64,000 nt of DNA from Halopseudomonas sabulinigri (GTDB lineage: Bacteria; Pseudomonadota; Gammaproteobacteria; Pseudomonadales; Pseudomonadaceae). The notes under the pieces are model-generated. The model was not told the origin of the DNA. It saw only the letters and a program-made list of their open reading frames with translations, and made no database searches. The stretch lies in NCBI RefSeq assembly GCF_900105255.1, contig NZ_LT629763.1, positions 310,001-374,000 of the forward strand, in the 5' to 3' direction. The translations under genes and the position numbers were made by a program. This document shows, one piece after another, positions 1 through 64,000 of the stretch; positions within the stretch are counted from its first letter, which is position 1, and every line of letters starts with the position of its first letter.

Positions 1-2009
1 CGGTCACCCCAGTGCATGGGTAGAAAGGCTTGGCCGGGACGGATCTGCGCATCGCTTTCCACCGGCAAAATCAGCTCGCCACGGCGACTGCTGACGCGCA
101 CCAGGTCGCCCTCGTTGAGGTTGCGGCGGCGCAACTCGTCAGGATGCAGGCTTAGTAGGGCTTGCTCCACGTGACCAAACAATTGCGCCGCGGTGCCGGT
201 GCGGCTCATGCCGTGCCACTGGTCGCGCAGGCGGCCGGTGTTGAGGATCAGCGGGAACTGCGCATCGCGGGTTTCCTGCGGCGCGCGGTAGGGCTCGGCA
301 ACAAAACGCGCATGGCCATTGTCTGTGGCGAAAATACCATCGCTGTACAGGCGTGGGGTGCCTTGCCCGGTGGCTGCATTGAACGGCCATTGCTGCGGGC
401 CCAGGGTGTCGATCAGTGCATGGCTGAGGCCGCTGTAGTCCAGATCGCGCCCGGCAGTCAGCGCTTTGTACTCGTCAAAGACCTGCGCGGGGCTGCTGAA
501 GTTGAACAGGCTGGGCTGGCCGGGGCGCAGCTGTTTTTCCAACCGACGGGCGAAGTCGCAGACGATCGCCCAGTCCGGCCGGGCGTCGCCGGGCGCCGCT
601 ACCGCAGAGCGCACGTGGCTGATGCGGCGCTCGGAGTTGGTTACGGTGCCTTCCTTCTCGCCCCAGCTGGCCGCGGGCAGCAGCAGGTCGGCGTAACGGC
701 AGGTTTCGGTGGTGAAGAAGGCTTCCTGCACTATTACGAAGGGACAGGTGGCTAATGCTTCGTGGATCAACGTCTGATTCGGCATCGACTGTGCGGGGTT
801 GGTGCAGGCGATCCACAGCGCCTTGATACGGCCGCTGCGTACGCCTTCAAACAGCTCAATGGCAGACAGTCCGACGTTGGCGGGCAGGGCGTCCACGCCC
901 CAGTACTCTGCTACCTCGGCACGGTGCTCGGCGTTACCGGCCTCACGGTGCCCTGGCAACAGGTTGGATAGGCTGCCGGTTTCGCGGCCGCCCATGGCGT
1001 TGGGCTGGCCGGTGAGCGAGAAGGGGCCGCTGCCGACTTTGCCAATCTGGCCGGTGGCCAGATGCAGGTTGATCAGTGCGTTATTCTTGGCGCTGCCGGC
1101 ACTGGACTGATTCAGTCCCATGCACCAGAGCGACAGGAAGCTGGGCGCGGTGCCGATCATGCGCGCGGCACTGTGCAGGTCGTCTTCGCTGATGCCGCAC
1201 AGCTGCGCAGTGATGGCCGGGCTGTAGTCACGCACCAGGGTTTTCAGCTGATCAAAGCCGTCGGTGTGAGCCTCGATAAAATCGCGATCAATCCAGCCCT
1301 CCCAGAGCAGCAGATGCAGGATGCCGTGGAACAGGGCAACGTCGGTGCCGGGTTCGATTGCGAGGTGCAGGTCGGCGATCTCGCAGGTGTCGGTGCGGCG
1401 CGGGTCTATGACGATGACGCGTTTGCTTGGATCGGCCGCCTTGGCTGCTTCCAGCCGGCGGAACAGCACCGGGTGGGCGAAAGCCATGTTACTGCCAGCA
1501 ATCAACAGGCAGTCGCTCTGCTCGATGTCTTCGTAGGAGCAGGGCGGCGCGTCGGCCCCCAGGCTGCGTTTGTAACCTACCACAGCGCTGGACATGCACA
1601 GGCGCGAGTTGCTGTCGATGTTGTTGGTGCCGACCAGAGCGCGCGCCAGCTTGTTGAAACAGTAGTAATCCTCGGTCAGCAATTGACCGGAGATGTAGAA
1701 GGCGACACTGTCGGGGCCGTGTTCGGCGATGGTGCGGCCAAATACCTCGGCGGCATGGCCCATCGCGCTGTCCCAGTCGGTGCGGCTGCGGCTCAGGCCT
1801 TTGCCCAGGCGCAATTCGGGGTACAAGGCCCTGGCGGCGAGGTCGCCGGTCTTGTGCAGAGTCGCGCCCTTGCTGCACAGGCGACCGAGGTTGGCCGGGT
1901 GCGCCGGGTCGCCTGCTACATCCAGCACGCGCTCGCCGTTATGCTCGATCAGTACGCCGCAACCGACGCCGCAGTAACAGCAGGTAGAGGCTGTGGATTG
2001 GGTACTCAT
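1..2009 (-). CDS. nasA: Assimilatory nitrate reductase catalytic subunit (3' end beyond window)
   Basis: Molybdopterin oxidoreductase that reduces nitrate to nitrite in the cytoplasm for nitrogen assimilation. About 669 codons are visible and the C-terminus runs off the left edge. The N-terminus carries the NasA/NapA-type [4Fe-4S] motif, C-x2-C-x3-C in STCCYCGVGCGV, with the fourth Cys in GRLCSKG near residue 45. The last visible residues (FLPMHWGD) are typical of the C-terminal Mo-bis-MGD domain. There is no twin-arginine leader, which favours a cytoplasmic assimilatory enzyme over periplasmic NapA. The ATG overlaps the stop of the upstream ferredoxin gene (ATGA), so the two are translationally coupled. 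Whether it carries the C-terminal BFD-like [2Fe-2S] domain found in some NasA proteins cannot be seen. The symbol follows Klebsiella usage. Confidence 0.93.
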   Translation of the reverse strand, partial: MSTQSTASTCCYCGVGCGVLIEHNGERVLDVAGDPAHPANLGRLCSKGATLHKTGDLAARALYPELRLGKGLSRSRTDWDSAMGHAAEVFGRTIAEHGPDSVAFYISGQLLTEDYYCFNKLARALVGTNNIDSNSRLCMSSAVVGYKRSLGADAPPCSYEDIEQSDCLLIAGSNMAFAHPVLFRRLEAAKAADPSKRVIVIDPRRTDTCEIADLHLAIEPGTDVALFHGILHLLLWEGWIDRDFIEAHTDGFDQLKTLVRDYSPAITAQLCGISEDDLHSAARMIGTAPSFLSLWCMGLNQSSAGSAKNNALINLHLATGQIGKVGSGPFSLTGQPNAMGGRETGSLSNLLPGHREAGNAEHRAEVAEYWGVDALPANVGLSAIELFEGVRSGRIKALWIACTNPAQSMPNQTLIHEALATCPFVIVQEAFFTTETCRYADLLLPAASWGEKEGTVTNSERRISHVRSAVAAPGDARPDWAIVCDFARRLEKQLRPGQPSLFNFSSPAQVFDEYKALTAGRDLDYSGLSHALIDTLGPQQWPFNAATGQGTPRLYSDGIFATDNGHARFVAEPYRAPQETRDAQFPLILNTGRLRDQWHGMSRTGTAAQLFGHVEQALLSLHPDELRRRNLNEGDLVRVSSRRGELILPVESDAQIRPGQAFLPMHWGD

Positions 2010-2335
2010 TGGACGCTGTCCTTGGATTTTTCGACGGCAATTTGTACTCGGCCGGCTTCGATGCGGGCCGGGTAGCGCTGGCAGCAATCTAACTGAGGCG
2101 CAGTGGCTTCGCCGCTGTCGAGCTGGATTTGCCAATTGTGCTCAGGGCAGGTGACGACATTGCCGATAACCACGCCCTTGGAAAGTGGTGCGCCGGTGTG
2201 GGGGCAGCGATCATCCAGGGCGAAGACCTGGTCAGCTCGGGTGCGGAAAATGGCGATGTCGCCATTTGGCGCCATCACCACATGGGCGCCCATCTGCGGA
2301 ATATCTTCAAGTGCGCAGATATCGACCCAGCTCAT
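2006..2335 (-). CDS. Rieske-type [2Fe-2S] ferredoxin of the NirD/NasG family
   Basis: Small protein of 109 aa with the NirD fold. It keeps a complete Rieske ligand set: C-x-H (DRCPHTG, about residues 44-46) and C-x2-H (TCPEHNW, about 63-66). The other NirD in this window (22106-22495) lacks all four ligands. By family knowledge, ligand-bearing members such as Paracoccus NasG shuttle electrons from an FAD reductase to the assimilatory nitrate reductase. It lies between an FAD reductase gene and the nitrate reductase gene and overlaps both by ATGA junctions, which fits that job. An automatic pipeline would probably name it nitrite reductase small subunit NirD. I infer electron transfer to nitrate reductase instead. 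Confidence 0.85.
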   Translation of the reverse strand: MSWVDICALEDIPQMGAHVVMAPNGDIAIFRTRADQVFALDDRCPHTGAPLSKGVVIGNVVTCPEHNWQIQLDSGEATAPQLDCCQRYPARIEAGRVQIAVEKSKDSVQ

Positions 2336-3594
2336 GCGTTCGCCTCCGTCAGCTCAGCGCCGTTTTGAGTGGTGTTGGCAGCCCCTACACAGGCCTCGCC
2401 AAACATCATCTGGTCGCGAATCTCGCTGATGTTGCGGTTCTCCTTGACCATGCGGAAGTACCAGGCGCCGTCGCTGGTATCGCCGTACAGGCAGGCACCG
2501 ACCAACTTGTCGTCCTTGACCACCAGCTTCTTGTACACGCCGCCAATGGGGTCGGACAGGGTGATGGTCTCGCTGCCGTCAGCGCCCATGAATTCACCGG
2601 CGGAAAACAGGTCGATGCCGGTCACCTTGAGTTTGGTCGAGGTCACCGAGCCTTGGTAACGGCCATAACCGAGCATCGCCAAGTGGTTGGCGCAGACCTT
2701 GGCCTGCTCGAACAGGGGCGCGACCAGACCGTAGGCAATGCCGCGGTGGCTGGCGCATTCGCCGATGGCGTACACGCGCGGATCAAAGGTTTGCAGGGTA
2801 TCGTTGACCAGGATGCCGCGGTTGCAAGCGAGGCCGGCGTTTTCCGCGAGTTCGATATTGGGGCGGATGCCGGCGGCCATCACTACCAGGTCAGCTGGGA
2901 TGACGCTGCCGTTGGTGAACTTGACCGCGCAGACCCGGCCCTCGCCGTTGTCGATCAGGGAGTCGGTAAACTGCGGCAACAGAAACTTCAGACCGCGCTC
3001 TTCCAGTGAGCTTTGCAGCAATTTGCCCGCCGTGGGGTCGAGCTGGCGATCAAGCAGCCACTCGCCGATGTGCACTACGGTCACGTCCATCCCGCGCAAC
3101 TTCAGACCATTGGCCGCTTCCAGGCCGAGCAGGCCACCGCCAATCACCACTGCATGCTTGTGTGTGGTGGCGGTGTCCATCATCAGTTGGGTGTCGGCAA
3201 TGTCGCGGTAGCCGATCACGCCGTCCAGGTCGTTGCCGGGTACTGGCAGCATGAAGGGGGTAGAGCCGGTGGCCAGCAGCAGGCGATCATAGCTGGCCTC
3301 GGTGCCGTCTTCGGCGATGACCTTGCGGGCACGGCGATCGATCTGGCTGACGCGCTTGCCCAGGTGCAGGGTGATGCCGTTGTCGTGGTACCAGTTCAGG
3401 TCATTGAGCACGATTTCTTCAAAGGTCTGCTCGCCGGCCAGTACCGGTGAAAGCATGATGCGATTGTAGTTCGGGTGCGGCTCGGCACCGAACACCGTGA
3501 TGTCGTATAGGTCCGGGGTCAGTTTGAGCAGTTCTTCCAGGGTGCGTACCCCGGCCATGCCGTTACCGATCAATACGAGTTTGAGCTTTTGCAT
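2332..3594 (-). CDS. Stand-alone FAD/NAD(P)H oxidoreductase (NirB N-terminal half, NasC/NasB-like)
   Basis: A 420-aa pyridine nucleotide-disulphide oxidoreductase family protein. It matches only the N-terminal FAD module of NirB: FAD-binding start VLIGNGMAG, NAD-binding VVIGGGLLGLEAANGL near residue 150, and YAIGECASHRG near residue 290. It stops before the BFD-like [2Fe-2S] and sirohaem domains that the 852-aa NirB at 19548-22106 has. The stop overlaps the next gene by ATGA, so the short form is an organised gene and not decay. Likely role: NAD(P)H-oxidising subunit feeding the Rieske ferredoxin and nitrate reductase, as Klebsiella NasC does. The start is ATG at 3594 after an AGGCGGAG Shine-Dalgarno. 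An upstream in-frame ATG at 3645 lies inside the attenuator hairpin and is rejected. Confidence 0.85.
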   Translation of the reverse strand: MQKLKLVLIGNGMAGVRTLEELLKLTPDLYDITVFGAEPHPNYNRIMLSPVLAGEQTFEEIVLNDLNWYHDNGITLHLGKRVSQIDRRARKVIAEDGTEASYDRLLLATGSTPFMLPVPGNDLDGVIGYRDIADTQLMMDTATTHKHAVVIGGGLLGLEAANGLKLRGMDVTVVHIGEWLLDRQLDPTAGKLLQSSLEERGLKFLLPQFTDSLIDNGEGRVCAVKFTNGSVIPADLVVMAAGIRPNIELAENAGLACNRGILVNDTLQTFDPRVYAIGECASHRGIAYGLVAPLFEQAKVCANHLAMLGYGRYQGSVTSTKLKVTGIDLFSAGEFMGADGSETITLSDPIGGVYKKLVVKDDKLVGACLYGDTSDGAWYFRMVKENRNISEIRDQMMFGEACVGAANTTQNGAELTEANA

Positions 3595-3625
3595 TGTGCG
3601 CGCTCCGCCTGAAGCCAAAACAAAA

Positions 3626-3662
3626 AAAGGCGTCCCCCTGCTCACGCAGTAGGGACGCCTTT
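3626..3662 (-). terminator. Intrinsic terminator (attenuator) before the FAD reductase gene
   Basis: Minus-strand stem AAAGGCGTCCC / GGGACGCCTTT with an inner CTGC/GCAG helix, followed by a seven-T tract. It lies about 30 nt upstream of the ATG, inside the leader and not after a gene, as expected for an attenuator. Confidence 0.85.
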
Positions 3663-3685
3663 GTCCAGGTCCTGTTCGATCAGGA
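3626..3685 (-). promoter_or_regulatory. ANTAR (NasT) antitermination leader of the nitrate reductase operon
   Basis: On the minus strand, hairpin P1 is TCCTG-AUCGAA-CAGGA (3670-3685). Three nucleotides later comes P2, GGAC-AAAGGC-GTCC (3653-3666). Both hexaloops have A at position 1 and G at position 4, the ANTAR target signature. The 3' part of P2 is also the 5' arm of the terminator at 3626-3662, so P2 and the terminator exclude each other. A further AACGGC loop on a weak four-pair stem lies at 3695-3708. NasT antitermination of the equivalent nirBD-nitrate reductase operon is known in P. aeruginosa. Its operation here is inferred from structure. Confidence 0.8.
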
Positions 3686-3748
3686 AGGCAGGGTCATCGC
3701 CGTTGACAGCCCCGCATTGTATTCGTTGATTAACGATGCAGTGTTTAA

Positions 3749-3764
3749 AGCAGGTTCCGTGCCA
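3749..3764 (-). promoter_or_regulatory. Sigma-54 promoter for the nitrate reductase operon
   Basis: Minus-strand TGGCAC-N5-CTGCT, matching the sigma-54 -24/-12 consensus TGGCAC-N5-TTGCA/T except at one base. Transcription would start near 3738, giving a leader of about 145 nt that holds P1, P2 and the terminator. It lies in the gap after the stop of the kinase gene. Confidence 0.7.
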
Positions 3765-3866
3765 CTCCGTTCAACCCCGCTATTCAGGCGCCTGGCGCAA
3801 GCAGCAGAGGCCTGCGGTCGCGGTTTTCTGCACTGTCATGCAGCGCTTCGCACCGGCTTGGGGCGG

Positions 3867-5537
3867 TTATTGATTCAGCAGCAGGATCGCCAGCAGCAGG
3901 TTCAGCGCCAGTGATGCCATGGCGAAGTAACGCCAGAAGCGCAGTGGATCGCGCTGCAGCAGCGGCTGATGGCTGGTGTGTAACGGTCGGCTCTCGCCCT
4001 GGGTCGATTCCAGTAACCATTGCTCGGCGGTTTCAAAACGCTCCTTGGGCTCAAGCGCGACGGCGCGCAGCAACAGGTCGTCGAGCCAGGGCGGCACGTC
4101 GGGACGGTAGCGGCTAGGGGGCACCGGCTTGCCGAAACGCGGCCGCTGGAAGGCTTCGACTTCCCCATAGGGGTAGTGGCCGGTCAGCAGGAAGTAAAGG
4201 GTAACGCCGGTGCTGTAGATGTCTTGCTGGGCGTGCGGTTCGGCGCCGTTCAGCACCTCGGGCGCCATATAGCTCGGGGTGCCCGGTGCCTTGCCGTCCT
4301 GCGCTTGGGTCAGGCCTGGGCAGTAGGTCAGGCCGAAATCGAGCAGGCGTAGCTGGCCGTCGTCACCCTGGTGCAGATTTTCCGGCTTGATGTCGCGATG
4401 AATGAGGTTGCGCTGATGCAGTTTGCCAACCGCCTTGATCAACTGCGCCGCCAGTTCACGCCACGCGGGAATGCTCAGCAGACCGTGCTGCCGACGTTGC
4501 TCCTCAAGTGTCACGCCAGCGTATTCGCGCATCACGTAATACAGGTGGCGACGTTGTGGCAGCGGGTGCAGCTCGGGGGTAAAGGCACTGGCCACGCGGC
4601 GCATAAACCATTCCTCCAGCACCAGCGCCTGGCGCGCCTGCTCGTCGTTGTGCAGCGCGGCGGGCAGGGTTTTCAGCAGCCAGGTCTGGTTTAGTTGATC
4701 TCGTACCCGGTAAAGCACCGATTGGCGCGACTCTGCGCGCACGTTCACTACCTCCCAGCCTTCAAAGTCCTGTCCGGTCTTGAGCAAGGGGGGCAGTGCG
4801 CGTTCATCCAGCGGAGCCAGCGCATCGCCCAGCGACGCCTCGGGTAGCGCATCGACCCGCACCAGCAGGGCGCTGGCGTTGTCCTGGCTGCCGGCACGAT
4901 AGGCCCGTTGCAGCAGCTGCGCGCAGGCCTGGTCGAAGGGCTGCTCCTGCAGGCACTGCAGAATCTCGTTGTCTTTCAGCACTGCCCAGATGCCATCGCT
5001 GACGATCAGTAGTTGGTCGTCGGCGCGCAGCTCACCCTCGCTGTAATCCATCAGCAGGTGTTCATCCAGGCCCAGGGCACGCTTGAGTACGTGCTCCATG
5101 CCCGGCTGCTCCCACACGTGCTCGGTGGTCAGGTGGCGCAGTTTGCCGCTGCGTAGCAGGTAGGCGCGGCAATCGCCGATGTGCGCCAAAGTGTAGCGAC
5201 AGCCGCGCAGCACTAGCGCGGTCAGCGTTGTAAGTAGTGGCTGGCCACCGCCATTGGCGCGCAGCCAGCGATTGTGGGCGGTCAGCAGCTTGTCCAGCGC
5301 GTGTGGAATGGCCCAGGTTTCTGGCGTGGAGTAGTAGTCCAGTGCCAATGCCTGCAGGGTGGCGTTGGCGGCCAGTCCGCCATCCTGACACTGGCTGACG
5401 CCATCGGCCACGGCCAGCAGGTGGCCCTTGCTGGTGGCCAGTCGGGGCGCCGGCGTGACAACCCGCACGGCATCCTGATTTTGCGCGCGCGGGCCCTTGT
5501 CACTGGCTTCGCTGATACTCAGCTGCAGCGTCGTCAT
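3867..5537 (-). CDS. PP2C-type phosphatase fused to Ser/Thr protein kinase, tail-anchored
   Basis: A 556-aa bifunctional protein. Residues about 1-240 are a PP2C phosphatase with metal motifs NQDA, AVADGVS, HIGDCRAY, VSDGIW and SQDNAS. Residues about 260-520 are a Hanks-type kinase: invariant Lys in WLLKTL, catalytic loop HRDIKPENL, DFGLTY and the APE-type segment SYMAPEVL. A hydrophobic C-terminal helix (residues about 535-553) should anchor it in the inner membrane with both domains cytoplasmic. It starts 3 bp after the nitrate transporter stop, so the two are co-transcribed. A homologue sits in the same place in P. aeruginosa (PA1782). The substrates are unknown. A paralogue is at 23460-25190, next to the nitrite transporter. 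Confidence 0.88.
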   Translation of the reverse strand: MTTLQLSISEASDKGPRAQNQDAVRVVTPAPRLATSKGHLLAVADGVSQCQDGGLAANATLQALALDYYSTPETWAIPHALDKLLTAHNRWLRANGGGQPLLTTLTALVLRGCRYTLAHIGDCRAYLLRSGKLRHLTTEHVWEQPGMEHVLKRALGLDEHLLMDYSEGELRADDQLLIVSDGIWAVLKDNEILQCLQEQPFDQACAQLLQRAYRAGSQDNASALLVRVDALPEASLGDALAPLDERALPPLLKTGQDFEGWEVVNVRAESRQSVLYRVRDQLNQTWLLKTLPAALHNDEQARQALVLEEWFMRRVASAFTPELHPLPQRRHLYYVMREYAGVTLEEQRRQHGLLSIPAWRELAAQLIKAVGKLHQRNLIHRDIKPENLHQGDDGQLRLLDFGLTYCPGLTQAQDGKAPGTPSYMAPEVLNGAEPHAQQDIYSTGVTLYFLLTGHYPYGEVEAFQRPRFGKPVPPSRYRPDVPPWLDDLLLRAVALEPKERFETAEQWLLESTQGESRPLHTSHQPLLQRDPLRFWRYFAMASLALNLLLAILLLNQ

Positions 5538-5540
5538 CTA

Positions 5541-6752
5541 TCAGACCCGCGCAGCGGTCATGGACGAAGCGCCCCAGGTAGTGCGCCAGCGACGCTTGAC
5601 ATTGAACAGGCCAAACCAGGCCAGAATACCCAGGCTGGCGAACAGCCACAGGCCGAGTTGATAGTCGCCGGTGTGCTGTTTAATGGCGCCCAGACCGGCT
5701 GCCAAAATAAAACCGCCCACGCCGCCGGCCATACCGATTAACCCGGTCATCACACCGATTTCGCGGAAAAAGCGCTGTGGCACCAACTGGAACACAGCGC
5801 CGTTGCCTGCGCCGAGGCCCAGCATGGCGGTCACGAAGAAGGTCAGCGCGGCGTAGGAGCTGGACAGGTTGAAGCCGACAATGGCGATGCAAAGCGCGGC
5901 AATGCCGTACATGAACAGCAGCGAGCGAATGCCGCCAATCCGATCCGCCAGCGCGCCACCGAGGGGGCGCATCAGGCTGCCGGCCATGACGCAGGCCGCG
6001 GTGTAGTAGCCCGCGGTAACCGGGTTCAGGCCGTACTGATCGCTGAAGTAGCCGGGCAGGGCGCTGGCCAGGCCGATAAACCCGCCAAAGGTGACGCTAT
6101 AGAAGAACATGAACCACCAGCTGTCGACGTCCTTCAGTGCCATGGCGTAGTCCTTCAGCGCCTTGGGTGCAGGGCGGTTTGGTGAGTTCTTGGCCAGGGT
6201 GATAAACAGGATCAGGGTGATGCCCAGCGGAATCAGCGCCAGACCGAATACGTTCTGCCAGCCGAACAGGTAGGCCAGGCCGGGCGCGAAGATCGCGGCC
6301 ATCACGGTGCCCGAGTTACCGGCACCAGCGATGCCCATGGCTTTGCCCTGATGCTCCGGTGGATACCACTGTGAGGCCAGTGGCAGTGCTACCGCGAAGG
6401 AGGCACCGGCGAAGCCCAGGCCGAGGCCGAGCAGCAGGGTGTGCTCGTAGGTATTGACGCCCAGTTGCCAGGCCAGCAGCAGGGTACAGATGACCACTAC
6501 TTGGCCGATGATGCCGGCAGTTTTCGGGGACAGGCGATCGGCCATAAAGCCCATTGCCAGCCGCAACAGCGCGCCGGCGAGAATCGGTGTGGCGACCATA
6601 ATGCCCCGTTCTTGTGCGCTGAGGCTCAAATCGGTGGCAATTTGCACCGCAAGCGGGCCGAGCAGGTACCAGACCATGAAGCTCAGGTCGAAGTACAGGA
6701 AGGCGGAAAACAGGGTCGGTGTGTGGCCGGCTTTCCAGAAGCTCGTGTTCAT
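5541..6752 (-). CDS. MFS nitrate/nitrite transporter (NarK/NasA family)
   Basis: A 403-aa, about 12-helix major facilitator of the nitrate/nitrite porter family. The family signature segment around FAVALPLASQWYPPEHQGKA and AGNSGTVMAA is near residues 120-155, and a second Gly-rich signature (AGNGAVFQLVPQRFFREIG) is near residue 315. Predicted role: nitrate uptake for assimilation. The ATG is preceded by GAGAGGACTGCCAT (AGAGGA). The gene lies downstream of nasT behind its own sigma-54 element and attenuator, and 3 bp upstream of the PP2C-kinase gene. P. aeruginosa calls the equivalent gene nasA. I leave the symbol empty to avoid confusion with the nitrate reductase. Confidence 0.92.
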   Translation of the reverse strand: MNTSFWKAGHTPTLFSAFLYFDLSFMVWYLLGPLAVQIATDLSLSAQERGIMVATPILAGALLRLAMGFMADRLSPKTAGIIGQVVVICTLLLAWQLGVNTYEHTLLLGLGLGFAGASFAVALPLASQWYPPEHQGKAMGIAGAGNSGTVMAAIFAPGLAYLFGWQNVFGLALIPLGITLILFITLAKNSPNRPAPKALKDYAMALKDVDSWWFMFFYSVTFGGFIGLASALPGYFSDQYGLNPVTAGYYTAACVMAGSLMRPLGGALADRIGGIRSLLFMYGIAALCIAIVGFNLSSSYAALTFFVTAMLGLGAGNGAVFQLVPQRFFREIGVMTGLIGMAGGVGGFILAAGLGAIKQHTGDYQLGLWLFASLGILAWFGLFNVKRRWRTTWGASSMTAARV

Positions 6753-6815
6753 ATGGCAGTCCTCTCAGCGCCATCAGGCGCGCTTTGCAGCATGTACTAC
6801 CCGCTACTTCGGGGC

Positions 6816-6867
6816 AAAAAAAAACGTCACCCCCAACCCCAGAGTAGCTCCGGGCCGAGGATGACGT
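6816..6867 (-). terminator. Attenuator terminator before the nitrate transporter
   Basis: Minus-strand hairpin with outer stem ACGTCA/TGACGT and an inner CCCGGAG/CTCTGGG helix, followed by T9. It is located in the leader about 64 nt before the ATG. Confidence 0.8.
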
Positions 6868-6900
6868 CGTTGTCTGTGTAGGCAGCCGCCGTTGGCTGCC
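6816..6900 (-). promoter_or_regulatory. ANTAR (NasT) antitermination leader of the nitrate transporter
   Basis: On the minus strand, P1 is a perfect 7-bp stem, GGCAGCC / GGCTGCC, capped by hexaloop AACGGC (6881-6900). P2 is GAC-AACGAC-GTC (6863-6874). The P2 3' arm shares bases with the terminator arm ACGTCA (6862-6867), which pairs with TGACGT (6824-6829) and runs into nine T residues. Both loops fit the A-x-x-G ANTAR rule. P1 would sit at the very 5' end of the RNA made from the sigma-54 element just upstream. Confidence 0.85.
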
Positions 6901-6912
6901 TGCTATAGACCA

Positions 6913-6928
6913 AGCAGGATGCGTGCCA
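6913..6928 (-). promoter_or_regulatory. Sigma-54 promoter for the nitrate transporter
   Basis: Minus-strand TGGCAC-N5-CTGCT between the nasT stop (6940) and the leader hairpins. The predicted start near 6902 places hairpin P1 almost at +1. Because it lies downstream of nasT, the transporter can be transcribed separately from nasST. Confidence 0.7.
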
Positions 6929-6939
6929 TCAGTCGCTGC

Positions 6940-7518
6940 TTATTCCCCGAGCATCTCGTGCATGGCGATGATTTGCTCGGCCACCTGAATCAGCTTTTGC
7001 TGTCGGCTCATGGCTTGGCGACGCATCAGCGTATGGGCTTCGGCCTCATCACAGTTTTTCATTTTCATCAGCAGGCCCTTGGCCTTCTCTACCCGCTTGC
7101 GCTCATTCAGCTGTTGTTCACGGGCCTGCAGTTCGGCGCGCAGCTGCTGGTCGGTCTCGAAGCGTGCCATGGCGACATCGAGTATAGCCTTGAGGCGCGA
7201 GCTCTCTACGCCTTCGACAATGTAGGCACTGACGCCGGACTGTATCGCCTTGCGCATCACGGCCGGGTCTTGCTCATCAGTGAACAGGGCAATGGGGTGG
7301 GGCAAGTCGCGGCTGAACAGGCAGACCTGCTCCATCACGTCGCGTCCGGGGGAGTCGCTGTCGATCAGAATGACGTCCGGCTTGGCGCTTTGGACCCGTG
7401 CCGGCAGGTCGATGGTCAGGCCCGATTCGTCTATAACCTCAAAGCCTGCTTCCAGCAGGGCGCCCTTGAGCTTTCCGACTTTTTTTACGGTGTCGTTTAT
7501 CAGCAGAATGCGCAGCAT
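6940..7518 (-). CDS. nasT: Nitrate-responsive ANTAR antiterminator NasT
   Basis: A 192-aa protein with a receiver-like N-terminal domain (residues about 1-120; LLINDT, ILIDSDSPGRD) and a C-terminal ANTAR RNA-binding domain (about 130-190; RKRVEKAKGLLMKMKNCDEAEA ... AMSRQQKLIQVAEQI). NasT binds leader RNAs with paired A-x-x-G hexaloop hairpins and prevents termination when nitrate frees it from NasS. It lies 31 bp downstream of nasS on the same strand. Four candidate target leaders are visible in this window, upstream of nasS, the transporter, the nitrate reductase operon and nirBD. Confidence 0.95.
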   Translation of the reverse strand: MLRILLINDTVKKVGKLKGALLEAGFEVIDESGLTIDLPARVQSAKPDVILIDSDSPGRDVMEQVCLFSRDLPHPIALFTDEQDPAVMRKAIQSGVSAYIVEGVESSRLKAILDVAMARFETDQQLRAELQAREQQLNERKRVEKAKGLLMKMKNCDEAEAHTLMRRQAMSRQQKLIQVAEQIIAMHEMLGE

Positions 7519-7549
7519 GATTTATCAAACAATCCTTGATGACAAAATG

Positions 7550-8767
7550 TCAGTTGGCCTGCTGCAGGGCAGCGGTATCGGTCATGGCGTGCAGTTCAAA
7601 GCTGCCGGCGTAGGCAGCGGGGTCGCGGCCATCCCAAACCTTGCCGTCCATCAGGGTGCTGCTGCGTAGCGGGCTCTCGGGCACGCTGATGCCCAGCGCG
7701 CTTGCGGCTTCACGGTACAGCTGCAGTTGCTGCACCTGGCTGGCGAGGCCCTGATAGTCGGGCTCTTCGCGTAGCAGGCCCCAGCGGCGGAACTGGGTCA
7801 TGAACCAGGTGCCGTCAGAGAGGTAGGGCACGTTTACCTCGCCATCGCCGAAAAAGCGCAGCCGGTGCTCGTCGCGCCAGGCGTTACCGCGGCCATCGAC
7901 GTACTCGCCGAGCATGCGCGGTTGCAGTGACTCCAGGGGCGCGTTGACATAGTCAGCGCCACTGATCAGCTGTGCGGTACTGCGGCGGTTATCGTCGTTC
8001 TCGTCAATGAAGCGGCTGGCATCGAGAATCGACATGATCAGCCCACGCGCCGCGTTGGGGCACTCTTCGACGAAGCGTCGAGTGGCGCAGAGCACCTTTT
8101 CCGGGTGGTTCGGCCAGACCGACTGGCTGGTGGCCAGGGTGTAACCCATGCCGTCTTCAATCGCGTGGGCGCCCCAGGGCTCGCCCGCACAGAAGCCATC
8201 AATGCGGCGTGCGCGCAGATGCTCGACCATCAGCGAAGGGGGGACCACGCGGGTATCCACGTCGCGCAGCGGGTGAATGCCGTTGGCGGCCAGCCAGTAA
8301 TACAGCCACATGGCATGCGTGCCGGTAGGGAAGGTTTGGGCCAGGCAAAGGCGGGTATTGCCCAGCAGGGCGCGTTCAACCAGCGCCTGGCTGCTGTCGA
8401 CACCGGTTTCCAGCATGGCCTGCGACAGGTTGATGCTCTGACCGTTCTGGTTCAGGCCCATCAGTACCGCCATGGACGTGGCGGCACTGCCAAGGCCGAG
8501 CTGAATACCGTAGGCCAGACCATAAAGACCTTGCGCTGCATCCAGCTCGCCGTTAAGCAGACGGTCGCGCAGTGCAGACCAGGACTGCTGACGTTGCAGG
8601 TTGAGGGTCAGCCCGTACGGCTGCGAAAAGCCCTGGGTGGCGGCGACGATCAGCGAGGCTGAGTCGGTCAGTGGCATGAAGCCCAGATTCAGAGTGTGTT
8701 TTTCCGGTGCATCGCTGCCATTGACCCAGGCGAGCACGTCGTCGCGTTGCTGGTCTGTCTGCTTCAT
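7550..8767 (-). CDS. nasS: Cytoplasmic nitrate sensor NasS (NrtA-like)
   Basis: A 405-aa protein related to the nitrate-binding proteins NrtA/NasF of ABC transporters (LGFMPLTDSASLIVAATQGF near the start; FCAGEPWGAHAIE near residue 215). It has no signal peptide or lipobox, as expected for NasS, which stays in the cytoplasm and holds NasT inactive until nitrate or nitrite binds. The Shine-Dalgarno is AGGA before the ATG. Its own mRNA has a sigma-54 element and a NasT-type leader with terminator, which suggests that the sensor operon is itself nitrate-controlled. Confidence 0.93.
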   Translation of the reverse strand: MKQTDQQRDDVLAWVNGSDAPEKHTLNLGFMPLTDSASLIVAATQGFSQPYGLTLNLQRQQSWSALRDRLLNGELDAAQGLYGLAYGIQLGLGSAATSMAVLMGLNQNGQSINLSQAMLETGVDSSQALVERALLGNTRLCLAQTFPTGTHAMWLYYWLAANGIHPLRDVDTRVVPPSLMVEHLRARRIDGFCAGEPWGAHAIEDGMGYTLATSQSVWPNHPEKVLCATRRFVEECPNAARGLIMSILDASRFIDENDDNRRSTAQLISGADYVNAPLESLQPRMLGEYVDGRGNAWRDEHRLRFFGDGEVNVPYLSDGTWFMTQFRRWGLLREEPDYQGLASQVQQLQLYREAASALGISVPESPLRSSTLMDGKVWDGRDPAAYAGSFELHAMTDTAALQQAN

Positions 8768-8789
8768 TTGTCAGTCCTGCTGCTGCATG

Positions 8790-8822
8790 AAAAAAGCGCC
8801 GCACACCTGCCGGCAGCGGCGC
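8790..8822 (-). terminator. Attenuator terminator before nasS
   Basis: Minus-strand 7-bp GC stem (GCGCCGC/GCGGCGC), 13-nt loop, followed by T6, about 22 nt upstream of the nasS ATG. Confidence 0.8.
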
Positions 8823-8876
8823 ATCTTAACCACAGATGCGGCTTGCTGCCAGCCAGGGGAACGACGCCGTTGTCGT
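8790..8876 (-). promoter_or_regulatory. ANTAR (NasT) antitermination leader of nasST
   Basis: On the minus strand, a 5-bp hairpin ACGAC-AACGGC-GTCGT (8861-8876) carries the A-x-x-G hexaloop. A larger hairpin follows, GGCAGC/GCTGCC (8812-8817 with 8845-8850) enclosing CGCATCT/AGATGCG (8820-8826 with 8834-8840). It shares bases with the 5' arm of the terminator GCGCCGC/GCGGCGC (8796-8802 with 8816-8822), so the two structures are mutually exclusive. A second clear A-x-x-G loop was not found here, unlike the other three leaders. Confidence 0.72.
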
Positions 8877-8916
8877 GGTCTGTGCCCCGGTTGCGAGGCG
8901 ATGGTGTCACGATACC

Positions 8917-8932
8917 AGCAAAGGTTGTGTCA
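8917..8932 (-). promoter_or_regulatory. Sigma-54 promoter for nasST
   Basis: Minus-strand TGACAC-N5-TTGCT, one base from the sigma-54 consensus. It begins immediately after the stop codon of the upstream stress-protein gene. The predicted start is near 8906, upstream of the leader hairpins. Confidence 0.65.
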
Positions 8933-8933
8933 G

Positions 8934-9362
8934 TCAGCGCACTATCATCACCGAGCGTTTGGACTGCTGCACTACGCGCAGGGCATTGGTGCCCAGCAGG
9001 TAGTCTTCCAGCCGCTTGCGTTTGTGCGAGGCCATGATGATCAGGTCGACGTCGATCTTCTTGGCGACCCGCAAGATCGCCTCGTAGGCCTTGCCGTCAG
9101 CGACGATGCGCTGCACTTTCACATCCTTGGGTACATGCTCCTTGACGAAGGCGCGCAGGTTGTCGGTCATGGTCTTCTTGGCCTGGTCGGCGTATTCCTT
9201 GGGAAAGAACCCCCCGACCAGCGGCATGCCAAAATCCGGCAGTACGGTAATCACATGCAGCGAGGCATTGTAGGTCTGACAGAAGTTCAGCGCGGTCGGC
9301 AGCGCCTTGCTCCAAGACTGTTTATGGTTCAGATCGATCGGCAGCAGAATTTTGTTGTACAT
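8934..9362 (-). CDS. Universal stress protein associated with a TRAP transporter (TeaD-like)
   Basis: A 142-aa UspA-fold protein: N-terminal strand YNKILLPIDL and the ATP-binding region LIIMASHKRKRLEDYLLGTNALRVVQQSKRSVMIVR, with the G-x2-x9-G-S/T pattern in a relaxed form. It starts 10 bp after the TRAP permease stop, so it is the last gene of the transporter operon. By analogy with TeaD of Halomonas it may adjust transporter activity. That is inference from position. Confidence 0.88.
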   Translation of the reverse strand: MYNKILLPIDLNHKQSWSKALPTALNFCQTYNASLHVITVLPDFGMPLVGGFFPKEYADQAKKTMTDNLRAFVKEHVPKDVKVQRIVADGKAYEAILRVAKKIDVDLIIMASHKRKRLEDYLLGTNALRVVQQSKRSVMIVR

Positions 9363-9372
9363 GGCCGTTACC

Positions 9373-11976
9373 TCACGCGGTTGGGGCGGTGGCTTTGCTG
9401 GTGTCAGCGGGACGCCGGCGCCATTGCAGGCCGATAACCAGCAGGAATACTGCCAGACCGGGCAGCCACATCCATTCCTTGGCCCAGCGGTCTACCGGCG
9501 CAAGAATCTCGACGATCTCCTGGTCGAACTGGAAGCCAAGGTCGGCGGCTACGCTGCCGTAGGTGACCATGTCGACAATGGTGCGATCGCCGTCTTCCAT
9601 CAACATCAACCCCAGGTTGTCCATGCGCTCCTGCGCGGTATCGCCCTCGGGCACCGGTACCAGTACGAAGAAGGTGCGAGGCTGACCGATATCGTCTTCA
9701 CCATTGACCTGTACACGCAGGTTGCTGCCCTTGTCGACGTTGCCCAATGCCTGCTCCAGCTGCGCGGGCGGAATGCTGCGGTAGGGGTCGTGCAGCATGT
9801 CCATCCAGAAGCCGGGACGGAACAGGGTGAACGCCACCAGCAGCAACAGCAGGCTTTCATACCAGCGGCTCTTGACCAGCATCCAGCCCTGGGTGCCGGC
9901 GGCAAAGATCAGCATGGCGATGGTGGCGACGATGAAGATCAAAATGCCCTGTGCCCAGCTCACATCGATCAACAACAAATCGGTGTTGAAGATGAACAGG
10001 AACGGCAGCGCGGCGGTGCGCAGGCTGTAGTAGAAGGCCTGAAAGCCGGTGCGTATCGGGTCGCCGCCCGACACCGCAGCTGCGGCAAAAGAGGCCAGGC
10101 CAACCGGTGGCGTGACGTCGGCCATGATGCCGAAATAGAAGACGAACAGGTGCACGGCAATCAGCGGCACCAGCAGGCCGCTTTCCTGACCCAGGGTAAC
10201 GATCACGGGCGCCAACAGCGCGGACACCACGATGTAATTGGCTGTGGTTGGCAGACCCATGCCGAGAATCAGGCTGAGCACGGCGGTCAATGCCAGCATC
10301 AGCAGCAAGTTGCCCATGGACAAGATTTCGACCAGATCGGCCAGTACCAGACCCACGCCAGTCTGGGATACCGCGCCCACGATAATGCCGGCGGTAGCCG
10401 TGGCAATGCCAATACCTATCATGTTTCGTGCGCCGGCCACCAGGCCCTGCCAAAGATCGTCAGCGCCCTGCAGCAGATCGGCCTGCAGGCTCGACTGCTT
10501 GCGGAACAGTGCCATCAGCGGGCGCTGGGTAAGAATGATCACGATCATGAACACGGTCGCCCAGAAGGCTGACAGACCGGGGGAGAGGCGTTCTACCATC
10601 AGACACCAGATCAGAACGATGACCGGCAGAATGTAATGCAGGCCCGACATCACTGTGGGTTTGGTCTGCGGCAGGTGCACGACTGGCGAATCCGGATCAT
10701 CCAGTTCCAGCTCAGGGTAGCGTGAACCGATTTTCAGCAGACCTACGTACACCGCCGCGAGGCCGCCGGCGATCACCCAACTGGCAGCATCGCCGAGTGC
10801 TGGTTTGAGCCAGCCAAGGCCGTAGTAGACGCCGAACGACAAGGCCATCAGCAGCAAGAGGCCGGTCAGAAAACCGATGACCTTGCGCAGCAACGGTTTC
10901 GGTGGGTTGCTGCTTTGCAGCCCCTGCATACCGGCCTTAACCGCCTCAAGGTGCACGATGTAGATCAGCGCGATGTAGGAAATCAGCGCCGGCAGAAAGG
11001 CATGCTTGATTACCTCCACATAGGAGATGCCCACGTATTCGACCATCAGAAAAGCTGCGGCGCCCATTACTGGCGGCATGATCTGACCATTGACCGAGGA
11101 CGCCACCTCAACAGCGCCAGCCTTTTCGGAAGAGAAACCGACGCGTTTCATCATCGGAATGGTGAAGGTACCGGTGGTCACGGTATTGGCAATGGATGAG
11201 CCGGAAATCAGCCCGGTCATGCCCGAGGCCACGACTGCCGCCTTGGCCGGGCCGCCACGATAGTGCCCAAGCAGTGAGAAGGCCACCTTGATGAAGTAGT
11301 TACCGGCGCCGGCCTTGTCGAGCAATGAGCCGAACAGCACAAACAGGAAAACGAAACTGGTGGAGACGCCCAGTGCAATACCGAACACGCCCTGCGTGGT
11401 CAGCCACTGGTGATTGGCCAGTGACTCGAGGCTGACGCCGCGGTGGGCCAAAATGCCGGGCATGTAGGGGCCGGCTACCGAATACACGATGAAAATCAGC
11501 GCCACTATCATCAACGGCGGCCCAAGCGCGCGTCGCGTGGCTTCCAGTAGCGTCAGCAGGCCGATGACCGCGATGACCACATCCTGGGTAATGGGCTTAC
11601 CTGGTCGGGTGGCCAGTTCGGCATAAAAGAAATACAGGTAGGACGCGCAGAAGGCGGCCACCAACGCCAGCACCCAATCGATCACCGGGATGTAGTCACG
11701 CGGGGAACGCTTGAACGCCGGGTAAGCCATAAAGCCAAGAAACACCGCGAAGGTGAGATGAATCGAGCGTGATTCCGTGCTGTTGAATACGCCAAAGCCA
11801 AGCATGAAAGGCAGCGGCGACGCGATCCAGAGTTGGAACAGCGACCAGAGTGCGGCTATCGAGAGCAGGAGCTTGCGAGCCAGTCCGGTGGGTTTTCGCG
11901 CGCCGGTGTCGCTGGTGGCGACCAGGTCTTCCAGATCGGTTGGGGTATTGCCTGTTGCGTCGCTTGGTTGGCTCAT
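9373..11976 (-). CDS. TRAP transporter fused permease (DctQM type, TAXI system)
   Basis: An 867-aa inner-membrane protein with many hydrophobic helices. It fuses the small and large TRAP membrane subunits, as is usual when the binding protein is of the TAXI class. The DctM-like core is recognisable in SGSSIANTVTTGTFTIPMMK, GQIMPPVMGAAAF and GMGLPTTANYIV. A periplasm-facing segment near residues 755-830 is followed by a last helix. The start ATG at 11976 has AGGAG 12 nt upstream. The substrate cannot be read from sequence: TAXI systems take up C4-dicarboxylates, amino acids or ectoine-like compounds. It is driven by ion gradients, not ATP. Confidence 0.92.
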   Translation of the reverse strand: MSQPSDATGNTPTDLEDLVATSDTGARKPTGLARKLLLSIAALWSLFQLWIASPLPFMLGFGVFNSTESRSIHLTFAVFLGFMAYPAFKRSPRDYIPVIDWVLALVAAFCASYLYFFYAELATRPGKPITQDVVIAVIGLLTLLEATRRALGPPLMIVALIFIVYSVAGPYMPGILAHRGVSLESLANHQWLTTQGVFGIALGVSTSFVFLFVLFGSLLDKAGAGNYFIKVAFSLLGHYRGGPAKAAVVASGMTGLISGSSIANTVTTGTFTIPMMKRVGFSSEKAGAVEVASSVNGQIMPPVMGAAAFLMVEYVGISYVEVIKHAFLPALISYIALIYIVHLEAVKAGMQGLQSSNPPKPLLRKVIGFLTGLLLLMALSFGVYYGLGWLKPALGDAASWVIAGGLAAVYVGLLKIGSRYPELELDDPDSPVVHLPQTKPTVMSGLHYILPVIVLIWCLMVERLSPGLSAFWATVFMIVIILTQRPLMALFRKQSSLQADLLQGADDLWQGLVAGARNMIGIGIATATAGIIVGAVSQTGVGLVLADLVEILSMGNLLLMLALTAVLSLILGMGLPTTANYIVVSALLAPVIVTLGQESGLLVPLIAVHLFVFYFGIMADVTPPVGLASFAAAAVSGGDPIRTGFQAFYYSLRTAALPFLFIFNTDLLLIDVSWAQGILIFIVATIAMLIFAAGTQGWMLVKSRWYESLLLLLVAFTLFRPGFWMDMLHDPYRSIPPAQLEQALGNVDKGSNLRVQVNGEDDIGQPRTFFVLVPVPEGDTAQERMDNLGLMLMEDGDRTIVDMVTYGSVAADLGFQFDQEIVEILAPVDRWAKEWMWLPGLAVFLLVIGLQWRRRPADTSKATAPTA

Positions 11977-12177
11977 GGCTGCGCGCTACTCCTGTTCTTT
12001 TATCTTTTGGCGTCACTAGTGACGAAGGTGGCAGACCCGGTTGGGGTTACTGCCCGGCACACCGGAAAGCTCTTGTGGAGCACCGGTTACTGCAATAATT
12101 CGCCGGCAAAGGGGCCAACGAAACGAAAAGTGTGCGCCTGGGCGCGTTTGGCATCGAAAATGCCGAGACTGAAACAA
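11977..12177. other. Gap between TAXI binding protein and TRAP permease
   Basis: About 200 bp without a credible gene. It precedes the permease on the minus strand and would carry its leader if the permease is transcribed through the hairpin at 12178-12203. No clear promoter was recognised. Confidence 0.5.
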
Positions 12178-12203
12178 GCGAGCCGCCCCGTGGGGCGGCT
12201 CGC
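12178..12203 (-). terminator. Strong hairpin after the TAXI binding protein gene
   Basis: A perfect GCGAGCCGCCCC / GGGGCGGCTCGC stem 10 bp beyond the stop codon, with only a short T-rich tail (TTGTTT). It may partly terminate or protect the binding-protein mRNA, so that binding protein is made in excess over permease. Confidence 0.7.
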
Positions 12204-12213
12204 AAGGGGTGGC

Positions 12214-13185
12214 TTACATCCAGCCACGCTCTTTGTAGTAACGTACTGCGCCGTCATGCAGCGGTGCAGACAGGCCTTCCTTGATCATCTGCTCTTCCTT
12301 CAGGGTGGCGAAGGCGGGGTGCAGGCGCTTGAAGCGATCAAAGTTCTCGAACACCGCCTTGACGGTCTGGTATACGGTTTCATCGCTGACCTGATCAGAG
12401 GCAACCAGGGTCGCACGTACGCCGAAGGTGTTTACGTCTTCGTCGTTGCCGCGATACAGGCCACCGGGGATAACGGCCTTGGCGTAGTAGGAACGGTCAC
12501 CCACCAGCTTGTCGATCTCTGGCCCGTCAACCGATACCAATACTGAGTCGACGGTAGTGGTGGCTTCCTGAATGGAGCCATTCGGGTGGCCTGCCACGTA
12601 AACCATGGCATCGACGTTGTTGTCACCCAAAGCAGCCGCTTGTTCGGCAGCGCCCAGTTCGGATGCCAGGGAGAAGTCCTTCACGGTCCAGCCAAGGGCC
12701 TCCAGCACCACGTCCATGGTGTCGCGCTGGCCGGAGCCTGGGTTACCGATGTTGACGCGCTTGCCTTTCAGATCCTTGACGCCGGTGATGTCAGCGTCGC
12801 GACGGGCAACGATAGTCAGCGGCTCGCCGTGCAGGGCGAAGAGTGCACGCATACCTTCGAAGGGGCCATCGGCCTGGAAGTTCTGCACGCCCTCATAGGC
12901 TTTGTACTGCACATCGGACTGCACTACGCCCATGTCCATCTCGCCGCCACGAATGGCGTTCACGTTGGCTACCGAACCGCCGCTGGAAGGCGCGTTGCAG
13001 CGAATGCCATGCTCCTCACTGTTACGGTTGAGCAGACGACACACGGATTGGCCGACGACGTAGTACACACCGGTCTGGCCACCGGTACCTATGGTGACAA
13101 ACTCTTCCGCGACAGCAGGGGTGGCAGCGAGCGAGGCATAGCCAATGGTGGCCGAGAACAGCATGGCTAGGGATTTGCGCTTCAT
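12214..13185 (-). CDS. TAXI-family TRAP transporter solute-binding protein
   Basis: A 323-aa periplasmic protein with a cleavable signal peptide (MKRKSLAMLFSATIGYASLA, then TPAVAEE). The TAXI hallmark start FVTIGTGGQTGVYYVVG follows directly, and DLKGKRVNIGNPGSGQRDT lies near residue 140. It delivers the substrate to the fused permease encoded downstream on the same strand. A good Shine-Dalgarno, AAAGGAGT, lies 9 nt before the ATG. Confidence 0.94.
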   Translation of the reverse strand: MKRKSLAMLFSATIGYASLAATPAVAEEFVTIGTGGQTGVYYVVGQSVCRLLNRNSEEHGIRCNAPSSGGSVANVNAIRGGEMDMGVVQSDVQYKAYEGVQNFQADGPFEGMRALFALHGEPLTIVARRDADITGVKDLKGKRVNIGNPGSGQRDTMDVVLEALGWTVKDFSLASELGAAEQAAALGDNNVDAMVYVAGHPNGSIQEATTTVDSVLVSVDGPEIDKLVGDRSYYAKAVIPGGLYRGNDEDVNTFGVRATLVASDQVSDETVYQTVKAVFENFDRFKRLHPAFATLKEEQMIKEGLSAPLHDGAVRYYKERGWM

Positions 13186-13471
13186 GTGAAATGACTCCTT
13201 TTTCTTTTCTGATTATTCATGACTGCAGATTGATGGACCGCAAGCCAAGGGGTTGATTCAATGCTGTTGTGCAGCACAGGAAGCAATTAATAGCGCTAAG
13301 GTAATAGCGTTCACTTTGTTGAATGAACAGTGTAGTGGATGATTTCAGTTTCACCCGAACATACCCGGCGATGGCAGCAGGGGCAAGCGGCGATGCGGGT
13401 TGTTGCGGCGCGGTGTGCAATGCTGCGCACGCCGCGTACGAACTGCAGGCGGCGATGCCCAAGACGTGGCC
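13186..13471. other. Gap between rnt and the TAXI binding protein gene
   Basis: About 286 bp. It must hold the promoter of the TAXI-TRAP operon in the T-rich part next to 13186-13330. Towards rnt there is an imperfect GC-rich hairpin (GCGGCG...CGCCGC, around 13400-13435) on the minus strand after the rnt stop, without a T tract. An 81-codon open frame here has no family signal. Confidence 0.5.
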
Positions 13472-14152
13472 TCAGTCTACCGGCGGCCAGCCGCCCATCT
13501 CACGCCAGCGATTGACGATGGTGCAGAACAGTTCGGCGGTTTTTTCCGTGTCGTAGCGGGCGGAATGCGCTTCCCGGCCATCGAAGTCCATACCGGCAGC
13601 GTTGCAGGCCTTGGCCAGCACCGTCTGACCGTAGGCGAGGCCGCCCAAGGTCGCGGTATCGAAGCACGAAAAGGGGTGAAAGGGGTTGCGCTTGATCTGA
13701 ATGCGCTCCACCGCGGCGTTGACAAAGCCGAGGTCGAAGAAAGCGTTGTGGCCAACCAGTACCGCACGCTTGCAGCCGGCTGATTTTACGGCTTTGCGCA
13801 CATGCTTGAAGATTTCCGTAATCGCGTGCTCCTCGCTGACCGCCTGGCGCAGGGGGTGGTCCAACTTGATGCCGGTAAACTCCAGCGCAGCCGCCTCAAT
13901 GTTGGCGCCCTCAAAGGGTTCGACGCGAAAGAAGTGGGTCTGATCGGGATAGACCATGCCCTCGTCGTCCATGCTGATGGTGGTCGCGGCAATTTCCAGC
14001 AGCGCGTCGGTCGCAGCATTGAAACCGCCGGTCTCGACGTCTATGACAACCGGCAGAAAGCCCCGGAAGCGGTAAGCCATCGGCGATTTTGGTTTGCCGG
14101 ACGCTGGCGCGTCCATGCCATCGCTGTCACTGTCAAAGTCGAACTCACTCAC
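13472..14152 (-). CDS. rnt: Ribonuclease T
   Basis: A 226-aa DEDDh 3'-5' exonuclease that trims tRNA and other stable RNA 3' ends. Exo I motif DVETGG (Asp and Glu) is near residue 38, exo [11 protein letters not shown] near 135, and exo [13 protein letters not shown] (His and Asp) near 198. The start codon is GTG (14150-14152) with GGATT 5 nt upstream. An acidic N-terminal extension of about 25 residues precedes the nuclease domain. It follows pyrC in the same direction after 30 bp, the order found in P. aeruginosa (pyrC-rnt). Confidence 0.96.
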
Positions 14153-14182
14153 GCGTAATCCTTAGCATCGCAAAGAGGGATA

Positions 14183-15217
14183 TCAGGCCAGGCGCCACTG
14201 CAGGGTTTCGCCTGCGCGCAGCGGAATGACGTTCTGATCACCGAAGGGTAGCTGTTCTGGCGCCTGCCAGCTATCGCGCAGCAGGGTTATCTGCTCGCTG
14301 TTGCGGGGCAAGCCGTAGAAGTCCGGCCCGTGGAAACTGGCAAAGCCTTCCAGCTTGTCGAGTGCGCCCAGGCTGTCGAAGGCTTCTGCGTAGAGTTCAA
14401 TGGCCGCGTAGGCGGTGTAGCAGCCGGCACATCCACAGGCCGCTTCCTTGGCGTGGCGCGCATGGGGCGCCGAATCGGTACCGAGAAAGAACTTGCTGGA
14501 GCCGGAAGCGACTATGTCACACAGGGCCTGCTGATGCTTCTCGCGCTTGAGGATCGGCAGACAGAACAGGTGCGGACGAATGCCGCCGACCAGCATATGA
14601 TTGCGGTTGAACAACAGGTGATGTGCCGTGATAGTGGCGCCGACGTTGGCCGGAGCCTGCTTGACGAACTCAACTGCGTCGGCGGTGGTGATGTGCTCAA
14701 ATACGATTTTGAGAGTAGGGAAGCGTTCTACCACCTTGACCAACTGCTGATCGATAAAGGCCTTTTCGCGGTCGAAAATATCGACCTCGGCGTGGGTTAC
14801 TTCACCGTGTACCAGCAGCGGCATGCCGACCTCGGCCATGGCTTCCAGCGCGGGGTAGATATTCTCCAGCGCGGTCACGCCGGACTGCGAGTTGGTGGTT
14901 GCACCTGCGGGGTAAAGTTTGGCGGCAATCGCCTGACCGCTGAGCTTGGCTTCGCGGACAATCTCGGGGCTGGTCTGATCGGTGAGATAGAGCACCATCA
15001 ACGGCTCAAACTGTGAGCCGGCAGGGCGGGCGGCGAGGATGCGCGCCTTGTAACCTGCCGCTTCCTGTGCGTCGCGCACTGGCGGAACCAGATTCGGCAT
15101 GATGATGGCGCGACCAAAGGTGCGCGCAGCATCGGCAACGGTGTGGCCCAAAACCTCCCCATCGCGAAGGTGAATATGCCAGTCGTCTGGCCGGGTGAGC
15201 GTGAGGCGATCAGTCAT
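14183..15217 (-). CDS. pyrC: Dihydroorotase
   Basis: A 344-aa zinc amidohydrolase that closes carbamoyl-aspartate to dihydroorotate in pyrimidine synthesis. The metal motif [10 protein letters not shown] is near residue 13, the metal-bridging Lys region [13 protein letters not shown] near 100, HGEVTH near 140, FEHITT near 178 and the catalytic Asp region LGTDSAPH near 248. The start at 15217 ([14 protein letters not shown]) gives the normal length; longer in-frame starts reach into motY leader DNA and are unlikely. Divergent from motY. Confidence 0.96.
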
Positions 15218-15442
15218 GCAGGGAGCTTCCAGAGCGGGATAATGCCGCAATGCTACCGTAAACGCCGGGTGTTTCACACAGCCTCAGGGTGCGCAATCTA
15301 CTGTCGTCGGGCGGTCGGCTGCCGGAATTTGCGGATTTATCCGTCCTGCATGGTAAAGAATTGCCGCGCGCCGCCGATGAGACTGGCAAGAGAGATTAGC
15401 GACGCCGACCGCGACCCGGCGTCAGATGAGGTGAACAGCGTG

Positions 15443-16291
15443 ATGACGCGATCCTGTCCGGCCCTGTTGCTGGTGCTGGCGCTACCAACCCAGGCACTGA
15501 CCTTCCAGACCCGTATGGAAGACGTGCAGTGGCAGGTGGCGGGCGATGAATTTGCCTGCCGTTTGACCCAGTCGGTAGCAGGTTATGGCGAGGCCAGCTT
15601 TGTACGCCATGCGGGCGAGCCGGCAGCCTTCGAGCTGAAGGCCTGGGATAATCCCATGAGTCCGGGCTCGGCGCAGGTTTATAACGAAGCGCCGCCCTGG
15701 CGCCCGGGCACCGCAGCCGTGCCGCTGGGGCAAGTGGCGGTAACCGGCGGTGCGGGCGTCATGCAGGTGCCTTATCAGCAGGCAGGGCGCATGCTTGCGG
15801 GTTTGGCCTCCGGGTTGCAACCGACCATTCAGCGCAGCGGATACGCGGGAAGCGCACCGGTACGGGTGGTGGTTTCCAGTGTTGGTTATCAACAGGCCTG
15901 GCTGGATTTTCAGAAGTGCATCAGCGGGCTGTTGCCAGTCAGTTACGCGCAAATCTCCGAGAGCCTGATCAGCTTTGCATCCGGTGGCGACAAGCTCAAC
16001 CCGCAGGCCAAAGCCATGCTGGATGCGGCGGTGATGTATATAAAGGCGGATGAAGACATAACCGAGATTCTGCTCGACGGCCATTCCGACAATCAGGGCA
16101 ATCGCCTGGATAACCGCGAACTGTCGCGTCAACGTGTACTGGCCGTAAAGGATTACCTGGTCGAGCAGGGCGTGAATGAGGATCTGTTTGCCATGCGCTT
16201 TCATGGCGACCGCTATCCGGTGGCGAGCAATCGCACCGAGCAGGGGCGCGCCGCCAATCGACGGGTGATGCTGCGTCTGGAGAAGGATTGA
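15443..16291 (+). CDS. motY: Flagellar motor protein MotY (OmpA-like)
   Basis: About 282 aa. A signal peptide (MTRSCPALLLVLALPTQA) is followed by the MotY N-terminal domain that docks to the flagellar basal body. The C-terminal OmpA-like peptidoglycan-binding domain (residues about 165-280) carries LDGHSDNQGN and ELSRQRVLAVKDYL. In Pseudomonas MotY forms the T-ring that anchors the MotAB/MotCD stators. The start at ATG 15443 gives a clean signal peptide; the longer open frame upstream does not. It lies between pyrC and argG, as PA3526 does in P. aeruginosa, which supports the name over other OmpA-like proteins. Confidence 0.88.
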   Translation: MTRSCPALLLVLALPTQALTFQTRMEDVQWQVAGDEFACRLTQSVAGYGEASFVRHAGEPAAFELKAWDNPMSPGSAQVYNEAPPWRPGTAAVPLGQVAVTGGAGVMQVPYQQAGRMLAGLASGLQPTIQRSGYAGSAPVRVVVSSVGYQQAWLDFQKCISGLLPVSYAQISESLISFASGGDKLNPQAKAMLDAAVMYIKADEDITEILLDGHSDNQGNRLDNRELSRQRVLAVKDYLVEQGVNEDLFAMRFHGDRYPVASNRTEQGRAANRRVMLRLEKD

Positions 16292-16472
16292 GCCGGCTTT
16301 CCCGGATATCGCCGGGTTGTTCTGTTCCCGGCCTGCGATCGGCAGATTCCTGCCGCTGAGGCTATAAACTAGCGCCCACTCCTCTGTGATTCCTTGTGCC
16401 TAGGCGCTAGAATAGCTGCCTTTCGTCCGCTCCTGCGTGAGTGGCGGTACAGTCTTGTTAAGGGAGCTCCTC

Positions 16473-17690
16473 ATGGCAGAAGTCAATAAAGTCGTCCTCG
16501 CCTATTCTGGCGGCCTGGATACCTCGGTCATCCTCAAGTGGTTGCAGGAAACCTACAACTGCGAAGTGGTGACCTTCACCGCTGATCTGGGCCAGGGCGA
16601 AGAAGTAGAACCGGCGCGTGCCAAGGCTCAGGCCATGGGCGTGAAGGAAATCTACATTGACGATCTGCGTGAAGAGTTTGTACGTGACTTCGTGTTCCCG
16701 ATGTTCCGCGCCAATACCGTCTACGAAGGTGAGTACCTGCTGGGCACCTCCATTGCCCGTCCGCTGATTGCCAAACGGCTGATCGAGATCGCCAACGAAA
16801 CCGGCGCCGATGCCATTTCCCACGGTGCGACCGGCAAGGGTAATGACCAGGTACGTTTCGAGCTGGGCGCCTACGCGCTCAAGCCTGGCGTTAAAGTGAT
16901 TGCCCCCTGGCGCGAATGGGATCTGCTGTCGCGTGAGAAGCTGATGGACTACGCCGCCAAGCACGAGATCCCGATTGAGCGTCACGGCAAGAAGAAGTCG
17001 CCTTACTCGATGGACGCCAACCTGCTGCACATCTCCTATGAAGGTGGCGTGCTGGAAGACACCTGGGCCGAGCACGAAGAAGACATGTGGCGCTGGTCGG
17101 TCTCGCCGGAGAACGCCCCGGATCAGGCAACGTACATCGAGCTCAGCTACCAGAACGGCGACATCGTTGCCATCGACGGTAAAGAGATGAGCCCGGCCAC
17201 CGTGCTGGCTTATCTGAACAAGGTGGGTGGCGACAACGGCATCGGCCGTCTCGACATCGTCGAAAACCGCTTTGTCGGCATGAAGTCGCGCGGCTGCTAT
17301 GAAACCCCCGGCGGCACAATCATGCTCAAGGGCCACCGCGCCATCGAGTCCATTACTCTGGACCGTGAAGTCGCCCACCTGAAAGACAGCCTGATGCCCA
17401 AGTATGCCGAACTGATCTACAACGGCTTCTGGTGGAGCCCGGAGCGCGTCATGCTGCAACAGATGATTGATGCCTCTCAGGCCCAGGTAAACGGTGTTGT
17501 GCGCCTGAAACTCTACAAGGGCAACGTGGTCGTGGTCGGCCGCAAGTCGGATGACTCGCTGTTTGATGCCAACATCGCCACCTTTGAAGATGATGCCGGT
17601 GCCTACGACCAGGCCGATGCAGCCGGTTTCATCAAGCTGAACGCCCTGCGCATGCGCATTGCTGCCAACAAGGGCCGCAAGCTGCTCTAA
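16473..17690 (+). CDS. argG: Argininosuccinate synthase
   Basis: A 405-aa enzyme that joins citrulline and aspartate with ATP in arginine synthesis. The PP-loop [14 protein letters not shown] is at residues 7-20. [16 protein letters not shown] is near residue 117 and [15 protein letters not shown] near 180. The start at ATG 16473 follows an AGGGAG Shine-Dalgarno and gives the family's usual length. A strong terminator follows the stop. Confidence 0.98.
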
Positions 17691-17705
17691 GCTGCTGCTG
17701 GTACC

Positions 17706-17737
17706 AGCAAAACGCCCGGCTTGCCGGGCGTTTTGCT
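17706..17737 (+). terminator. Terminator after argG
   Basis: A perfect inverted repeat, AGCAAAACGCCCGGC / GCCGGGCGTTTTGCT, with a TT loop. It begins 15 bp after the argG stop and includes a T4 run in the 3' arm. Confidence 0.9.
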
Positions 17738-17804
17738 GTCAGGCTGGCAGAACTTTCAGGAAGCTTGTAGCTTTACTCTTATCCTTCAAGCAAAGGCTGC
17801 GATC

Positions 17805-18188
17805 ATGCGAATTCTTCACACCATGCTGCGGGTCGGTAATCTGGAAAAGTCCATCGCCTTCTATACCGAGGTGCTGGGGATGACTCTGCTGCGCCGCAAG
17901 GACTATCCGGAAGGGCGCTTTACCCTGGCCTTTGTCGGCTACGGTAATGAGGCCGAGCATACCGCGCTAGAACTCACCCATAACTGGGACACCAGCGAGT
18001 ATGATCTGGGTAGCGGCTACGGACATATCGCCATTGAAGTGCTGGATGTGTACAAGGCCTGTGAGCAGATAACGTCGGCGGGCGGCAATGTGGTGCGCGC
18101 GCCGGGGCCGATGAAACATGGACATAGCGTGCTGGCCTTCGTTGAAGATCCGGATGGCTACCGCATCGAACTGCTGTGCAAAAAATGA
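17805..18188 (+). CDS. gloA: Lactoylglutathione lyase (glyoxalase I)
   Basis: A 127-aa vicinal-oxygen-chelate enzyme that converts the methylglyoxal-glutathione hemithioacetal to S-lactoylglutathione. Metal ligands are visible in MRILHTMLR (His5), ALELTHNWD (Glu near 57), GYGHIAIEV (His near 75) and GYRIELL (Glu near 123). The short bacterial form suggests the Ni-type enzyme. The start at ATG 17805, after AAAGG, is chosen because an upstream in-frame ATG would add an unrelated N-terminus. It lies next to argG as gloA1 does in P. aeruginosa. Confidence 0.95.
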   Translation: MRILHTMLRVGNLEKSIAFYTEVLGMTLLRRKDYPEGRFTLAFVGYGNEAEHTALELTHNWDTSEYDLGSGYGHIAIEVLDVYKACEQITSAGGNVVRAPGPMKHGHSVLAFVEDPDGYRIELLCKK

Positions 18189-18226
18189 CGTAAAACGGCC
18201 CGCAGGGCATTCAGGGAAGTACGGGC

Positions 18227-19105
18227 ATGATATGGATGCTGTTCATCGCCATAGTGGTACTTTCGGCTTTCGGGCTTTACCGCCTGCGCCGAGTGCGTCA
18301 GCGCGCAAGACATGAACAGCGCTTGCAGGCCATAGTGCAGATAGGCCTGTTGCGCCAGTTGCTGGAGCAGGTGCAGCGTCATCGCGGCCTGTCGTTTGGC
18401 GCCATGTCGGGCGAGCACACCCTGGAAGCACGTCGTTGGTCGGTGCATCAACAACTGTTGCAGTTGCTCAAGGTGATTGCCGAGCATGAAGCCACCTTGT
18501 ACTGGTATGACAGCTGGCACCAGACGCGTGATCTCTGGCAGCAGATAGAGGCCGGGTTCGAGCATGAAAGTGCCGAGCACCTGCTGACGCTGCACAACAG
18601 CATGACCGCCAGCCTGCTGGACACCATAGAAGCGCTGGCCCATCGTTTTGATCTGGTGTGCCTCGGGCGGCTCGCGCCTCAGGCCGAAGGGCTGTGGCTG
18701 GAACTACTGCAGAACATCGAGCTGATAGGGCAGAGCCGTGCAGTGGGTACTGGCATCGCTGCCAACCGCCAGAATCTGCCGGTATGGCGCGAATTGCTGC
18801 AATCGTTGAGCGATCAGATCAACGACCAAGCCTACGCGGTGCTTGCGCGCCTGATCTCCGATCCTGATTTGCGGGTGCTGGTCAGCCAGCCGGTGCGTGA
18901 TGCAGAGGACGCGCTGGACGTGCTGCTGGAGAATATCCGCGCGTTGCTGGAACGCCAGCGTGAGCCGCGCGTGCATTCGGTAGAGTTCTTCCAGTTGGCG
19001 ACCCGCGCGATCAGTGCGCAGTTGCTGCTGGTAGACCTTCTGCTGGAACGTCTGGCGTTGGCCAACGGCGCAGCCAGGTCGACATCGTCCCCGACTGAAG
19101 GCTAA
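18227..19105 (+). CDS. Membrane-anchored helical protein, possibly NIT-like
   Basis: A 292-aa protein of unassigned family. One N-terminal transmembrane helix (MIWMLFIAIVVLSAFGLY) is followed by an Arg-rich stretch and about 250 residues of predicted helix. The segment LLRQLLEQVQRHRGLSFGAMSG (in two parts: LLRQLLEQVQ, RHRGLSFGAMSG) resembles the opening of nitrate/nitrite-sensing (NIT) domains, where a helix ends in ERG-S/L. The likeness is weak, and there is no HAMP, kinase or cyclase domain. It ends about 200 bp before the sigma-54 element of nirBD. It could be a nitrate sensor, a chemotaxis-like accessory protein, or neither. Confidence 0.6.
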   Translation: MIWMLFIAIVVLSAFGLYRLRRVRQRARHEQRLQAIVQIGLLRQLLEQVQRHRGLSFGAMSGEHTLEARRWSVHQQLLQLLKVIAEHEATLYWYDSWHQTRDLWQQIEAGFEHESAEHLLTLHNSMTASLLDTIEALAHRFDLVCLGRLAPQAEGLWLELLQNIELIGQSRAVGTGIAANRQNLPVWRELLQSLSDQINDQAYAVLARLISDPDLRVLVSQPVRDAEDALDVLLENIRALLERQREPRVHSVEFFQLATRAISAQLLLVDLLLERLALANGAARSTSSPTEG

Positions 19106-19304
19106 CGGGGCTGCACCAAAACAGTGTTTTTTAGTGGTTTCGCACTCTTCTGGTTCATTTGTGCGTGCGATATCCGGTGGCTGTTGCGCGTGATAAAGAG
19201 TGTCAGTCAATTCTATTTTTGTTCTTGTAATGCATTGTAATATTTGATTTTTGTCGCCTTGTTCTGGCGTTCTGCTGCACACCTTTCCCTGCTTTTTTTC
19301 TTGC
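19106..19304. other. Upstream control region of nirBD
   Basis: AT-rich gap of about 200 bp before the sigma-54 element. A degenerate NtrC-like half-site pair (TGCACCA near 19112, then CAGTGTT) lies about 190 bp upstream of the promoter, in the usual range for an enhancer. The match is weak. Confidence 0.35.
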
Positions 19305-19320
19305 TGGCACGGCTATTGCT
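19305..19320 (+). promoter_or_regulatory. Sigma-54 promoter for nirBD
   Basis: TGGCAC-GGCTA-TTGCT, a full match to the -24/-12 consensus. The predicted start is near 19331, about 77 nt before the first leader hairpin and 217 nt before the nirB ATG. Confidence 0.85.
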
Positions 19321-19407
19321 TTTGTCTGTTCAGCGGCTATTTGTTTTCAGCCAATACTTCCCGTGGTCATCGTCGACCAGAGGCTCAGGCCGGGAAGCGG
19401 GTGCACC

Positions 19408-19499
19408 GAGCAACGACGCTCAGGCTAGCGCCCATCACAATTTATGAGTACCAGGCAACGGCGCCTGGAGTCCCTTGGGGACTCCAGGCGTTTTTTTTT
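19408..19499 (+). promoter_or_regulatory. ANTAR (NasT) antitermination leader of nirBD
   Basis: P1 is GAGC-AACGAC-GCTC (19408-19421). P2 is CCAGGC-AACGGC-GCCTGG (19451-19468). Both hexaloops have A at position 1 and G at position 4. The P2 3' arm GCCTGG is also part of the terminator 5' arm, so P2 and the terminator cannot form together. This is the clearest of the four leaders and lies 11 kb from nasT. Confidence 0.88.
19462..19499 (+). terminator. Attenuator terminator before nirB
   Basis: A perfect 13-bp stem (19462-19474 with 19478-19490), TTG loop and a nine-T run. It lies about 48 nt upstream of nirB and no gene ends just before it, so it acts in the leader. Confidence 0.93.
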
Positions 19500-19547
19500 G
19501 TTTTTTTGCCGGCCCGTGCCGGCTACGGCTTCGACTGAGGAAAGGCG

Positions 19548-22106
19548 ATGAACTCGAATGTGACCCCGATCAAGAACGAAACACTGGTCATCATCGGTAA
19601 CGGGATGGTCGGCCATCATTGCGTCGAGCAACTGACCGAGCAAGGCGCGCTTGCCCATTATCAAGTGCACGTGTTTGGTGAGGAGCGTCAGCGGGCATAC
19701 GATCGAGTGCACCTGTCGGAATACTTCGGCGGCCGCGATGCCGAGTCCCTGGCCATGTGCGAAGCCGATTTCTACGATCAACACGGGGTGCACCTGCACC
19801 TTGGTGTTGCGGTGCTGGAAATCGACCGCGAGCGCAAGGAGGTGGTCACCAGTGAGGGCCGTCAGCCCTACGACCGCCTGGTACTGGCGACCGGCTCCTA
19901 CCCGTTTGTGCCGCCGATTGCCGGGGCCGAAGGTAACTCGCGACTGGTGTATCGCACGCTCGACGATCTGGATGACATTCGTGCCGCGGCCAAGGGCGGG
20001 CGCCGGGGTGTGGTGGTTGGTGGTGGGCTTTTGGGTCTGGAAGCGGCCAACGCGCTCAAGTCGTTGGGCCTGGAAGCCCATGTTGTCGAGTTCGCACCAC
20101 GGCTGATGCCAGTGCAGCTGGACCCGGACGGCGGCGCGGCGCTGAAAGCACGTATTGAAGAGCTGGGCGTGCGCGTGCACCTGAACCGCGCCACCAGCGA
20201 GATCGTCGCCGGCGATGACTATGCCTACCGCATGAACTTCAGCGACGGCGAGTCGCTGGAAACCGATCTGATTGTATTTTCTGCCGGTATTCGCCCACAA
20301 GACGCCTTGGGGCGTAATGCCGGCCTGGCGATTGCAGACCGTGGCGGGGTGGTGATCGACAGCGATTACCGCACCAGCGATCCAGACATCTTTGCTATCG
20401 GCGAGTGCGCCTCATGGAATGGCAGCATCTTTGGTCTGGTTGCCCCGGGCTATACCATGGCGCGTAACCTGGCAGCGCTGCTGGTAGGCAAGCCGCATGA
20501 GAGCTTTATCGGCGCCGACATGTCGACCAAGCTGAAGCTCCTGGGTGTGGATGTGGGCTCCATTGGTGATGCCCACGCTGCGACTCCCGGTGCCAAAAGC
20601 TACCGCTTTAATGATGAAGTCAACGCCAGCTACCGCCGTTTGGTCGTCTCGCCGGATGGCAGTCAGGTGATTGGCGCCGTGCTGGTGGGCGATAACAGCT
20701 ACTACGACACCCTGCTGCAATACGCACAGAATGGCATCAAGCTGCCTGCTGATCCAGCCAGCCTGATTCTGCCCGCCGGGGAGGGTGCGCCTGCGCTGGG
20801 CGCCGACGCGCTGCCCGACACCGCGACCATCTGCTCTTGCCACAACGTCAGCAAGGGCGCGGTGTGCTGCCAGGTGGATGCCGGTTGTACCGATCTGAGC
20901 GATCTGAAAGCTGCGACCAAGGCCGGCACCGGTTGCGGCGGCTGCAGTGCGCTGCTCAAGCAGGTGTTCGAGCACGAGCTGAGCGCGCGCGGCGTCGAGG
21001 TCGACAAGAGCCTGTGCGAACACTTCGCGCACACTCGCCAGGAGTTGTACGGCATTGTCCGCGTCGAGGGCATCGAGAGCTTTGAAGAGCTGCTGGCCAA
21101 GCACGGCCGTGGCCATACCGGCTGTGACATCTGCAAGCCGGCGGTGGGGTCGATTTTGGCCTCTTGCTGGAACCAGCCAATCACCGATCCAGGGCTGATT
21201 CCGCTGCAGGATACCAACGACACCTTCATGGCCAACATGCAGAAGAACGGTACCTACTCGATCGTGCCGCGTATCGCCGGCGGCGAGATCACACCCGAGA
21301 AGCTGATTGTGCTCGGCCAGGTCGCCCAAAAGTACGATCTGTACACCAAGATCACCGGCGGTCAGCGTATCGACCTGTTTGGCGCCGAGCTGCACCAGCT
21401 GCCCGATATCTGGGGCGAGTTGATTGCTGCGGGCTTTGAGACTGGCCACGCCTACGGCAAGTCGTTGCGCACCGTTAAGTCCTGTGTTGGCAGCACCTGG
21501 TGCCGGTACGGCGTGCAGGACAGCGTTGGCATGGCGCTGACACTGGAGAATCGCTACAAGGGCCTGCGCTCGCCACACAAAATCAAGTTCGCCGTCTCCG
21601 GCTGTACCCGTGAATGCGCCGAGGCGCAGAGCAAGGACGTGGGCGTGATTGCCACGGAAAAGGGCTGGAATCTCTACGTTGCAGGCAACGGCGGTATGCG
21701 CCCACGCCATGCCGAGCTATTTGCGACTGACCTGGATGATGAAACCCTGATTCGCTATATCGACCGCTTTCTGATGTTTTATGTGCGCACCGCCGACCGG
21801 CTGCAGCGCACCTCGGTCTGGCGCGAAAGCCTGGAAGGCGGCCTGGATTACCTCAAGCAAGTCATCATTGAAGACAACCTGAGCCTGGGCGCCGAGCTGG
21901 AGTCGCAGATGCAGCTGGTGGTGGATCGCTACGAGTGCGAGTGGGCCAATGCCATCGGTGATCCGGAAAAGCTCAAGCGCTTCCGCACCTTCGTTAACGC
22001 CAGCGGTGGCGACCCCGATATTCAATTCGTTACCGAGCGTGACCAACGTCGCCCGATACAGGCGCATGAACTGAACCTGATTCCCGTAGCTGAGGAGGTA
22101 GTCTGA
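19548..22106 (+). CDS. nirB: NAD(P)H-dependent nitrite reductase large subunit
   Basis: An 852-aa cytoplasmic enzyme that reduces nitrite to ammonium with six electrons. FAD/NAD domains are at residues about 1-400 (VIIGNGMVG, VVVGGGLLGLEAANAL). BFD-like [2Fe-2S] domains follow from about 428 (ICSCHNVSKG, TGCGGCSALL), with a second Cys-rich segment ending HTGCDICKP near 527. The sulfite/nitrite reductase module comes last, with sirohaem-[4Fe-4S] ligands C-x5-C near 645 (SCVGSTWC) and C-x3-C near 685 (GCTRECAE). The start has an AGGAAAGG Shine-Dalgarno. The stop overlaps nirD by one base (TGATG). Confidence 0.97.
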   Translation: MNSNVTPIKNETLVIIGNGMVGHHCVEQLTEQGALAHYQVHVFGEERQRAYDRVHLSEYFGGRDAESLAMCEADFYDQHGVHLHLGVAVLEIDRERKEVVTSEGRQPYDRLVLATGSYPFVPPIAGAEGNSRLVYRTLDDLDDIRAAAKGGRRGVVVGGGLLGLEAANALKSLGLEAHVVEFAPRLMPVQLDPDGGAALKARIEELGVRVHLNRATSEIVAGDDYAYRMNFSDGESLETDLIVFSAGIRPQDALGRNAGLAIADRGGVVIDSDYRTSDPDIFAIGECASWNGSIFGLVAPGYTMARNLAALLVGKPHESFIGADMSTKLKLLGVDVGSIGDAHAATPGAKSYRFNDEVNASYRRLVVSPDGSQVIGAVLVGDNSYYDTLLQYAQNGIKLPADPASLILPAGEGAPALGADALPDTATICSCHNVSKGAVCCQVDAGCTDLSDLKAATKAGTGCGGCSALLKQVFEHELSARGVEVDKSLCEHFAHTRQELYGIVRVEGIESFEELLAKHGRGHTGCDICKPAVGSILASCWNQPITDPGLIPLQDTNDTFMANMQKNGTYSIVPRIAGGEITPEKLIVLGQVAQKYDLYTKITGGQRIDLFGAELHQLPDIWGELIAAGFETGHAYGKSLRTVKSCVGSTWCRYGVQDSVGMALTLENRYKGLRSPHKIKFAVSGCTRECAEAQSKDVGVIATEKGWNLYVAGNGGMRPRHAELFATDLDDETLIRYIDRFLMFYVRTADRLQRTSVWRESLEGGLDYLKQVIIEDNLSLGAELESQMQLVVDRYECEWANAIGDPEKLKRFRTFVNASGGDPDIQFVTERDQRRPIQAHELNLIPVAEEVV

Positions 22107-22495
22107 TGAGCCTGTCCAATACCCAAAATGCGACGTCCGGCACGGCGGCAAATCTGGCCTGGCGCGCGCTGTGCTCCCGGCAGGATCTGGTAGCCAACTC
22201 GGGCGTGGTTGCCCTGTTGGACGATGCCCAGGTGGCGCTTTTCCACCTGCCCGACAACAGTGACGGCGAGCAGGTGTTTGCGATTGAAAATCGCGACCCG
22301 CAATCCGGCGCCAACGTCATCGGACGCGGCATTATCGGCCATCTCAAGGGCGACCTGGTGATTGCGTCGCCCTTGTACAAACAGCATTTCCGCCTGGCCG
22401 ATGGCAGCTGTGTCGAGTACCCCGAGCAGCGCTTGCGAGTCTGGCCGGTGCGCCTGAACGGCGATCAGGTTGAAGTCGCGCTGCAGGCTGAATAA
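22106..22495 (+). CDS. nirD: Nitrite reductase small subunit
   Basis: A 129-aa Rieske-fold protein that partners NirB. Like enterobacterial NirD it has lost the Rieske ligands: where C-x-H and C-x2-H should be there are NRDPQSGAN and ASPLYKQHF. It is therefore structural and not a redox carrier, in contrast to the ligand-bearing protein at 2006-2335. Coupled to nirB by a TGATG overlap and followed after 93 bp by nirC. Confidence 0.94.
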   Translation: MSLSNTQNATSGTAANLAWRALCSRQDLVANSGVVALLDDAQVALFHLPDNSDGEQVFAIENRDPQSGANVIGRGIIGHLKGDLVIASPLYKQHFRLADGSCVEYPEQRLRVWPVRLNGDQVEVALQAE

Positions 22496-22588
22496 CTGGA
22501 TTGAATAATCAGGCAGTACTGGCGGGCCGCCGTCTGCCACGCACAGCGGCGGCCACCTTTAACGAATGCATCGAGAGAGAATCACACC

Positions 22589-23398
22589 ATGTCCTATCTA
22601 GTCCCTTCAGAGTTTGTTACCAAGATGGTCGACGCCGGCGAGTCGAAGGTGTTCATGTCGACCCGCGACACCCTGATCCGCGCATTCATGGCGGGCGCCA
22701 TTCTCGCCCTGGCTGCGGTCTTTGCCATCGCCATCACGGTACAGACCGGCAACCCGTTGGTCGGCGCTATCCTGTTTCCAGTCGGCTTCGTCATGCTCTA
22801 TCTGATGGGTTTTGACCTGCTCACCGGGGTTTTCATGCTGGTGCCACTCGCGCTGCTCGACAAGCGTCCCGGCGTGACCATGGGCGGTTTGCTGCGCAAC
22901 TGGGGGCTGGTCTTCGTCGGCAATTTTGCCGGCGCGCTGACCGTTGCCTTCATGATGGCTTTTGTTTACACCTATGGCTTTTCGGCCGAGCCCGGTGCTA
23001 TTGGCGAGAAGATCTCGCACATTGGTGAGGCGCGGACCCTGGGTTACGCGGAATACGGCGCGGCGGGCTGGGCGACCATTTTCCTGCGCGGCATGCTGTG
23101 CAACTGGATGGTCTCGATGGGGGTGGTAGGGGCGATGATTTCCACCTCGGTCAGCGGCAAGGTGATCGCCATGTGGATGCCGATCATGCTGTTCTTCTAC
23201 ATGGGCTTCGAGCATTCGGTGGTCAATATGTTCCTGTTCCCTTCCGGAATCATCATGGGCGGCGACTTCTCGGTCATGGATTACATGATCTGGAACGAGA
23301 TTCCAACAGCGCTGGGTAATCTGGTTGGTGGCCTGGCCTTCACCGGCCTGACGCTGTACACCACCCACGTACGCACGGCACCCAAGCGCGCGCTCTGA
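22589..23398 (+). CDS. nirC: Formate/nitrite transporter family protein (NirC-like)
   Basis: A 269-aa FNT channel with about six helices. Family segments include GNFAGALTVAFMMAF near residue 110, RGMLCNWMVSMGV near 170 (the L-C-N-W segment found in FNT proteins) and GFEHSVVNMF near 210. Its position after nirBD points to nitrite import or export. FocA-like formate transport is less likely here. Confidence 0.92.
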   Translation: MSYLVPSEFVTKMVDAGESKVFMSTRDTLIRAFMAGAILALAAVFAIAITVQTGNPLVGAILFPVGFVMLYLMGFDLLTGVFMLVPLALLDKRPGVTMGGLLRNWGLVFVGNFAGALTVAFMMAFVYTYGFSAEPGAIGEKISHIGEARTLGYAEYGAAGWATIFLRGMLCNWMVSMGVVGAMISTSVSGKVIAMWMPIMLFFYMGFEHSVVNMFLFPSGIIMGGDFSVMDYMIWNEIPTALGNLVGGLAFTGLTLYTTHVRTAPKRAL

Positions 23399-23419
23399 GC
23401 CGCGCTGTCCCGGTAATCA

Positions 23420-23446
23420 CCCCGGTCCGCAAGGGCCGGGGTTTTT
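23420..23446 (+). terminator. Terminator between nirC and the kinase gene
   Basis: Stem ACCCCGG/CCGGGGT around a short GC helix and GCAA loop, followed by T5. The kinase gene starts 14 bp later, so the kinase either depends on read-through or has a promoter inside nirC. Confidence 0.75.
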
Positions 23447-23459
23447 GGGTTGATATGGC

Positions 23460-25190
23460 ATGTCGAAGCAACTGGTAGTGCAGGTTGGGCAGTATTCGGA
23501 CAAAGGCCGCAAGGCGATCAATCAGGATTTTCATGGCGCCTGGCTGCCCCCCGAGCCGCAGCTCAGTGCCAAGGGCGTAGCGGTGGCATTGGCCGACGGC
23601 ATCAGTAGCAGCAGTGTCAGCCAGATTGCCAGCGAGTCGGCCGTGTCAGGCTTTCTGGCCGATTATTACTGTACCTCGGAGGCCTGGACGGTAAAAAAAT
23701 CGGCTCAGCGCGTGCTCATCGCCACCAATTCCTGGCTGCACGCCCAGACCCGCCAAAGCCAATACCGCTACGACCGTGATCGCGGTTACGTCTGCACCTT
23801 CAGCGCCCTGATCATCAAGGCGGCAACGGCTTACCTCTTTCACATTGGCGATGCGCGCATCTACCGCGTGGCCGGGCAGCAACTGGAGCAGTTGACCCAG
23901 GATCACCGCTTGTGGGTATCCCAGGAGCAAAGTCATCTGGCCCGCGCCCTGGGCGTAAACCAGCAGTTGGAGATCGACTATCAGGCGTTGCCGTTGGAGC
24001 AGGGCGACACCTTTGTACTGGCCACCGACGGTATTTACGAGTTTGCCAGCCCCGCGTTTATCAGCCAGACCATTGCAGCGCAGCAATTTGATCTGGATAA
24101 CGCCGCGCGCCTCATCGCCGCTGAGGCCCTGGCTCAGGGCAGTGACGACAACCTCACGGTGCAGATAGTGCGGATAGCACAATTGCCCAGCCCCGATGCT
24201 GCCGGCAACCGGCTAACCAATCAGGCCGGCGCAGCGCTGCCGTTACCGCCGGTCCTGGAGCCGCGCATGCTATTTGACGGTTATCGCATCATGCGCGAGG
24301 TGCACAGCAGCAGCCGCAGTCACGTTTACCTTGCCGTGGACGAGCAGACCGGCGAGCGGGTGATTCTGAAAACACCGTCCATTGATCTGGGCAATGATCC
24401 GGCCTATCTCGAGCGTTTTCTGATGGAGGAGTGGATTGCGCGGCGGTTGAACAGCCCGCATGTGCTCAGGCCCTGCGCTACAGAGCGTCGCCGAGAGTAT
24501 CTGTATATCGCGACCGAGTACATCGAAGGGCAGACCCTGCGGCAATGGATGATCGATAACCCCAAACCGACGCTGGAGCAGGTACGCGGCATTGTCGAGC
24601 AGATTGCCAAGGGGCTGCAGGCCTTTCATCGTCTGGAGATGCTGCATCAGGATCTGCGCCCCGACAACATCATGATTGACAGCACCGGCACGGTGAAGAT
24701 CATTGATTTTGGCTCTACCCGCGTGGCGGGGTTGATGGAGATGGGGGCGCCCCAGCTGCAGGAGCAGATGCTGGGCACCGTGCAGTATTCGGCACCGGAG
24801 TATTTTCTGGGCGAGGGCGGCACATCGCGCTCGGATCAATTCTCGTTGGCGACCATTACCTATCAGATGCTGAGCGGAAAGCTGCCCTACGGCACCCAGG
24901 CGGCGAAGGCGCGAACTCGCGCGGCGCAGAACAAACTGGTTTATCAGTCTGTCCTGCACGAAGAGCGGGATATTCCAGCCTGGATCGACGATGTGCTCAA
25001 GCGGGCGCTGCAGCCCAATCCGCTCAAGCGTTACGAGGCGCTGTCGGAGTTTGTGTTTGATTTACGCCAACCCAGTGCGGCATTTCTCAGCCGCACCCGG
25101 CCGCCGCTGCTGGAGCGAAACCCCTTGCTGTTCTGGAAGAGCCTGAGTTTTGTACTGGTGATGATCATTGCCGCGCTGCTGGCCTGGTAA
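23460..25190 (+). CDS. PP2C-type phosphatase fused to Ser/Thr protein kinase, tail-anchored (second copy)
   Basis: A 576-aa paralogue of the protein at 3867-5537. PP2C motifs: NQDF, VALADGIS, HIGDARIY, ATDGIY, SDDNLT (residues about 1-245). Kinase motifs: Lys in VILKTP near 300, catalytic loop LHQDLRPDN near 395 (HQD instead of HRD, with Asp and Asn kept) and IIDFGSTR near 415. The C-terminal helix LSFVLVMIIAALLAW anchors it to the membrane. It follows nirC in the same direction, mirroring the first copy's place after the nitrate transporter. Target proteins are unknown; the neighbouring transporter or NirBD is a guess from position. Confidence 0.87.
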   Translation: MSKQLVVQVGQYSDKGRKAINQDFHGAWLPPEPQLSAKGVAVALADGISSSSVSQIASESAVSGFLADYYCTSEAWTVKKSAQRVLIATNSWLHAQTRQSQYRYDRDRGYVCTFSALIIKAATAYLFHIGDARIYRVAGQQLEQLTQDHRLWVSQEQSHLARALGVNQQLEIDYQALPLEQGDTFVLATDGIYEFASPAFISQTIAAQQFDLDNAARLIAAEALAQGSDDNLTVQIVRIAQLPSPDAAGNRLTNQAGAALPLPPVLEPRMLFDGYRIMREVHSSSRSHVYLAVDEQTGERVILKTPSIDLGNDPAYLERFLMEEWIARRLNSPHVLRPCATERRREYLYIATEYIEGQTLRQWMIDNPKPTLEQVRGIVEQIAKGLQAFHRLEMLHQDLRPDNIMIDSTGTVKIIDFGSTRVAGLMEMGAPQLQEQMLGTVQYSAPEYFLGEGGTSRSDQFSLATITYQMLSGKLPYGTQAAKARTRAAQNKLVYQSVLHEERDIPAWIDDVLKRALQPNPLKRYEALSEFVFDLRQPSAAFLSRTRPPLLERNPLLFWKSLSFVLVMIIAALLAW

Positions 25191-25205
25191 GCGCGCGGCA
25201 ATCGC

Positions 25206-26534
25206 TCAGTTTGGGCCTATACCGCGAATACGGGTGGCCAGATCGGCCGCGTAGAGGTCGGTCATCCCAGCGATGAAATCCACCACCCTCAGGTAGCTGC
25301 GGTAAGGATCCCAATCGGGCTGCGGGATGGTGTGGCCGAGCAGGTCGAGAATGCGCTGGTGCTTGAAGCTCAGGTTCTGCCCGGCATGCAGTTCGGTAAC
25401 CGCGCCACAAAAAGCATCCAGCAGGGTTTCCAGTGTGCTGTAGGCGCCGATCTCGACCACTGTCTTGCGCTTGTCCTGAAAGATGCGCTTGCGCGCCATC
25501 TGTTTGGCGTCCAGCACACAGCGCCGCGCGGCGCCGTGCATGTGCTCAACCAGATCGCCCTGCAGTTCGCCGGCCAACAGCGCAGGCTGCTGCTCGATAA
25601 AGGCTTCGGCAGCGGCGTTGACCAGATGCTCGATAGCCTTGCCGCGCAAAATCGCCAGGCGGCGCCGTTGTGAGTCTTGCGGACCGAGTTGGCGGTAGGT
25701 TTGTGGCAGGTCGTCACCGACCAGATCAAGCAACACCTGTTCGACTTCGGCGTAGGCCAGCAAATCCATTTCCAGCCCGTCTTCCAGGTCAATCAGGCCA
25801 TAGCAGATGTCGTCAGCCGCTTCGACCAGATACACCAGCGGGTGGCGGCTCCAGCTTTGCTCGCCCTGCGCCGGCAAGCCCAGCTTGTCGGCGATTTGCT
25901 GCAGCAGCGGATATTCGGCCTGGTAGCAGCCGAATTTGTGTTTTTTGTAGCCCTGACTGTCGGCGTGCCGCGCGGTCCAGGGATATTTGAGATAGGCGCC
26001 GAGGGTCGCGTAGGTCAGGCGCATACCACCTTCGGCCTGGTGGTATTCAATTTGCGTCAACACGCGAAAGCCCTGCGCGTTGCCCTCAAAATGTAGAAAG
26101 TCCTGCCGCTGGGCCTCGCTCAGATTATCCAGCAGGCCACCGGCGGCGGCCTGACGAAACCAGTGACGGATGGCGTCTTCACCCGAGTGACCGTAGGGCG
26201 GGTTGCCGATGTCGTGGGCCAGGCAGGCGGCCTGCACGATAACGCCCAGGTCGGCGGGCTCGCACCAGTCCGGCAGCTCACTACGTAGCATCGAGCCTAC
26301 GCGCATGCCGAGTGAGCGGCCGACGCAGCCGACTTCCAGACTGTGGGTCAGGCGAGTATGAATGTGATCGTTGCTGGACACCGGGTGCACCTGGGTTTTC
26401 TTGCCCAGCCGGCGGAAGGCGCCGGAAAAGATGACGCGATCGTGATCCTTGTGGAAGGGGGTGCGCCCCAACTCGTCGGCGCTGGCCAATGGTTTGCCAA
26501 GGCGTTCGCGGCACAGCAGTGTTTCCCAATCCAT
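25206..26534 (-). CDS. dgt: dGTPase-like HD-domain triphosphohydrolase
   Basis: A 442-aa deoxynucleoside triphosphate triphosphohydrolase family protein. HD metal ligands are in THSLEVG (His near 64), [17 protein letters not shown] (His-Asp near 115) and later VEAADDICY (Asp near 235). It releases triphosphate from dGTP or related dNTPs. Conserved [14 protein letters not shown] precedes the HD core. GGAGAC lies 4 nt before the ATG. It runs convergently with the kinase gene and divergently from the glutaredoxin-like gene. Confidence 0.92.
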
Positions 26535-26689
26535 AGTTGTCTCCGTAATAGTGCCACGAGTATGTGGGATGCAGCAGTCGCTGCCAAGGCTGAAGGCAGC
26601 GTGGTTTCGCGCCGGAAGGTGGTCGGCAGAGATGCAGCAAAGGGGTAGAATGGCCGCCCCTAAGCTATCTGCGAGCAGTTCGAATCGGC

Positions 26690-26944
26690 ATGACTCTTCT
26701 TACTCTTTACGGTACCAGCGCCTGTCACCTGTGTGAGGCGGCCTTGGCCGAGCTGGCGCCGCTGCAGGCCGGCGGCGTGCAGGTACGCGAGCAGGACATT
26801 ACCGAAGCGGATGAGCTGATGCAGCGTTACCAGCTGCGTATTCCGGTGCTGCGCCGCGAGGATACCGGCGCCGAGCTGGACTATCCCTTTGACCTCAACC
26901 GTCTGCTCGACTGGTTGCAGGATGTACTGGCAGAGGAGGGCTGA
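26690..26944 (+). CDS. Glutaredoxin family protein
   Basis: An 84-aa thioredoxin-fold protein with a CHLC redox pair ([11 protein letters not shown], residues about 12-15) and the cis-Pro segment RIPVLRRED near residue 51. It likely acts as a small thiol-disulphide oxidoreductase. It ends 3 bp before ycgN and is probably in an operon with it. Confidence 0.85.
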
Positions 26945-26947
26945 GCC

Positions 26948-27400
26948 ATGGCGATGCGCGTAGTGCCGTTTTGGCAGCGCAAGACGCTGACCGAAATGGA
27001 TCAGCAGGAATGGGAGTCGCTGTGCGACGGTTGCGGACTGTGTTGTCTGCAGAAGCTGGAGGATGAAGACGAGCCGCAGGTGTTCTACTACACGCGGATC
27101 GCGTGCAAGCTGCTGGATCACAAGAGCTGCCAATGCAGTGATTATCCAAACCGGCAGGACAAGGTGCCCGATTGCATCCAGCTCACACCGGGCGCCGCCG
27201 CCGACTTTGCCTGGCTGCCACCAACCTGCGGCTACCGCCTGGTTGCCGAAGGCACCGACCTGCCGCCATGGCACCACCTAGTGTGCGGCGATCGCAATGC
27301 GGTGCACAAGGCGGGCATCTCACTGTCGGGTCAAATGCTGGCCGAGGGCAGCGTGGATGATGATGACTGGGAAGATCACATCATCTTTCGGGTGGGGTAA
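26948..27400 (+). CDS. YcgN-family cysteine cluster protein (UPF0260)
   Basis: A 150-aa protein with Cys residues arranged as [11 protein letters not shown] near residue 22, [18 protein letters not shown] near 57, VPDCIQL and PPTCGY. The pattern suggests a bound metal or Fe-S cluster of unknown role. [22 protein letters not shown] is a typical family start (read in two parts: [22 protein letters not shown]). The ATG lies 3 bp after the stop of the glutaredoxin-like gene. Confidence 0.9.
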
Positions 27401-27436
27401 CGCTCACGGGCGGCAATAACGCCGCCGCCCGCGCCG

Positions 27437-28246
27437 TCAGTTCGCTACCTGAAACTCACGTAATTTGGTGTACAGGTAGCGCACTTGGTCGTACTCGAAG
27501 GGGCTGTCGAGCGCACCATAACGGAATGCCGTCTGGTAACGCAGGTCGATAGCCCACAGCCCCCAGGTATAGGGCTGCTCGTTCATGTAGTCGCGGTGCT
27601 CCATGAAATTGACCTTATCGTCAATCACCCAGTCCATCGCGTAGCCAGTACCGTCGCGTAGGCTGGAAGGGCCAAGGAAGGGGATCACCAGATAGGGCCC
27701 GGGCGGTACACCGTAGTGGCCTAGTGTCTGACCAAAGTCCTCCGGTTGCGCTTCCAGCCCCATGGCGCTGGCAACGTCGAACAGGCCGCCGATACCCAGG
27801 ATGCTGTTGAACAGCAACCGCGCGGTGGTGCTGGCGCTACGTTCCAGCTTGAGCTGCAGCAGGCTGTTGGCCAGGTAAGGTATCTCGCGCAAATTGTTGG
27901 TGACATTGGAGACACCGGTGCGCACGAAGCTTGGCGTGGCCCAGACATACCCGCGCACCACGGGCAGGTAGACGTAACGATCAAACTCGGCGTTGAAACG
28001 GTAGGTCAGGCGGTTCATGCCTTCCAGCGGATCCTGTACGTTCAGCGCGCGCAGGCTGGAGCGTTCAAACTGATAGCGATTGTCGCGCTCGTCGATCTCC
28101 AGCTCGCTCAGGGCGTCGGTATAGGCGGGGAAGGTCAGTTGCTCGCCGTCACTGGTGGTGATGGAGATGTTCTGGCTGTCGTCCGCCGCATACAGTGGGC
28201 TGCAACACAGGCTGGCCGTCAGGCCGAGCAGGCCTAGCTTATTCAT
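27437..28246 (-). CDS. mlaA: MlaA (VacJ) family outer-membrane phospholipid-removal protein
   Basis: A 269-aa protein with the MlaA core: DPLEGMNRLTYRFN near residue 61, NNLREIPYLANSLLQ near 110, and FGQTLGHYGVPPGPYLVIPFLGPSSLRD (split: FGQTLGHYGVPPG, PYLVIPFLGPSSLRD) near 175. MlaA removes misplaced phospholipids from the outer leaflet. The N-terminus (MNKLGLLGLTASLCCSPLYAADD) has two Cys but no normal lipobox, so it may be a soluble or atypically lipidated form. The start overlaps the upstream hydrolase stop by 8 bp. Confidence 0.92.
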   Translation of the reverse strand: MNKLGLLGLTASLCCSPLYAADDSQNISITTSDGEQLTFPAYTDALSELEIDERDNRYQFERSSLRALNVQDPLEGMNRLTYRFNAEFDRYVYLPVVRGYVWATPSFVRTGVSNVTNNLREIPYLANSLLQLKLERSASTTARLLFNSILGIGGLFDVASAMGLEAQPEDFGQTLGHYGVPPGPYLVIPFLGPSSLRDGTGYAMDWVIDDKVNFMEHRDYMNEQPYTWGLWAIDLRYQTAFRYGALDSPFEYDQVRYLYTKLREFQVAN

Positions 28247-29549
28247 GGTTGCCTCCTTGCAGGAATGTCATGTAACGCTCGGTAACCGGCTGATAATCGA
28301 GATTGCCGCCGTGGCCGCCGTGCGGGTAAAGATAGGCGTTCTCGCCAAAGGTATCAGCCAGAAACTCGTAGTCCTTGCGGGTCAGGATCAGGTCGTCGGC
28401 GTTGCTCACAGCTGCGATGTGCGGATTATCCTGCAGAAACTCGTGCAGGCTGCGCAGACTGGTTTCATAGGCCATGTCGTCGATGCTGCGACCGGCGTTC
28501 TTGGCCTCCCAAGCTGGCCAGAGCTGGCTGTTGACGTAACAGGTGAAGTCGCAGAACAGCGCCCGGCGCAGGTAAGGGGTAAGCGAGGTGCTCACCTTCA
28601 GCTCCTTGCCTACGGGGGCGAAGCGGCCACCGTCGTTGATCAGATCACTCATGAAATTGAGGTCGGCGGCGGAGAAGCGGAAGACAGCGCCTATCAGCAT
28701 GGCCAGTTCGGCGTCGGTCAGTGCTTCCGGCGAATTCTGTATTTCATAGAACAGGCTGGCCTGAATGTCGTTGTTGCCGCGCTCGGCGAAGTGACGCGAG
28801 AGTTTCTGGAAGATGTGTTCATAGAAACTCTCGGTGTCGCTTACCCCATCGATACGCGTATACGACAGCTCGTCCAGGCGGCCAACGGAGGCGTAGAGGT
28901 CGACTGGCGGATTGAGCAGCAGAACCTTGTCGAAGTTGAACTGGCCAAGGTGTGAATCCAGCTCGGCGACAAAGGCGGCGTGCAACGCGCCAAGGCTGAA
29001 GCCGGCAAGGCGGTACTCCGTCACCTCGAAGCCTTTCTTGTCCTGGGCTTCCTGCAAGGCCAGGGTCATTGCGGTGTGCAGGTCACGGGCGTCATCAGCA
29101 CCGACACCGGGCATACCGCTGTTGGAGGCGGCGGCAATAAAGTCGTGATTGGACGGTGAGGAGAGCACGATCACGTGCATGCCTGCTTGCCAGAATAGGC
29201 GCTTGAGGTAATCCATGCGGCTACTGTCGTAGCCCGAGCCGGTACCGGCAATCAGAAAGATCAGCGGGGCGGGCTCATCCTGCCAGGCGACGCGAAAGTG
29301 CAGATCGCGATAGCGCGACAAGGCGGGCGGGAGCTTACGATCCGGCAGCACGCGGACCGACAGGTCATCCTGCTGTACGTCTATTTCGTCAGGTACCGGG
29401 GCCTTGAGCTTGTCTGGCGTACCGGCGACCGTGGCCATGAACGGATTGGTCTCCGGGTAGGCGAAAGGTTCAGCCGAGGCGCCAAAGGCAAAGCTGAACA
29501 GAAGTCCTGCGCAGAACTGGAGTGTGCGGTGCGGCGTAATTCGGGTCAT
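28239..29549 (-). CDS. Secreted alpha/beta hydrolase, operon partner of mlaA
   Basis: A 436-aa protein with a signal peptide (LQFCAGLLFSFAFGASA). The nucleophile elbow is LAGFSLGAL (G-x-S-x-G, near residue 190). An early segment IFLIAGTGSGYDSSRM looks like the oxyanion-hole loop, and a late HGGHGGN supplies a candidate catalytic His near residue 417. The substrate is unknown. The 8-bp overlap with mlaA suggests a shared role in envelope lipids, which is inference. The start at ATG 29549 follows AGGGAAA; the in-frame ATG at 29618 is rejected because it precedes the signal peptide by 23 residues. Confidence 0.8.
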   Translation of the reverse strand: MTRITPHRTLQFCAGLLFSFAFGASAEPFAYPETNPFMATVAGTPDKLKAPVPDEIDVQQDDLSVRVLPDRKLPPALSRYRDLHFRVAWQDEPAPLIFLIAGTGSGYDSSRMDYLKRLFWQAGMHVIVLSSPSNHDFIAAASNSGMPGVGADDARDLHTAMTLALQEAQDKKGFEVTEYRLAGFSLGALHAAFVAELDSHLGQFNFDKVLLLNPPVDLYASVGRLDELSYTRIDGVSDTESFYEHIFQKLSRHFAERGNNDIQASLFYEIQNSPEALTDAELAMLIGAVFRFSAADLNFMSDLINDGGRFAPVGKELKVSTSLTPYLRRALFCDFTCYVNSQLWPAWEAKNAGRSIDDMAYETSLRSLHEFLQDNPHIAAVSNADDLILTRKDYEFLADTFGENAYLYPHGGHGGNLDYQPVTERYMTFLQGGNHE

Positions 29550-29670
29550 AGACGTTTCCCTGTGGCTACACCATCTATACCCCTGAAATGCCAATAAAGT
29601 TCCGCAAACTGCTGTCAAAATACCGTCAAATCGCCATGACGTTGCACGGGGGAGGCGCCTTCCCGGGTTT

Positions 29671-29886
29671 TCACGCTTGCATGATCGGAGAATTCGGCCT
29701 CAGCTGCAGCTGTTTACGCCGCTCAACACGCTGCCACACCTTCTCGTGGAAGTAGAAAGCAATGGTGTTGACGGCCGGCTCAACCAAAGCGACGGCGCCG
29801 CCGATGAGTACGCTACCGGTCATCAGGTATACCACGCCAAAGGCGATGGAGAAGTGCATGCAGGCAAAAGTGATGGTTTTCAACAT
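29671..29886 (-). CDS. DUF2061 small inner-membrane protein
   Basis: A 71-aa protein with two hydrophobic segments, FACMHFSIAFGVVYLMTG and VLIGGAVALVEPAVNTIAFY, then FHEKVWQRVERR, the arrangement seen in DUF2061 proteins. Function unknown. GAGG lies 7 nt before the ATG. A near-consensus Fur box sits 23 bp upstream, so it is likely induced by iron limitation. Confidence 0.85.
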   Translation of the reverse strand: MLKTITFACMHFSIAFGVVYLMTGSVLIGGAVALVEPAVNTIAFYFHEKVWQRVERRKQLQLRPNSPIMQA

Positions 29887-29908
29887 GGGAGACCTCGGTG
29901 CTCAACTG

Positions 29909-29927
29909 TCTAATGAGAATCATTAGT
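29909..29927. promoter_or_regulatory. Fur box upstream of the DUF2061 gene
   Basis: TCTAATGAGAATCATTAGT contains perfect 7-bp inverted arms, CTAATGA and TCATTAG, around GAA. It is close to the Fur consensus GATAATGATAATCATTATC and lies where it would cover the promoter of the minus-strand gene. Confidence 0.72.
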
Positions 29928-30055
29928 ATTGGTTTGGAGGTTACTCGCCTGAATTGATAGTGCAAAGCGAAAATCAATAATGGCGCTGATAGGGGCGTTC
30001 AATGGCAGGCCCTACGCCGGGTTCTGCTGTTGCGGCAAAACCCGGCTGGGGTTGA

Positions 30056-30235
30056 TCAATCGAAATCGAAGTCCGAGAGTTCCCGTTGCAGGCGGCGTTC
30101 TTCCAGGTAATTGTCGATCAAGCGACGCTTGGTCAGACTCGCCTTGGAATTGGGCGCGCTGTCGGTATCGGGGGTGTCATCATCCTCGATGAACTCATCA
30201 TCATCCAGTTCGATGTCGCTTTTTGCTTTGGCCAT
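30056..30235 (-). CDS. PA3496-family small acidic protein
   Basis: A 59-aa protein: an acidic N-terminal half (IELDDDEFIEDDD) followed by LTKRRLIDNYLEERRLQREL and a DFDFD end. It matches the small protein encoded beside nth in P. aeruginosa (PA3496, labelled putative envelope integrity protein), and nth is the next gene here too. No signal peptide or membrane helix is visible, so the envelope role is not evident from sequence. Confidence 0.82.
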   Translation of the reverse strand: MAKAKSDIELDDDEFIEDDDTPDTDSAPNSKASLTKRRLIDNYLEERRLQRELSDFDFD

Positions 30236-30340
30236 GACTCAACTCCACACTGAAGATGCCATTTGCGCACCTTATAAACGGAGTCTGGGATTTGCGGAAA
30301 TAGTTTTTTTCAATTAAATCCGCAGAAAATCAACAGAAGG

Positions 30341-30976
30341 TCAGTCGCCGGTTTTCTGCTTGTAGTCGCACAGGTCTTCAATGCGGCAGCTGCCGCACTG
30401 TGGTATGCGGGCCTTGCACACGTAGCGGCCGTGCAAAATCAGCCAGTGGTGGGCGTCCACGAGAAACTCCTTAGGCACAAAGCGCATGAGTTTTTTCTCC
30501 ACCTCCAGCACGTTTTTGCCGGGGGCGATGCCGGTGCGGTTACTGACGCGGAAGATGTGCGTATCGACCGCCATGGCGGGGTGGCCAAAGGCGGTATTGA
30601 GCACCACGTTGGCGGTTTTGCGCCCCACGCCGGGAAGGGCCTCCAGTGCTTCGCGGTTATCCGGTACTTGGCTGTTATGCAGCTCGATCAGCATCTTGCA
30701 GGCCGCGATGACGTTGCGTGCCTTGCTGTTGAAAAGGCCGATGGTTTTGATGTATTCCGATAGCCCCTCGACCCCCAGGGCGTAGATGGCCTCGGGTGTA
30801 TTGGCCACCGGAAACAGCTTGGCGGTCGCCTTGTTGACGCCCACATCGGTGGCCTGGGCAGACAAGGTAACCGCCACCAGCAGTTCGAAGGGCGAGCTGA
30901 AGTTCAGCTCGGTGGTAGGCGTGGGGTTGTCTTCGCGCAGGCGGCGGAAGATCTCGTAGCGTTTTGCCTGATTCAT
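30341..30976 (-). CDS. nth: Endonuclease III
   Basis: A 211-aa DNA glycosylase/AP lyase for oxidised pyrimidines. The helix-hairpin-helix LPGVGRKTANVVL carries the catalytic Lys near residue 120, with VDTHIFRVSNR (Asp near 138) after it. The [4Fe-4S] loop C-x6-C-x2-C-x5-C is near 187-203 (CKARIPQCGSCRIEDLC). It starts 8 bp after rsxE, so it is the last gene of the rsx operon, as in P. aeruginosa and E. coli. Confidence 0.97.
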   Translation of the reverse strand: MNQAKRYEIFRRLREDNPTPTTELNFSSPFELLVAVTLSAQATDVGVNKATAKLFPVANTPEAIYALGVEGLSEYIKTIGLFNSKARNVIAACKMLIELHNSQVPDNREALEALPGVGRKTANVVLNTAFGHPAMAVDTHIFRVSNRTGIAPGKNVLEVEKKLMRFVPKEFLVDAHHWLILHGRYVCKARIPQCGSCRIEDLCDYKQKTGD

Positions 30977-30984
30977 CCGGCGCC

Positions 30985-31698
30985 TCAGCTGATGGTGCCG
31001 GTGACGCGGACTCGCTTGCTACCGGCGGCCGGCTTGGCCTCGCGGGCGGCGGCGCGCTCCTTGACCTTGGCATCGATCACATTCTTCAGCGCAATCAGCA
31101 AGCCCATGAACAGGAAGGCGCCGGGCGGCAAGATGACGAACAGCACGTCCTTGTAGTTGGGGAAGACTACCAGTTTCCAGTCGGCTGCAACCGGGCCAAG
31201 CAGCAGGTCCATGCCGGCGAACAGGGTGCCGTGCCCCACCAGTTCACGCAGGCCGCCCAGTACTATCAGCACCAGTGCAAACCCCAGGCTCATCATGAAG
31301 CCGTCTACCAGCGAGGGCAGAATCGCATTTTTCGAGGCGAAAGCGTCGGCGCGCCCAAGAATCACGCAGTTGGTCACGATCAGCGGGATGAAAATGCCAA
31401 GAATCTGATACAGCTCGTAGGTGAAGGCCTGCATCAGCAGTTCGATGCAGGTTGTGAGCGCGGCGATGATCATCACGAAGGCCGGCAAACGCACCGCATC
31501 GGTCACCGCGCTGCGGATCAATGAGACGCAGAGATTGGAGCCGGTCAGTACCAGCATGGTGGCAATGCCCAGCCCCAGCGCGTTGACCACCGAACTGCTG
31601 ACGCCCAGCAGCGGGCACAGCCCCAGTAGCTGTACCAGCCCCGGGTTGTTGTGCCAGAGGCCATCAGCGGTGATTTCGGATAGCGACTTAGTTGCCAT
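30985..31698 (-). CDS. rsxE: Rnf/Rsx electron transport complex subunit E
   Basis: A 237-aa inner-membrane protein with about six helices ([52 protein letters not shown]). The conserved Cys residues in LGLCP and TNC are those that bind the membrane [2Fe-2S] cluster together with subunit A. The start at 31698 is chosen because it matches the family N-terminus and overlaps the rsxG end by 11 bp; an in-frame ATG at 31830 would add foreign sequence. Confidence 0.95.
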
Positions 31699-32341
31699 TG
31701 GTGGGCTCCTCGGCGGACAGCAACAAGCTGTCGCGATGCTCTGCAAAGTATTCCAGGCTCTGATACACCGCCTGTACCACGGCGCGCGGGGTAATGGTAG
31801 CGCCGGTAAACTGATCGAACTCGCCGCCATCCTTTTTCACCGCCCAGTTTTCCGGTACCGGCATGCTCAGGCTTTTACCATTGAACTCCAGCACCCACTG
31901 GCTTTTGCCGATCTCGATCTTGTCACCAAGACCCGGTGTTTCGCGGTGGTTGACTGCGCGCACGCCAGCCACCTCGCCATTGGCGTAGATGCCAACCAGC
32001 AGGTCGATACGCCCACTGTAGCCCTCGGGTGCCACCACCGGGAGGATTACCGCCACCACCTCACCGTGCTGCCGTGCGCGGTACGCATCGCGCGGGGCGC
32101 CAAGGCGCAGGTGGGGGTAGTCGTCCACACTGAAACTGTCGGCCAGCAGATCGTTGTCGTGCTGCTCGTGCGGCAGTATTTCGTTCAGCGCGCTCAGTTG
32201 CACGCGGCGCTGGGCGTCGCTGATGTGCTCGGCGGTGCCTTGCTGGGTGATGGCAATCATGCCGACGGTGGCCATGGCGAATACGCCCAGGATGATGCTG
32301 TTGCGCAGTACCGAACTGCGGGTGCTGGTGGGGTTGTCCAT
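31688..32341 (-). CDS. rsxG: Rnf/Rsx electron transport complex subunit G
   Basis: A 217-aa protein with one N-terminal membrane helix ([18 protein letters not shown]) and a periplasmic FMN-binding domain. The flavinylation motif is [11 protein letters not shown] near residue 180, where FMN is attached to the second Thr. The start at 32341 gives the family length; the longer open frame overlaps rsxD. Confidence 0.95.
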
Positions 32342-32343
32342 GC

Positions 32344-33411
32344 TCAGTCCGTCTTGCCCATGCCGCGTTTGGCCTTGCGGTGGCCGTAGGTGCGGGGTGT
32401 GCTGTAGTAGTCGATGGTCGGTGCGGCCAGATTCATCAGCAGCACGGCGAAGGCAACGGCATCGGGGTAGCCGCCCCAGGCGCGAATGCAATAGACCAGA
32501 ATGCCGACGCCGGCACCAAAGATCAGCCGCCCCTGCTTGCTGGTCGCGCCGGAGACCGGATCGGTAACGATGAAAAACGCGCCCAGCATGCTGGCGCCAC
32601 TGAGCAGGTGAAACAGCGGCGAGCCGTTGGAGTCAGAGCCGCTGCCGTTCCAGAATAACAGGCTCATCACGGCCAGGGCGCCGAGCATGCCGACCGGTGC
32701 ATGCCAGGTGTAGATGCGCTTGCAGAGCAGCGCGATGCCGCCGGCCAGGTAGGCCAGGCTGACCCACTCCCAGCCGTGGCCGGCCAGGCTGCCGAATACC
32801 GGCTTGCTGGCCTGCAGTTCGGCCATGGTCAGGCTGGCATTGGTTTTTACCACATCCAGTGGCGTCGCCATGGTCCAGCCGTCGATAGCGTGGGCCGAGG
32901 GTAGGAAAATACGCGAGAGACCCTCAAACAGGCCAAGTGTGGCTTGCACATCGGGCAATACGTTTTCTACGCCGCGCCAGGCGGGCCAACTGGTCATCTC
33001 GACCGGGAAGGAGATCAGCACCACGGCGTAGCCCAGCATGGCTGGGTTGAACGGGTTCTGGCCCAGCCCGCCGTACAACTGCTTGCCAAACACGATGGCG
33101 AACGCGGTGGCGACCAGCGTCAGCCACCAGGGCGCGTAGGGCGGCAGCGCGAGTGCCAGTAGCCAGGCGGTGACCAGGGCGCTGCCGTCGCGCAAATAGA
33201 ACGCTATGGGGCGCTTGCGAACCCACAGAATCAGGCTCTCGACCGCGAGTGCTACCAGGCTGGCGAAACAGATATTGATCAGGGTGCCGAAGCCGAAGAA
33301 CCAGGTCATGGCCAGCACGCCGGGTAGGGTAGCGCCCAGTACCCAGAGCATGATGGTCTGGGTGTGGTTATTGCCCTTGGCGTGGGGCGAGGTCATGCGA
33401 ACCAGGGCCAT
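32344..33411 (-). CDS. rsxD: Rnf/Rsx electron transport complex subunit D
   Basis: A 355-aa polytopic membrane protein related to Nqr[12 protein letters not shown] near residues 177-187 matches the position of covalent FMN attachment in RnfD (Thr183 here). [12 protein letters not shown] near 118 and [13 protein letters not shown] near 270 are family blocks. Its ATG overlaps the rsxC stop (TGATG). Confidence 0.95.
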
Positions 33412-35807
33412 CAGTCGGTCTCCTTGCTGGCCATGTAATCGGCGAAGGCCTTGGCGGCGGCATCCAGTTTGGCGCGGCTGGCAGTGAGCTGTTCCTGCGC
33501 GGGCGCGGTATCGGTATCTGCATCCTTGGCAGCCTGTAGTTCGCGCTCGGCGCGCTTGAAATCGGCCTTGCTGGTGGCGAGGTTGGTTTTCAGTTCGCGC
33601 AGGTTTTCATCCACCGGCTTCTTGTCTACCTTTTGCCGTTCGGGCGGCGGGATGGGGCTGTTGTTTTCAGCCTCATGCAACGCGGCTTCTGCGGCCTTGA
33701 AGCTTTCCTGTTGAGTCGCCAGCTGCGCCTGTAGCGTTTCGTCGTCCGGACTGTTGGCCAGTTCACGCTCGGTTTTCTTTACCGCAGCGCGTGCCATGGC
33801 CAGGTCGAGCTTGGCTTTCTTGAGGTTTTCATCGGCCGGTGGCTTGACGGCTGGCGCGGCAGGTACCCGGGCGTCTGCTGCCTCGGCTTCTTCACGCAGC
33901 TTGGCGATCTCGGCCTGCTGTTCTTCGCTGGGGTTGTCACCGGCAGCGCGTTCGGCCTTGCGCAGATTGGCGCGCAACATGGCGGCCTCGATCTTCAACT
34001 TCTTGGCATCGTCCGCGCCGGCCGCAGGTTCTGCTGCAGGCTGGGTAGCGACCTCGCCCTGCGCCTTGTCGAAGGCTTCCTGGGCGGCACGCGCGGCTTG
34101 TTCCAGCTCGGGAATCTGCGCTTGCAGGTCTCTGTTGTCGGGGTTGGCGGCCAATTGCTTGTTGGCCTTTTTCAGCGCCATCTGCGCGGTGGCGGCAGCA
34201 ATCTTCAGCTGTTTCTGCTCGGGGCTCAGCCCGCTGGGTTTCTGCGCTTGCAGGCGGGCGACGTCGGGTTCGGCAGAGGCGCTGCTTTCGCTGGCACTGG
34301 CGGTGCTCGCCTTGGCAGCTTCGGCTTCCTTGGCGGCTTTCAGGCGTGCGGCTTTGTCCGCGCGGGCCTGACGGTCGCGTTCCTTCTGCTCGGCCTCACG
34401 TTGCAGGCGCTCCTGGCGGTGCTCGAAGCGTTGCTTGGAGTGGTCCGACTTATGCTGCTGCAGATCCAGTGCGCGAATGTCGGACTTGGCCGCGCGGTAA
34501 TACTGCACCAATGGAATGCTGCTGGGGCAAACGTAAGAGCAGGCGCCACACTCGATGCAGTCAAACAGGTTCTGCCGCTTGAGTTGGTCGTAATCCTTGC
34601 CGAGCGCGAAGAAGTGCAGTTGTTGTGGCAGCAGCTCTGCGGGGCAAGCCTCGGCGCACAGGCCGCAACGGATGCACGGCTGCGCGGGCGGTGGTGGCGG
34701 CAGTTCATCTTGCGTGCCGGCTAGCAGGCAGTTGGTGGTCTTGATGATGGGCGCGGCCATGCTTTGCAACGTAAAGCCCATCATCGGGCCGCCCATGACC
34801 AGGCGGTACAAGCGCTCGGGTTGCAGGCCGGCAAAGGCCAGCAAGTGGCTGATGGGCGTGCCGATCAACGCTTCCACGTTAGTGGGGTGGCTCAGCGCCG
34901 CACCGGTCAGCGTGGTGATGCGTTTGATCAGTGGCTGGCCGAGCAGCACGGCGTCGTGGATCGCCAGCAGGGTGCCGATGTTCTGGCAGACCATGCCAAT
35001 GTCGGCCGGCAGGCCGCCGCTGGGTACTTCCTTGCCGGTCAGAATCTGGATCAGCTGCTTCTCGCCGCCCGAGGGGTATTTGGTCGGGAAGACCACCACC
35101 TGCATGGCTGCTGTGGGTGCGTGTTCGGCCACCGCAGCGCGCATCGCCTCAATCGCTTCGGGCTTGTTGTCTTCAATGCCGATCAGCACCTGCTCAGGGT
35201 GCAGGATGTGCTGCAGAATCTCGATCCCGGCGACGATTTCCCGCGCCTTGTAGCGCATGGCAGAGTCATCGGCGGTGATGTAGGGCTCACACTCGGTGCC
35301 GTTGACGATCAGCGTGTGAATCTTCTGCTCGGGCCGCGCCTTGAGTTTTACCGAGGTCGGAAAGCCCGCACCGCCCAAACCGCTAACGCCAGCCTGACGA
35401 ATGACTTCCAGCAGGGTGGCAGGTTCCAGTGCGTGGTAATCGCTGATTGGGGCGAGCGTTGTCCATTCGTCCTGCCCGTCGACTTCAAGGGTAATGGCCC
35501 ATTCTTCCAGGCCAGAGGCGTGGGGGTAGGGCGCCGGGCCGATAGCCGTGACGGTACCTGAGGTTGGTGCATGCAAAGGGCAGCTGATCATGCCGCTGGC
35601 TTCGGCGATCAACTGGCCCTTGAGCACCCGCTCGCCAATCTCTACCGCGGGCTCAGCGCGGGCTCCCAGGTGTTGCTGCAGGGGCAAAATCAGTTGGTTA
35701 GGCAATGGCAGGGTTTCGATGCCATGTTGGGTCGACTGGTGCTTGTTCTCGTCGGGATGAATGCCGCCGGGGATATCCCAGATGCGGATCGGGGTCGCAG
35801 CGTTCAT
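33411..35807 (-). CDS. rsxC: Rnf/Rsx electron transport complex subunit C, with repeat-rich C-terminus
   Basis: A 798-aa cytoplasmic NADH-oxidising subunit. The N-terminal half has GGIHPDENK, the flavin/NADH-binding region ([14 protein letters not shown] near residue 145) and two [4Fe-4S] motifs near 375-425 ([24 protein letters not shown]). From about residue 470 to the end it is Ala/Lys/Glu-rich with roughly four degenerate helical repeats of about 55-60 residues (e.g. [75 protein letters not shown]). Similar tails occur in enterobacterial RsxC; their role is unclear. ATG at 35807, overlapping the rsxB stop. Confidence 0.95.
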
Positions 35808-36388
35808 TAAGCGGCTCCTCGCTGGGCGTCGGTGGCAATAACGGCGGCACCGGGTAGCGGGAAGTCCCACTTCCAGTTCTGCGGGGTGGTCGGCAGCGGG
35901 AGCATGTCGATGCAATCGACCGGGCAGGGCTCGACACACAGGTCGCAGCCGGTGCACTCATCGGTAATTACGGTGTGCATCTGCTTGGCGGCCCCGAGAA
36001 TCGCATCGACCGGACAGGCCTGAATGCACTTGGTACAGCCAATACACTCGGCCTCGCGAATGTAGGCGACCATCTTGGGCTTTTCTTCGCCGTGCTCGGC
36101 ATCCAGTGGGAGTACTTCCACGTCGAGCAGGTCGGCCAGCGCCTGAATGGTTGATTCACCGCCGGGCGGACACTTGTTGATCGGCTCGCCATGGGCGATG
36201 CCTTCGGCGTAGGGCTTGCAGCCGGGGTGGCCGCACTGACCGCACTGGGTCTGCGGCAACAGATCGTTGATCTGATCAACGATGGGGTCGCCCTCGACCT
36301 TGAAGCGAATGGCGGCGTAACCCAGGATGGCGCCGAAAATCAGCGCCAGGCCCAGCAGAACGACTACGGCAGTGAGAATCATCGACAT
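35807..36388 (-). CDS. rsxB: Rnf/Rsx electron transport complex subunit B
   Basis: A 193-aa protein with an N-terminal membrane helix ([20 protein letters not shown]). The Fe-S domain C-x2-C-x4-C...C ([15 protein letters not shown]) is near residues 49-75, and two ferredoxin [4Fe-4S] motifs ([32 protein letters not shown]) are near 112-155. It passes electrons from RsxC towards the membrane subunits. The stop codon overlaps the rsxC start by one base. Confidence 0.96.
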
Positions 36389-36390
36389 GC

Positions 36391-36975
36391 TTACAACCTT
36401 ATCAAGCCGGTGAAGCCCATGAAGGCCAGTGACATCAGCCCGGCGGTGATCATGCCGATGGCCGCGCCGCGAAAGGGGGTGGGCACATCGGCAATGGCGA
36501 TGCGCTCACGCAGGCCGGCAAACAGGATCAGGATCAGCGAAAAACCAATGGCCGCGCCCAGACCATAGGTAGCCGATTTCATGAAGGTTTGCTCGGCGCG
36601 GTTGGTGTTCAGCAGGGCGACGCCCAGTACTGCACAGTTGGTAGTAATCAGCGGCAGGAAGATGCCCAGTACCCGGTACAGCAGCGGGCTGGTCTTGTGC
36701 ACTACCATCTCGGTGAACTGCACCACCACGGCGATTACCAGGATGAAGGAGATGGTGCGCAGAAACTCCAGGTCCAGCGGTACCAGAATGTACTGAAAGG
36801 TCAGATAACTGAGGATCGACGCCAGTGTGAGTACAAAGGTGGTGGCCGCCGACATGCCGATGGCGGTTTCCAGCTTGCCGGACACGCCCATGAACGGACA
36901 GAGCCCGAGAAACTGCACCAGTACAAAGTTGTTGACCAGAATGGTACTGACCAGAATAAGGGCAAATTCAGCCAT
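36391..36975 (-). CDS. rsxA: Rnf/Rsx electron transport complex subunit A
   Basis: A 194-aa membrane protein, paralogous to RsxE, with about six helices ([45 protein letters not shown]). Cys residues in GLCP and TNC are the shared [2Fe-2S] ligands. The first gene of the rsxABCDGE-nth operon. The start at 36975 (MAEFALIL) gives the family length; an in-frame ATG at 36990 is possible but less likely. The complex couples NADH oxidation to an ion gradient and ferredoxin or SoxR reduction. Confidence 0.94.
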
Positions 36976-37044
36976 GTTACCCAACCCCATATGTGAAATC
37001 GGCTTGCGATTCTGTTGACCGCTGCGGCCGACTCCGGCTAATCA

Positions 37045-37062
37045 GAGCGGCAACGGCCGCTC
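37045..37062 (-). terminator. Possible weak terminator between metG and rsxA
   Basis: A 7-bp stem, GAGCGGC/GCCGCTC with a 4-nt loop, lies 23 bp beyond the metG stop. There is no T run, so termination is uncertain and the rsx operon may be reached from metG. The rest of the 109-bp gap shows nothing definite. Confidence 0.4.
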
Positions 37063-37084
37063 CCGTTTGTCGTAGTGCGCGGTG

Positions 37085-39139
37085 TTACTTGACCCGTTGC
37101 CCCGGCTTGGCACCCGCATCGGGGCTCAGCAGGAAGATCTCTTCGCCGCCGGGGCCCGCCGCCAGTACCATGCCTTCGGAGACACCAAACTTCATCTTGC
37201 GCGGCGCCAGGTTGGCAACATAAAGCGTCAGGCGGCCTTCCAGTTTGCTCGGGTCCGGGTAGGCGCTCTTGATGCCGGAGAACACATTGCGCTTGGCATC
37301 GCCAATATCCAGCGATAGTCGCAGCAGCTTGTCGGCGCCCTCGACGAACTCGGCCTTTTCGATCAGCGCGATACGCAGGTCAACGGCGGCAAAGGTGTCG
37401 AACTTGATCTCGGCCTCAATCGGTTCTTTTGCCAGCTCGCCGTTACCTGCAGCCGCTGCGGGTGCCTCACTGGCGGCGGCAAGGTCTTCCTTGGAGGCTT
37501 CGATCATGGCGTCGATCTTCGCTGGCTCGATGCGCGCCATCAGCGGCTTGAACGCGTTCAACTGATGATTGGCTAGCAGCGTCTGGTGATCGTCCCAACG
37601 CAGTGGCGCCACATTCAGGAAGGCCTCGGCATCGGCGGCCAGGTGTGGCAGCACCGGCTTGAGGAAGATTACCAACTGGCGGAACAGGTTTACGCCCAAC
37701 GAGCAGATGGCCTGCACCTCGTCCTGCTTGCCTTCCTGCTTGTTCAGCGACCAGGGCGCCTTGTCGGCGATCCAGGCATTGGCCTTGTCGGCCAGGCCCA
37801 TGATTTCGCGCATGGCGCGGGAGAAGTCGCGCTTCTCGTAGGCGTCGGCGATCAGTGGCGCACCGGCGGTGAAGGCGGCGGTCAGTTCGGGCGCCGGGTT
37901 GGCGTCAACCATGACGCCAGCGTTGCCCTTGTGGATGAAACCGGCGCAGCGGCTGGCGATATTGACCACCTTGCCAACCAGATCGGAGTTGACCTTTTGC
38001 ACGAAGTCTTCGAGGTTCAGATCAAGGTCTTCCACGCCGCGGCCCAGCTTGGCCGCGTAGTAATAGCGCAGGTATTCCGGCGACAGGTGATCCAGATAGG
38101 TGCGTGCCTTGATGAAGGTGCCGCGCGACTTGGACATCTTTTGCCCGTTGACCGTCAGGTACCCGTGTACGTTGACGGCGGTCGGCTTGCGGAAGCCCGC
38201 GCCTTCCAGCATGGCGGGCCAGAACAGGGTGTGGAAGTTGACGATGTCCTTGCCGATGAAGTGATACAGCTCGGCGCTGGAGTCGGCGTTCCAGAAAGCG
38301 TCGAAGCTCAGCTCCGGGCGGCGGGCACAGAGATTCTTGAAGCTGGCCATGTAGCCGATAGGCGCGTCCAGCCAGACGTAAAAATACTTGCCGGGCTCGC
38401 CGGGAATCTCGAAGCCGAAATAGGGTGCATCACGGCTGATGTCCCACTCATGCAGACCGCTATCAAGCCACTCGGCGATCTTGTTGGCGACGGCTTCCTG
38501 CAGGGTACCGCTGCGGGTCCACTGCTTGAGCATGTCGCTGAAGTCTTGCAGGCGGAAGAAAAAATGCTTGGAATCCTTCAACACCGGCGTCGCGCCTGAG
38601 ATGGCCGAACGCGGGTCTTTCAGCTCGGTGGGCTCGTAGGTGGCGCCGCATTTTTCGCAGTTGTCGCCGTACTGATCTTCGGCCGCGCACTTGGGGCAGG
38701 TGCCCTTGATGAAGCGGTCGGCCAGGAACATTTCCTTCTCTGGATCAAAGTACTGGGTGACCGAGCGGGTGCTGATATGGCCGGCGTCTTTCAGACGCTC
38801 GTAGATCAGTGAAGATAGCTCGCGGTTCTCTTCCGAGTGGGTCGAGTGAAAGTTGTCGAAGTCGACGAGAAAGTCGGCGAAGTCGGTGGAGTGCTCCCGC
38901 TTCACGTTATCGATCAACTGCTCGGAGGTAATACCCTCTTTCTCGGCGCGCAGCATGATGGCCGAGCCATGGGCGTCATCGGCGCAGACATAAACTGCCT
39001 GATGGCCACGCAGTTTCTGGAAGCGAACCCAGATGTCGGTCTGAATGTACTCAAGCATATGCCCCAGATGGATCGAACCGTTGGCATAGGGCAGGGCGCT
39101 GGTAACGAGGATCTGGCGAGAAGGGGCGTTGCTGGACAT
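37085..39139 (-). CDS. metG: Methionyl-tRNA synthetase
   Basis: A 684-aa class I synthetase. The HIGH-type motif ([10 protein letters not shown]) is near residue 22, zinc knuckle [17 protein letters not shown] near 146-162, and KMSKSRGTF near 335. After about residue 570 a Trbp111/EMAP-like tRNA-binding dimerisation domain follows ([20 protein letters not shown] in part; [13 protein letters not shown]). The start at 39139 agrees with the family length. Confidence 0.98.
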
Positions 39140-39394
39140 GGGGTCTCGGCTTCTGTTGGTAACGGAAAAAAGGGGTGAATAATAGCAGAGTAGGGCGCAC
39201 TGGGGTATGCCGGGCAGTCCCGATGTTGGTAATCAGGCCGGCCTTGCGCCATGGCTGTCAGCTCTCTCTGCGTGCGGTTGACCGCGGCTCTACGGTTGCT
39301 CGACGGCTGTACCTGGGAATGGCTGGGCAACTGTACCTTGCGCGAGTTGCCTGGCCGTCCTATAAGGCTAGTCCCTGTAAATGGACGTCGTTCG
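39140..39394. other. Divergent intergenic region between metG and an MFS efflux gene
   Basis: About 255 bp that must hold the metG promoter and that of the plus-strand transporter. The open frame running through it on the plus strand has Cys/Trp/Arg-rich sequence unlike a transporter N-terminus. No binding site was recognised. Confidence 0.45.
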
Positions 39395-40933
39395 ATGATG
39401 GCAAGCAATCTGGTTGAATCTGGTATCACGCCGCGCGCAAGCCGTCGCGAGTGGCTTGGTCTCGCCGTTCTGGTGTTGCCAACCTTGCTGCTGGCGCTGG
39501 ATATGACCCTGCTGCACCTGGCGGCGCCGCACTTGAGTGCAGACCTGCAGCCTTCCAGCGCGCAGCTACTGTGGATCCTGGATATCTACGGCTTCATGGT
39601 GGCCGGCTTTCTGATCACCATGGGCACCCTGGGCGACCGCATTGGCCGGCGCCGGGTGCTATTGGCCGGTGCGCTGGCCTTTGGTCTGGCCTCCATTGCA
39701 GCTGCCTTCTCCACTTCTGCCGGTATGCTAATCGTAACCCGGGCCTTGCTGGGCGTCGCGGGGGCAACCTTGATGCCTTCCACCCTGTCGTTGATCCGCA
39801 ACATGTTTCATGACGAGCGTGAGCGCACGCTGGCGATTACCGTCTGGATGACCGGTTTCATCGTTGGCAGTGCCATAGGCCCGCTGGTGGGCGGAATCAT
39901 GCTGGAGTTTTTCTGGTGGGGCTCGCTGTTTCTGCTTGGCGTACCGGTGATGGCGCTATTGTTGCTGGCCGGCCCGCTGCTTCTGCCGGAGTGCCGCGAA
40001 GCGCAGGCCGGCCGCCTGGATATACCCAGCGCGCTACTTAGCATTGCGGCCTTGCTGCTGATCATCTACGGCTTGAAAGACTCTGCGCGCGACGGCTTCA
40101 ACTTGCTCGCCAGCGTCGCTGTGCTGGCTGGGTTCGCCCTGGCGCGCGTGTTTGTGCTGAGGCAGCAGCGCCTGGCAGACCCCATGCTGGACTTGGCGCT
40201 TTTTCAACGCCAAAGCTTTACCGTCTCGGTGGCGTCCATGCTGCTGGCCATTTTTGCGCTGTCCGGTGCCTGGTTGATGATCTTCCAGTATCTGCAGGGG
40301 GTGGCGGGGCTGAGTGCACTGGATGCCGGTCTGGTCATGTTGCCAGCCGCGGCCTTGCAAACGGCAGCCTCCTTATTGGTACCGCGCATTGCCCGCCGGT
40401 TGAAACCCTCGGTGTTTGTCAGTCTGGGCTTGGCCATGGCCACGCTTGGCCTGTTGGTGCTGTTGCTGGTTCATGGCCGCGAGGGCGTTTTGCTCATGGT
40501 GCTGGGTACGGTGCTACTGGGTGTTGGCATCATGCCGGTGATGATTCTGGGTACCGACCTGGTGGTTGGCTCGGTCCCGGCAGATAAAGCCGGCGCTGCG
40601 GCAGCCACCTCAGAAACCGCTACTGAGCTGGGTATGGCGCTGGGAATAGCGGTTATCGGCAGCATTGGGGCGGCAATCTACCGTCAGCATCTGAGTGAGG
40701 CACTGCCTGCCGGGCTAACACCGGCGCAGGTGGCGGTGGCCAGTGACACGCTGGGCGGCGCGCTGGGCATCATTCAGCAGCTGCCGCCAGCCTTGGGCGA
40801 CGCCGTATTGGTGGCGGTGCAACAGGGCTTTGCCGACGCGCTGCACGTTAATGCCCTCATCGGTGCGCTCATCATGGCGAGCACGGCGCTACTCACTGCC
40901 CTGTACCTTAGGCAAGCGCGGCTGGAAAACTGA
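39395..40933 (+). CDS. MFS drug efflux transporter, DHA2 family (14 helices)
   Basis: A 512-aa proton-driven efflux pump of the QacA/SmvA type. Motif D1-like LLALDMTLLHLAAPHLS is near residue 35, motif A GDRIGRRRVLLAG near 82, and motif C-like GFIVGSAIGPLVGGIML near 160. QacA-type pumps export cationic antiseptics and dyes; the substrate here is unknown. The start at ATG 39395 (MMASNLVES) is chosen over an upstream in-frame ATG because the extra 48 residues are not transporter-like. No regulator gene lies next to it. Confidence 0.86.
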   Translation: MMASNLVESGITPRASRREWLGLAVLVLPTLLLALDMTLLHLAAPHLSADLQPSSAQLLWILDIYGFMVAGFLITMGTLGDRIGRRRVLLAGALAFGLASIAAAFSTSAGMLIVTRALLGVAGATLMPSTLSLIRNMFHDERERTLAITVWMTGFIVGSAIGPLVGGIMLEFFWWGSLFLLGVPVMALLLLAGPLLLPECREAQAGRLDIPSALLSIAALLLIIYGLKDSARDGFNLLASVAVLAGFALARVFVLRQQRLADPMLDLALFQRQSFTVSVASMLLAIFALSGAWLMIFQYLQGVAGLSALDAGLVMLPAAALQTAASLLVPRIARRLKPSVFVSLGLAMATLGLLVLLLVHGREGVLLMVLGTVLLGVGIMPVMILGTDLVVGSVPADKAGAAAATSETATELGMALGIAVIGSIGAAIYRQHLSEALPAGLTPAQVAVASDTLGGALGIIQQLPPALGDAVLVAVQQGFADALHVNALIGALIMASTALLTALYLRQARLEN

Positions 40934-41053
40934 CGGCTGCCAGCACCGACAGAGCCTGCCCGCCTTGGCGTGTGCCTGGCGTCGAGGGGTTGCCGTCAGC
41001 CCCGAAGACCGCTAGTTTCTGGGGCTGATTCCAACCATAAAAACGGACTTTTC

Positions 41054-42190
41054 ATGCTTTCCGACAATATCCCCTACACCCTTTACGGCTCCTCACACTC
41101 ACTCTACACCGGCAAGGCACGCTGTTACCTGCGCAATCAGGGCATTGCCTATGTGGAGGTGGCCAGCTCGCATCCGGATTTTGCCGCGCGCATCTTGCCG
41201 CAAATTGGGCGGGGCATTATTCCAGTGCTGGAAACGCCGGACGGCCAGGTGATTCAGGATACGGTCGATATCATCGATTTTTTTGAAGCGCAGGGTGTGC
41301 CATACCCGGTTTATCCAGGCACGCCATTGCAGCGCGTGGTCGCCGTGATCATCGAGTATTACGGCAGCCAGGCAATGCTCAAACATGCCATGCACTATCG
41401 CTGGTCGTACCGTGCCGAGCAGGAAGCCTTTCTGCGTCACGCCTTCGTTAGCGGTTCGGGTGAGGCCATGGCCGAGAAGATCATGGGGCGGATGAACTCC
41501 TATTTGCCACGCTTGGGCGTGAACGAGCAGAGCGCTGCGTTGATCGAGCAGTCCTTCGAGCAGCTACTTGAGGTGCTAGAGGCGCATTTTGCGATGGTGC
41601 CCTATTTACTGGGAGGCCGACCTTCGATCGCCGACTACGGCCTGATCGGGCCCATGTTTGCCCATTTGGGCCGTGATCCGGTGCCGCTGGGCATCATGCA
41701 GCGCCGTGCACCGCGGGTACATCGCTGGGTTGAACGCATGACGGCGCCCGGCCTGGATGTGGTTGAGTATGCCGATAGCCGTCCCGAGTTCTGGCCAGAT
41801 GATGCCTTGCCGCCAACGCTGTTGCCGGTACTGCAGCACATTGCCCGGGATATCTTCCCCGAGCTTACCGACAAGCTGGCCTATATGGATCAGTGGGTCG
41901 CTGATGTGCAGCCGGCCGATGGCACCCCGGTGACGGAAAAACCCGCGTTGCGCCAGATTGGTATGGTTTCTACACAGTTCCGTGGTGCTGTGGTGGACGT
42001 CGGCGTAGAACCCTACCTCCTGTTTCTGCTGCAGCGCGCTGCCGAGGTGGTGAGCGCCTTACCGCCGGCGCAGGCAAGCGCCTTGATGGCGACGCTGGAT
42101 GAGTTCGGGCTGGCGGGTGCGGTGCCGCTGGGACGGGATTACAGCGTGGCACGCGCAGGCAATATCGAGGTATGGCGGCGTAGCAGCTGA
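41054..42190 (+). CDS. Glutathione S-transferase-like protein
   Basis: A 378-aa protein. Residues about 5-85 form a thioredoxin-like GST N-terminal domain (YTLYGSSHSLYTGKARCYLR, cis-Pro GIIPVLETPDGQVIQDTVDI in part). A helical C-terminal region contains the GST N-capping-like segment GGRPSIADYGLIGPMFAHL near 190. An extra C-terminal part of about 130 residues is unusual for GSTs, which average about 210 residues. Substrate unknown. ATG 41054 gives the natural GST start. Confidence 0.82.
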   Translation: MLSDNIPYTLYGSSHSLYTGKARCYLRNQGIAYVEVASSHPDFAARILPQIGRGIIPVLETPDGQVIQDTVDIIDFFEAQGVPYPVYPGTPLQRVVAVIIEYYGSQAMLKHAMHYRWSYRAEQEAFLRHAFVSGSGEAMAEKIMGRMNSYLPRLGVNEQSAALIEQSFEQLLEVLEAHFAMVPYLLGGRPSIADYGLIGPMFAHLGRDPVPLGIMQRRAPRVHRWVERMTAPGLDVVEYADSRPEFWPDDALPPTLLPVLQHIARDIFPELTDKLAYMDQWVADVQPADGTPVTEKPALRQIGMVSTQFRGAVVDVGVEPYLLFLLQRAAEVVSALPPAQASALMATLDEFGLAGAVPLGRDYSVARAGNIEVWRRSS

Positions 42191-42196
42191 GCTGTC

Positions 42197-42985
42197 TCAG
42201 CGCTGCTCATGGGCAAGGGGTTCGGCCGTCGCTTCAATGGCTTGATGCGCCGCCAGGCGACGTTGATAGGCCGCGTCCAGGGTGTCGGCAAGCTGCTGCG
42301 CCTGCGGGTTGCGCCGTGATACCACGTATACCAGCGGCCACTCATCCAGCGTATCGCAGTCTGCGCCTTGCAGCGGATAGTCCTTCATGGCTTCCTGCAT
42401 GGGGTGGCCATAGCTGATCAGGTAGTCGCCACGGCCGCGTTGCAGTAGTTCCAGCGCGGCAGGGTGGTTTGGCGCCACTATTGGCTGATGCGGGTTCTCC
42501 TGAAATAGCGTGTTCAACTGGTCGCGGTAGGTATAGCCGCGAATCAGCACCAGTTGCTTGTCACGCAATTGCTCCGCACGGGTGATGGTCTGGCTACCGG
42601 CCAGCGAAAACGCACAGAGCCTGACGCTGATGCCAAGGGGTTGCGAGGATAGGGTGAAGTCCTTCAGGGCCGGCACATTCGGTGAGCCTGGCCAGAAGTC
42701 GATATCGCCGCTTCTAAGGCTATGGTAGATGCGGTTGATTGGATAGTTTATCCAATTGATGCGGTAGCCACTGTCGGCCGCCAACTGATTGGTGAGTTCG
42801 ATGATGCTACCGTGCGCCTGGCCGTTTTCGTCCATGTAGGCAATCGGGGGGAAGCTGATATAACCGGCGTTCAGTACTGGCAGCGCTTCCTCCGCATGGA
42901 GTGGCACCGTCCACAGCACGAAGGCGATCAGTGCAGCTGGCGCCGATGCACGGCAGCGCTGCTTAAACAGTGAATGCATCATCAT
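42197..42985 (-). CDS. Periplasmic substrate-binding protein (SBP family 3-like), no transporter partner
   Basis: A 262-aa protein with a signal peptide (APAALIAFVLWTVPLHA) and a type II periplasmic-binding fold resembling amino-acid binding proteins: NAGYISFPPIAYMDENGQAHG near residue 39 and LRSGDIDFWPG near 93. No permease or ATPase gene is nearby, so it may be a sensor-type or orphan binding protein. It is convergent with the GST-like gene, with 6 bp between stops. The exact start (three ATGs in a row) is uncertain. Confidence 0.78.
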   Translation of the reverse strand: MMMHSLFKQRCRASAPAALIAFVLWTVPLHAEEALPVLNAGYISFPPIAYMDENGQAHGSIIELTNQLAADSGYRINWINYPINRIYHSLRSGDIDFWPGSPNVPALKDFTLSSQPLGISVRLCAFSLAGSQTITRAEQLRDKQLVLIRGYTYRDQLNTLFQENPHQPIVAPNHPAALELLQRGRGDYLISYGHPMQEAMKDYPLQGADCDTLDEWPLVYVVSRRNPQAQQLADTLDAAYQRRLAAHQAIEATAEPLAHEQR

Positions 42986-43266
42986 GTTGTTATTTTTTTA
43001 GGTGTAATTGGGGCGTCGCAAAACAAAGATTAGTCGGCTTTTGTGATCTGGTCGAGGTTGGGTAGCTTGCTCTGCCCCTGACCAGGGCGATTGCTACAGA
43101 CGCTGAGGGCCCTTTGTATATTTACTTGCCGGCAATCATTGCAAACGCGCACTTCGCCCCCATCAAGGCGTAGACAAGAATGCGCCTTGCCAATAGGTAC
43201 CCTCTACCAAATCGGAACAGGAGCGCGGTACTGTCACTATTCCTGTCTCGTTCAGGAATACTATTT
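42986..43266. other. Divergent intergenic region
   Basis: About 280 bp between the binding-protein gene and the glycosyltransferase gene. AT content rises next to both starts (TTATTTTTTTAGG beside 43000), consistent with two divergent promoters. No repeat or operator was recognised. Confidence 0.4.
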
Positions 43267-44145
43267 ATGATTGCCTACCTCATTCTGGTTCATCGTTATC
43301 CAGAACAGTTCAAGCGCCTGTTCAAGGCTATTTATCACCCGCTGAATCATTATCTTGTTCATATTGACAAGAATTCGGGCGCCGCGCTGGCAGACGATAT
43401 TCAAGAGTTTCTGAGCGAGTATCCCAATGCCCGTATGTTGAAACCGCAAAAGGCGCTCTGGGGCGGCTACAGCCTGGTCAATATCGAGCTGCGTGGTATG
43501 GCGCAACTCTTGGAGGAAAATAGTGCCTGGACTCACTTCATCAACCTCAGTGGCCAGGATTTCCCACTGAAGACTCAAGAGTTCATTCGGCAGTTTCTGG
43601 GCAAACACCCTGAACGTGAATATATCCTCGCGGCCAATCAGCGGGATATTCGCCCCGATACCATGCACCGCGTGCTGGATATCTGCTTCGAGTTTGGCAG
43701 CCGCATATTTCGGCCCAAGCTGTCACGCAAGTTTCTTGAGGGTGTAACTCCGCACATAGGTACCCAGTGGATGATCGTAAGCCGGCGTTTTTGTGAGTTC
43801 GTTTGCACCGCGAAGGCGGCCAGGCGCTACAAGCGTTTCTATAGAAACAGCTTTATCGCCGACGAAGGCTTTTTTCAGACGGTGATGATGAACAACGATT
43901 GTCACGGCCAGATCGTGCAGGATGACCTTCGGCTGATTGACTGGATTCCTGATGGTGATATCAAGTTACGGCCGCGCACCTTTACCTCAGCCGACACCAA
44001 GCACCTTATCGCCAGTCATCACCTGTTTGCTCGCAAGTTCGACGCGACTGAGGATGACGTGGTGTTGCGCGACATCGAGCGGCATCTGCAGGCGGTGCCA
44101 GCCGTTTTCCGCCAACCGCAAGCTCAGCCAGCAGTGCTTTGCTGA
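43267..44145 (+). CDS. Family 14 glycosyltransferase (core-2/I-branching enzyme-like)
   Basis: A 292-aa protein with the GT14 fold signature: MIAYLILVHRYPEQFKRL at the start (family AYLI.VH), YLVHIDKNSG near residue 30, LWGGYSLVN near 65, INLSGQDFPLK near 95 and FIADEGFFQTVM near 200 (the DE acts as catalytic base in this family). It likely adds a sugar such as GlcNAc or xylose to a surface glycan; acceptor unknown. No polysaccharide genes are adjacent. AGGA lies 12 nt before ATG 43267. Confidence 0.86.
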   Translation: MIAYLILVHRYPEQFKRLFKAIYHPLNHYLVHIDKNSGAALADDIQEFLSEYPNARMLKPQKALWGGYSLVNIELRGMAQLLEENSAWTHFINLSGQDFPLKTQEFIRQFLGKHPEREYILAANQRDIRPDTMHRVLDICFEFGSRIFRPKLSRKFLEGVTPHIGTQWMIVSRRFCEFVCTAKAARRYKRFYRNSFIADEGFFQTVMMNNDCHGQIVQDDLRLIDWIPDGDIKLRPRTFTSADTKHLIASHHLFARKFDATEDDVVLRDIERHLQAVPAVFRQPQAQPAVLC

Positions 44146-44157
44146 TCTCGCAGTACC

Positions 44158-44592
44158 CTAAAGCGGCTGACGTTGGTTGCTACCGGGTGCCTCGAGCAGA
44201 TGCTTGAGCCGCTTGAGGTCGGCCTCTATGGCTTGCCTGTCTGCAGCGAACTCTGCGTCAGTCATCTCTGGCTGGCGCAGCAGGGTGAAAATGAACTCGC
44301 TGCCATCGCCATTGGCGACGACCCGCATGGGGTTATGGAAAATCTGCCCCGATTCAAGCTCCACAGCATGGTCCAGCACGCCAAAGGTATTTCGCGCAGC
44401 GAAGCGGATGCGGACTCGCCCGAACGGCGCCTGGGCGATCCAGTCTTCACCGTCCTGCAGGATTTCCGAGCTGGCCAGGCCGGCCGCCCAGCGCGGCAGA
44501 TTCCGCGGATCGGCGGCATACGCGTAGACCTGCTCCGGCGGACAGGCAATGGCGATACTGAGGTGGCTGCAGAGTAGCAACGCGCCGGGCAT
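44158..44592 (-). CDS. SRPBCC-family protein
   Basis: A 144-aa START-like lipid/hydrophobic-ligand binding fold: SIAIACPPEQVYAYAADPRNLPRWA near residue 12 (given in parts: CPPEQVYAYAADP, RNLPRWA) is typical of polyketide cyclase/dehydrase-like proteins. Function unknown. It begins 4 bp after the stop of the phosphoribosyltransferase gene upstream, so they are co-transcribed. Confidence 0.82.
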   Translation of the reverse strand: MPGALLLCSHLSIAIACPPEQVYAYAADPRNLPRWAAGLASSEILQDGEDWIAQAPFGRVRIRFAARNTFGVLDHAVELESGQIFHNPMRVVANGDGSEFIFTLLRQPEMTDAEFAADRQAIEADLKRLKHLLEAPGSNQRQPL

Positions 44593-44596
44593 AGGG

Positions 44597-45205
44597 TTAC
44601 TTGACTGCGTCCAGAATCGGGCTCAGGTACGGCTTGTGTTCGTCTATATCGGCACGGCTGAGGCCGTTCATTTCATACGGGAAGACCAGCCAGTCCTCGG
44701 TCATGTGCAGGCAGAAGTTCGGTTCCAACTGAGTCTGGCCTGCACCCAATCGCTTGTAGAGCGTTGCCAGGCGGGTGTCGGTGGGCATGTTGCGCTTGAG
44801 TTGCTGCTGCAGCTTGTTGAGTACCGCCTGCATGCTGTGACCGGTGCCAAAGGCGTCGTCCACGATCAGCAGCCGGTCGTCCTGGTTGATGTTGTCCAGC
44901 AGGTAATGGGTGCCATGCACGCGGATCTCGGCGTCGGGAGAGGCGATCATGGCGTCGTAGTGGTCCATGCCGCGGTAGGAAGTGCGCAACGCGATATGGT
45001 CGGTCTTAACCCCCAGCGTCTGCAGGCATTCCTGCACGTAGATACCCACGGCACTGCCGCCACGCCACAGGCCCACAATGAAATTGGGGCGGAAGCCGCT
45101 TTCGAAAACCTGCACGCCGAGGCGAAAGGCATCTTCGATCAGTTGGTTTTCGTCAAGAAAACGGCGGTTGCGGGCGGGTGTTTGCATGCTGCTGGGCTGG
45201 GTCAT
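44597..45205 (-). CDS. Phosphoribosyltransferase (COG2236-like hypoxanthine PRTase family), copy 1
   Basis: A 202-aa type I PRTase. The PRPP-binding loop LLIVDDAFGTGHSM is near residue 110, and an upstream flexible-loop region VGLWRGGSAVGIYVQE near 43. The base specificity cannot be told from sequence; purine salvage is likely. It is divergent from a second PRTase gene at 45268-45831, with 62 bp between starts. Confidence 0.85.
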   Translation of the reverse strand: MTQPSSMQTPARNRRFLDENQLIEDAFRLGVQVFESGFRPNFIVGLWRGGSAVGIYVQECLQTLGVKTDHIALRTSYRGMDHYDAMIASPDAEIRVHGTHYLLDNINQDDRLLIVDDAFGTGHSMQAVLNKLQQQLKRNMPTDTRLATLYKRLGAGQTQLEPNFCLHMTEDWLVFPYEMNGLSRADIDEHKPYLSPILDAVK

Positions 45206-45267
45206 GGCTTGCCAGAGGGCTCCGTCTGGTGGGACTATGTCGCGAATTCACAAACGCTAACGGTCTT

Positions 45268-45831
45268 ATGGCTGATAAACAATACCTTAGTGCACAAAGC
45301 CTGCTGGAAGACGCCTTTCATCTGGGTGCGCAGATACTGAATTCCGGGTTTCGCCCGACCTTCATCATTGCCGTGTGGCGCGGCGGCGTGCCCATGGGTA
45401 TTGCCGTGCAGGAGTTCCTTGATTACCACGGTGTGCATACCGACAACATCGCCATACGCACCTCGTCTTATCACGGTATTGATCAGCAAAGCAGAGAAGT
45501 ACGCGTGCACGGCTTGAATTACCTGGTCAAACACGTTACCCATGAAGACTCGCTGCTGATCGTCGACGACGTCTTCGATACGGGCCGCTCGGTCGAGGCG
45601 ATTATTCAGGAGTTGAAGAACAAGGCGCGTTTGAATACCCCGCACGACATCCGCGTGGCGGTGCCTTACTACAAGCCCAGCCGCAATGAGGTGGACTGGG
45701 AACCGCATTACTTCCTGCACAGCACCGATGCCTGGCTCAAGTATCCTCATTCGCTGGAAGGGCTGACGGTCGAAGAGATTGCCGCCAATCGCCCAGCCCT
45801 CTATGAGATTCTGAAACCGCATCTGGTCTGA
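45268..45831 (+). CDS. Phosphoribosyltransferase (COG2236-like), copy 2
   Basis: A 187-aa paralogue of the divergent neighbour. Matching blocks are LLEDAFHLGAQILNSGFRPTF vs LIEDAFRLGVQVFESGFRPNF (aligned in parts: EDAFxLG, SGFRPxFI), VWRGGVPMGIAVQEFL, and PRPP loop LLIVDDVFDTGRSVEAI near residue 92. The two have diverged clearly, for example DVFDTG vs DAFGTG, so they may use different bases. The start at ATG 45268 is chosen; the longer frame runs into the first copy. Confidence 0.85.
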   Translation: MADKQYLSAQSLLEDAFHLGAQILNSGFRPTFIIAVWRGGVPMGIAVQEFLDYHGVHTDNIAIRTSSYHGIDQQSREVRVHGLNYLVKHVTHEDSLLIVDDVFDTGRSVEAIIQELKNKARLNTPHDIRVAVPYYKPSRNEVDWEPHYFLHSTDAWLKYPHSLEGLTVEEIAANRPALYEILKPHLV

Positions 45832-45842
45832 GGCCTTGCTGG

Positions 45843-46286
45843 CTATTTTTCCGGGTTGTTAATGTAGCTGTCCTGGCCCTGAATAAAGTCCTCATACTCA
45901 GTTGAGTTGTAGATAGTCAGGCAGGCGATCAACGGATTCTTGCGGCCTTGTGCTTGCGTTTGGGCTGGGGTTTTCGGGTAGGCAATCCCTATGAAGTCGG
46001 CGGTCGCCTGATAGGGGTCGTGGGATATTTCCAGCGTCTCTTCATCTTGCGCTATAAAATGGGCGCCACGCCCCATGAAGTGATAAGCACCGCTGGCGGC
46101 AGCGAGGTCCTCATCAAGGTGCTTGCTATCGGGGTATGCCTGCGCCAGGCAGTAGGTGAAACCGTAGTTCTTGAGCGAGGTTCTGGCCTGTTCCAGGGTG
46201 TCAGCAAAGGCCGGAGCCTGAGCTGCCAGAAGCACAGCGAATGCCATGCCGGCAACGGTGGTGTGGCGCACTATTTCAATTCCCAA
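45843..46286 (-). CDS. Tai4-family immunity protein
   Basis: A 147-aa periplasmic protein with a signal peptide (TVAGMAFAVLLAAQAPAFA). The mature part (YGFTYCLAQAYPDSKHLDEDL, in two parts: YGFTYCLAQAYP, DSKHLDEDL; and NPLIACLTIYNSTEY near the end) resembles Tai4 immunity proteins, including the conserved Cys pair. It would block the amidase encoded just upstream in the periplasm. It overlaps that gene by 16 bp. Confidence 0.78.
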   Translation of the reverse strand: MGIEIVRHTTVAGMAFAVLLAAQAPAFADTLEQARTSLKNYGFTYCLAQAYPDSKHLDEDLAAASGAYHFMGRGAHFIAQDEETLEISHDPYQATADFIGIAYPKTPAQTQAQGRKNPLIACLTIYNSTEYEDFIQGQDSYINNPEK

Positions 46287-46921
46287 TACAAGATGTGTTT
46301 TGGCGATACTGCAGGGCTGTCAAAGGCATGGCTGCGCGGATTCTGATAGTCGCTACCGTCGCCGGTTACAGAGCCATTCCAGAGCGCGACATGCCCCGAC
46401 GCATCGCTCCAGCCGTTCACTTCAATAACGATCAGACCCTGGATGCCGCTGAGCTGCGGGTGCTCGGATGGCTTGAGTACCTTATCCGCAGCTCCCCAGT
46501 TGTGGCGAACAAAATGAATGACATCATTGACGCGCAAAATATAGGGGAGCCCGTCTGCCCCTTTGGCCCGATAGATATTGGTGCCGGGAATGATGGTGCC
46601 TTTGGGGATGGCATAGCCGCCGTAGTTGAAGCCTCGACTCAAGCGTAGCGCGCAGGCATTGGTGTAGGCCGCCGGATTGGCACGTCGCAACTCCGCTACG
46701 TTGCCACCTAATCGGCTGTGCAGAGCGCAACTATAGGCAGCCGGGCACAAACAATGGAAACCTGGGTGCGGCCAGCTGGCAACCAGCCTGCAAATCCGGC
46801 TGTGAACCCGACAATTCTGCGGCGCTCGGTTAAACTGGACAACAACAAAGTTATACAGGATGTATTTATTCGTACAAGTATTGCATTCGATTGGCGTATT
46901 GATAGTATGGCTAAGTGCCAC
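46271..46921 (-). CDS. Tae4-family peptidoglycan amidase effector (5' end uncertain)
   Basis: A candidate type VI secretion amidase effector that cleaves peptide cross-links in peptidoglycan. The recognisable domain begins near [10 protein letters not shown] and has the Tae4 catalytic Cys in [12 protein letters not shown] and catalytic His in [24 protein letters not shown] is also a family block. The open frame as drawn has about 70 N-terminal residues ([10 protein letters not shown]...) that do not look like Tae4, which normally starts about 27 residues before GGNV. Either a non-ATG start near 46750 is used or the 5' end is rearranged. No type VI apparatus genes lie in the window. Confidence 0.75.
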
Positions 46922-46941
46922 TAATGGCCGGGGAGAGCGCG

Positions 46942-48246
46942 ATGTTCAATGCAAAACTGAAAGACTTGTACAGGTCACAGGGAGAGGACCTGGCAGAAAA
47001 GAAAGCTCGACTGGACGCCGTAAAAATGCATATGGCGTTCATCGAATTTACCCCGACGGGCGTGGTGCTTGACGCCAACCCCCGCTTTTTGCAGCTCATG
47101 GGATATTCCCTGGACCAGATAGTGGGTCAGCCGCATCGCAAGTTCTGCTTGCCCAGCGATACGGGCACGCCAGCCTACCAACGCTTCTGGGTCGATCTCG
47201 CACAGGGCAAGGCGTTCTCGGATACCTTTCGCCGTGTGCGCGCCGATGGTCAGGAGGTCTGGCTTGAAGCGACCTACTTCCCGGTGACGGACGCCAGCGG
47301 CAAGGTCGTGACTGTCGTGAAGCTGGCCTCTGACGTTACCGCCGTCAGCAACGAGCTGAAGGAAAAGGACGCCGTCATTTCGGCCCTCGATAAATCATTG
47401 GCAGTAATCGAGTTCACTCCCAGCGGCGAGATACTCAAAGCCAACCGCAATTTCCTCAATGTCATGGGCTATTCACAGAGTCAGCTGGTGGGCAAGCATC
47501 ACCGGCTTTTCTGCACCGACGCCTTCTTGCAGCAGAATCCGAGGTTCTGGGCAGAGCTGAGTGCGGGTGCGCACAGAAGCGGCCAGTTTGATCGCATCAA
47601 CAGTCGCGGTGAAGTGGTGTGGCTGGAAGCTACCTACAATCCGATTTTCGATGTGCATGGCAAAGTCGTAAAGGTAGTTAAGTTTGCCAGCGATATCACC
47701 GCGCGAGTTGAGCAGGGGCTGGCCATTCGTCAGGCCGCGGAAGTGGCCAGCAGCACCTCGGAAGAAACCGCATTGATCGCCCAGCAGGGCATGAGCTCGC
47801 TGAAGTCTGCGGTGGATACCTCGGCGCGAATAGCTGCTCAGGTAGCCGATGCCACCAGTTTGATCGGACAGTTGAACGCGCAATCCAAGAATATCGAAGA
47901 GATTGTCGCGACCATCTCGGCGATTGCCGATCAAACCAACCTGCTGGCGCTGAATGCCGCCATTGAAGCGGCGCGGGCGGGTGAGCAGGGCCGCGGCTTT
48001 GCGGTAGTGGCCGATGAGGTTCGCAGTCTGGCCGCGCGCACCAGCAAATCGACGTCGGAGATTGCGGCCGTGGTGCAGAATAACCGTGACCTGACACAGA
48101 GAGTTACCGGTACCGTGCATTCAGTGAGCGTAACGGCGGCGGAGGGGAGCGAGCGTACTCAGCAGGTGTCGTCGATTATGGACGAGATTTACCAGGGCGC
48201 TGAAAACGTGTGTCGCACGGCCTCCGGTTTGCTCAACGCGAACTGA
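46942..48246 (+). CDS. Soluble double-PAS methyl-accepting chemotaxis protein (BdlA-like)
   Basis: A 434-aa cytoplasmic transducer without membrane helices. Two PAS domains (about 25-145, [20 protein letters not shown]; about 147-265, [20 protein letters not shown]) are followed by the MCP signalling domain, whose hairpin tip is [20 protein letters not shown] near residue 330. This layout matches BdlA of P. aeruginosa, which governs biofilm dispersal. The start at ATG 46942 follows GGGGAGAG; an in-frame ATG at 46915 is less likely. Confidence 0.87.
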
Positions 48247-48308
48247 AGCGGCGGATCAGGCCAGCGGCACCCCTAAGTGCTGCATGGCTTGATCCGCCTG
48301 ATGCCTGC

Positions 48309-49646
48309 TTAGTTACCTTCGCGGCGCAACGCCTGGGGCGAAAAGTCGCGTGGGTTGATGTTGGCATTGAAGTCGTACATCGGCTCGTTGTTGTCCAGGC
48401 CGTCGACGAAGTAGTTGCCATCTTGCAGGTGGTACAGGGTTTCCAGGGTGCTGCTGACCATGGGCACGTCGTAGTAGTTGATCGGGTGAGCCTCCTGCAG
48501 ACCGATCAGCTCGCCGTTCTTGTCGCGCAGGTCGACGGCCAGAATTTGCCAGCTGTCCTCATCCACATAGAAGCGGCGTGCTGCGTAGGGATGGCGGTAG
48601 CCGGTGCGCAGGACGGCATCAACCACCCATACGCGATGCAGTTCATAGCGCAGCAGTTCGGGGTTGAGCGTGTCGGTCTGCACTATCTGGTCGTAGGGGA
48701 TGCCTTTCTGATGCACCTGGTAGCTGTTGTAGGGCACCAGCATTTCCTGTTTGCCGACCAGACTCCATTCGTAGCGATCCGGCGCGCCGTTGTAGGTATC
48801 CAGCACGTCCGCGGTGGCCAAGTCGCTGGTGTCGGGCTGGACCGAATCGTAAGCCAGGGTGGGCAGCCGGCGCACGCGGCGGTTGTCCGGGCTGTAGCGC
48901 CAAGCCTTGCGGGTAGCCAATACCTGATCCAGCGGATCCTGTACTACCAGCGCGGTGTTGGCCAGCTTGGCTGGTGCGGTGACTACGTATTTGTACAGCA
49001 GCAACGTGTTGTCGAGCGCGGCTGTCGTCATGCCCTCGCGGCCGTATACGTAGTAAATCTGCCTATCGCGCTTGATCAGGTTGCTGGTGCCGTTGATTAC
49101 CACGGCCTGGTTGTTGATGAAGTGGTTCTGGTCACCCTTGTAATGCAGGATGTGGTTCCAGATAACTTCGATGCCGTCCTGCGGGATCGGGAACGGAATG
49201 CCGGCGGCGGCACCGCGCAGGCCGTTGCCGTTGGCAATCAGCTCAGCCTTGACCGCATTGGCTTTGGTGGCATCGTAGATGCGCTGTGGCGCAGAGGCAC
49301 TGCGACGGGTGGGGAATACCCGCATGGCGTAGCCAGGGTGGCGTTGCAACAGGTCGGTCAGGCCGGCGGGCAGCTGGGCGTCATATTGCTCCTGATTCTG
49401 CGCGCTGACGCGGAACAGTTCGCCGTCTGCGGCGTAGGGGTCGGGGTGATGCATGCCGGGGCTATAACCGGAGGGGGCGCTGACGCCGCCAGTCCACGCC
49501 GGGATGGTGCCCTCGTTGTTGCCGGCTTGCTCTGCACCCAGTGGGGTCAGATCGCGTCCCAGACGGTCGGCCTGCAGCGGATCAACCTTGGCCATGACCT
49601 GGGTGGTGGCAACGCTCAGCAGCAATGCCGCAAACGTCCTGTACAT
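48309..49646 (-). CDS. DUF1329 outer-envelope protein
   Basis: A 445-aa protein with a signal peptide (MYRTFAALLLSVATTQVMA) and the DUF1329 pattern: ADRLGRDLTPLGAEQAGN near residue 27, IPAWTGG near 48, HPDPYA near 67 and later DEDSWQILAVDLRD. DUF1329 proteins have a LolB-like fold and usually accompany DUF1302 channels and RND-type exporters, but none is adjacent here. Role in lipid or steroid handling is inferred from the family. Confidence 0.9.
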   Translation of the reverse strand: MYRTFAALLLSVATTQVMAKVDPLQADRLGRDLTPLGAEQAGNNEGTIPAWTGGVSAPSGYSPGMHHPDPYAADGELFRVSAQNQEQYDAQLPAGLTDLLQRHPGYAMRVFPTRRSASAPQRIYDATKANAVKAELIANGNGLRGAAAGIPFPIPQDGIEVIWNHILHYKGDQNHFINNQAVVINGTSNLIKRDRQIYYVYGREGMTTAALDNTLLLYKYVVTAPAKLANTALVVQDPLDQVLATRKAWRYSPDNRRVRRLPTLAYDSVQPDTSDLATADVLDTYNGAPDRYEWSLVGKQEMLVPYNSYQVHQKGIPYDQIVQTDTLNPELLRYELHRVWVVDAVLRTGYRHPYAARRFYVDEDSWQILAVDLRDKNGELIGLQEAHPINYYDVPMVSSTLETLYHLQDGNYFVDGLDNNEPMYDFNANINPRDFSPQALRREGN

Positions 49647-50023
49647 GGTTCTGCTCCTTGCAACACGCCGGTAGGGCGCGGCGGTGATCGAAAGATGAAG
49701 GAAAGCGGCCCATTGACTGACCGCAGCGCAGGCCTCGCGAGCGCGCGCGGGTCGAATTGTAACGCCAAAAGCCCAGTGCCGTGGGGCGCGCTACAAAACG
49801 CTACAAAGTGTTGCTTACGCTGGTATTGTCTCGGCGTCATGCGTCGCCGGCCTTCGCCTGGCCAGCAACAGCGCGGTAGCGCACTCGGCGCCAGCCTGGC
49901 TCGGCATGATGTATAGGTTGGCGAGCAATTGCCCAGCCGCTTACCCGGGATGCGCCGTGCAGTTGATTGGATTGAGCGGGTGCTGAAAGACAGGCTGGGA
50001 GCAAGGGCTTCCAGCCTGGTGGC
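49647..50023. other. Intergenic region upstream of DUF1329 and downstream of the SDR gene
   Basis: About 375 bp. It would contain the DUF1329 promoter. A short direct repeat, CGCTACAAA, occurs twice within 20 bp (49788-49808), possibly an operator. No gene or strong hairpin was seen. Confidence 0.4.
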
Positions 50024-50860
50024 TTACTGGTCGGCTGCGGTAGCGACAGACAATTCCTGCCAAGCGTCCATCTCGGCCTGCAACGACTTCACGCGGTAGC
50101 GAGCCGCTTTCAAGGCGTCCGCGCCAGCCAGAAAGCGGCTTGGGGCTTGGGGCGCATTTGCCAGCTGCAGCAAGGCGGCGGCGAGCTTCGCCGGGTCACC
50201 CTGTTGTTTGTGGTTGTTTTGCTCGGACGAGGTTTTGATCTGGCTGGACAGGGCCTGATAGTCGTCAATCGGATTAAGCCCAAACTGCGCTGAAGAGGGG
50301 TCGAGAAAATCGGTCTGAAAGGCACCGGGCTGTACCACGGTCACCTTAATGCCAAGGCCTGCGACCTCCTGCGCCAGGGCCTCGGAGAAGCCACTGACAG
50401 CAAACTTGGATGCGCAGTACAAACTGGCGCCGGGCATGCCCATCACCCCAGCGATGGAGGCAATGTTGAAGATATGGCCTGCGCGCTGCTGGCGCATTAT
50501 CGGCAATACCGCGCGGCAGACATCGAACAGGCCGAATACGTTGGTGGCAAACTGGGCCTGACCGGCCTCAAGGCTGTGTTCCTCAAACGGCCCAAGCAAG
50601 CCATAACCAGCGTTGTTGACCAATACGTCAATACGCCCAAACCGCGCCTGTGCAGCGTGAATGGCGCCTTCGACCTGCGGGTAATCGGTGACGTCCAAAG
50701 GCAGGGTGAGCAAGTGCTCGCTCTCGCTGCCGAGCGCTTCGACGATGGCAGCGGGTTTGCGCGCGGTGGCGATAACATTATGTCCGGCTGCGAGCGCCGC
50801 TTTAACGATGTGTAAGCCGATACCGCGCGCCGCGCCGGTTATGAGCCATGTCTGCGCCAT
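50024..50860 (-). CDS. Short-chain dehydrogenase/reductase
   Basis: A 278-aa classical SDR. Cofactor loop TGAARGIG is near residue 8 (TG-x3-G-x-G), NNAG near 87, catalytic Ser in NIASIAG near 137 and Tyr-x3-Lys in YCASK near 152. The TARKP segment near residue 33 with basic residues suggests NADP(H). Substrate unknown. The start at ATG 50860 has GGACA 6 nt upstream; the longer frame adds residues before the first beta strand. Confidence 0.9.
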   Translation of the reverse strand: MAQTWLITGAARGIGLHIVKAALAAGHNVIATARKPAAIVEALGSESEHLLTLPLDVTDYPQVEGAIHAAQARFGRIDVLVNNAGYGLLGPFEEHSLEAGQAQFATNVFGLFDVCRAVLPIMRQQRAGHIFNIASIAGVMGMPGASLYCASKFAVSGFSEALAQEVAGLGIKVTVVQPGAFQTDFLDPSSAQFGLNPIDDYQALSSQIKTSSEQNNHKQQGDPAKLAAALLQLANAPQAPSRFLAGADALKAARYRVKSLQAEMDAWQELSVATAADQ

Positions 50861-50998
50861 GGGAAATGTCCTTATAAGCCAAGTGAAAGGGAGCTGCATG
50901 CTGCGTTGGCAGATGGTTGAGGTGTCAGGTTAATCGAACATTATTTTGCCCCTCACTTCAATTTGCCCGCGTTCTGTCTGGCTGCCTTGGTGTTGTAT

Positions 50999-52255
50999 TC
51001 AACTCTCGTCAAACCAGGTGCCCAGATGCACCTTGCCTTTGCTACCCGGCTGCTTGGTTTTTTTCGGCTTCTTCGGCTTCTTGACCAACTGGCCACCCAG
51101 CCGGGTTTCCGGTACCCGGTGCTGGGGCGTAAAACCGCTTTCTTCACGGCGCTCCAGCAGTTGTTGGGTCAGGGTTTCTATCGCGGCCAACTGGCGTACC
51201 TCATCGGCGCTGACCAGTGAGATGGCCGCGCCGCTGGCGCCGGCGCGGCCACTGCGGCCGACACGGTGCACATAGTCTTCTGCGTTGAGCGGCAGATCGA
51301 AGTTGACCACCAGCGGCAGTTGCTGAATATCCAGGCCACGTGCGGCAACGTCGGTGGCGACCAGCACCTGCACCTCGCCAGCTTTCAGTCTGGCCAGTGC
51401 TCGCAGTCTTGCTGGTTGCGGGCGGTCACCGTGAATCGCATCGGCACTGAGGCCTGCACTTTCCAGCCGTTCTACCAGCTGCTCGACGCCCTTGCGGGTG
51501 TTGAGAAAGACCAGTGCCTGGGCGCCGTTATGCTGCTTTAGCAATTGCAGCAACAGTTCACCTTTGCGTTTTTTGTCGACCGGTATCAGCCATTGCTCGA
51601 CACTGCTGGCCGCGCTGTTGCGCGGGCTGATGTCGAGCATCAGCGGGTCGCGCAGCAGACCGTCGGCGAGTTGCCGCACGGGCGCGGCGAAGGTGGCGGA
51701 GAACATCAGCGTTTGTCGCCGGCTGGGCAGCGCGCAGACCACCTGATCCAGCTCGTCGGCAAAGCCCAGATCGAGCATGCGGTCGGCTTCATCCAGCACC
51801 AGCATCTGCAGTTGGCTGAACTTGATCGCGTTCTGGCGATACAGGTCAAGCAGCCGGCCTGGGGTAGCGATCAGCACATCCACACCTTTACGCAGCGCCA
51901 TCATCTGCGGATTGATCGACACCCCGCCATACACCGCGTAGCTGCGCAGCGGCAGGCTTTCGCTGTAGCGCTGGAAGCTCTGCAACAGCTGTTCTGCGAG
52001 TTCGCGCGTAGGCACCAGAATCAGCGCCCGCGTCGAGTTACTGGCCAGCTTGGGGCCTTCATGCAGCAGTCTTTGCAGCACTGGCAGGGCGAAGGCGGCA
52101 GTCTTGCCGGTACCGGTTTGCGCGCTGGCCAGCAGGTCGCGGCCCTTGAGAGCAGCGGGGATGGCCTGGGCCTGGATGGGCGTGGGGCTGCTGTATTCCA
52201 GGCTTGCAAGCGTGCGCAGCAAAGGGTCAATCAGGCCGAGGGCGGCAAAGGTCAT
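50999..52255 (-). CDS. DEAD-box RNA helicase, RhlE-like
   Basis: A 418-aa ATP-dependent RNA helicase. Q motif STPIQAQAIP is near residue 20, motif I AQTGTGKTAA near 44, PTRELAEQL, DEADRMLDLG near 155, SAT, then the second RecA domain with ATDVAARGLDI near 300 and HRVGRSGRAG near 335. The basic Lys/Pro-rich tail (KKPKKPKKTKQPGSKGK) probably binds RNA. Likely role in ribosome assembly or RNA turnover. Confidence 0.92.
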   Translation of the reverse strand: MTFAALGLIDPLLRTLASLEYSSPTPIQAQAIPAALKGRDLLASAQTGTGKTAAFALPVLQRLLHEGPKLASNSTRALILVPTRELAEQLLQSFQRYSESLPLRSYAVYGGVSINPQMMALRKGVDVLIATPGRLLDLYRQNAIKFSQLQMLVLDEADRMLDLGFADELDQVVCALPSRRQTLMFSATFAAPVRQLADGLLRDPLMLDISPRNSAASSVEQWLIPVDKKRKGELLLQLLKQHNGAQALVFLNTRKGVEQLVERLESAGLSADAIHGDRPQPARLRALARLKAGEVQVLVATDVAARGLDIQQLPLVVNFDLPLNAEDYVHRVGRSGRAGASGAAISLVSADEVRQLAAIETLTQQLLERREESGFTPQHRVPETRLGGQLVKKPKKPKKTKQPGSKGKVHLGTWFDES

Positions 52256-52412
52256 AGTGGCGTCTTGGCAGGGAGTAGGCCGGCCAGTTTACCCGTCGCC
52301 GGCATTGGCGGGTAATCGATCTTACCGGCGGTGCAGCAGGGCGGGGGTTTTAACTGGTCGACATTCGTGTTTTGCTAACGGCCAATAACACCCTCGAATG
52401 GACGAAGAGACA

Positions 52413-53021
52413 ATGGACACGCAGCGTTTTCGCACTACTTGGCAAGTGGCAATTCTCTTTTTTCTCAGCAACCTCTTGGCAGGTTGCGGCATCAACAACA
52501 TTCCGACCTATGACGAGCAGGTGAAGTCGGCCTGGTCGCAGGTGGAAAATCAGTATCAACGGCGTGCCGACCTGATTCCCAACCTGGTGGAAACGGTCAA
52601 GGGCTTCGCCCGACAGGAACAGGAAACCCTGACTGCCGTCGTCGAGGCGCGGGCCAAGGCGACGTCAATCAACATCAGCGCCGCCGATCTGAACGATCCG
52701 GCCAAGATGCGTCAATTCGAGCAGGCGCAGAGCCAGTTGACCGGTGCGCTGAGTCGGCTGATGGCGGTGTCCGAACGTTACCCCGATCTCAAGTCGAACC
52801 AGAACTTTCTGGCGCTGCAGTCCCAGCTGGAAGGCACGGAAAACCGCATTGCTGTGGCGCGCCGCGACTTTATCGCCGCGGTGGAACGCTACAACACCGA
52901 GATTCGCACCTTTCCCGGCCGGATCTGGCACAGCCTGATGTATAGCGACATGCCGATTCGTGAAAACTTCAGCGCTACCACGGAGAACGCCGAGCAGGCG
53001 CCGCAGGTTAATTTCGAATGA
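52413..53021 (+). CDS. lemA: LemA-family lipoprotein
   Basis: A 202-aa protein with a lipoprotein signal (FLSNLLAGC, Cys near 28) followed by the LemA helical domain: YDEQVKSAWSQVENQYQRRADLIPNLVETVKG (in parts: AWSQVENQYQRRADLIPNLV) near residue 35 and AVERYNTEIRTFPGRIW near 165. Function unclear; LemA often accompanies TPM-domain proteins, as here. ATG 52413 is preferred over 52398 because GAAGAGA lies just before it. It overlaps the next gene by ATGA. Confidence 0.9.
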   Translation: MDTQRFRTTWQVAILFFLSNLLAGCGINNIPTYDEQVKSAWSQVENQYQRRADLIPNLVETVKGFARQEQETLTAVVEARAKATSINISAADLNDPAKMRQFEQAQSQLTGALSRLMAVSERYPDLKSNQNFLALQSQLEGTENRIAVARRDFIAAVERYNTEIRTFPGRIWHSLMYSDMPIRENFSATTENAEQAPQVNFE

Positions 53022-53773
53022 GGTTGTACCTGCCGCTGTTGCTGAGCCTGTTGCTGGCGCCACTGCTGTGGATCGGCAGCGCGGCGGCCCAGTCTGACGA
53101 GGCGGCCTTGCCCGCGCTGACCGGCCGCGTGGTTGATCAGGCCGGGTTGCTGGGGCAGGGCGCCGAGCAGCAGCTGACGCAGATGCTGGCCGCGCACGAA
53201 CAGGCGACCACCGAGCAGGTGGTGGTTGTCACTGTGCCCAGCCTCCAAGGCCAGAGCATCGAGCGCTTTGGTGTGGAGCTTGGTCGCGCCTGGGGTATCG
53301 GGCAGAAGGGCGAAGACAACGGTGCGCTGCTGATCGTCGCCCGTGATGACCGCAAAATCCGCATCGAAGTGGGTTACGGCCTGGAGGGGCGGCTGACCGA
53401 CGCGCAGGCCTCTACCATCATCAACGGCATCATCACCCCGGCGTTTCGTCAGGGGCAGTTTGAGCAGGGCATCGTGCAGGGTACCGGCGCGATCATTCAG
53501 GTGCTGGGCGGCAACCCGCTTGCGGTCGCCGAGGGTGGTGAGCGCGCTGAGGGCAAGAAAAAGCCGGCCGGTGCGCTCTTGCTGGTGATTATCATCATCG
53601 TCATGTCGATGCTGGGCGGCGGCGGTCGCGGCGGCAGTGGTCGTGCGTTGTTGGCTGGGGCGCTGCTGGGTGGGATGAGCGGTGGCTCGCGCAGCGGCGG
53701 AGGCTTTGGCGGAGGTGGTTTTGGCGGTGGGGGCGGTGGCTTCGGCGGCGGCGGGGCCTCTGGCGGATGGTGA
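53018..53773 (+). CDS. TPM-domain protein with glycine-rich tail (YgcG-like)
   Basis: A 251-aa protein: signal peptide (LLLSLLLAPLLWIGSAAA), TPM domain at about 30-150 (LTGRVVDQAGLLGQGAEQQL, GQKGEDNGALLIVARDDRKI and IRIEVGYGLEG), a transmembrane helix (LLLVIIIIVMSMLG) and a Gly/Ser-rich tail. TPM domains act in photosystem repair in plants; the bacterial role is unknown. It forms an operon with lemA and the next TPM gene. Confidence 0.9.
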   Translation: MRLYLPLLLSLLLAPLLWIGSAAAQSDEAALPALTGRVVDQAGLLGQGAEQQLTQMLAAHEQATTEQVVVVTVPSLQGQSIERFGVELGRAWGIGQKGEDNGALLIVARDDRKIRIEVGYGLEGRLTDAQASTIINGIITPAFRQGQFEQGIVQGTGAIIQVLGGNPLAVAEGGERAEGKKKPAGALLLVIIIIVMSMLGGGGRGGSGRALLAGALLGGMSGGSRSGGGFGGGGFGGGGGGFGGGGASGGW

Positions 53774-53792
53774 TTTCAATCAAGGATGCACA

Positions 53793-54410
53793 ATGACGCT
53801 TCTCTCTAGCATTGAACAGCAACAGGTTGCCGAGGCGATCGACCGCATCGAGCAACGCACCGACGCCGAGGTGGTCACGGTGCTGGCGCGCCAGGCCGAC
53901 GACTACCGCTACATCCCGCTGCTATGGGCCAGCCTGATAGCGCTGGTGCTGCCGGGCGCGGTGGCGTACTTCAGTGGCGGGCTGGCGCTCAGCGAGTTGC
54001 TGCTGACGCAGTGGCTGACCTTTGCCGTGCTGGCGGTGGTATTTCGCCTGCCGCGTATTACCAGCCGGCTGATCCCGCGGGCGGTGCGGCACTGGCGCGC
54101 CTCGAATCTTGCCCGGCGGCAATTTATTGAGCTCAACCTGCACCATACCGACGGCGAGACCGGCATGCTGATTTTCGTCTCCGAGGCCGAGCGTTATGTC
54201 GAGATCATGGTCGATCGCGGCATTTCCAGTCGCATCGACAACACCCACTGGGAGTCGGCCGTGGCACGGTTCACCGCGCAGGTGGGCAAGGGCCAGGTAT
54301 TGCAGGGCTTTCTTGAGTGCATTGAGGCGTGCGGCGAGCACCTGGCGCAGCATCTGCCGGCGACCCACGAGCGCAATGAGCTACCGAACCGTTTGGTGCT
54401 GCTTAACTGA
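53793..54410 (+). CDS. TPM-domain membrane protein (second)
   Basis: A 205-aa protein with two central hydrophobic helices (LLWASLIALVLPGAVAYF, LLTQWLTFAVLAVVF) and a divergent TPM-like part (HHTDGETGMLIFVSEAERYV, EIMVDRGISSRI). AAGGATG lies just before ATG 53793. The third member of the lemA-TPM-TPM unit. Confidence 0.85.
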   Translation: MTLLSSIEQQQVAEAIDRIEQRTDAEVVTVLARQADDYRYIPLLWASLIALVLPGAVAYFSGGLALSELLLTQWLTFAVLAVVFRLPRITSRLIPRAVRHWRASNLARRQFIELNLHHTDGETGMLIFVSEAERYVEIMVDRGISSRIDNTHWESAVARFTAQVGKGQVLQGFLECIEACGEHLAQHLPATHERNELPNRLVLLN

Positions 54411-54584
54411 GCTTGATGACGGTTTTGGCACCGCAGCATCGCTGGCCGGCGGGTTGCGTGCTTTCTGCGACCCGCTGCGCATTTCTGATCAATGAGTTTG
54501 CTTGTCCGGCTGGTTGTCACCTGAGCGTCACCCGGACGCGCAACCCTGTGCAGGCACATCCACTCATTTCAGAAGGAGTCTGGT

Positions 54585-55907
54585 ATGACGTCTCACAGCA
54601 TAGCGGTAAGCCTATTGCTCGTCGGCGGCTTGATGGTTGGCAGCACAACCGTCAGCGCGCAGGGCTGGTTCGGTAACAACCATCACAACGATGACCGTGC
54701 GCAACGTAGTTTTGAGCGGCTGCACGAAAAACTGGCCGAGCTCAAACAGCGCCATCAACGTCGTGCCGACGTGCAGGTCGGACCACGCCCGCAGTGGCTG
54801 GTTGATGACATGGACGACGGCCCGCTGAAGACCCGCCTGCAATCGTGCCGCACCGACAACATGAAGCGCACCGACTTCTCGATTGGCCACCGCGGCGCGC
54901 CGCTGCAGTTTCCCGAGCACACGCTGGAATCCTACGTCGCCGCAGCGCGCATGGGCGCGGGCATCGTCGAGTGCGACGTGGCTTTCACCAAGGACCGCCA
55001 ACTGGTCTGCCGCCATGCGCAGAATGACCTGCACACCACCACCAACATCGTCACCATTCCCGAGCTGAACGCCAAGTGTACCCAGCCATTTGTAGCGGCG
55101 GACCCCGCCAGTGGCACGCCGGCGCAAGCCGAATGCCGTACCAGCGACATTACCCTGGCTGAGTTCAAACGCCTCGAGGGCAAGATGGATGCGTCCAACC
55201 CCCTGGCCGCCACGCCGGAGGAGTACGTCAAGGGCACAGCCGACTGGCGCACCGACCTGTACGCCAGCCGCGGCACGCTGTTGAGCCACCGCGAAAGCAT
55301 TGAGCTGTTTCAGTCACTCGGCGTGAAATTTACCCCCGAGCTGAAAACCCCGGTAGTTGAAATGCCCTATGAGGGCGACTACAGCCAACAGGATTACGCG
55401 CGGCAGATGCTGGAAGATTATCGCGACGCAGGGGTCAACCCGCGCGACGTCTGGCCACAATCGTTCCAGTTGGCGGACGTGACCTTCTGGATCAACGAGA
55501 TGCCGGACTTTGCTGATCAGGCGGTATTCCTCGACGAATCGCCGATTACCCCTGAGACCTCGTCTCTGGCTTACATGGAAGAGCTGCGTGCCCAGGGCGT
55601 GCGTATTCTGGCACCGGCGATCTGGAAAATGCTGACGCTGGACGGGCGAGGCGAGATCGTGCCATCGGAGTACGCTGAAAATGCCCGCGCGGCGGGGCTG
55701 GACTTGATTGCCTGGTCGATGGAGCGCGCCGGACCCCTGGCCAATGGCGGCGGTTGGTACTACCAGAGCGTGACAGATGCCATCAATAACGACGGTGACA
55801 TGCTGACGGTAATAGACGTGCTGGCGCAGGATGTTGGCGTGATCGGCATTTTTTCCGACTGGCCGGCTACCACCACCTTCTATGCCAACTGCATGGGCAT
55901 CAAGTGA
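54585..55907 (+). CDS. Secreted glycerophosphodiester phosphodiesterase
   Basis: A 440-aa protein with a signal peptide ([21 protein letters not shown], about 22 residues) and the GDPD TIM barrel: [16 protein letters not shown] near residue 105 (catalytic His, HRG and E), [19 protein letters not shown] near 130 (metal-binding Glu/Asp and second His), and KFTPELKTP near 250. It hydrolyses glycerophosphodiesters to glycerol-3-phosphate in the periplasm or outside. The extra N-terminal segment is Asn/His and Gln/Arg-rich. AGAAGGAG precedes the ATG. Confidence 0.91.
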
Positions 55908-55947
55908 AGCCGGTCAACTGACGGCCAGTCTATTGGCGCGGTAGAAC

Positions 55948-55980
55948 ACGCCGGGAGTGCTCGACACTGCCCGGCGTTTT
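55948..55980 (+). terminator. Terminator after the glycerophosphodiesterase gene
   Basis: Stem ACGCCGGG-AGTG / CACT-G-CCCGGCGT with one bulge and a TTTT end, about 40 bp after the stop. It sits just 10 bp from the convergent chemoreceptor stop and may serve both. Confidence 0.8.
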
Positions 55981-55989
55981 CATTATCGC

Positions 55990-57636
55990 TTACCGACTCC
56001 GGCTGGTTTTGAACTGGCCGATCAGGCGATCAAGCTGCGCAGCTGCGTCGGTCAGCTGCTGGGTATTGCGCGCGGTATCCTGCAGCTCCAGCAAGACACG
56101 GTCGCCCAGATTACTGAGCTGGCTGAGGCTGGCGGAGATTTCGGTGCTGGTGCGTGATTGCTGCTCGGCTGCGGCAGCCACCTGGCTGGTCATATCGGTG
56201 ATAGTGTCCACCGACCCGGCGATGGACAGCAACGCGCTGCGCGAGCTTTCCACTTGCAGCTGCATATCTTCGGACTGCTGATAGCTGCCTTCCATTGAGC
56301 TGACTGCTTTGGCCGTGCCGGCCTGCAGGGTATCGATCATGCTACGGATTTCATCGGTCGAGGCCTGGGTGCGGCTGGCCAGGGTGCGTACCTCATCAGC
56401 TACCACGGCAAAGCCGCGGCCCTGTTCACCGGCGCGGGCGGCCTCAATGGCGGCGTTCAGTGCCAGCAGGTTGGTTTGTTCGGCCACCGAGCGAATCACT
56501 CCGAGCACCGAGTCAATGGTGTGCGACTGGGTGTTCAGCTCGGCCACTGCCTCGCCGGCCTGAGCAATGTCGCGCGCCAGCCGCTCCATGGTCAGGGAGG
56601 TGGTGTCAGCGGTCTGCTGGCCTGCCAGTGCCTGCTCGTTGGCCTGTCGGGCGGCGTCGGCGGAGTCGGACATGCGTTGCGCGACCTCGTCGGAAGTCGC
56701 GCTCATTTCCTCTACCGCTGAGGCAATGGTGTCGAGCTCGCTGTTCTGCTGGTTGTAAGAGGCTTCAGCCTTGTCCATGGCATCGCCCACGGCGGTGGCA
56801 ATGCTGCGGTTGCGCGCGACCACGTCACGCAGATCGTCGATGACCTGAGCCAGTTTGTCGGTAAAGGCATTGAAACCGCGCGCTAGACCGCTGACTTCGT
56901 CGTTACCACTGGCATCCAGATGCTGCGACAGGTCACCATCGCCGGTGGCTATCTTGTTCATGGCGCCAACTGCCTGCGCTATGGGGCGGCTGATGCTGAG
57001 CGCAATCAGCAGGTTGATGACCACCAACACCAGCAGGCCCAGCGCGGCGAGCGTCAGCTTGGGAACCATGTCCGTCCAGAAGGCCTGGTTGACATCGTCC
57101 AGGTAGATGCCAGAGCCAAGTATCCAACCCCAGGGCTCGAACCCGGCGACGTAGGAGATTTTTGGTACCGGGTCAGTTACGCCGGGCTTGGGCCACATGT
57201 AGGCGACAAAGCCGGCGGATTTTGCCTTGACTACCTCGACCATCTCGCGGAACAGGTACTTGCCGTCAGGATCCTGCACATCGGCCACACTGTTGCCCAC
57301 CAGTTTGGTACTGAAGGGGTGCATGATCATTTGCAGGTCGTTGGAGTGTACCCAGTAATAGTCGTTGTTGCCGTAGCGCAGCCCTTGCAGGGTGCTGGCA
57401 GCGGCGGCCTTGGCCTGGTCCTCGGTCATTTCACCGCTTTGCTGCAACTGATGGAAATGCTCGATCACACCCAGGCCGGCTTCCACCAGATGCTGGGTTT
57501 TTATCGCGCGACCATCCAGCAGGCTGTTGCGATAGTCCACCGCGAAGGCGGCTACGAGACCCAGCACGATAATCAGAACCAGCGTGGTGACGGCGATCAG
57601 CCGTTGAAAGATGGAAAAGCGGCGCAGCATAGACAT
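55990..57636 (-). CDS. Methyl-accepting chemotaxis protein with single Cache sensor
   Basis: A 548-aa transmembrane receptor. A first helix ([20 protein letters not shown]) is followed by a periplasmic sCache_2-type domain ([17 protein letters not shown] near residue 85, [16 protein letters not shown] near 165). A second helix ([20 protein letters not shown]) leads to HAMP and the signalling domain with tip [20 protein letters not shown] near 400. The ligand is unknown; sCache_2 receptors often bind small carboxylates. The start at 57636 follows GGAGC. Confidence 0.91.
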
Positions 57637-57778
57637 GGCAGAAGCTCCGGGCCAGCTTGGCTTTGATGCGGCACAGCGCGAGGAGAAGTAGCGCAACGCC
57701 ATTATTCTTATGATTCTTTCAGCCTAGCAGGCAGCGGCGAAAGCGCTAACGGGATTGATCGGGAAACTGAGAGGAAAA

Positions 57779-57806
57779 TGCAGCGCTACCGTGCGGTAGC
57801 GCTGCA
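57779..57806 (-). terminator. Terminator after the lipoprotein esterase gene
   Basis: A perfect 12-bp stem (TGCAGCGCTACC / GGTAGCGCTGCA) with a 4-nt loop, followed on the minus strand by TTTTCC, about 30 bp past the stop. Confidence 0.82.
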
Positions 57807-57835
57807 TCTGGGGCGGTCGAGGGAAAATGCCTGGG

Positions 57836-59737
57836 TTATTGCACGTAGTCGCGGAATTGAACCGAGTTGGAGCGGATCTCGTCCGACGGCCAGTTGGGTA
57901 TGTTGATGGTCTGCACGGCGCCGTTACCACCGCGTGGCGTCAACTCGATGCTGATGGTCTGGCTGGCGGCGGGTGACGCGGGGAGGAACAGATCCAGCCC
58001 CGAGATAAACGGCAAGGCATTGAAGAACAGGTCCGGGCCTGGCAGGGTGCTCACCCCGTCGCTGTTGCGGTCGTGCAGGAACAGGCTGCTGGTGCGCTTG
58101 AGCAGCGGCGCTGTGGCACTGGTGACTATCTGAGTATCGTTGACCGTCAGGCTGTCATTGGCGTCGCCCTGGTCGCCCCAGAACTCACGGTCACGCGCTA
58201 CCATGATGTTGGTGTGATTCGGGCTGCGATGCAGATAGGCGCCAACACCGGCCCCGGGTAACGAGGTGTTCAGGCGCACAAACAGGCTGTCTTGCAGATA
58301 GCCTTCGCGATAGAAGTAGTGATCGGCACCCGCAAGCTCCCGATCCAGACCAAACTCGTAAGTGGCACCCTTGCTCAGCTGCACTGGCCCCCAGTTGCCA
58401 TCTTCACCAATGGCGCTGCTGTGGTCCGGCGTATCGCTCAGGCGTATGCCCGTGGCCGGGTCGACTTCAAAGATGCGCAGCTCGGTACCGTTCGCGCCGG
58501 TGTTCTGCGGAAACAGGCTGGCACGTCCGGCGATCCACACATAGTCATTGTCGGTTTCAGGTATCTGCCTGCTTTCCGGCTGCTCGCCGTTAAAATGCTG
58601 GAAAATCCGGGCAAAGGAGTCTGCCGAGGTGGCGACCTCGATATGCCCGACGGACTGTCCTGCTGCTGGATAAATATTCTCGGCGCCGGTCACTTCGCGA
58701 TCAACGTATTGCCCCCACAAGGCCAGGGTCGGCACATTACCCGGCGGTGCTGCGAGGGCAACGCCATCGATACTGGTGTAATGCGCGACCTTGGCTGCGT
58801 TCTCCGGCTCGCCCAGGTACATCAGGCTGACCCCGGTGCCCATTGAATGTGCCATCAGATCAATCTGCTCGGCACCGGATATCTGCCGCAGGCGATCAAT
58901 CATGGCATTGATGCCAATGTTGCGCTCAGCCGCCTGCACCGGGTCAAGCGCGCTTTGCCCAGTGTTGGTGTTGTATTCGTAAACCGCCAGGTAGCTGCTG
59001 GGATAGCCGTTGGCACGAAAACGCATGGCCTGTGACTCGAACTGCGAGGCTGAGCCCGCACCACCGTGGATGAAGAGCACCGGGCGTAGTGAGAAATCGA
59101 CGCTCTGGCCGGCGGCGCTGCCCAGTGAGTCGAGCAGATGATTGAAGGCATCGAGCCGGCTGGTCAGCGCGCGGGTGCCTGCGCTGGCGTTCTCGTCGAA
59201 GACGGCTTCGCTGTTGAGCTCCGTCAGCAGGTCTGCCATAGCGATTTCGAAACTGTCGGTGTCACTGAAATCCAGGCTTACAGCGGGGTTCGCGGCAAGG
59301 TAGTCGCTGATGGCGGAGCGGATTGATTCGCTGATATCGATGCCATTGCTCAGATTGCCGTCGGCATCCAGCGACTGCAGAAAGCGTGACAGATTCAGCA
59401 CCGCAGGATCGCTGAGGTCGCTGGCGCCGTCGATCAGGTCCAGGGGAGTCAACTGACTGGCGCCGCTTGCCGAGCCCAGTTCGATGCCGGCCAGCGAAAA
59501 GCTGACGGCCTCTGTGCCCTGATACTCGAAGCGCCCGTCGGCGTTGGTCTCGCCGTTACGGCTGCTGGTCTCGTAATGGAGCCCGGCAACCGGGGCATCA
59601 ATGAAGACGCCACTGGATACCTCAGAGTCGGAATCTCCGCCGCCAGACAGGCAGCCGCTCAACAGCAGGGAAGAAGCGCCCAGCAGCGGGAGAGCGCGAC
59701 CGCGGATGGCGCGAGTAATGCGAACATGGCACGTCAT
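57836..59737 (-). CDS. Outer-membrane lipoprotein esterase/lipase, alpha/beta hydrolase
   Basis: A 633-aa lipoprotein: signal ending LLLSGC (Cys near 29), then a Gly/Ser/Asp linker. A beta-type domain (GVFIDAPVAGLHYET, NADGRFEYQG, residues about 42-105) common in large marine lipoproteins and a helical part come next. The hydrolase domain starts with VLFIHGGAGSASQFE near 213 and has nucleophile AHSMGTG near 291. Its A-x-S-x-G pentapeptide instead of G-x-S-x-G is the form known from Bacillus family I.4 lipases. A C-terminal part of about 200 residues (SPNHTNIMVARDREFWG) completes it. The enzyme may be surface-exposed and act on esters or lipids; substrate unknown. Confidence 0.83.
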   Translation of the reverse strand: MTCHVRITRAIRGRALPLLGASSLLLSGCLSGGGDSDSEVSSGVFIDAPVAGLHYETSSRNGETNADGRFEYQGTEAVSFSLAGIELGSASGASQLTPLDLIDGASDLSDPAVLNLSRFLQSLDADGNLSNGIDISESIRSAISDYLAANPAVSLDFSDTDSFEIAMADLLTELNSEAVFDENASAGTRALTSRLDAFNHLLDSLGSAAGQSVDFSLRPVLFIHGGAGSASQFESQAMRFRANGYPSSYLAVYEYNTNTGQSALDPVQAAERNIGINAMIDRLRQISGAEQIDLMAHSMGTGVSLMYLGEPENAAKVAHYTSIDGVALAAPPGNVPTLALWGQYVDREVTGAENIYPAAGQSVGHIEVATSADSFARIFQHFNGEQPESRQIPETDNDYVWIAGRASLFPQNTGANGTELRIFEVDPATGIRLSDTPDHSSAIGEDGNWGPVQLSKGATYEFGLDRELAGADHYFYREGYLQDSLFVRLNTSLPGAGVGAYLHRSPNHTNIMVARDREFWGDQGDANDSLTVNDTQIVTSATAPLLKRTSSLFLHDRNSDGVSTLPGPDLFFNALPFISGLDLFLPASPAASQTISIELTPRGGNGAVQTINIPNWPSDEIRSNSVQFRDYVQ

Positions 59738-60028
59738 GGTAAACCTCTTGTTTTTCTTGGAGTGGTTCTGTGAGCCGCCGGCGGTGGCTTAGCGCGTGCA
59801 TGGCGTGATTCTGCGACCACGTAGGCAGGCCGAGAGCGGCTGCAGAAGTTTATGTGCGTACACTTGTATACTGTCAAGCGGTTTATGAACGACTGTTCAT
59901 TTGCGTTGCTGTTTCAGCCAGCTGGAAGCCCAATACACGCACGGTTACAGTTGCCAAAATCCATGTTGGTAGATGGCGTGCTAGGCTGCCGACGCTGATT
60001 ACTTTGACCTGTTCGCCCGGAGGTAGAT
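59738..60028. other. Divergent intergenic region between esterase and DUF411 genes
   Basis: About 290 bp. AT-rich stretches near 59850-59900 (GTATACTGTCAAG, GAACGACTGTTC) could hold promoters for both directions. ATGAACGACTGTTCAT includes an imperfect palindrome (GAAC...GTTC) of the TetR-operator kind, but no regulator gene is adjacent. No gene seen. Confidence 0.4.
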
Positions 60029-60574
60029 ATGCACAAGTGGGGTACACACGCGTGGTTACTGATGCTGGGGATCGCACCCTTGCTGGTGGCTTGTGGCGAG
60101 CCTGAGCCGCCCAAACCGCAAACAGAGTCCACTGCTGCAGCGCTGGACAGTGCCGCGCTGCTGGCAGCCCCCCACCCGACAACGCTGCTGCAGGTATTCA
60201 AGAGTCCTACTTGTGGCTGCTGCGAGGGGTGGATTGAACATGCTGATCAGGCTGGATTCGGCACCGAGGCGCAGCATCCGGCAGATTTGGCCGGCCTGAA
60301 AACCGAATACGGCATAGCGCCGCAGTACCGCTCTTGTCACACCGCAGTGTCTGCTAATGGCTATGTATTTGAAGGTCATGTGCCTGCGCGTTACGTGCAG
60401 GCCTTTTTGGCTGAGCCGCCGGCACAGGCGATAGGCCTGGCGGTACCGGGTATGCCGGTGGGCAGTCCAGGAATGGAGATGGGCGATGACTTTATGCCCT
60501 ATACGGTCATGTTGCTGAAAGAGGGCGGCGGTGCTGAAGTCTACGCGAGGATCGATAGCCCGGCTGACCAGTAA
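60029..60574 (+). CDS. DUF411 lipoprotein, probable metal-binding
   Basis: A 181-aa protein with a lipobox (LLVAC, Cys near 22), an acidic/Pro-rich linker and a DUF411 domain: VFKSPTCGCCEGWIEH near residue 57 (CGCC), YRSCHTAV near 107, FEGHVPARYV near 120 and VPGMPVGSPGMEMGD near 145. DUF411 proteins are often in copper or silver resistance clusters; the Cys/Met pattern fits a soft-metal site. GGAGGTAGAT precedes the ATG. No copper genes are adjacent. Confidence 0.9.
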   Translation: MHKWGTHAWLLMLGIAPLLVACGEPEPPKPQTESTAAALDSAALLAAPHPTTLLQVFKSPTCGCCEGWIEHADQAGFGTEAQHPADLAGLKTEYGIAPQYRSCHTAVSANGYVFEGHVPARYVQAFLAEPPAQAIGLAVPGMPVGSPGMEMGDDFMPYTVMLLKEGGGAEVYARIDSPADQ

Positions 60575-60592
60575 AAAGCCTGATAGCTTTTT
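60573..60592 (+). terminator. Terminator after the DUF411 gene
   Basis: AAAAAGC-CTGATA-GCTTTTT, which overlaps the DUF411 stop codon. Confidence 0.75.
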
Positions 60593-60687
60593 GCCAATCA
60601 AGGCTATAGCGCTAATCCATTTCATCAATTGGTAGCGCCGGTCGATGATGCTCCCTGTCGCCAATACAACCAACAGGGAGCATTTCC

Positions 60688-60780
60688 ATGGCCATACTCA
60701 AGCGCATCATCAAACGCAGTAACACGCCAGCCAAGACCGTCGAGCCCCAGGCACATCCCAATTTTTGGATGTATCAGTAA
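60688..60780 (+). CDS. Candidate 30-aa small protein
   Basis: A 31-codon frame with a strong Shine-Dalgarno (CAGGGAG, 7 nt before the ATG). The peptide starts MAILKRIIKRSNTPAK (basic, amphipathic) and ends HPNFWMYQ. It lies between the DUF411 terminator and yebG, where no other gene explains about 270 bp. It might be a short regulatory or membrane-associated peptide. I do not recognise a family. The support is the ribosome-binding site and the isolated position. Confidence 0.45.
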   Translation: MAILKRIIKRSNTPAKTVEPQAHPNFWMYQ

Positions 60781-60866
60781 GCGGCGTTGGCAGTGCAGAG
60801 GGTAATCCAGCCGCAGGTGTCGCTTAGCCTGCGGCGGCGCACGCAGCGGGTAGAGGCAAACCGGCT

Positions 60867-61130
60867 TTAGGCTTCTTCGTGGTCTTCGGCCAGGCTGCTG
60901 AGTACGTCGGGGTTGCTCTTGAATGCCTTGGCAAAGACATCGCGGTGCCGCGCCATGTAGATGCTCACTTCCTCGGCCAGTTTTTCACCCAGCTCCGGTA
61001 CCGCCTGTTGCAATACCTCGCCCAGGGTCTCTGCCAATTCCAGCATCTTGTCGTGACGATCGGCTTCGGCTTTATCCATGAACAACTGCTCCGGGTCTCT
61101 GCTGCTGCGATACACAATTTCAACGGCCAT
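60867..61130 (-). CDS. yebG: SOS-response protein YebG
   Basis: An 87-aa YebG-family protein: MAVEIVYRSSRD at the start, MDKAEADRHDKMLELAETL near residue 20 and YMARHRDVFAKAFKSNPDVL (in parts) near 57. YebG is LexA-controlled in E. coli but its action is unknown. The start at 61130 (GAGGTGTGT upstream) is preferred over 61136. A LexA-like box lies 78 bp upstream. Confidence 0.9.
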   Translation of the reverse strand: MAVEIVYRSSRDPEQLFMDKAEADRHDKMLELAETLGEVLQQAVPELGEKLAEEVSIYMARHRDVFAKAFKSNPDVLSSLAEDHEEA

Positions 61131-61208
61131 ACACACCTCAGGCTTGAACGCGATTTTCAGATTGTGCGGCCTTGGCTGGTTAGCCGGCAGGTCACGTGAG
61201 CGCTATTG

Positions 61209-61228
61209 TACTGGATGAAAATACAGTA
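61209..61228. promoter_or_regulatory. LexA (SOS) box upstream of yebG
   Basis: TACTGGATGAAAATACAGTA is a 20-bp near-palindrome that matches CTGT-N8-ACAG except for one base (CTGG) and has the flanking TA...TA of strong SOS boxes. Confidence 0.75.
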
Positions 61229-62380
61229 TCAAGTGCTTTGCGTTGCCGGTGCCGCTGACTCGCCGTTCTGGCCAAAGCGCTGTAGCTGCATCTCTTGCAG
61301 TCGGCTGCGCGTGCGCTCAAAGGCGAAGGCCAGATAACCCTCGGTATAGAGCGCTTCGAGCGGCACTGCAGCCTCGATATACAGCGGAATACGGCGGTCG
61401 TAGCATTCATCCACCAGGGCGATGAAGCGGCGCACGCTGTCGTCATGTACCGACAGCTGTGGCAGTTCACGATCACCGGCGGCTACGCGCTCAGCGCTGT
61501 CCTCGGTGCCACGGGCGATGGTGCCCTCGCGTTGCGGGCTGCTCAGATTGGGTACCTCACTGAGCAGCAGGGCGGGAAAGCGGTCAGCCAGGCTGATAAA
61601 GTCCAATGCCGATAACGAACTGCTGCACAGTGCGCGAAAGGTGAACCAGCCGGCCTTGCTGCAACGTTTTACGCAGGGAATCTGCTGATGGCCCAGCAGC
61701 AAGGGCTCGCTGCTTACGCTGCGATCCCCGCAGAGCTGCTCAAATACAGCGCTCAGCGGGTTTGGCTGTGCCTGCTGATCGCTGACCCAATAGCGCTGAA
61801 GAGTCTGGCCAGGCTGCAGGCGATGGTCCTGTGCGCCGTCCAGCCTGGCGATCCACATGTGTTCCTCGATGGCGGTAATGGCAGGCATGAAGCGGTCGCG
61901 GTTGAAACCGTCGGCATACAGCTCTTTGGGAGGCAGGTTGGAGGTGCATACGACGACCAGACCCTGCTCGAACATATGGCGCATCAAGCCGCCGAGCAGT
62001 ATGGCGTCACCGATATCGCTGACAAAAAACTCGTCAAAGCAGAGCACCCGCACCTTCTGCGCCATCTCGCGCGCCAGGGTCTGCAAGGGGTTGGCGGTAC
62101 CGGTAATCTGAAATAGTCGCTTGTGCACCCAGCCCATGAAGTGGTGAAAGTGCAAACGCTCACTGGGCACGGTCAGGCTGGCGTGAAAGCGGTCCATCAG
62201 CCAGGTCTTGCCTCGCCCCACCGGCCCCCATAGGTAGACGCCACGGGTTTCGCGGCCAGCTTGTAGCGCCTGCCAGCAGTCTTCCAGCATCTGCGCAGCC
62301 TGTTGCTGCGCAGGGTCTGCGCTGAAACCCTGATGCTGCAGTGCGTGGTGGTAAGCGGTAAGGGGGGAGGCTGAGGTCAT
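61229..62380 (-). CDS. zapE: Cell division protein ZapE (AFG1-like ATPase)
   Basis: A 383-aa ATPase that modulates the Z-ring. Walker A GPVGRGKTWLMD is near residue 52, and Walker B LCFDEFFVSDIGDAILLGGL near 113. FHHFMGWVHKRL and SNLPPKELYADGFNRDRFMP (near 155) are family blocks. YDRRIPLYIEAAVPLEALY lies near the end. The start at 62380 gives the usual length. The LexA box beside its stop belongs to yebG. Confidence 0.93.
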   Translation of the reverse strand: MTSASPLTAYHHALQHQGFSADPAQQQAAQMLEDCWQALQAGRETRGVYLWGPVGRGKTWLMDRFHASLTVPSERLHFHHFMGWVHKRLFQITGTANPLQTLAREMAQKVRVLCFDEFFVSDIGDAILLGGLMRHMFEQGLVVVCTSNLPPKELYADGFNRDRFMPAITAIEEHMWIARLDGAQDHRLQPGQTLQRYWVSDQQAQPNPLSAVFEQLCGDRSVSSEPLLLGHQQIPCVKRCSKAGWFTFRALCSSSLSALDFISLADRFPALLLSEVPNLSSPQREGTIARGTEDSAERVAAGDRELPQLSVHDDSVRRFIALVDECYDRRIPLYIEAAVPLEALYTEGYLAFAFERTRSRLQEMQLQRFGQNGESAAPATQST

Positions 62381-62491
62381 GCGTCTGATACTGACCGAAA
62401 GTCATTGGGCGCCGCAAGAGGGGCGCGCTTTGACCCGCGTCGATTTTGCGGTAATGCTGTGTAGCAGCACAGGCAACAGTGGAGAGTGATG

Positions 62492-62755
62492 ATGGCAACC
62501 GGTTGGGCGCATGAAGGCGCCGTGCAGGAGCAGATAGACGACACCGTCGATGAGGCGGTGGCACGTGCCCGCAGCCAACTGCCCAAGGGCGAGAGTCTGA
62601 CGCACTGCGAGCACTGTGATCAGCCGATTCCCGAAGCACGCCGGCAGGCCTTGCCCGGCGTGCGCCTGTGTGTGGCTTGTCAGTCGGCGCTTGACCAGGA
62701 TGCCCGATCCGCTGGCATCAACCGGCGCGGCAGCAAGGACAGCCAGCTGCGCTAA
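62492..62755 (+). CDS. DksA/TraR-type C4 zinc-finger protein, YbiI family
   Basis: An 87-aa protein starting MATGWAHEGAVQEQIDD, like YbiI. The zinc finger is CEHCDQPIPEARRQ (near residue 38) and CVACQSAL (near 60), and the end GINRRGSKDSQLR is also family-specific. It lacks the long coiled coil of DksA. GGAG lies 7 nt before ATG 62492; nearby GTG/ATG codons at 62486 and 62489 are alternatives. Confidence 0.92.
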   Translation: MATGWAHEGAVQEQIDDTVDEAVARARSQLPKGESLTHCEHCDQPIPEARRQALPGVRLCVACQSALDQDARSAGINRRGSKDSQLR

Positions 62756-62761
62756 GGTTAC

Positions 62762-63367
62762 TCAGTTCACGCTCTTGCAGTGCATGGGCGTGGCCTCGTA
62801 ACCCCAAACCACTACGGCTTCGTCGTCGTTGAAGGCGATGCTTTCATTACGCCCACGGTACTGGCTGCCCTCGGTGGAAGTCTGCTGGTACATCAACGAG
62901 GTGCTGTCGCCATAGTCGGCAATCAGGGTAGCTGGAGAGGTGGAGAAGTGCGATACCACCAATTCGTTGGCGCGGTTGTTGTCACAGGCGTAGGTTATTA
63001 CGCTGGTCATCTCGGCCAGGCGGTAGCGGGCCTGTAGCTCAGCAATGCGCATGCTGTAAGCCTCGCGCACGCAGGCGTTCTTGTCGTCCTCCTTCCAGCA
63101 TTCATTGCGTCCGGATAGCCAACCGCGCTGCTCCGCCTTGAGCATGGGGGGCTGCTCGTTTGCGGCCTTTTCCTGCGCGGCGCTGTAAACCTCGGCCAAC
63201 TGGCGATCAAGCGCCGCCAGGCTGCTGTCGTCGCAGATCAACTGCTCGATGCTGCCTGCCTGCGCTTTGCTGCAATCAAAGGAGGGGCCTTCGGCTGCGT
63301 GCAGGGGTGGAGTGGCGGCCAGACCCAGAAGGGTGGCGATGGCGATACCGACGGGTGCCTTGTTCAT
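62762..63367 (-). CDS. LprI-MliC fusion, probable lysozyme inhibitor
   Basis: A 201-aa secreted protein. After the signal peptide (APVGIAIATLLGLAATPPLHA) comes an LprI-like (DUF1311) domain at about 28-105, with Cys residues in FDCSKAQAGSIEQLICDD, NECW and ACVREAYSMRI. A MliC-like C-terminal beta domain at about 118-200 follows (ITYACDNNRANELVVSHF in part, and CKSVN end). Both parts are linked to C-type lysozyme inhibition, so a periplasmic defence against lysozyme is likely. GGAATT precedes ATG 63367; a longer frame to 63529 has no signal-peptide sense. Confidence 0.85.
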   Translation of the reverse strand: MNKAPVGIAIATLLGLAATPPLHAAEGPSFDCSKAQAGSIEQLICDDSSLAALDRQLAEVYSAAQEKAANEQPPMLKAEQRGWLSGRNECWKEDDKNACVREAYSMRIAELQARYRLAEMTSVITYACDNNRANELVVSHFSTSPATLIADYGDSTSLMYQQTSTEGSQYRGRNESIAFNDDEAVVVWGYEATPMHCKSVN

Positions 63368-63556
63368 TGGAATTCCTTTTGCGCGTGTGGAGGCGGGTGA
63401 TTTACAGCGTAGTCTTCTGGTAGAAAGCGCGCCGCACCAGTGGTTCCGTTTTTGCCCTGCGACTGCTGCAGCTGTGGTCTGATTATTGCTTTTTGATTTG
63501 CTCAAGGGGGCTGTTGGAACGGCCTGCAATATGCTGGCAGTTGGGGGAGTCGATTA

Positions 63557-64000
63557 ATGCGAATGCTGGGGCGGATCAGTGAAGTCTGGCGTTATCCGGT
63601 CAAGGGTATGGCCGGAGAGTCCTTGTCGGCCTGTCGCGTGACTGACAGGGGGCTACAGGGCGATCGCCTTTGGGCCGTGCGCGATAGCGCGCGCAACGAA
63701 ATCCAGAGCTGCAAGTTCAGACCAGAGCTGCTCCAGATAGTGGCGCAGTACGCGCGCGCGCGGGGCGCTGCCGGTGACCACTCAGTGCAATTGCTGATGC
63801 CCGATGGTGCACGGGTGAGCAGTGACGTGCCCGAGGTGCATGAGCTGATCTCCCGGCTGCTTGGGCACGCATCCCGCCTGGAACCCTTGTCGGCACAAAC
63901 CGATATGGCGGCTTTCAAGCGCTACAAGGCTGACGGGCATACCTGGCTGGACGAACTCAAGGCAACCTTTGAACGGGAGGCCGGAGAACCCCTGCCTGAC
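63557..64000 (+). CDS. MOSC-domain protein, N-terminal part (cut by window end)
   Basis: 148 codons are visible. MLGRISEVWRYPVKGMAGE at the start and DRGLQGDRLWAVRD near residue 30 are typical of the MOSC N-terminal beta-barrel domain (molybdenum cofactor sulphurase-like, YcbX type). The catalytic MOSC core with its conserved Cys lies beyond the window. It probably handles sulphur or Mo-dependent reduction of N-hydroxylated compounds. GGGGGAG precedes ATG 63557. Confidence 0.88.
   Translation, partial: MRMLGRISEVWRYPVKGMAGESLSACRVTDRGLQGDRLWAVRDSARNEIQSCKFRPELLQIVAQYARARGAAGDHSVQLLMPDGARVSSDVPEVHELISRLLGHASRLEPLSAQTDMAAFKRYKADGHTWLDELKATFEREAGEPLPD

What the first reader, a model, noticed from the sequence alone, without database searches (positions are those of the whole stretch)
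3626..19499. Four nitrate/nitrite units share a sigma-54 plus ANTAR-attenuator control cassette
Upstream of nasS, the transporter, the nitrate reductase operon and nirB there is each time a TGGCAC/TGACAC-N5-(T/C)TGCT element, then a short hairpin with an A-x-x-G hexaloop (AACGGC, AACGAC, AAAGGC or AUCGAA), then a terminator with a T run of six to nine. In three leaders the last hexaloop hairpin shares bases with the terminator arm. NasT, the ANTAR protein, is encoded in the same window. NasT control of one such leader is known in Pseudomonas. The regulon-wide cassette across two separate clusters, including autoregulation of nasST, looks more extensive.
Basis: partly seen in the sequence, partly recalled or inferred. 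Interest (0 to 1): 0.8.

Follow-up and report, generated by a model that had tools for sequence, protein, structure and literature searches.

The report
Shared RNA switches on nitrate genes
Four sets of nitrate and nitrite genes in this bacterium each start with the same kind of RNA on/off switch, a known type of nitrate-sensing control, and comparison of related species suggests that two different sensor proteins can work these switches.

Summary
In a Halopseudomonas-like genome four leaders (nasS, nasA-type transporter, NADH-component/nitrate-reductase operon, nirB) carry a sigma-54-type site, A-x-x-G hexaloop hairpins and a terminator. The four sigma-54 strings are the window's only exact matches (0.27 expected). 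In all four, not three, the folded terminator uses the 3' arm of the last hexaloop hairpin. In this nasS leader the first hairpin lacks the A-x-x-G loop. Two leaders are Rfam families (P11, narK); ANTAR control of such genes is established. Beyond that: (1) the nasST leader's hairpin and T run occur in 70 of 79 NasT-selected Pseudomonadaceae loci, not in P. aeruginosa PA7; (2) the genome encodes a second nitrate-type ANTAR protein, NasR (NIT-ANTAR), and a fifth leader before a porin/nasFED-type operon; (3) in 37 congeners the hairpin-terminator is present with NasT and/or NasR and absent otherwise (nirB 13/13 versus 0/12), though the sigma-54 site stays; (4) where only NasR remains, leaders keep hairpin 2 and terminator but mostly lack hairpin 1 (found in 4/19 versus 35/35). 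NasT control is likely but not exclusive. Few independent evolutionary events support (3) and (4); there are no expression data.

The parts
8917..8932 (-). sigma-54-type site TGACACAACCTTTGCT of nasST (-24 GG reads GA)
   Evidence: a much looser sigma-54 pattern is met in 70 of 70 named loci with the nasS hairpin and T run
8884..8899 (-). nasS leader first hairpin GCCTC(GCAACC)GGGGC, loop not A-x-x-G
   Evidence: sequence; the P1 helix of relatives covaries
8861..8876 (-). nasS leader P2 ACGAC(AACGGC)GTCGT
   Evidence: core GAC..GTC in 47 of 47 aligned leaders, which were selected by that core
8790..8868 (-). nasS leader terminator using the P2 3' arm, then T6
   Evidence: MFE fold; covariation
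7550..8767 (-). nasS (NMT1_2 family binding protein)
   Evidence: and position next to nasT
6940..7518 (-). nasT (receiver-like plus ANTAR)
6913..6928 (-). sigma-54-type site TGGCACGCATCCTGCT of the nasA-type transporter
6880..6901 (-). nasA leader P1 AGGCAGCC(AACGGC)GGCTGCCT
6863..6874 (-). nasA leader P2 GAC(AACGAC)GTC
6816..6868 (-). nasA leader terminator and T9; overlaps P2
   Evidence: Rfam narK RNA RF03032 at 6861-6927
5541..6752 (-). NarK/NasA-type nitrate transporter (MFS)
   Evidence: TIGR00886 293 bits, cut-off 311.7
3749..3764 (-). sigma-54-type site TGGCACGGAACCTGCT
3688..3715 (-). NalA/P11 leader P1 with loop AACGGC
3670..3685 (-). NalA/P11 leader middle hairpin TCCTG(ATCGAA)CAGGA
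3653..3666 (-). NalA/P11 leader P2 GGAC(AAAGGC)GTCC
3622..3662 (-). NalA/P11 leader terminator and T7; overlaps P2
   Evidence: Rfam P11 RF00625 at 3629-3776
2332..3594 (-). NADH-dependent FAD component (here called nasB), first gene of the operon; a molybdopterin oxidoreductase (nitrate reductase) follows across the window edge
19305..19320 (+). sigma-54-type site TGGCACGGCTATTGCT of nirB
19364..19379 (+). nirB leader P1 TGGTC(ATCGTC)GACCA
19408..19421 (+). nirB leader second hairpin GAGC(AACGAC)GCTC, less conserved
19451..19468 (+). nirB leader P2 CCAGGC(AACGGC)GCCTGG
19460..19499 (+). nirB leader terminator and T9; overlaps P2
19548..22106 (+). nirB, followed by nirD 22106-22495, formate/nitrite channel 22589-23398 and a PP2C-kinase gene 23460-25190

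Best explanation
Each unit is an AND gate. Transcription starts at a sigma-54 promoter (nitrogen limitation) and by default stops at the leader terminator. When nitrate or nitrite is present, an ANTAR protein binds the A-x-x-G hexaloop hairpins; holding P2 closed denies the terminator its 5' arm, and RNA polymerase reads on. NasT (freed from NasS) is the likely main reader of the four window leaders, including its own, which would make a positive loop. NasR, a one-piece NIT-ANTAR sensor encoded elsewhere in the genome, probably reads the fifth leader (porin/nasFED-type operon) and can stand in for NasT on others, as in sister species without nasST. Shown here: the anatomy, P2/terminator exclusivity by folding, covariation (nasS, nasA), and that presence follows the ANTAR genes. 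Inferred: promoter use, protein binding, antitermination, autoregulation, and which protein reads which leader.
For: Exact sigma-54 strings only at the four leaders. Folds. nasS terminator helix: 92.6% of cells paired, 38 cells changed on both sides versus 12.1 in shuffles with all 51 non-redundant leaders plus the window (94.6%, 35 versus 11.0 in the 47-row subset); nasS P1 27 versus 9.9 (subset). nasA terminator 46 versus 20.4. Same-genus series: switch (P2 plus T run) at nirB in 13 of 13 genomes with NasT and/or NasR and 0 of 12 without; at nasB/NalA 22 of 22 versus 0 of 4; at nasA 19 of 19 versus 0 of 4, plus G002, also negative; sigma-54-like sites kept in the negatives. NasR beside NasT in this genome; NasR orthologues 50-84% identical over nearly full length in the other 17; nasST missing between usp and nasA in G001, G008, G011, G012, G023 with leaders kept. 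Fifth leader, in 12 of 12 genomes with the nasF-type gene. Published NasT/NalA and NasR mechanisms (passages).
Against: No expression, binding or mutant data here. The presence pattern rests on few independent events: 2 contrasts for nirB, 1 (starred branches) or 2 for nasB on the argG tree, sign test p 0.5 and 1. nasA P1/P2 pairs co-vary little (1 both-sided cell, not above shuffles); the nasS P2 core is invariant and gives no covariation. The window's nasS P1 lacks A1/G4 and its -24 element reads GA. In the genus G010 and G035 have nasT but no nasS leader, G031 and G019 have the nasS hairpin but no convincing sigma-54 site before it, and P. aeruginosa PA7 lacks the leader. No NtrC-site enrichment. 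P1 status at the nasFED-type leader runs opposite to the other leaders. In Bradyrhizobium, predicted NasT hairpins did not predict control: narK-bjgb-flp has them and rises in a nasT mutant (PMC6759348, passages).
Confidence: 0.8

Rival explanations
1. NasT alone reads all four window leaders and NasR is dedicated to the porin/nasFED-type operon. In species without nasST the other leaders are relics or leaky.
For: In genomes with both proteins the nasA, NalA and nirB leaders keep canonical P1 (part of 35/35) and the nasFED-type leader lacks it (0 of 6; four by script, two by eye). NasR goes with the nasF-type gene: 11 of 18 NasR genomes versus 1 of 19 without, Fisher p 0.0004, not corrected for relatedness.
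Against: P2 and T run are kept in 19 of 19 nasA, NalA and nirB leaders of NasR-only genomes, while ANTAR-less genomes lose them.
Confidence: 0.3
2. NasR is the main reader of all leaders where it is present and NasST only tunes it.
For: NasR carries its own nitrate-sensing domain and a perfect sigma-54 site TGGCACAGGTATTGCT lies before the gene (by eye). Leaders persist with NasR alone.
Against: nirB, nasB and nasA leaders also persist with NasT alone (G009, G010, G034, G035) and in NasT-selected Pseudomonadaceae loci (nasS 70 of 79, nasA 46 of 47, nasB 35 of 35), whose NasR status was not checked. P1 is mostly absent where NasT is absent.
Confidence: 0.15
3. The hairpin-terminators are ordinary terminators or sRNAs that happen to share loops, not regulated attenuators.
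For: Rfam types P11 as 'Gene' and names it an sRNA.
Against: P2/terminator overlap at 0.01 per shuffled window, covariation, and loss in ANTAR-less genomes with the promoter kept.
Confidence: 0.04

Closest known systems
NalA leader of nirBD in P. aeruginosa / P. putida (Rfam P11 RF00625; that P11 is NalA is recalled, not from a call)
   Same: The NADH-component/nitrate-reductase leader is an Rfam P11 match (76.8 bits, cut-off 70); a sigma-54/NtrC start and NasT antitermination of NalA are described in a review (PMC12830290, passages).
   Different: Here the operon starts with a short NADH component, and full-length nirB sits in a second cluster with its own leader that is not an Rfam hit.
narK RNA, Rfam RF03032
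   Same: The nasA leader is a hit (53.2 bits, cut-off 43.2). In S. stutzeri (L014) and A. vinelandii (L018) the nasS leader also just passes (44.6 and 43.7).
   Different: The window's nasS and nirB leaders and the fifth leader do not pass.
NasR / nasF leader of Klebsiella oxytoca
   Same: NIT-ANTAR protein; a nasFED-type ABC operon behind an ANTAR leader; C(A-x-x-G-x-x)G loops as selected by SELEX (PMC7496416, passages).
   Different: Here NasR coexists with NasST, and in NasR-only species most nas/nirB leaders lack a canonical first hairpin although Klebsiella NasR binds a single hairpin about 12 times more weakly.
EutV-type ANTAR dual-hairpin motif (Ramesh 2012, PMC3369931)
   Same: Second hairpin overlaps the terminator; A1/G4 hexaloops; nitrate/nitrite transporters and nitrite reductase were among predicted targets (passages).
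   Different: The main text has 0 occurrences of nasS or nasT (its supplements were not seen). A later paper credits it with recognising the motif in NasT systems too. Paired NasT/NasR genomes were not in the passages seen.

Membership tests
ANTAR-target leader (dual hairpin, antitermination) | Two hairpins with hexaloops, A at 1 and G at 4: nasA, NalA, nirB leaders | tested here: met
ANTAR-target leader (dual hairpin, antitermination) | Two hairpins with hexaloops, A at 1 and G at 4: nasS leader of this genome | tested here: not met
   only the second hairpin meets it; by script 46 of 70 named nasS leaders have a canonical P1
ANTAR-target leader (dual hairpin, antitermination) | Second hairpin mutually exclusive with an intrinsic terminator | tested here: met
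   covariation of the terminator helix in nasS and nasA
ANTAR-target leader (dual hairpin, antitermination) | Genome encodes an ANTAR protein | tested here: met
   two: NasT and NasR
ANTAR-target leader (dual hairpin, antitermination) | Signal-dependent protein binding and read-through | not testable with these tools
   needs RNA and protein
Rfam narK RNA RF03032 | Covariance-model score at or above 43.2 bits | tested here: met
   nasA leader only, 53.2 bits
Rfam P11 RF00625 | Covariance-model score at or above 70 bits | tested here: met
   nasB/NalA leader only, 76.8 bits
sigma-54 promoter | GG-N10-GC with TGGCAC/TTGCW context (consensus recalled) | tested here: met
   three of four canonical; nasS reads TGACAC
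sigma-54 promoter | RpoN and enhancer-protein dependence | not testable with these tools
   an NtrC-like consensus scan is at chance level: 57 found, 59.2 expected
NasR (NIT-ANTAR) | NIT domain plus C-terminal ANTAR | tested here: met
   PF08376 4.6e-54 and PF03861 3.5e-19 in L081:1450-2739, the same gene as L084:5259-6548

The most novel reading that the evidence does not exclude
Within one genus a nitrate regulon is being handed from one antiterminator (NasST) to another (NasR) on the same RNA switches. P2 with its terminator is the common handle; the first hairpin P1 is what NasT needs on the nas and nirB leaders and decays after nasST is lost, while the nasFED-type leader avoids P1 where NasT is present. 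P1 would then be the specificity determinant between two ANTAR proteins in one cell.
Probability: 0.33. Interest if true: 0.65.

Novelty: new variant of a known kind. Interest (0 to 1): 0.5.

Why it matters
ANTAR antitermination is a known nitrate control, but how an ANTAR protein tells its leader from another's is open. A genus with NasT-only, NasR-only, both and neither, with orthologous leaders, is a ready-made deletion series for that question. It also suggests that nasST autoregulation is common in Pseudomonadaceae but missing in the one P. aeruginosa genome examined (PA7), the species of the best-known NalA work.

Tried and rejected
A loose sigma-54 scan (2 mismatches) and an NtrC-site scan were at chance. 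The idea that NasR leaders are simply 'P2-only' was rejected as a general rule: 5 of 5 NasR-only genomes with the nasF-type gene have a canonical P1 at that leader. A look-alike inside the nasA coding region (window 5767-5805, minus strand) found by the genome pattern was taken as chance and not followed. The genome pattern gave 10 places against 8 for its backward control; four have the hairpin plus terminator (NalA, nasA, nirB, the fifth leader), judged by eye from matched strings and contexts. It cannot see nasS (gap too long), so further leaders with long terminators may have been missed.

Rows dropped and mended counts. My notes give 21/21 and 18/18 for nasB and nasA; the recount is 22/22 and 19/19. 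Alignment A1 held a wrong window slice and was replaced by A3. In L011, L038 and L071 the terminator arm is weak by eye. A permissive overlap test (7 or more pairs, one mismatch, G-U allowed, no shuffled control) passes 69 of 70 nasS, 46 of 47 nasA and 33 of 35 nasB loci; the fails are L073, L005, and L003 with L013. The nirB alignment (13 rows) was not scored for pairs. The P1 covariation and P2 count were not repeated on A5. Papers on NasT in P. putida and P. aeruginosa named in a review were not held and are not used. Structure prediction, fold search and RNA-model building were not used.
Full report
What is there. The window is G000:C1:310001-374000 of a 4.03 Mb genome. On the minus strand lie nasS, nasT, a NarK/NasA-type transporter, a PP2C-kinase gene, a short NADH-dependent FAD component and, across the edge, a molybdopterin oxidoreductase (nitrate reductase) and a tetrapyrrole methylase. 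On the plus strand lie nirB, nirD, a formate/nitrite channel and another PP2C-kinase gene.

The leaders. Hexaloop hairpins are as listed in the observation check. Two leaders are Rfam members: P11 at 3629-3776 and narK RNA at 6861-6927. In MFE folds every terminator uses the 3' arm of the last hexaloop hairpin, with z-scores from -3.1 to -7.1. A strict overlap scan gives two sites in the window and 0.01 per shuffle.

Relatives of the NasT locus. Of 80 named loci fetched by NasT (the best 80 of 347 relatives, so a sample near this genome), 79 allow the nasS upstream region to be read; 70 have GAC(A-x-x-G-x-x)GTC followed by a T run. The misses are L002, L003, L005 (P. aeruginosa PA7), L006, L008, L013, L023, L058 and L066. 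By the same kind of test it is 46 of 47 for nasA and 35 of 35 for nasB/nirB. Canonical P1 is found by script in 46 of 70 nasS, 46 of 46 nasA and 35 of 35 nasB leaders. In 52 nasS leaders (51 non-redundant loci plus the window) the terminator helix has 92.6% of cells paired and 38 both-sided changes against 12.1 in shuffles. In the 47-row subset P1 has 27 against 9.9 and the P2 core does not vary. In 20 nasA leaders the terminator covaries strongly; P1 and P2 hardly do.

The natural series. In 37 same-genus genomes, ANTAR domains occur in 22. Fourteen carry NasT and 18 NasR; orthology was confirmed by tblastn over nearly the full length for the 17 other NasR genes (50-84% identity) and for 12 of the 13 other NasT genes given, G013's NasT. 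G026's NasR lies in a 298-aa open frame. The NIT domain itself was scanned only in the window genome's protein. NirB of the window's type occurs in 25 genomes. The hairpin plus T run stands before it in 13 of 13 genomes with NasT and/or NasR (4 NasT only, 6 NasR only, 3 both) and in 0 of 12 without, although all 12 have a sigma-54-type site. For the nasB/NalA leader it is 22 of 22 versus 0 of 4; for nasA 19 of 19 versus 0 of 4, and G002 is a fifth negative, where a P2 remnant remains but no T run follows. For nasS it is 11 of 13 NasT genomes; G010 and G035 lack it and G032 is cut by a contig end. On an argG tree of 34 of the 37 genomes, ANTAR absence needs 4 changes; that gives 2 independent contrasts for nirB and 1 (starred branches) or 2 for nasB, none contrary, too few for significance. 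G002, sister of NasR-only G011 on a starred branch, would add one for nasA by eye. In a family sample of 158 genomes, 125 have the transporter, and of these G002, G029 and G036 have no ANTAR match (the rows for genomes with a match are complete in both listings). So ANTAR-less carriers were seen only in this genus.

NasR. The second ANTAR protein of the genome is a 429-aa NIT-ANTAR protein with TGGCACAGGTATTGCT upstream and no leader seen by eye. In G001, G008, G011, G012 and G023 the nasST pair is missing between usp and nasA (in G011 the kinase gene gives no hit either), and NasR is present. In G026, G027 and G030, usp lies directly before nasB; these assemblies are 81, 93 and 79% complete. 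In all of them the leaders that exist keep P2 and T run (19 of 19). A canonical P1 (C:G-closed A-x-x-G hexaloop within 110 nt upstream) is found in 35 of 35 nirB, nasB and nasA leaders of NasT genomes and 4 of 19 of NasR-only genomes; base-shuffled chance is 0 to 7% per leader. The NasR-only genomes are 8 and many are close relatives, so these are few independent losses.

Fifth leader. A genome-wide pattern for P2 plus terminator found the three known sites it can see and one more with the full anatomy: TGGCACGCGCCTTGCT, GGGC(AAAGGC)GTCC and a T7 terminator, before an outer-membrane porin-like gene, an NrtA/NasF-like binding protein, a nitrate ABC permease (TIGR01183, below its cut-off) and ATPase (TIGR01184, above it). 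The nasF-type gene is in 12 of 37 genomes, 11 of them with NasR, the twelfth (G024) 75% complete. All 12 have the P2-terminator before it or its porin. Canonical P1 there is present in 5 of 5 NasR-only genomes and in 0 of 6 with both (G000, G018, G019, G013 by script; G022 and G016 by eye), and not in G024. G000 and G018 have a P1-like stem with a loop that is not a canonical hexaloop.

Reading. The anatomy and the presence pattern fit ANTAR antitermination on sigma-54 transcripts very well. The P1 pattern suggests that P1 matters for which protein reads a leader, but the nasFED-type leader shows the rule is not simple.

Known versus new. NalA, narK RNA, NasT and NasR mechanisms, sigma-54 promoters before ANTAR genes, nitrate ABC transporters and nitrite reductase (PMC12316311, passages) and predicted ANTAR leaders on nitrate genes are in print. 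That NasTS is functionally replaced by NasR in Klebsiella is also stated (PMC5424462, passages), as is NtrC control of nasTS in Paracoccus (same). In Bradyrhizobium predicted NasT hairpins were a poor guide to NasT control (PMC6759348, passages). In the listings and passages seen (searches) I saw no description of an ANTAR leader on nasST in Pseudomonas or of NasT and NasR sharing leaders; most subscription papers, including two recent Pseudomonas ones, are not held, so this is weak.

Noticed in passing
L213:8680-8860 (-), G000:C1 about 1922680-1922860: Fifth sigma-54 plus ANTAR leader, before a porin-like gene and a nasFED-type nitrate ABC operon.
   Followed up: yes
L084:5259-6548 (-): NasR-type NIT-ANTAR gene with a perfect sigma-54 site and no leader; by eye a tRNA lies upstream and a cobalamin-type leader with a TonB receptor gene downstream (not run through Rfam or ARAGORN).
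   Followed up: partly
window 2332-3594 and 19548-22106: The nitrate-reductase operon here starts with a short NADH component while a full NirB of another lineage sits in a second cluster; other congeners have a long NirB in the first operon, about 35-37% identical to the window's NirB.
   Followed up: partly
window 3867-5537 and 23460-25190: Both nitrate/nitrite clusters contain a gene with PP2C-phosphatase and protein-kinase domains; role unknown.
   Followed up: no
L213:10448-10549 (+): Guanidine-I riboswitch at the start of an NMT1-like binding-protein gene, next to the nasFED-type operon.
   Followed up: no
L005 (P. aeruginosa PA7) upstream of nasS: A sigma-54-like site is there but no P2-terminator on nasST; this may explain why nasST autoregulation is not part of the P. 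aeruginosa picture.
   Followed up: partly
window 3670-3685 (-): A third A-x-x-G hairpin between P1 and P2 of the NalA leader, TCCTG(ATCGAA)CAGGA, is found in most but not all NasT genomes (not in G031, G019) and not listed in the NasR-only ones.
   Followed up: no
window 5767-5805 (-): Inside the nasA coding region GGC(AACGGC)GCT with a downstream CACAGCGC-TTTTT looks like the switch; probably chance.
   Followed up: no
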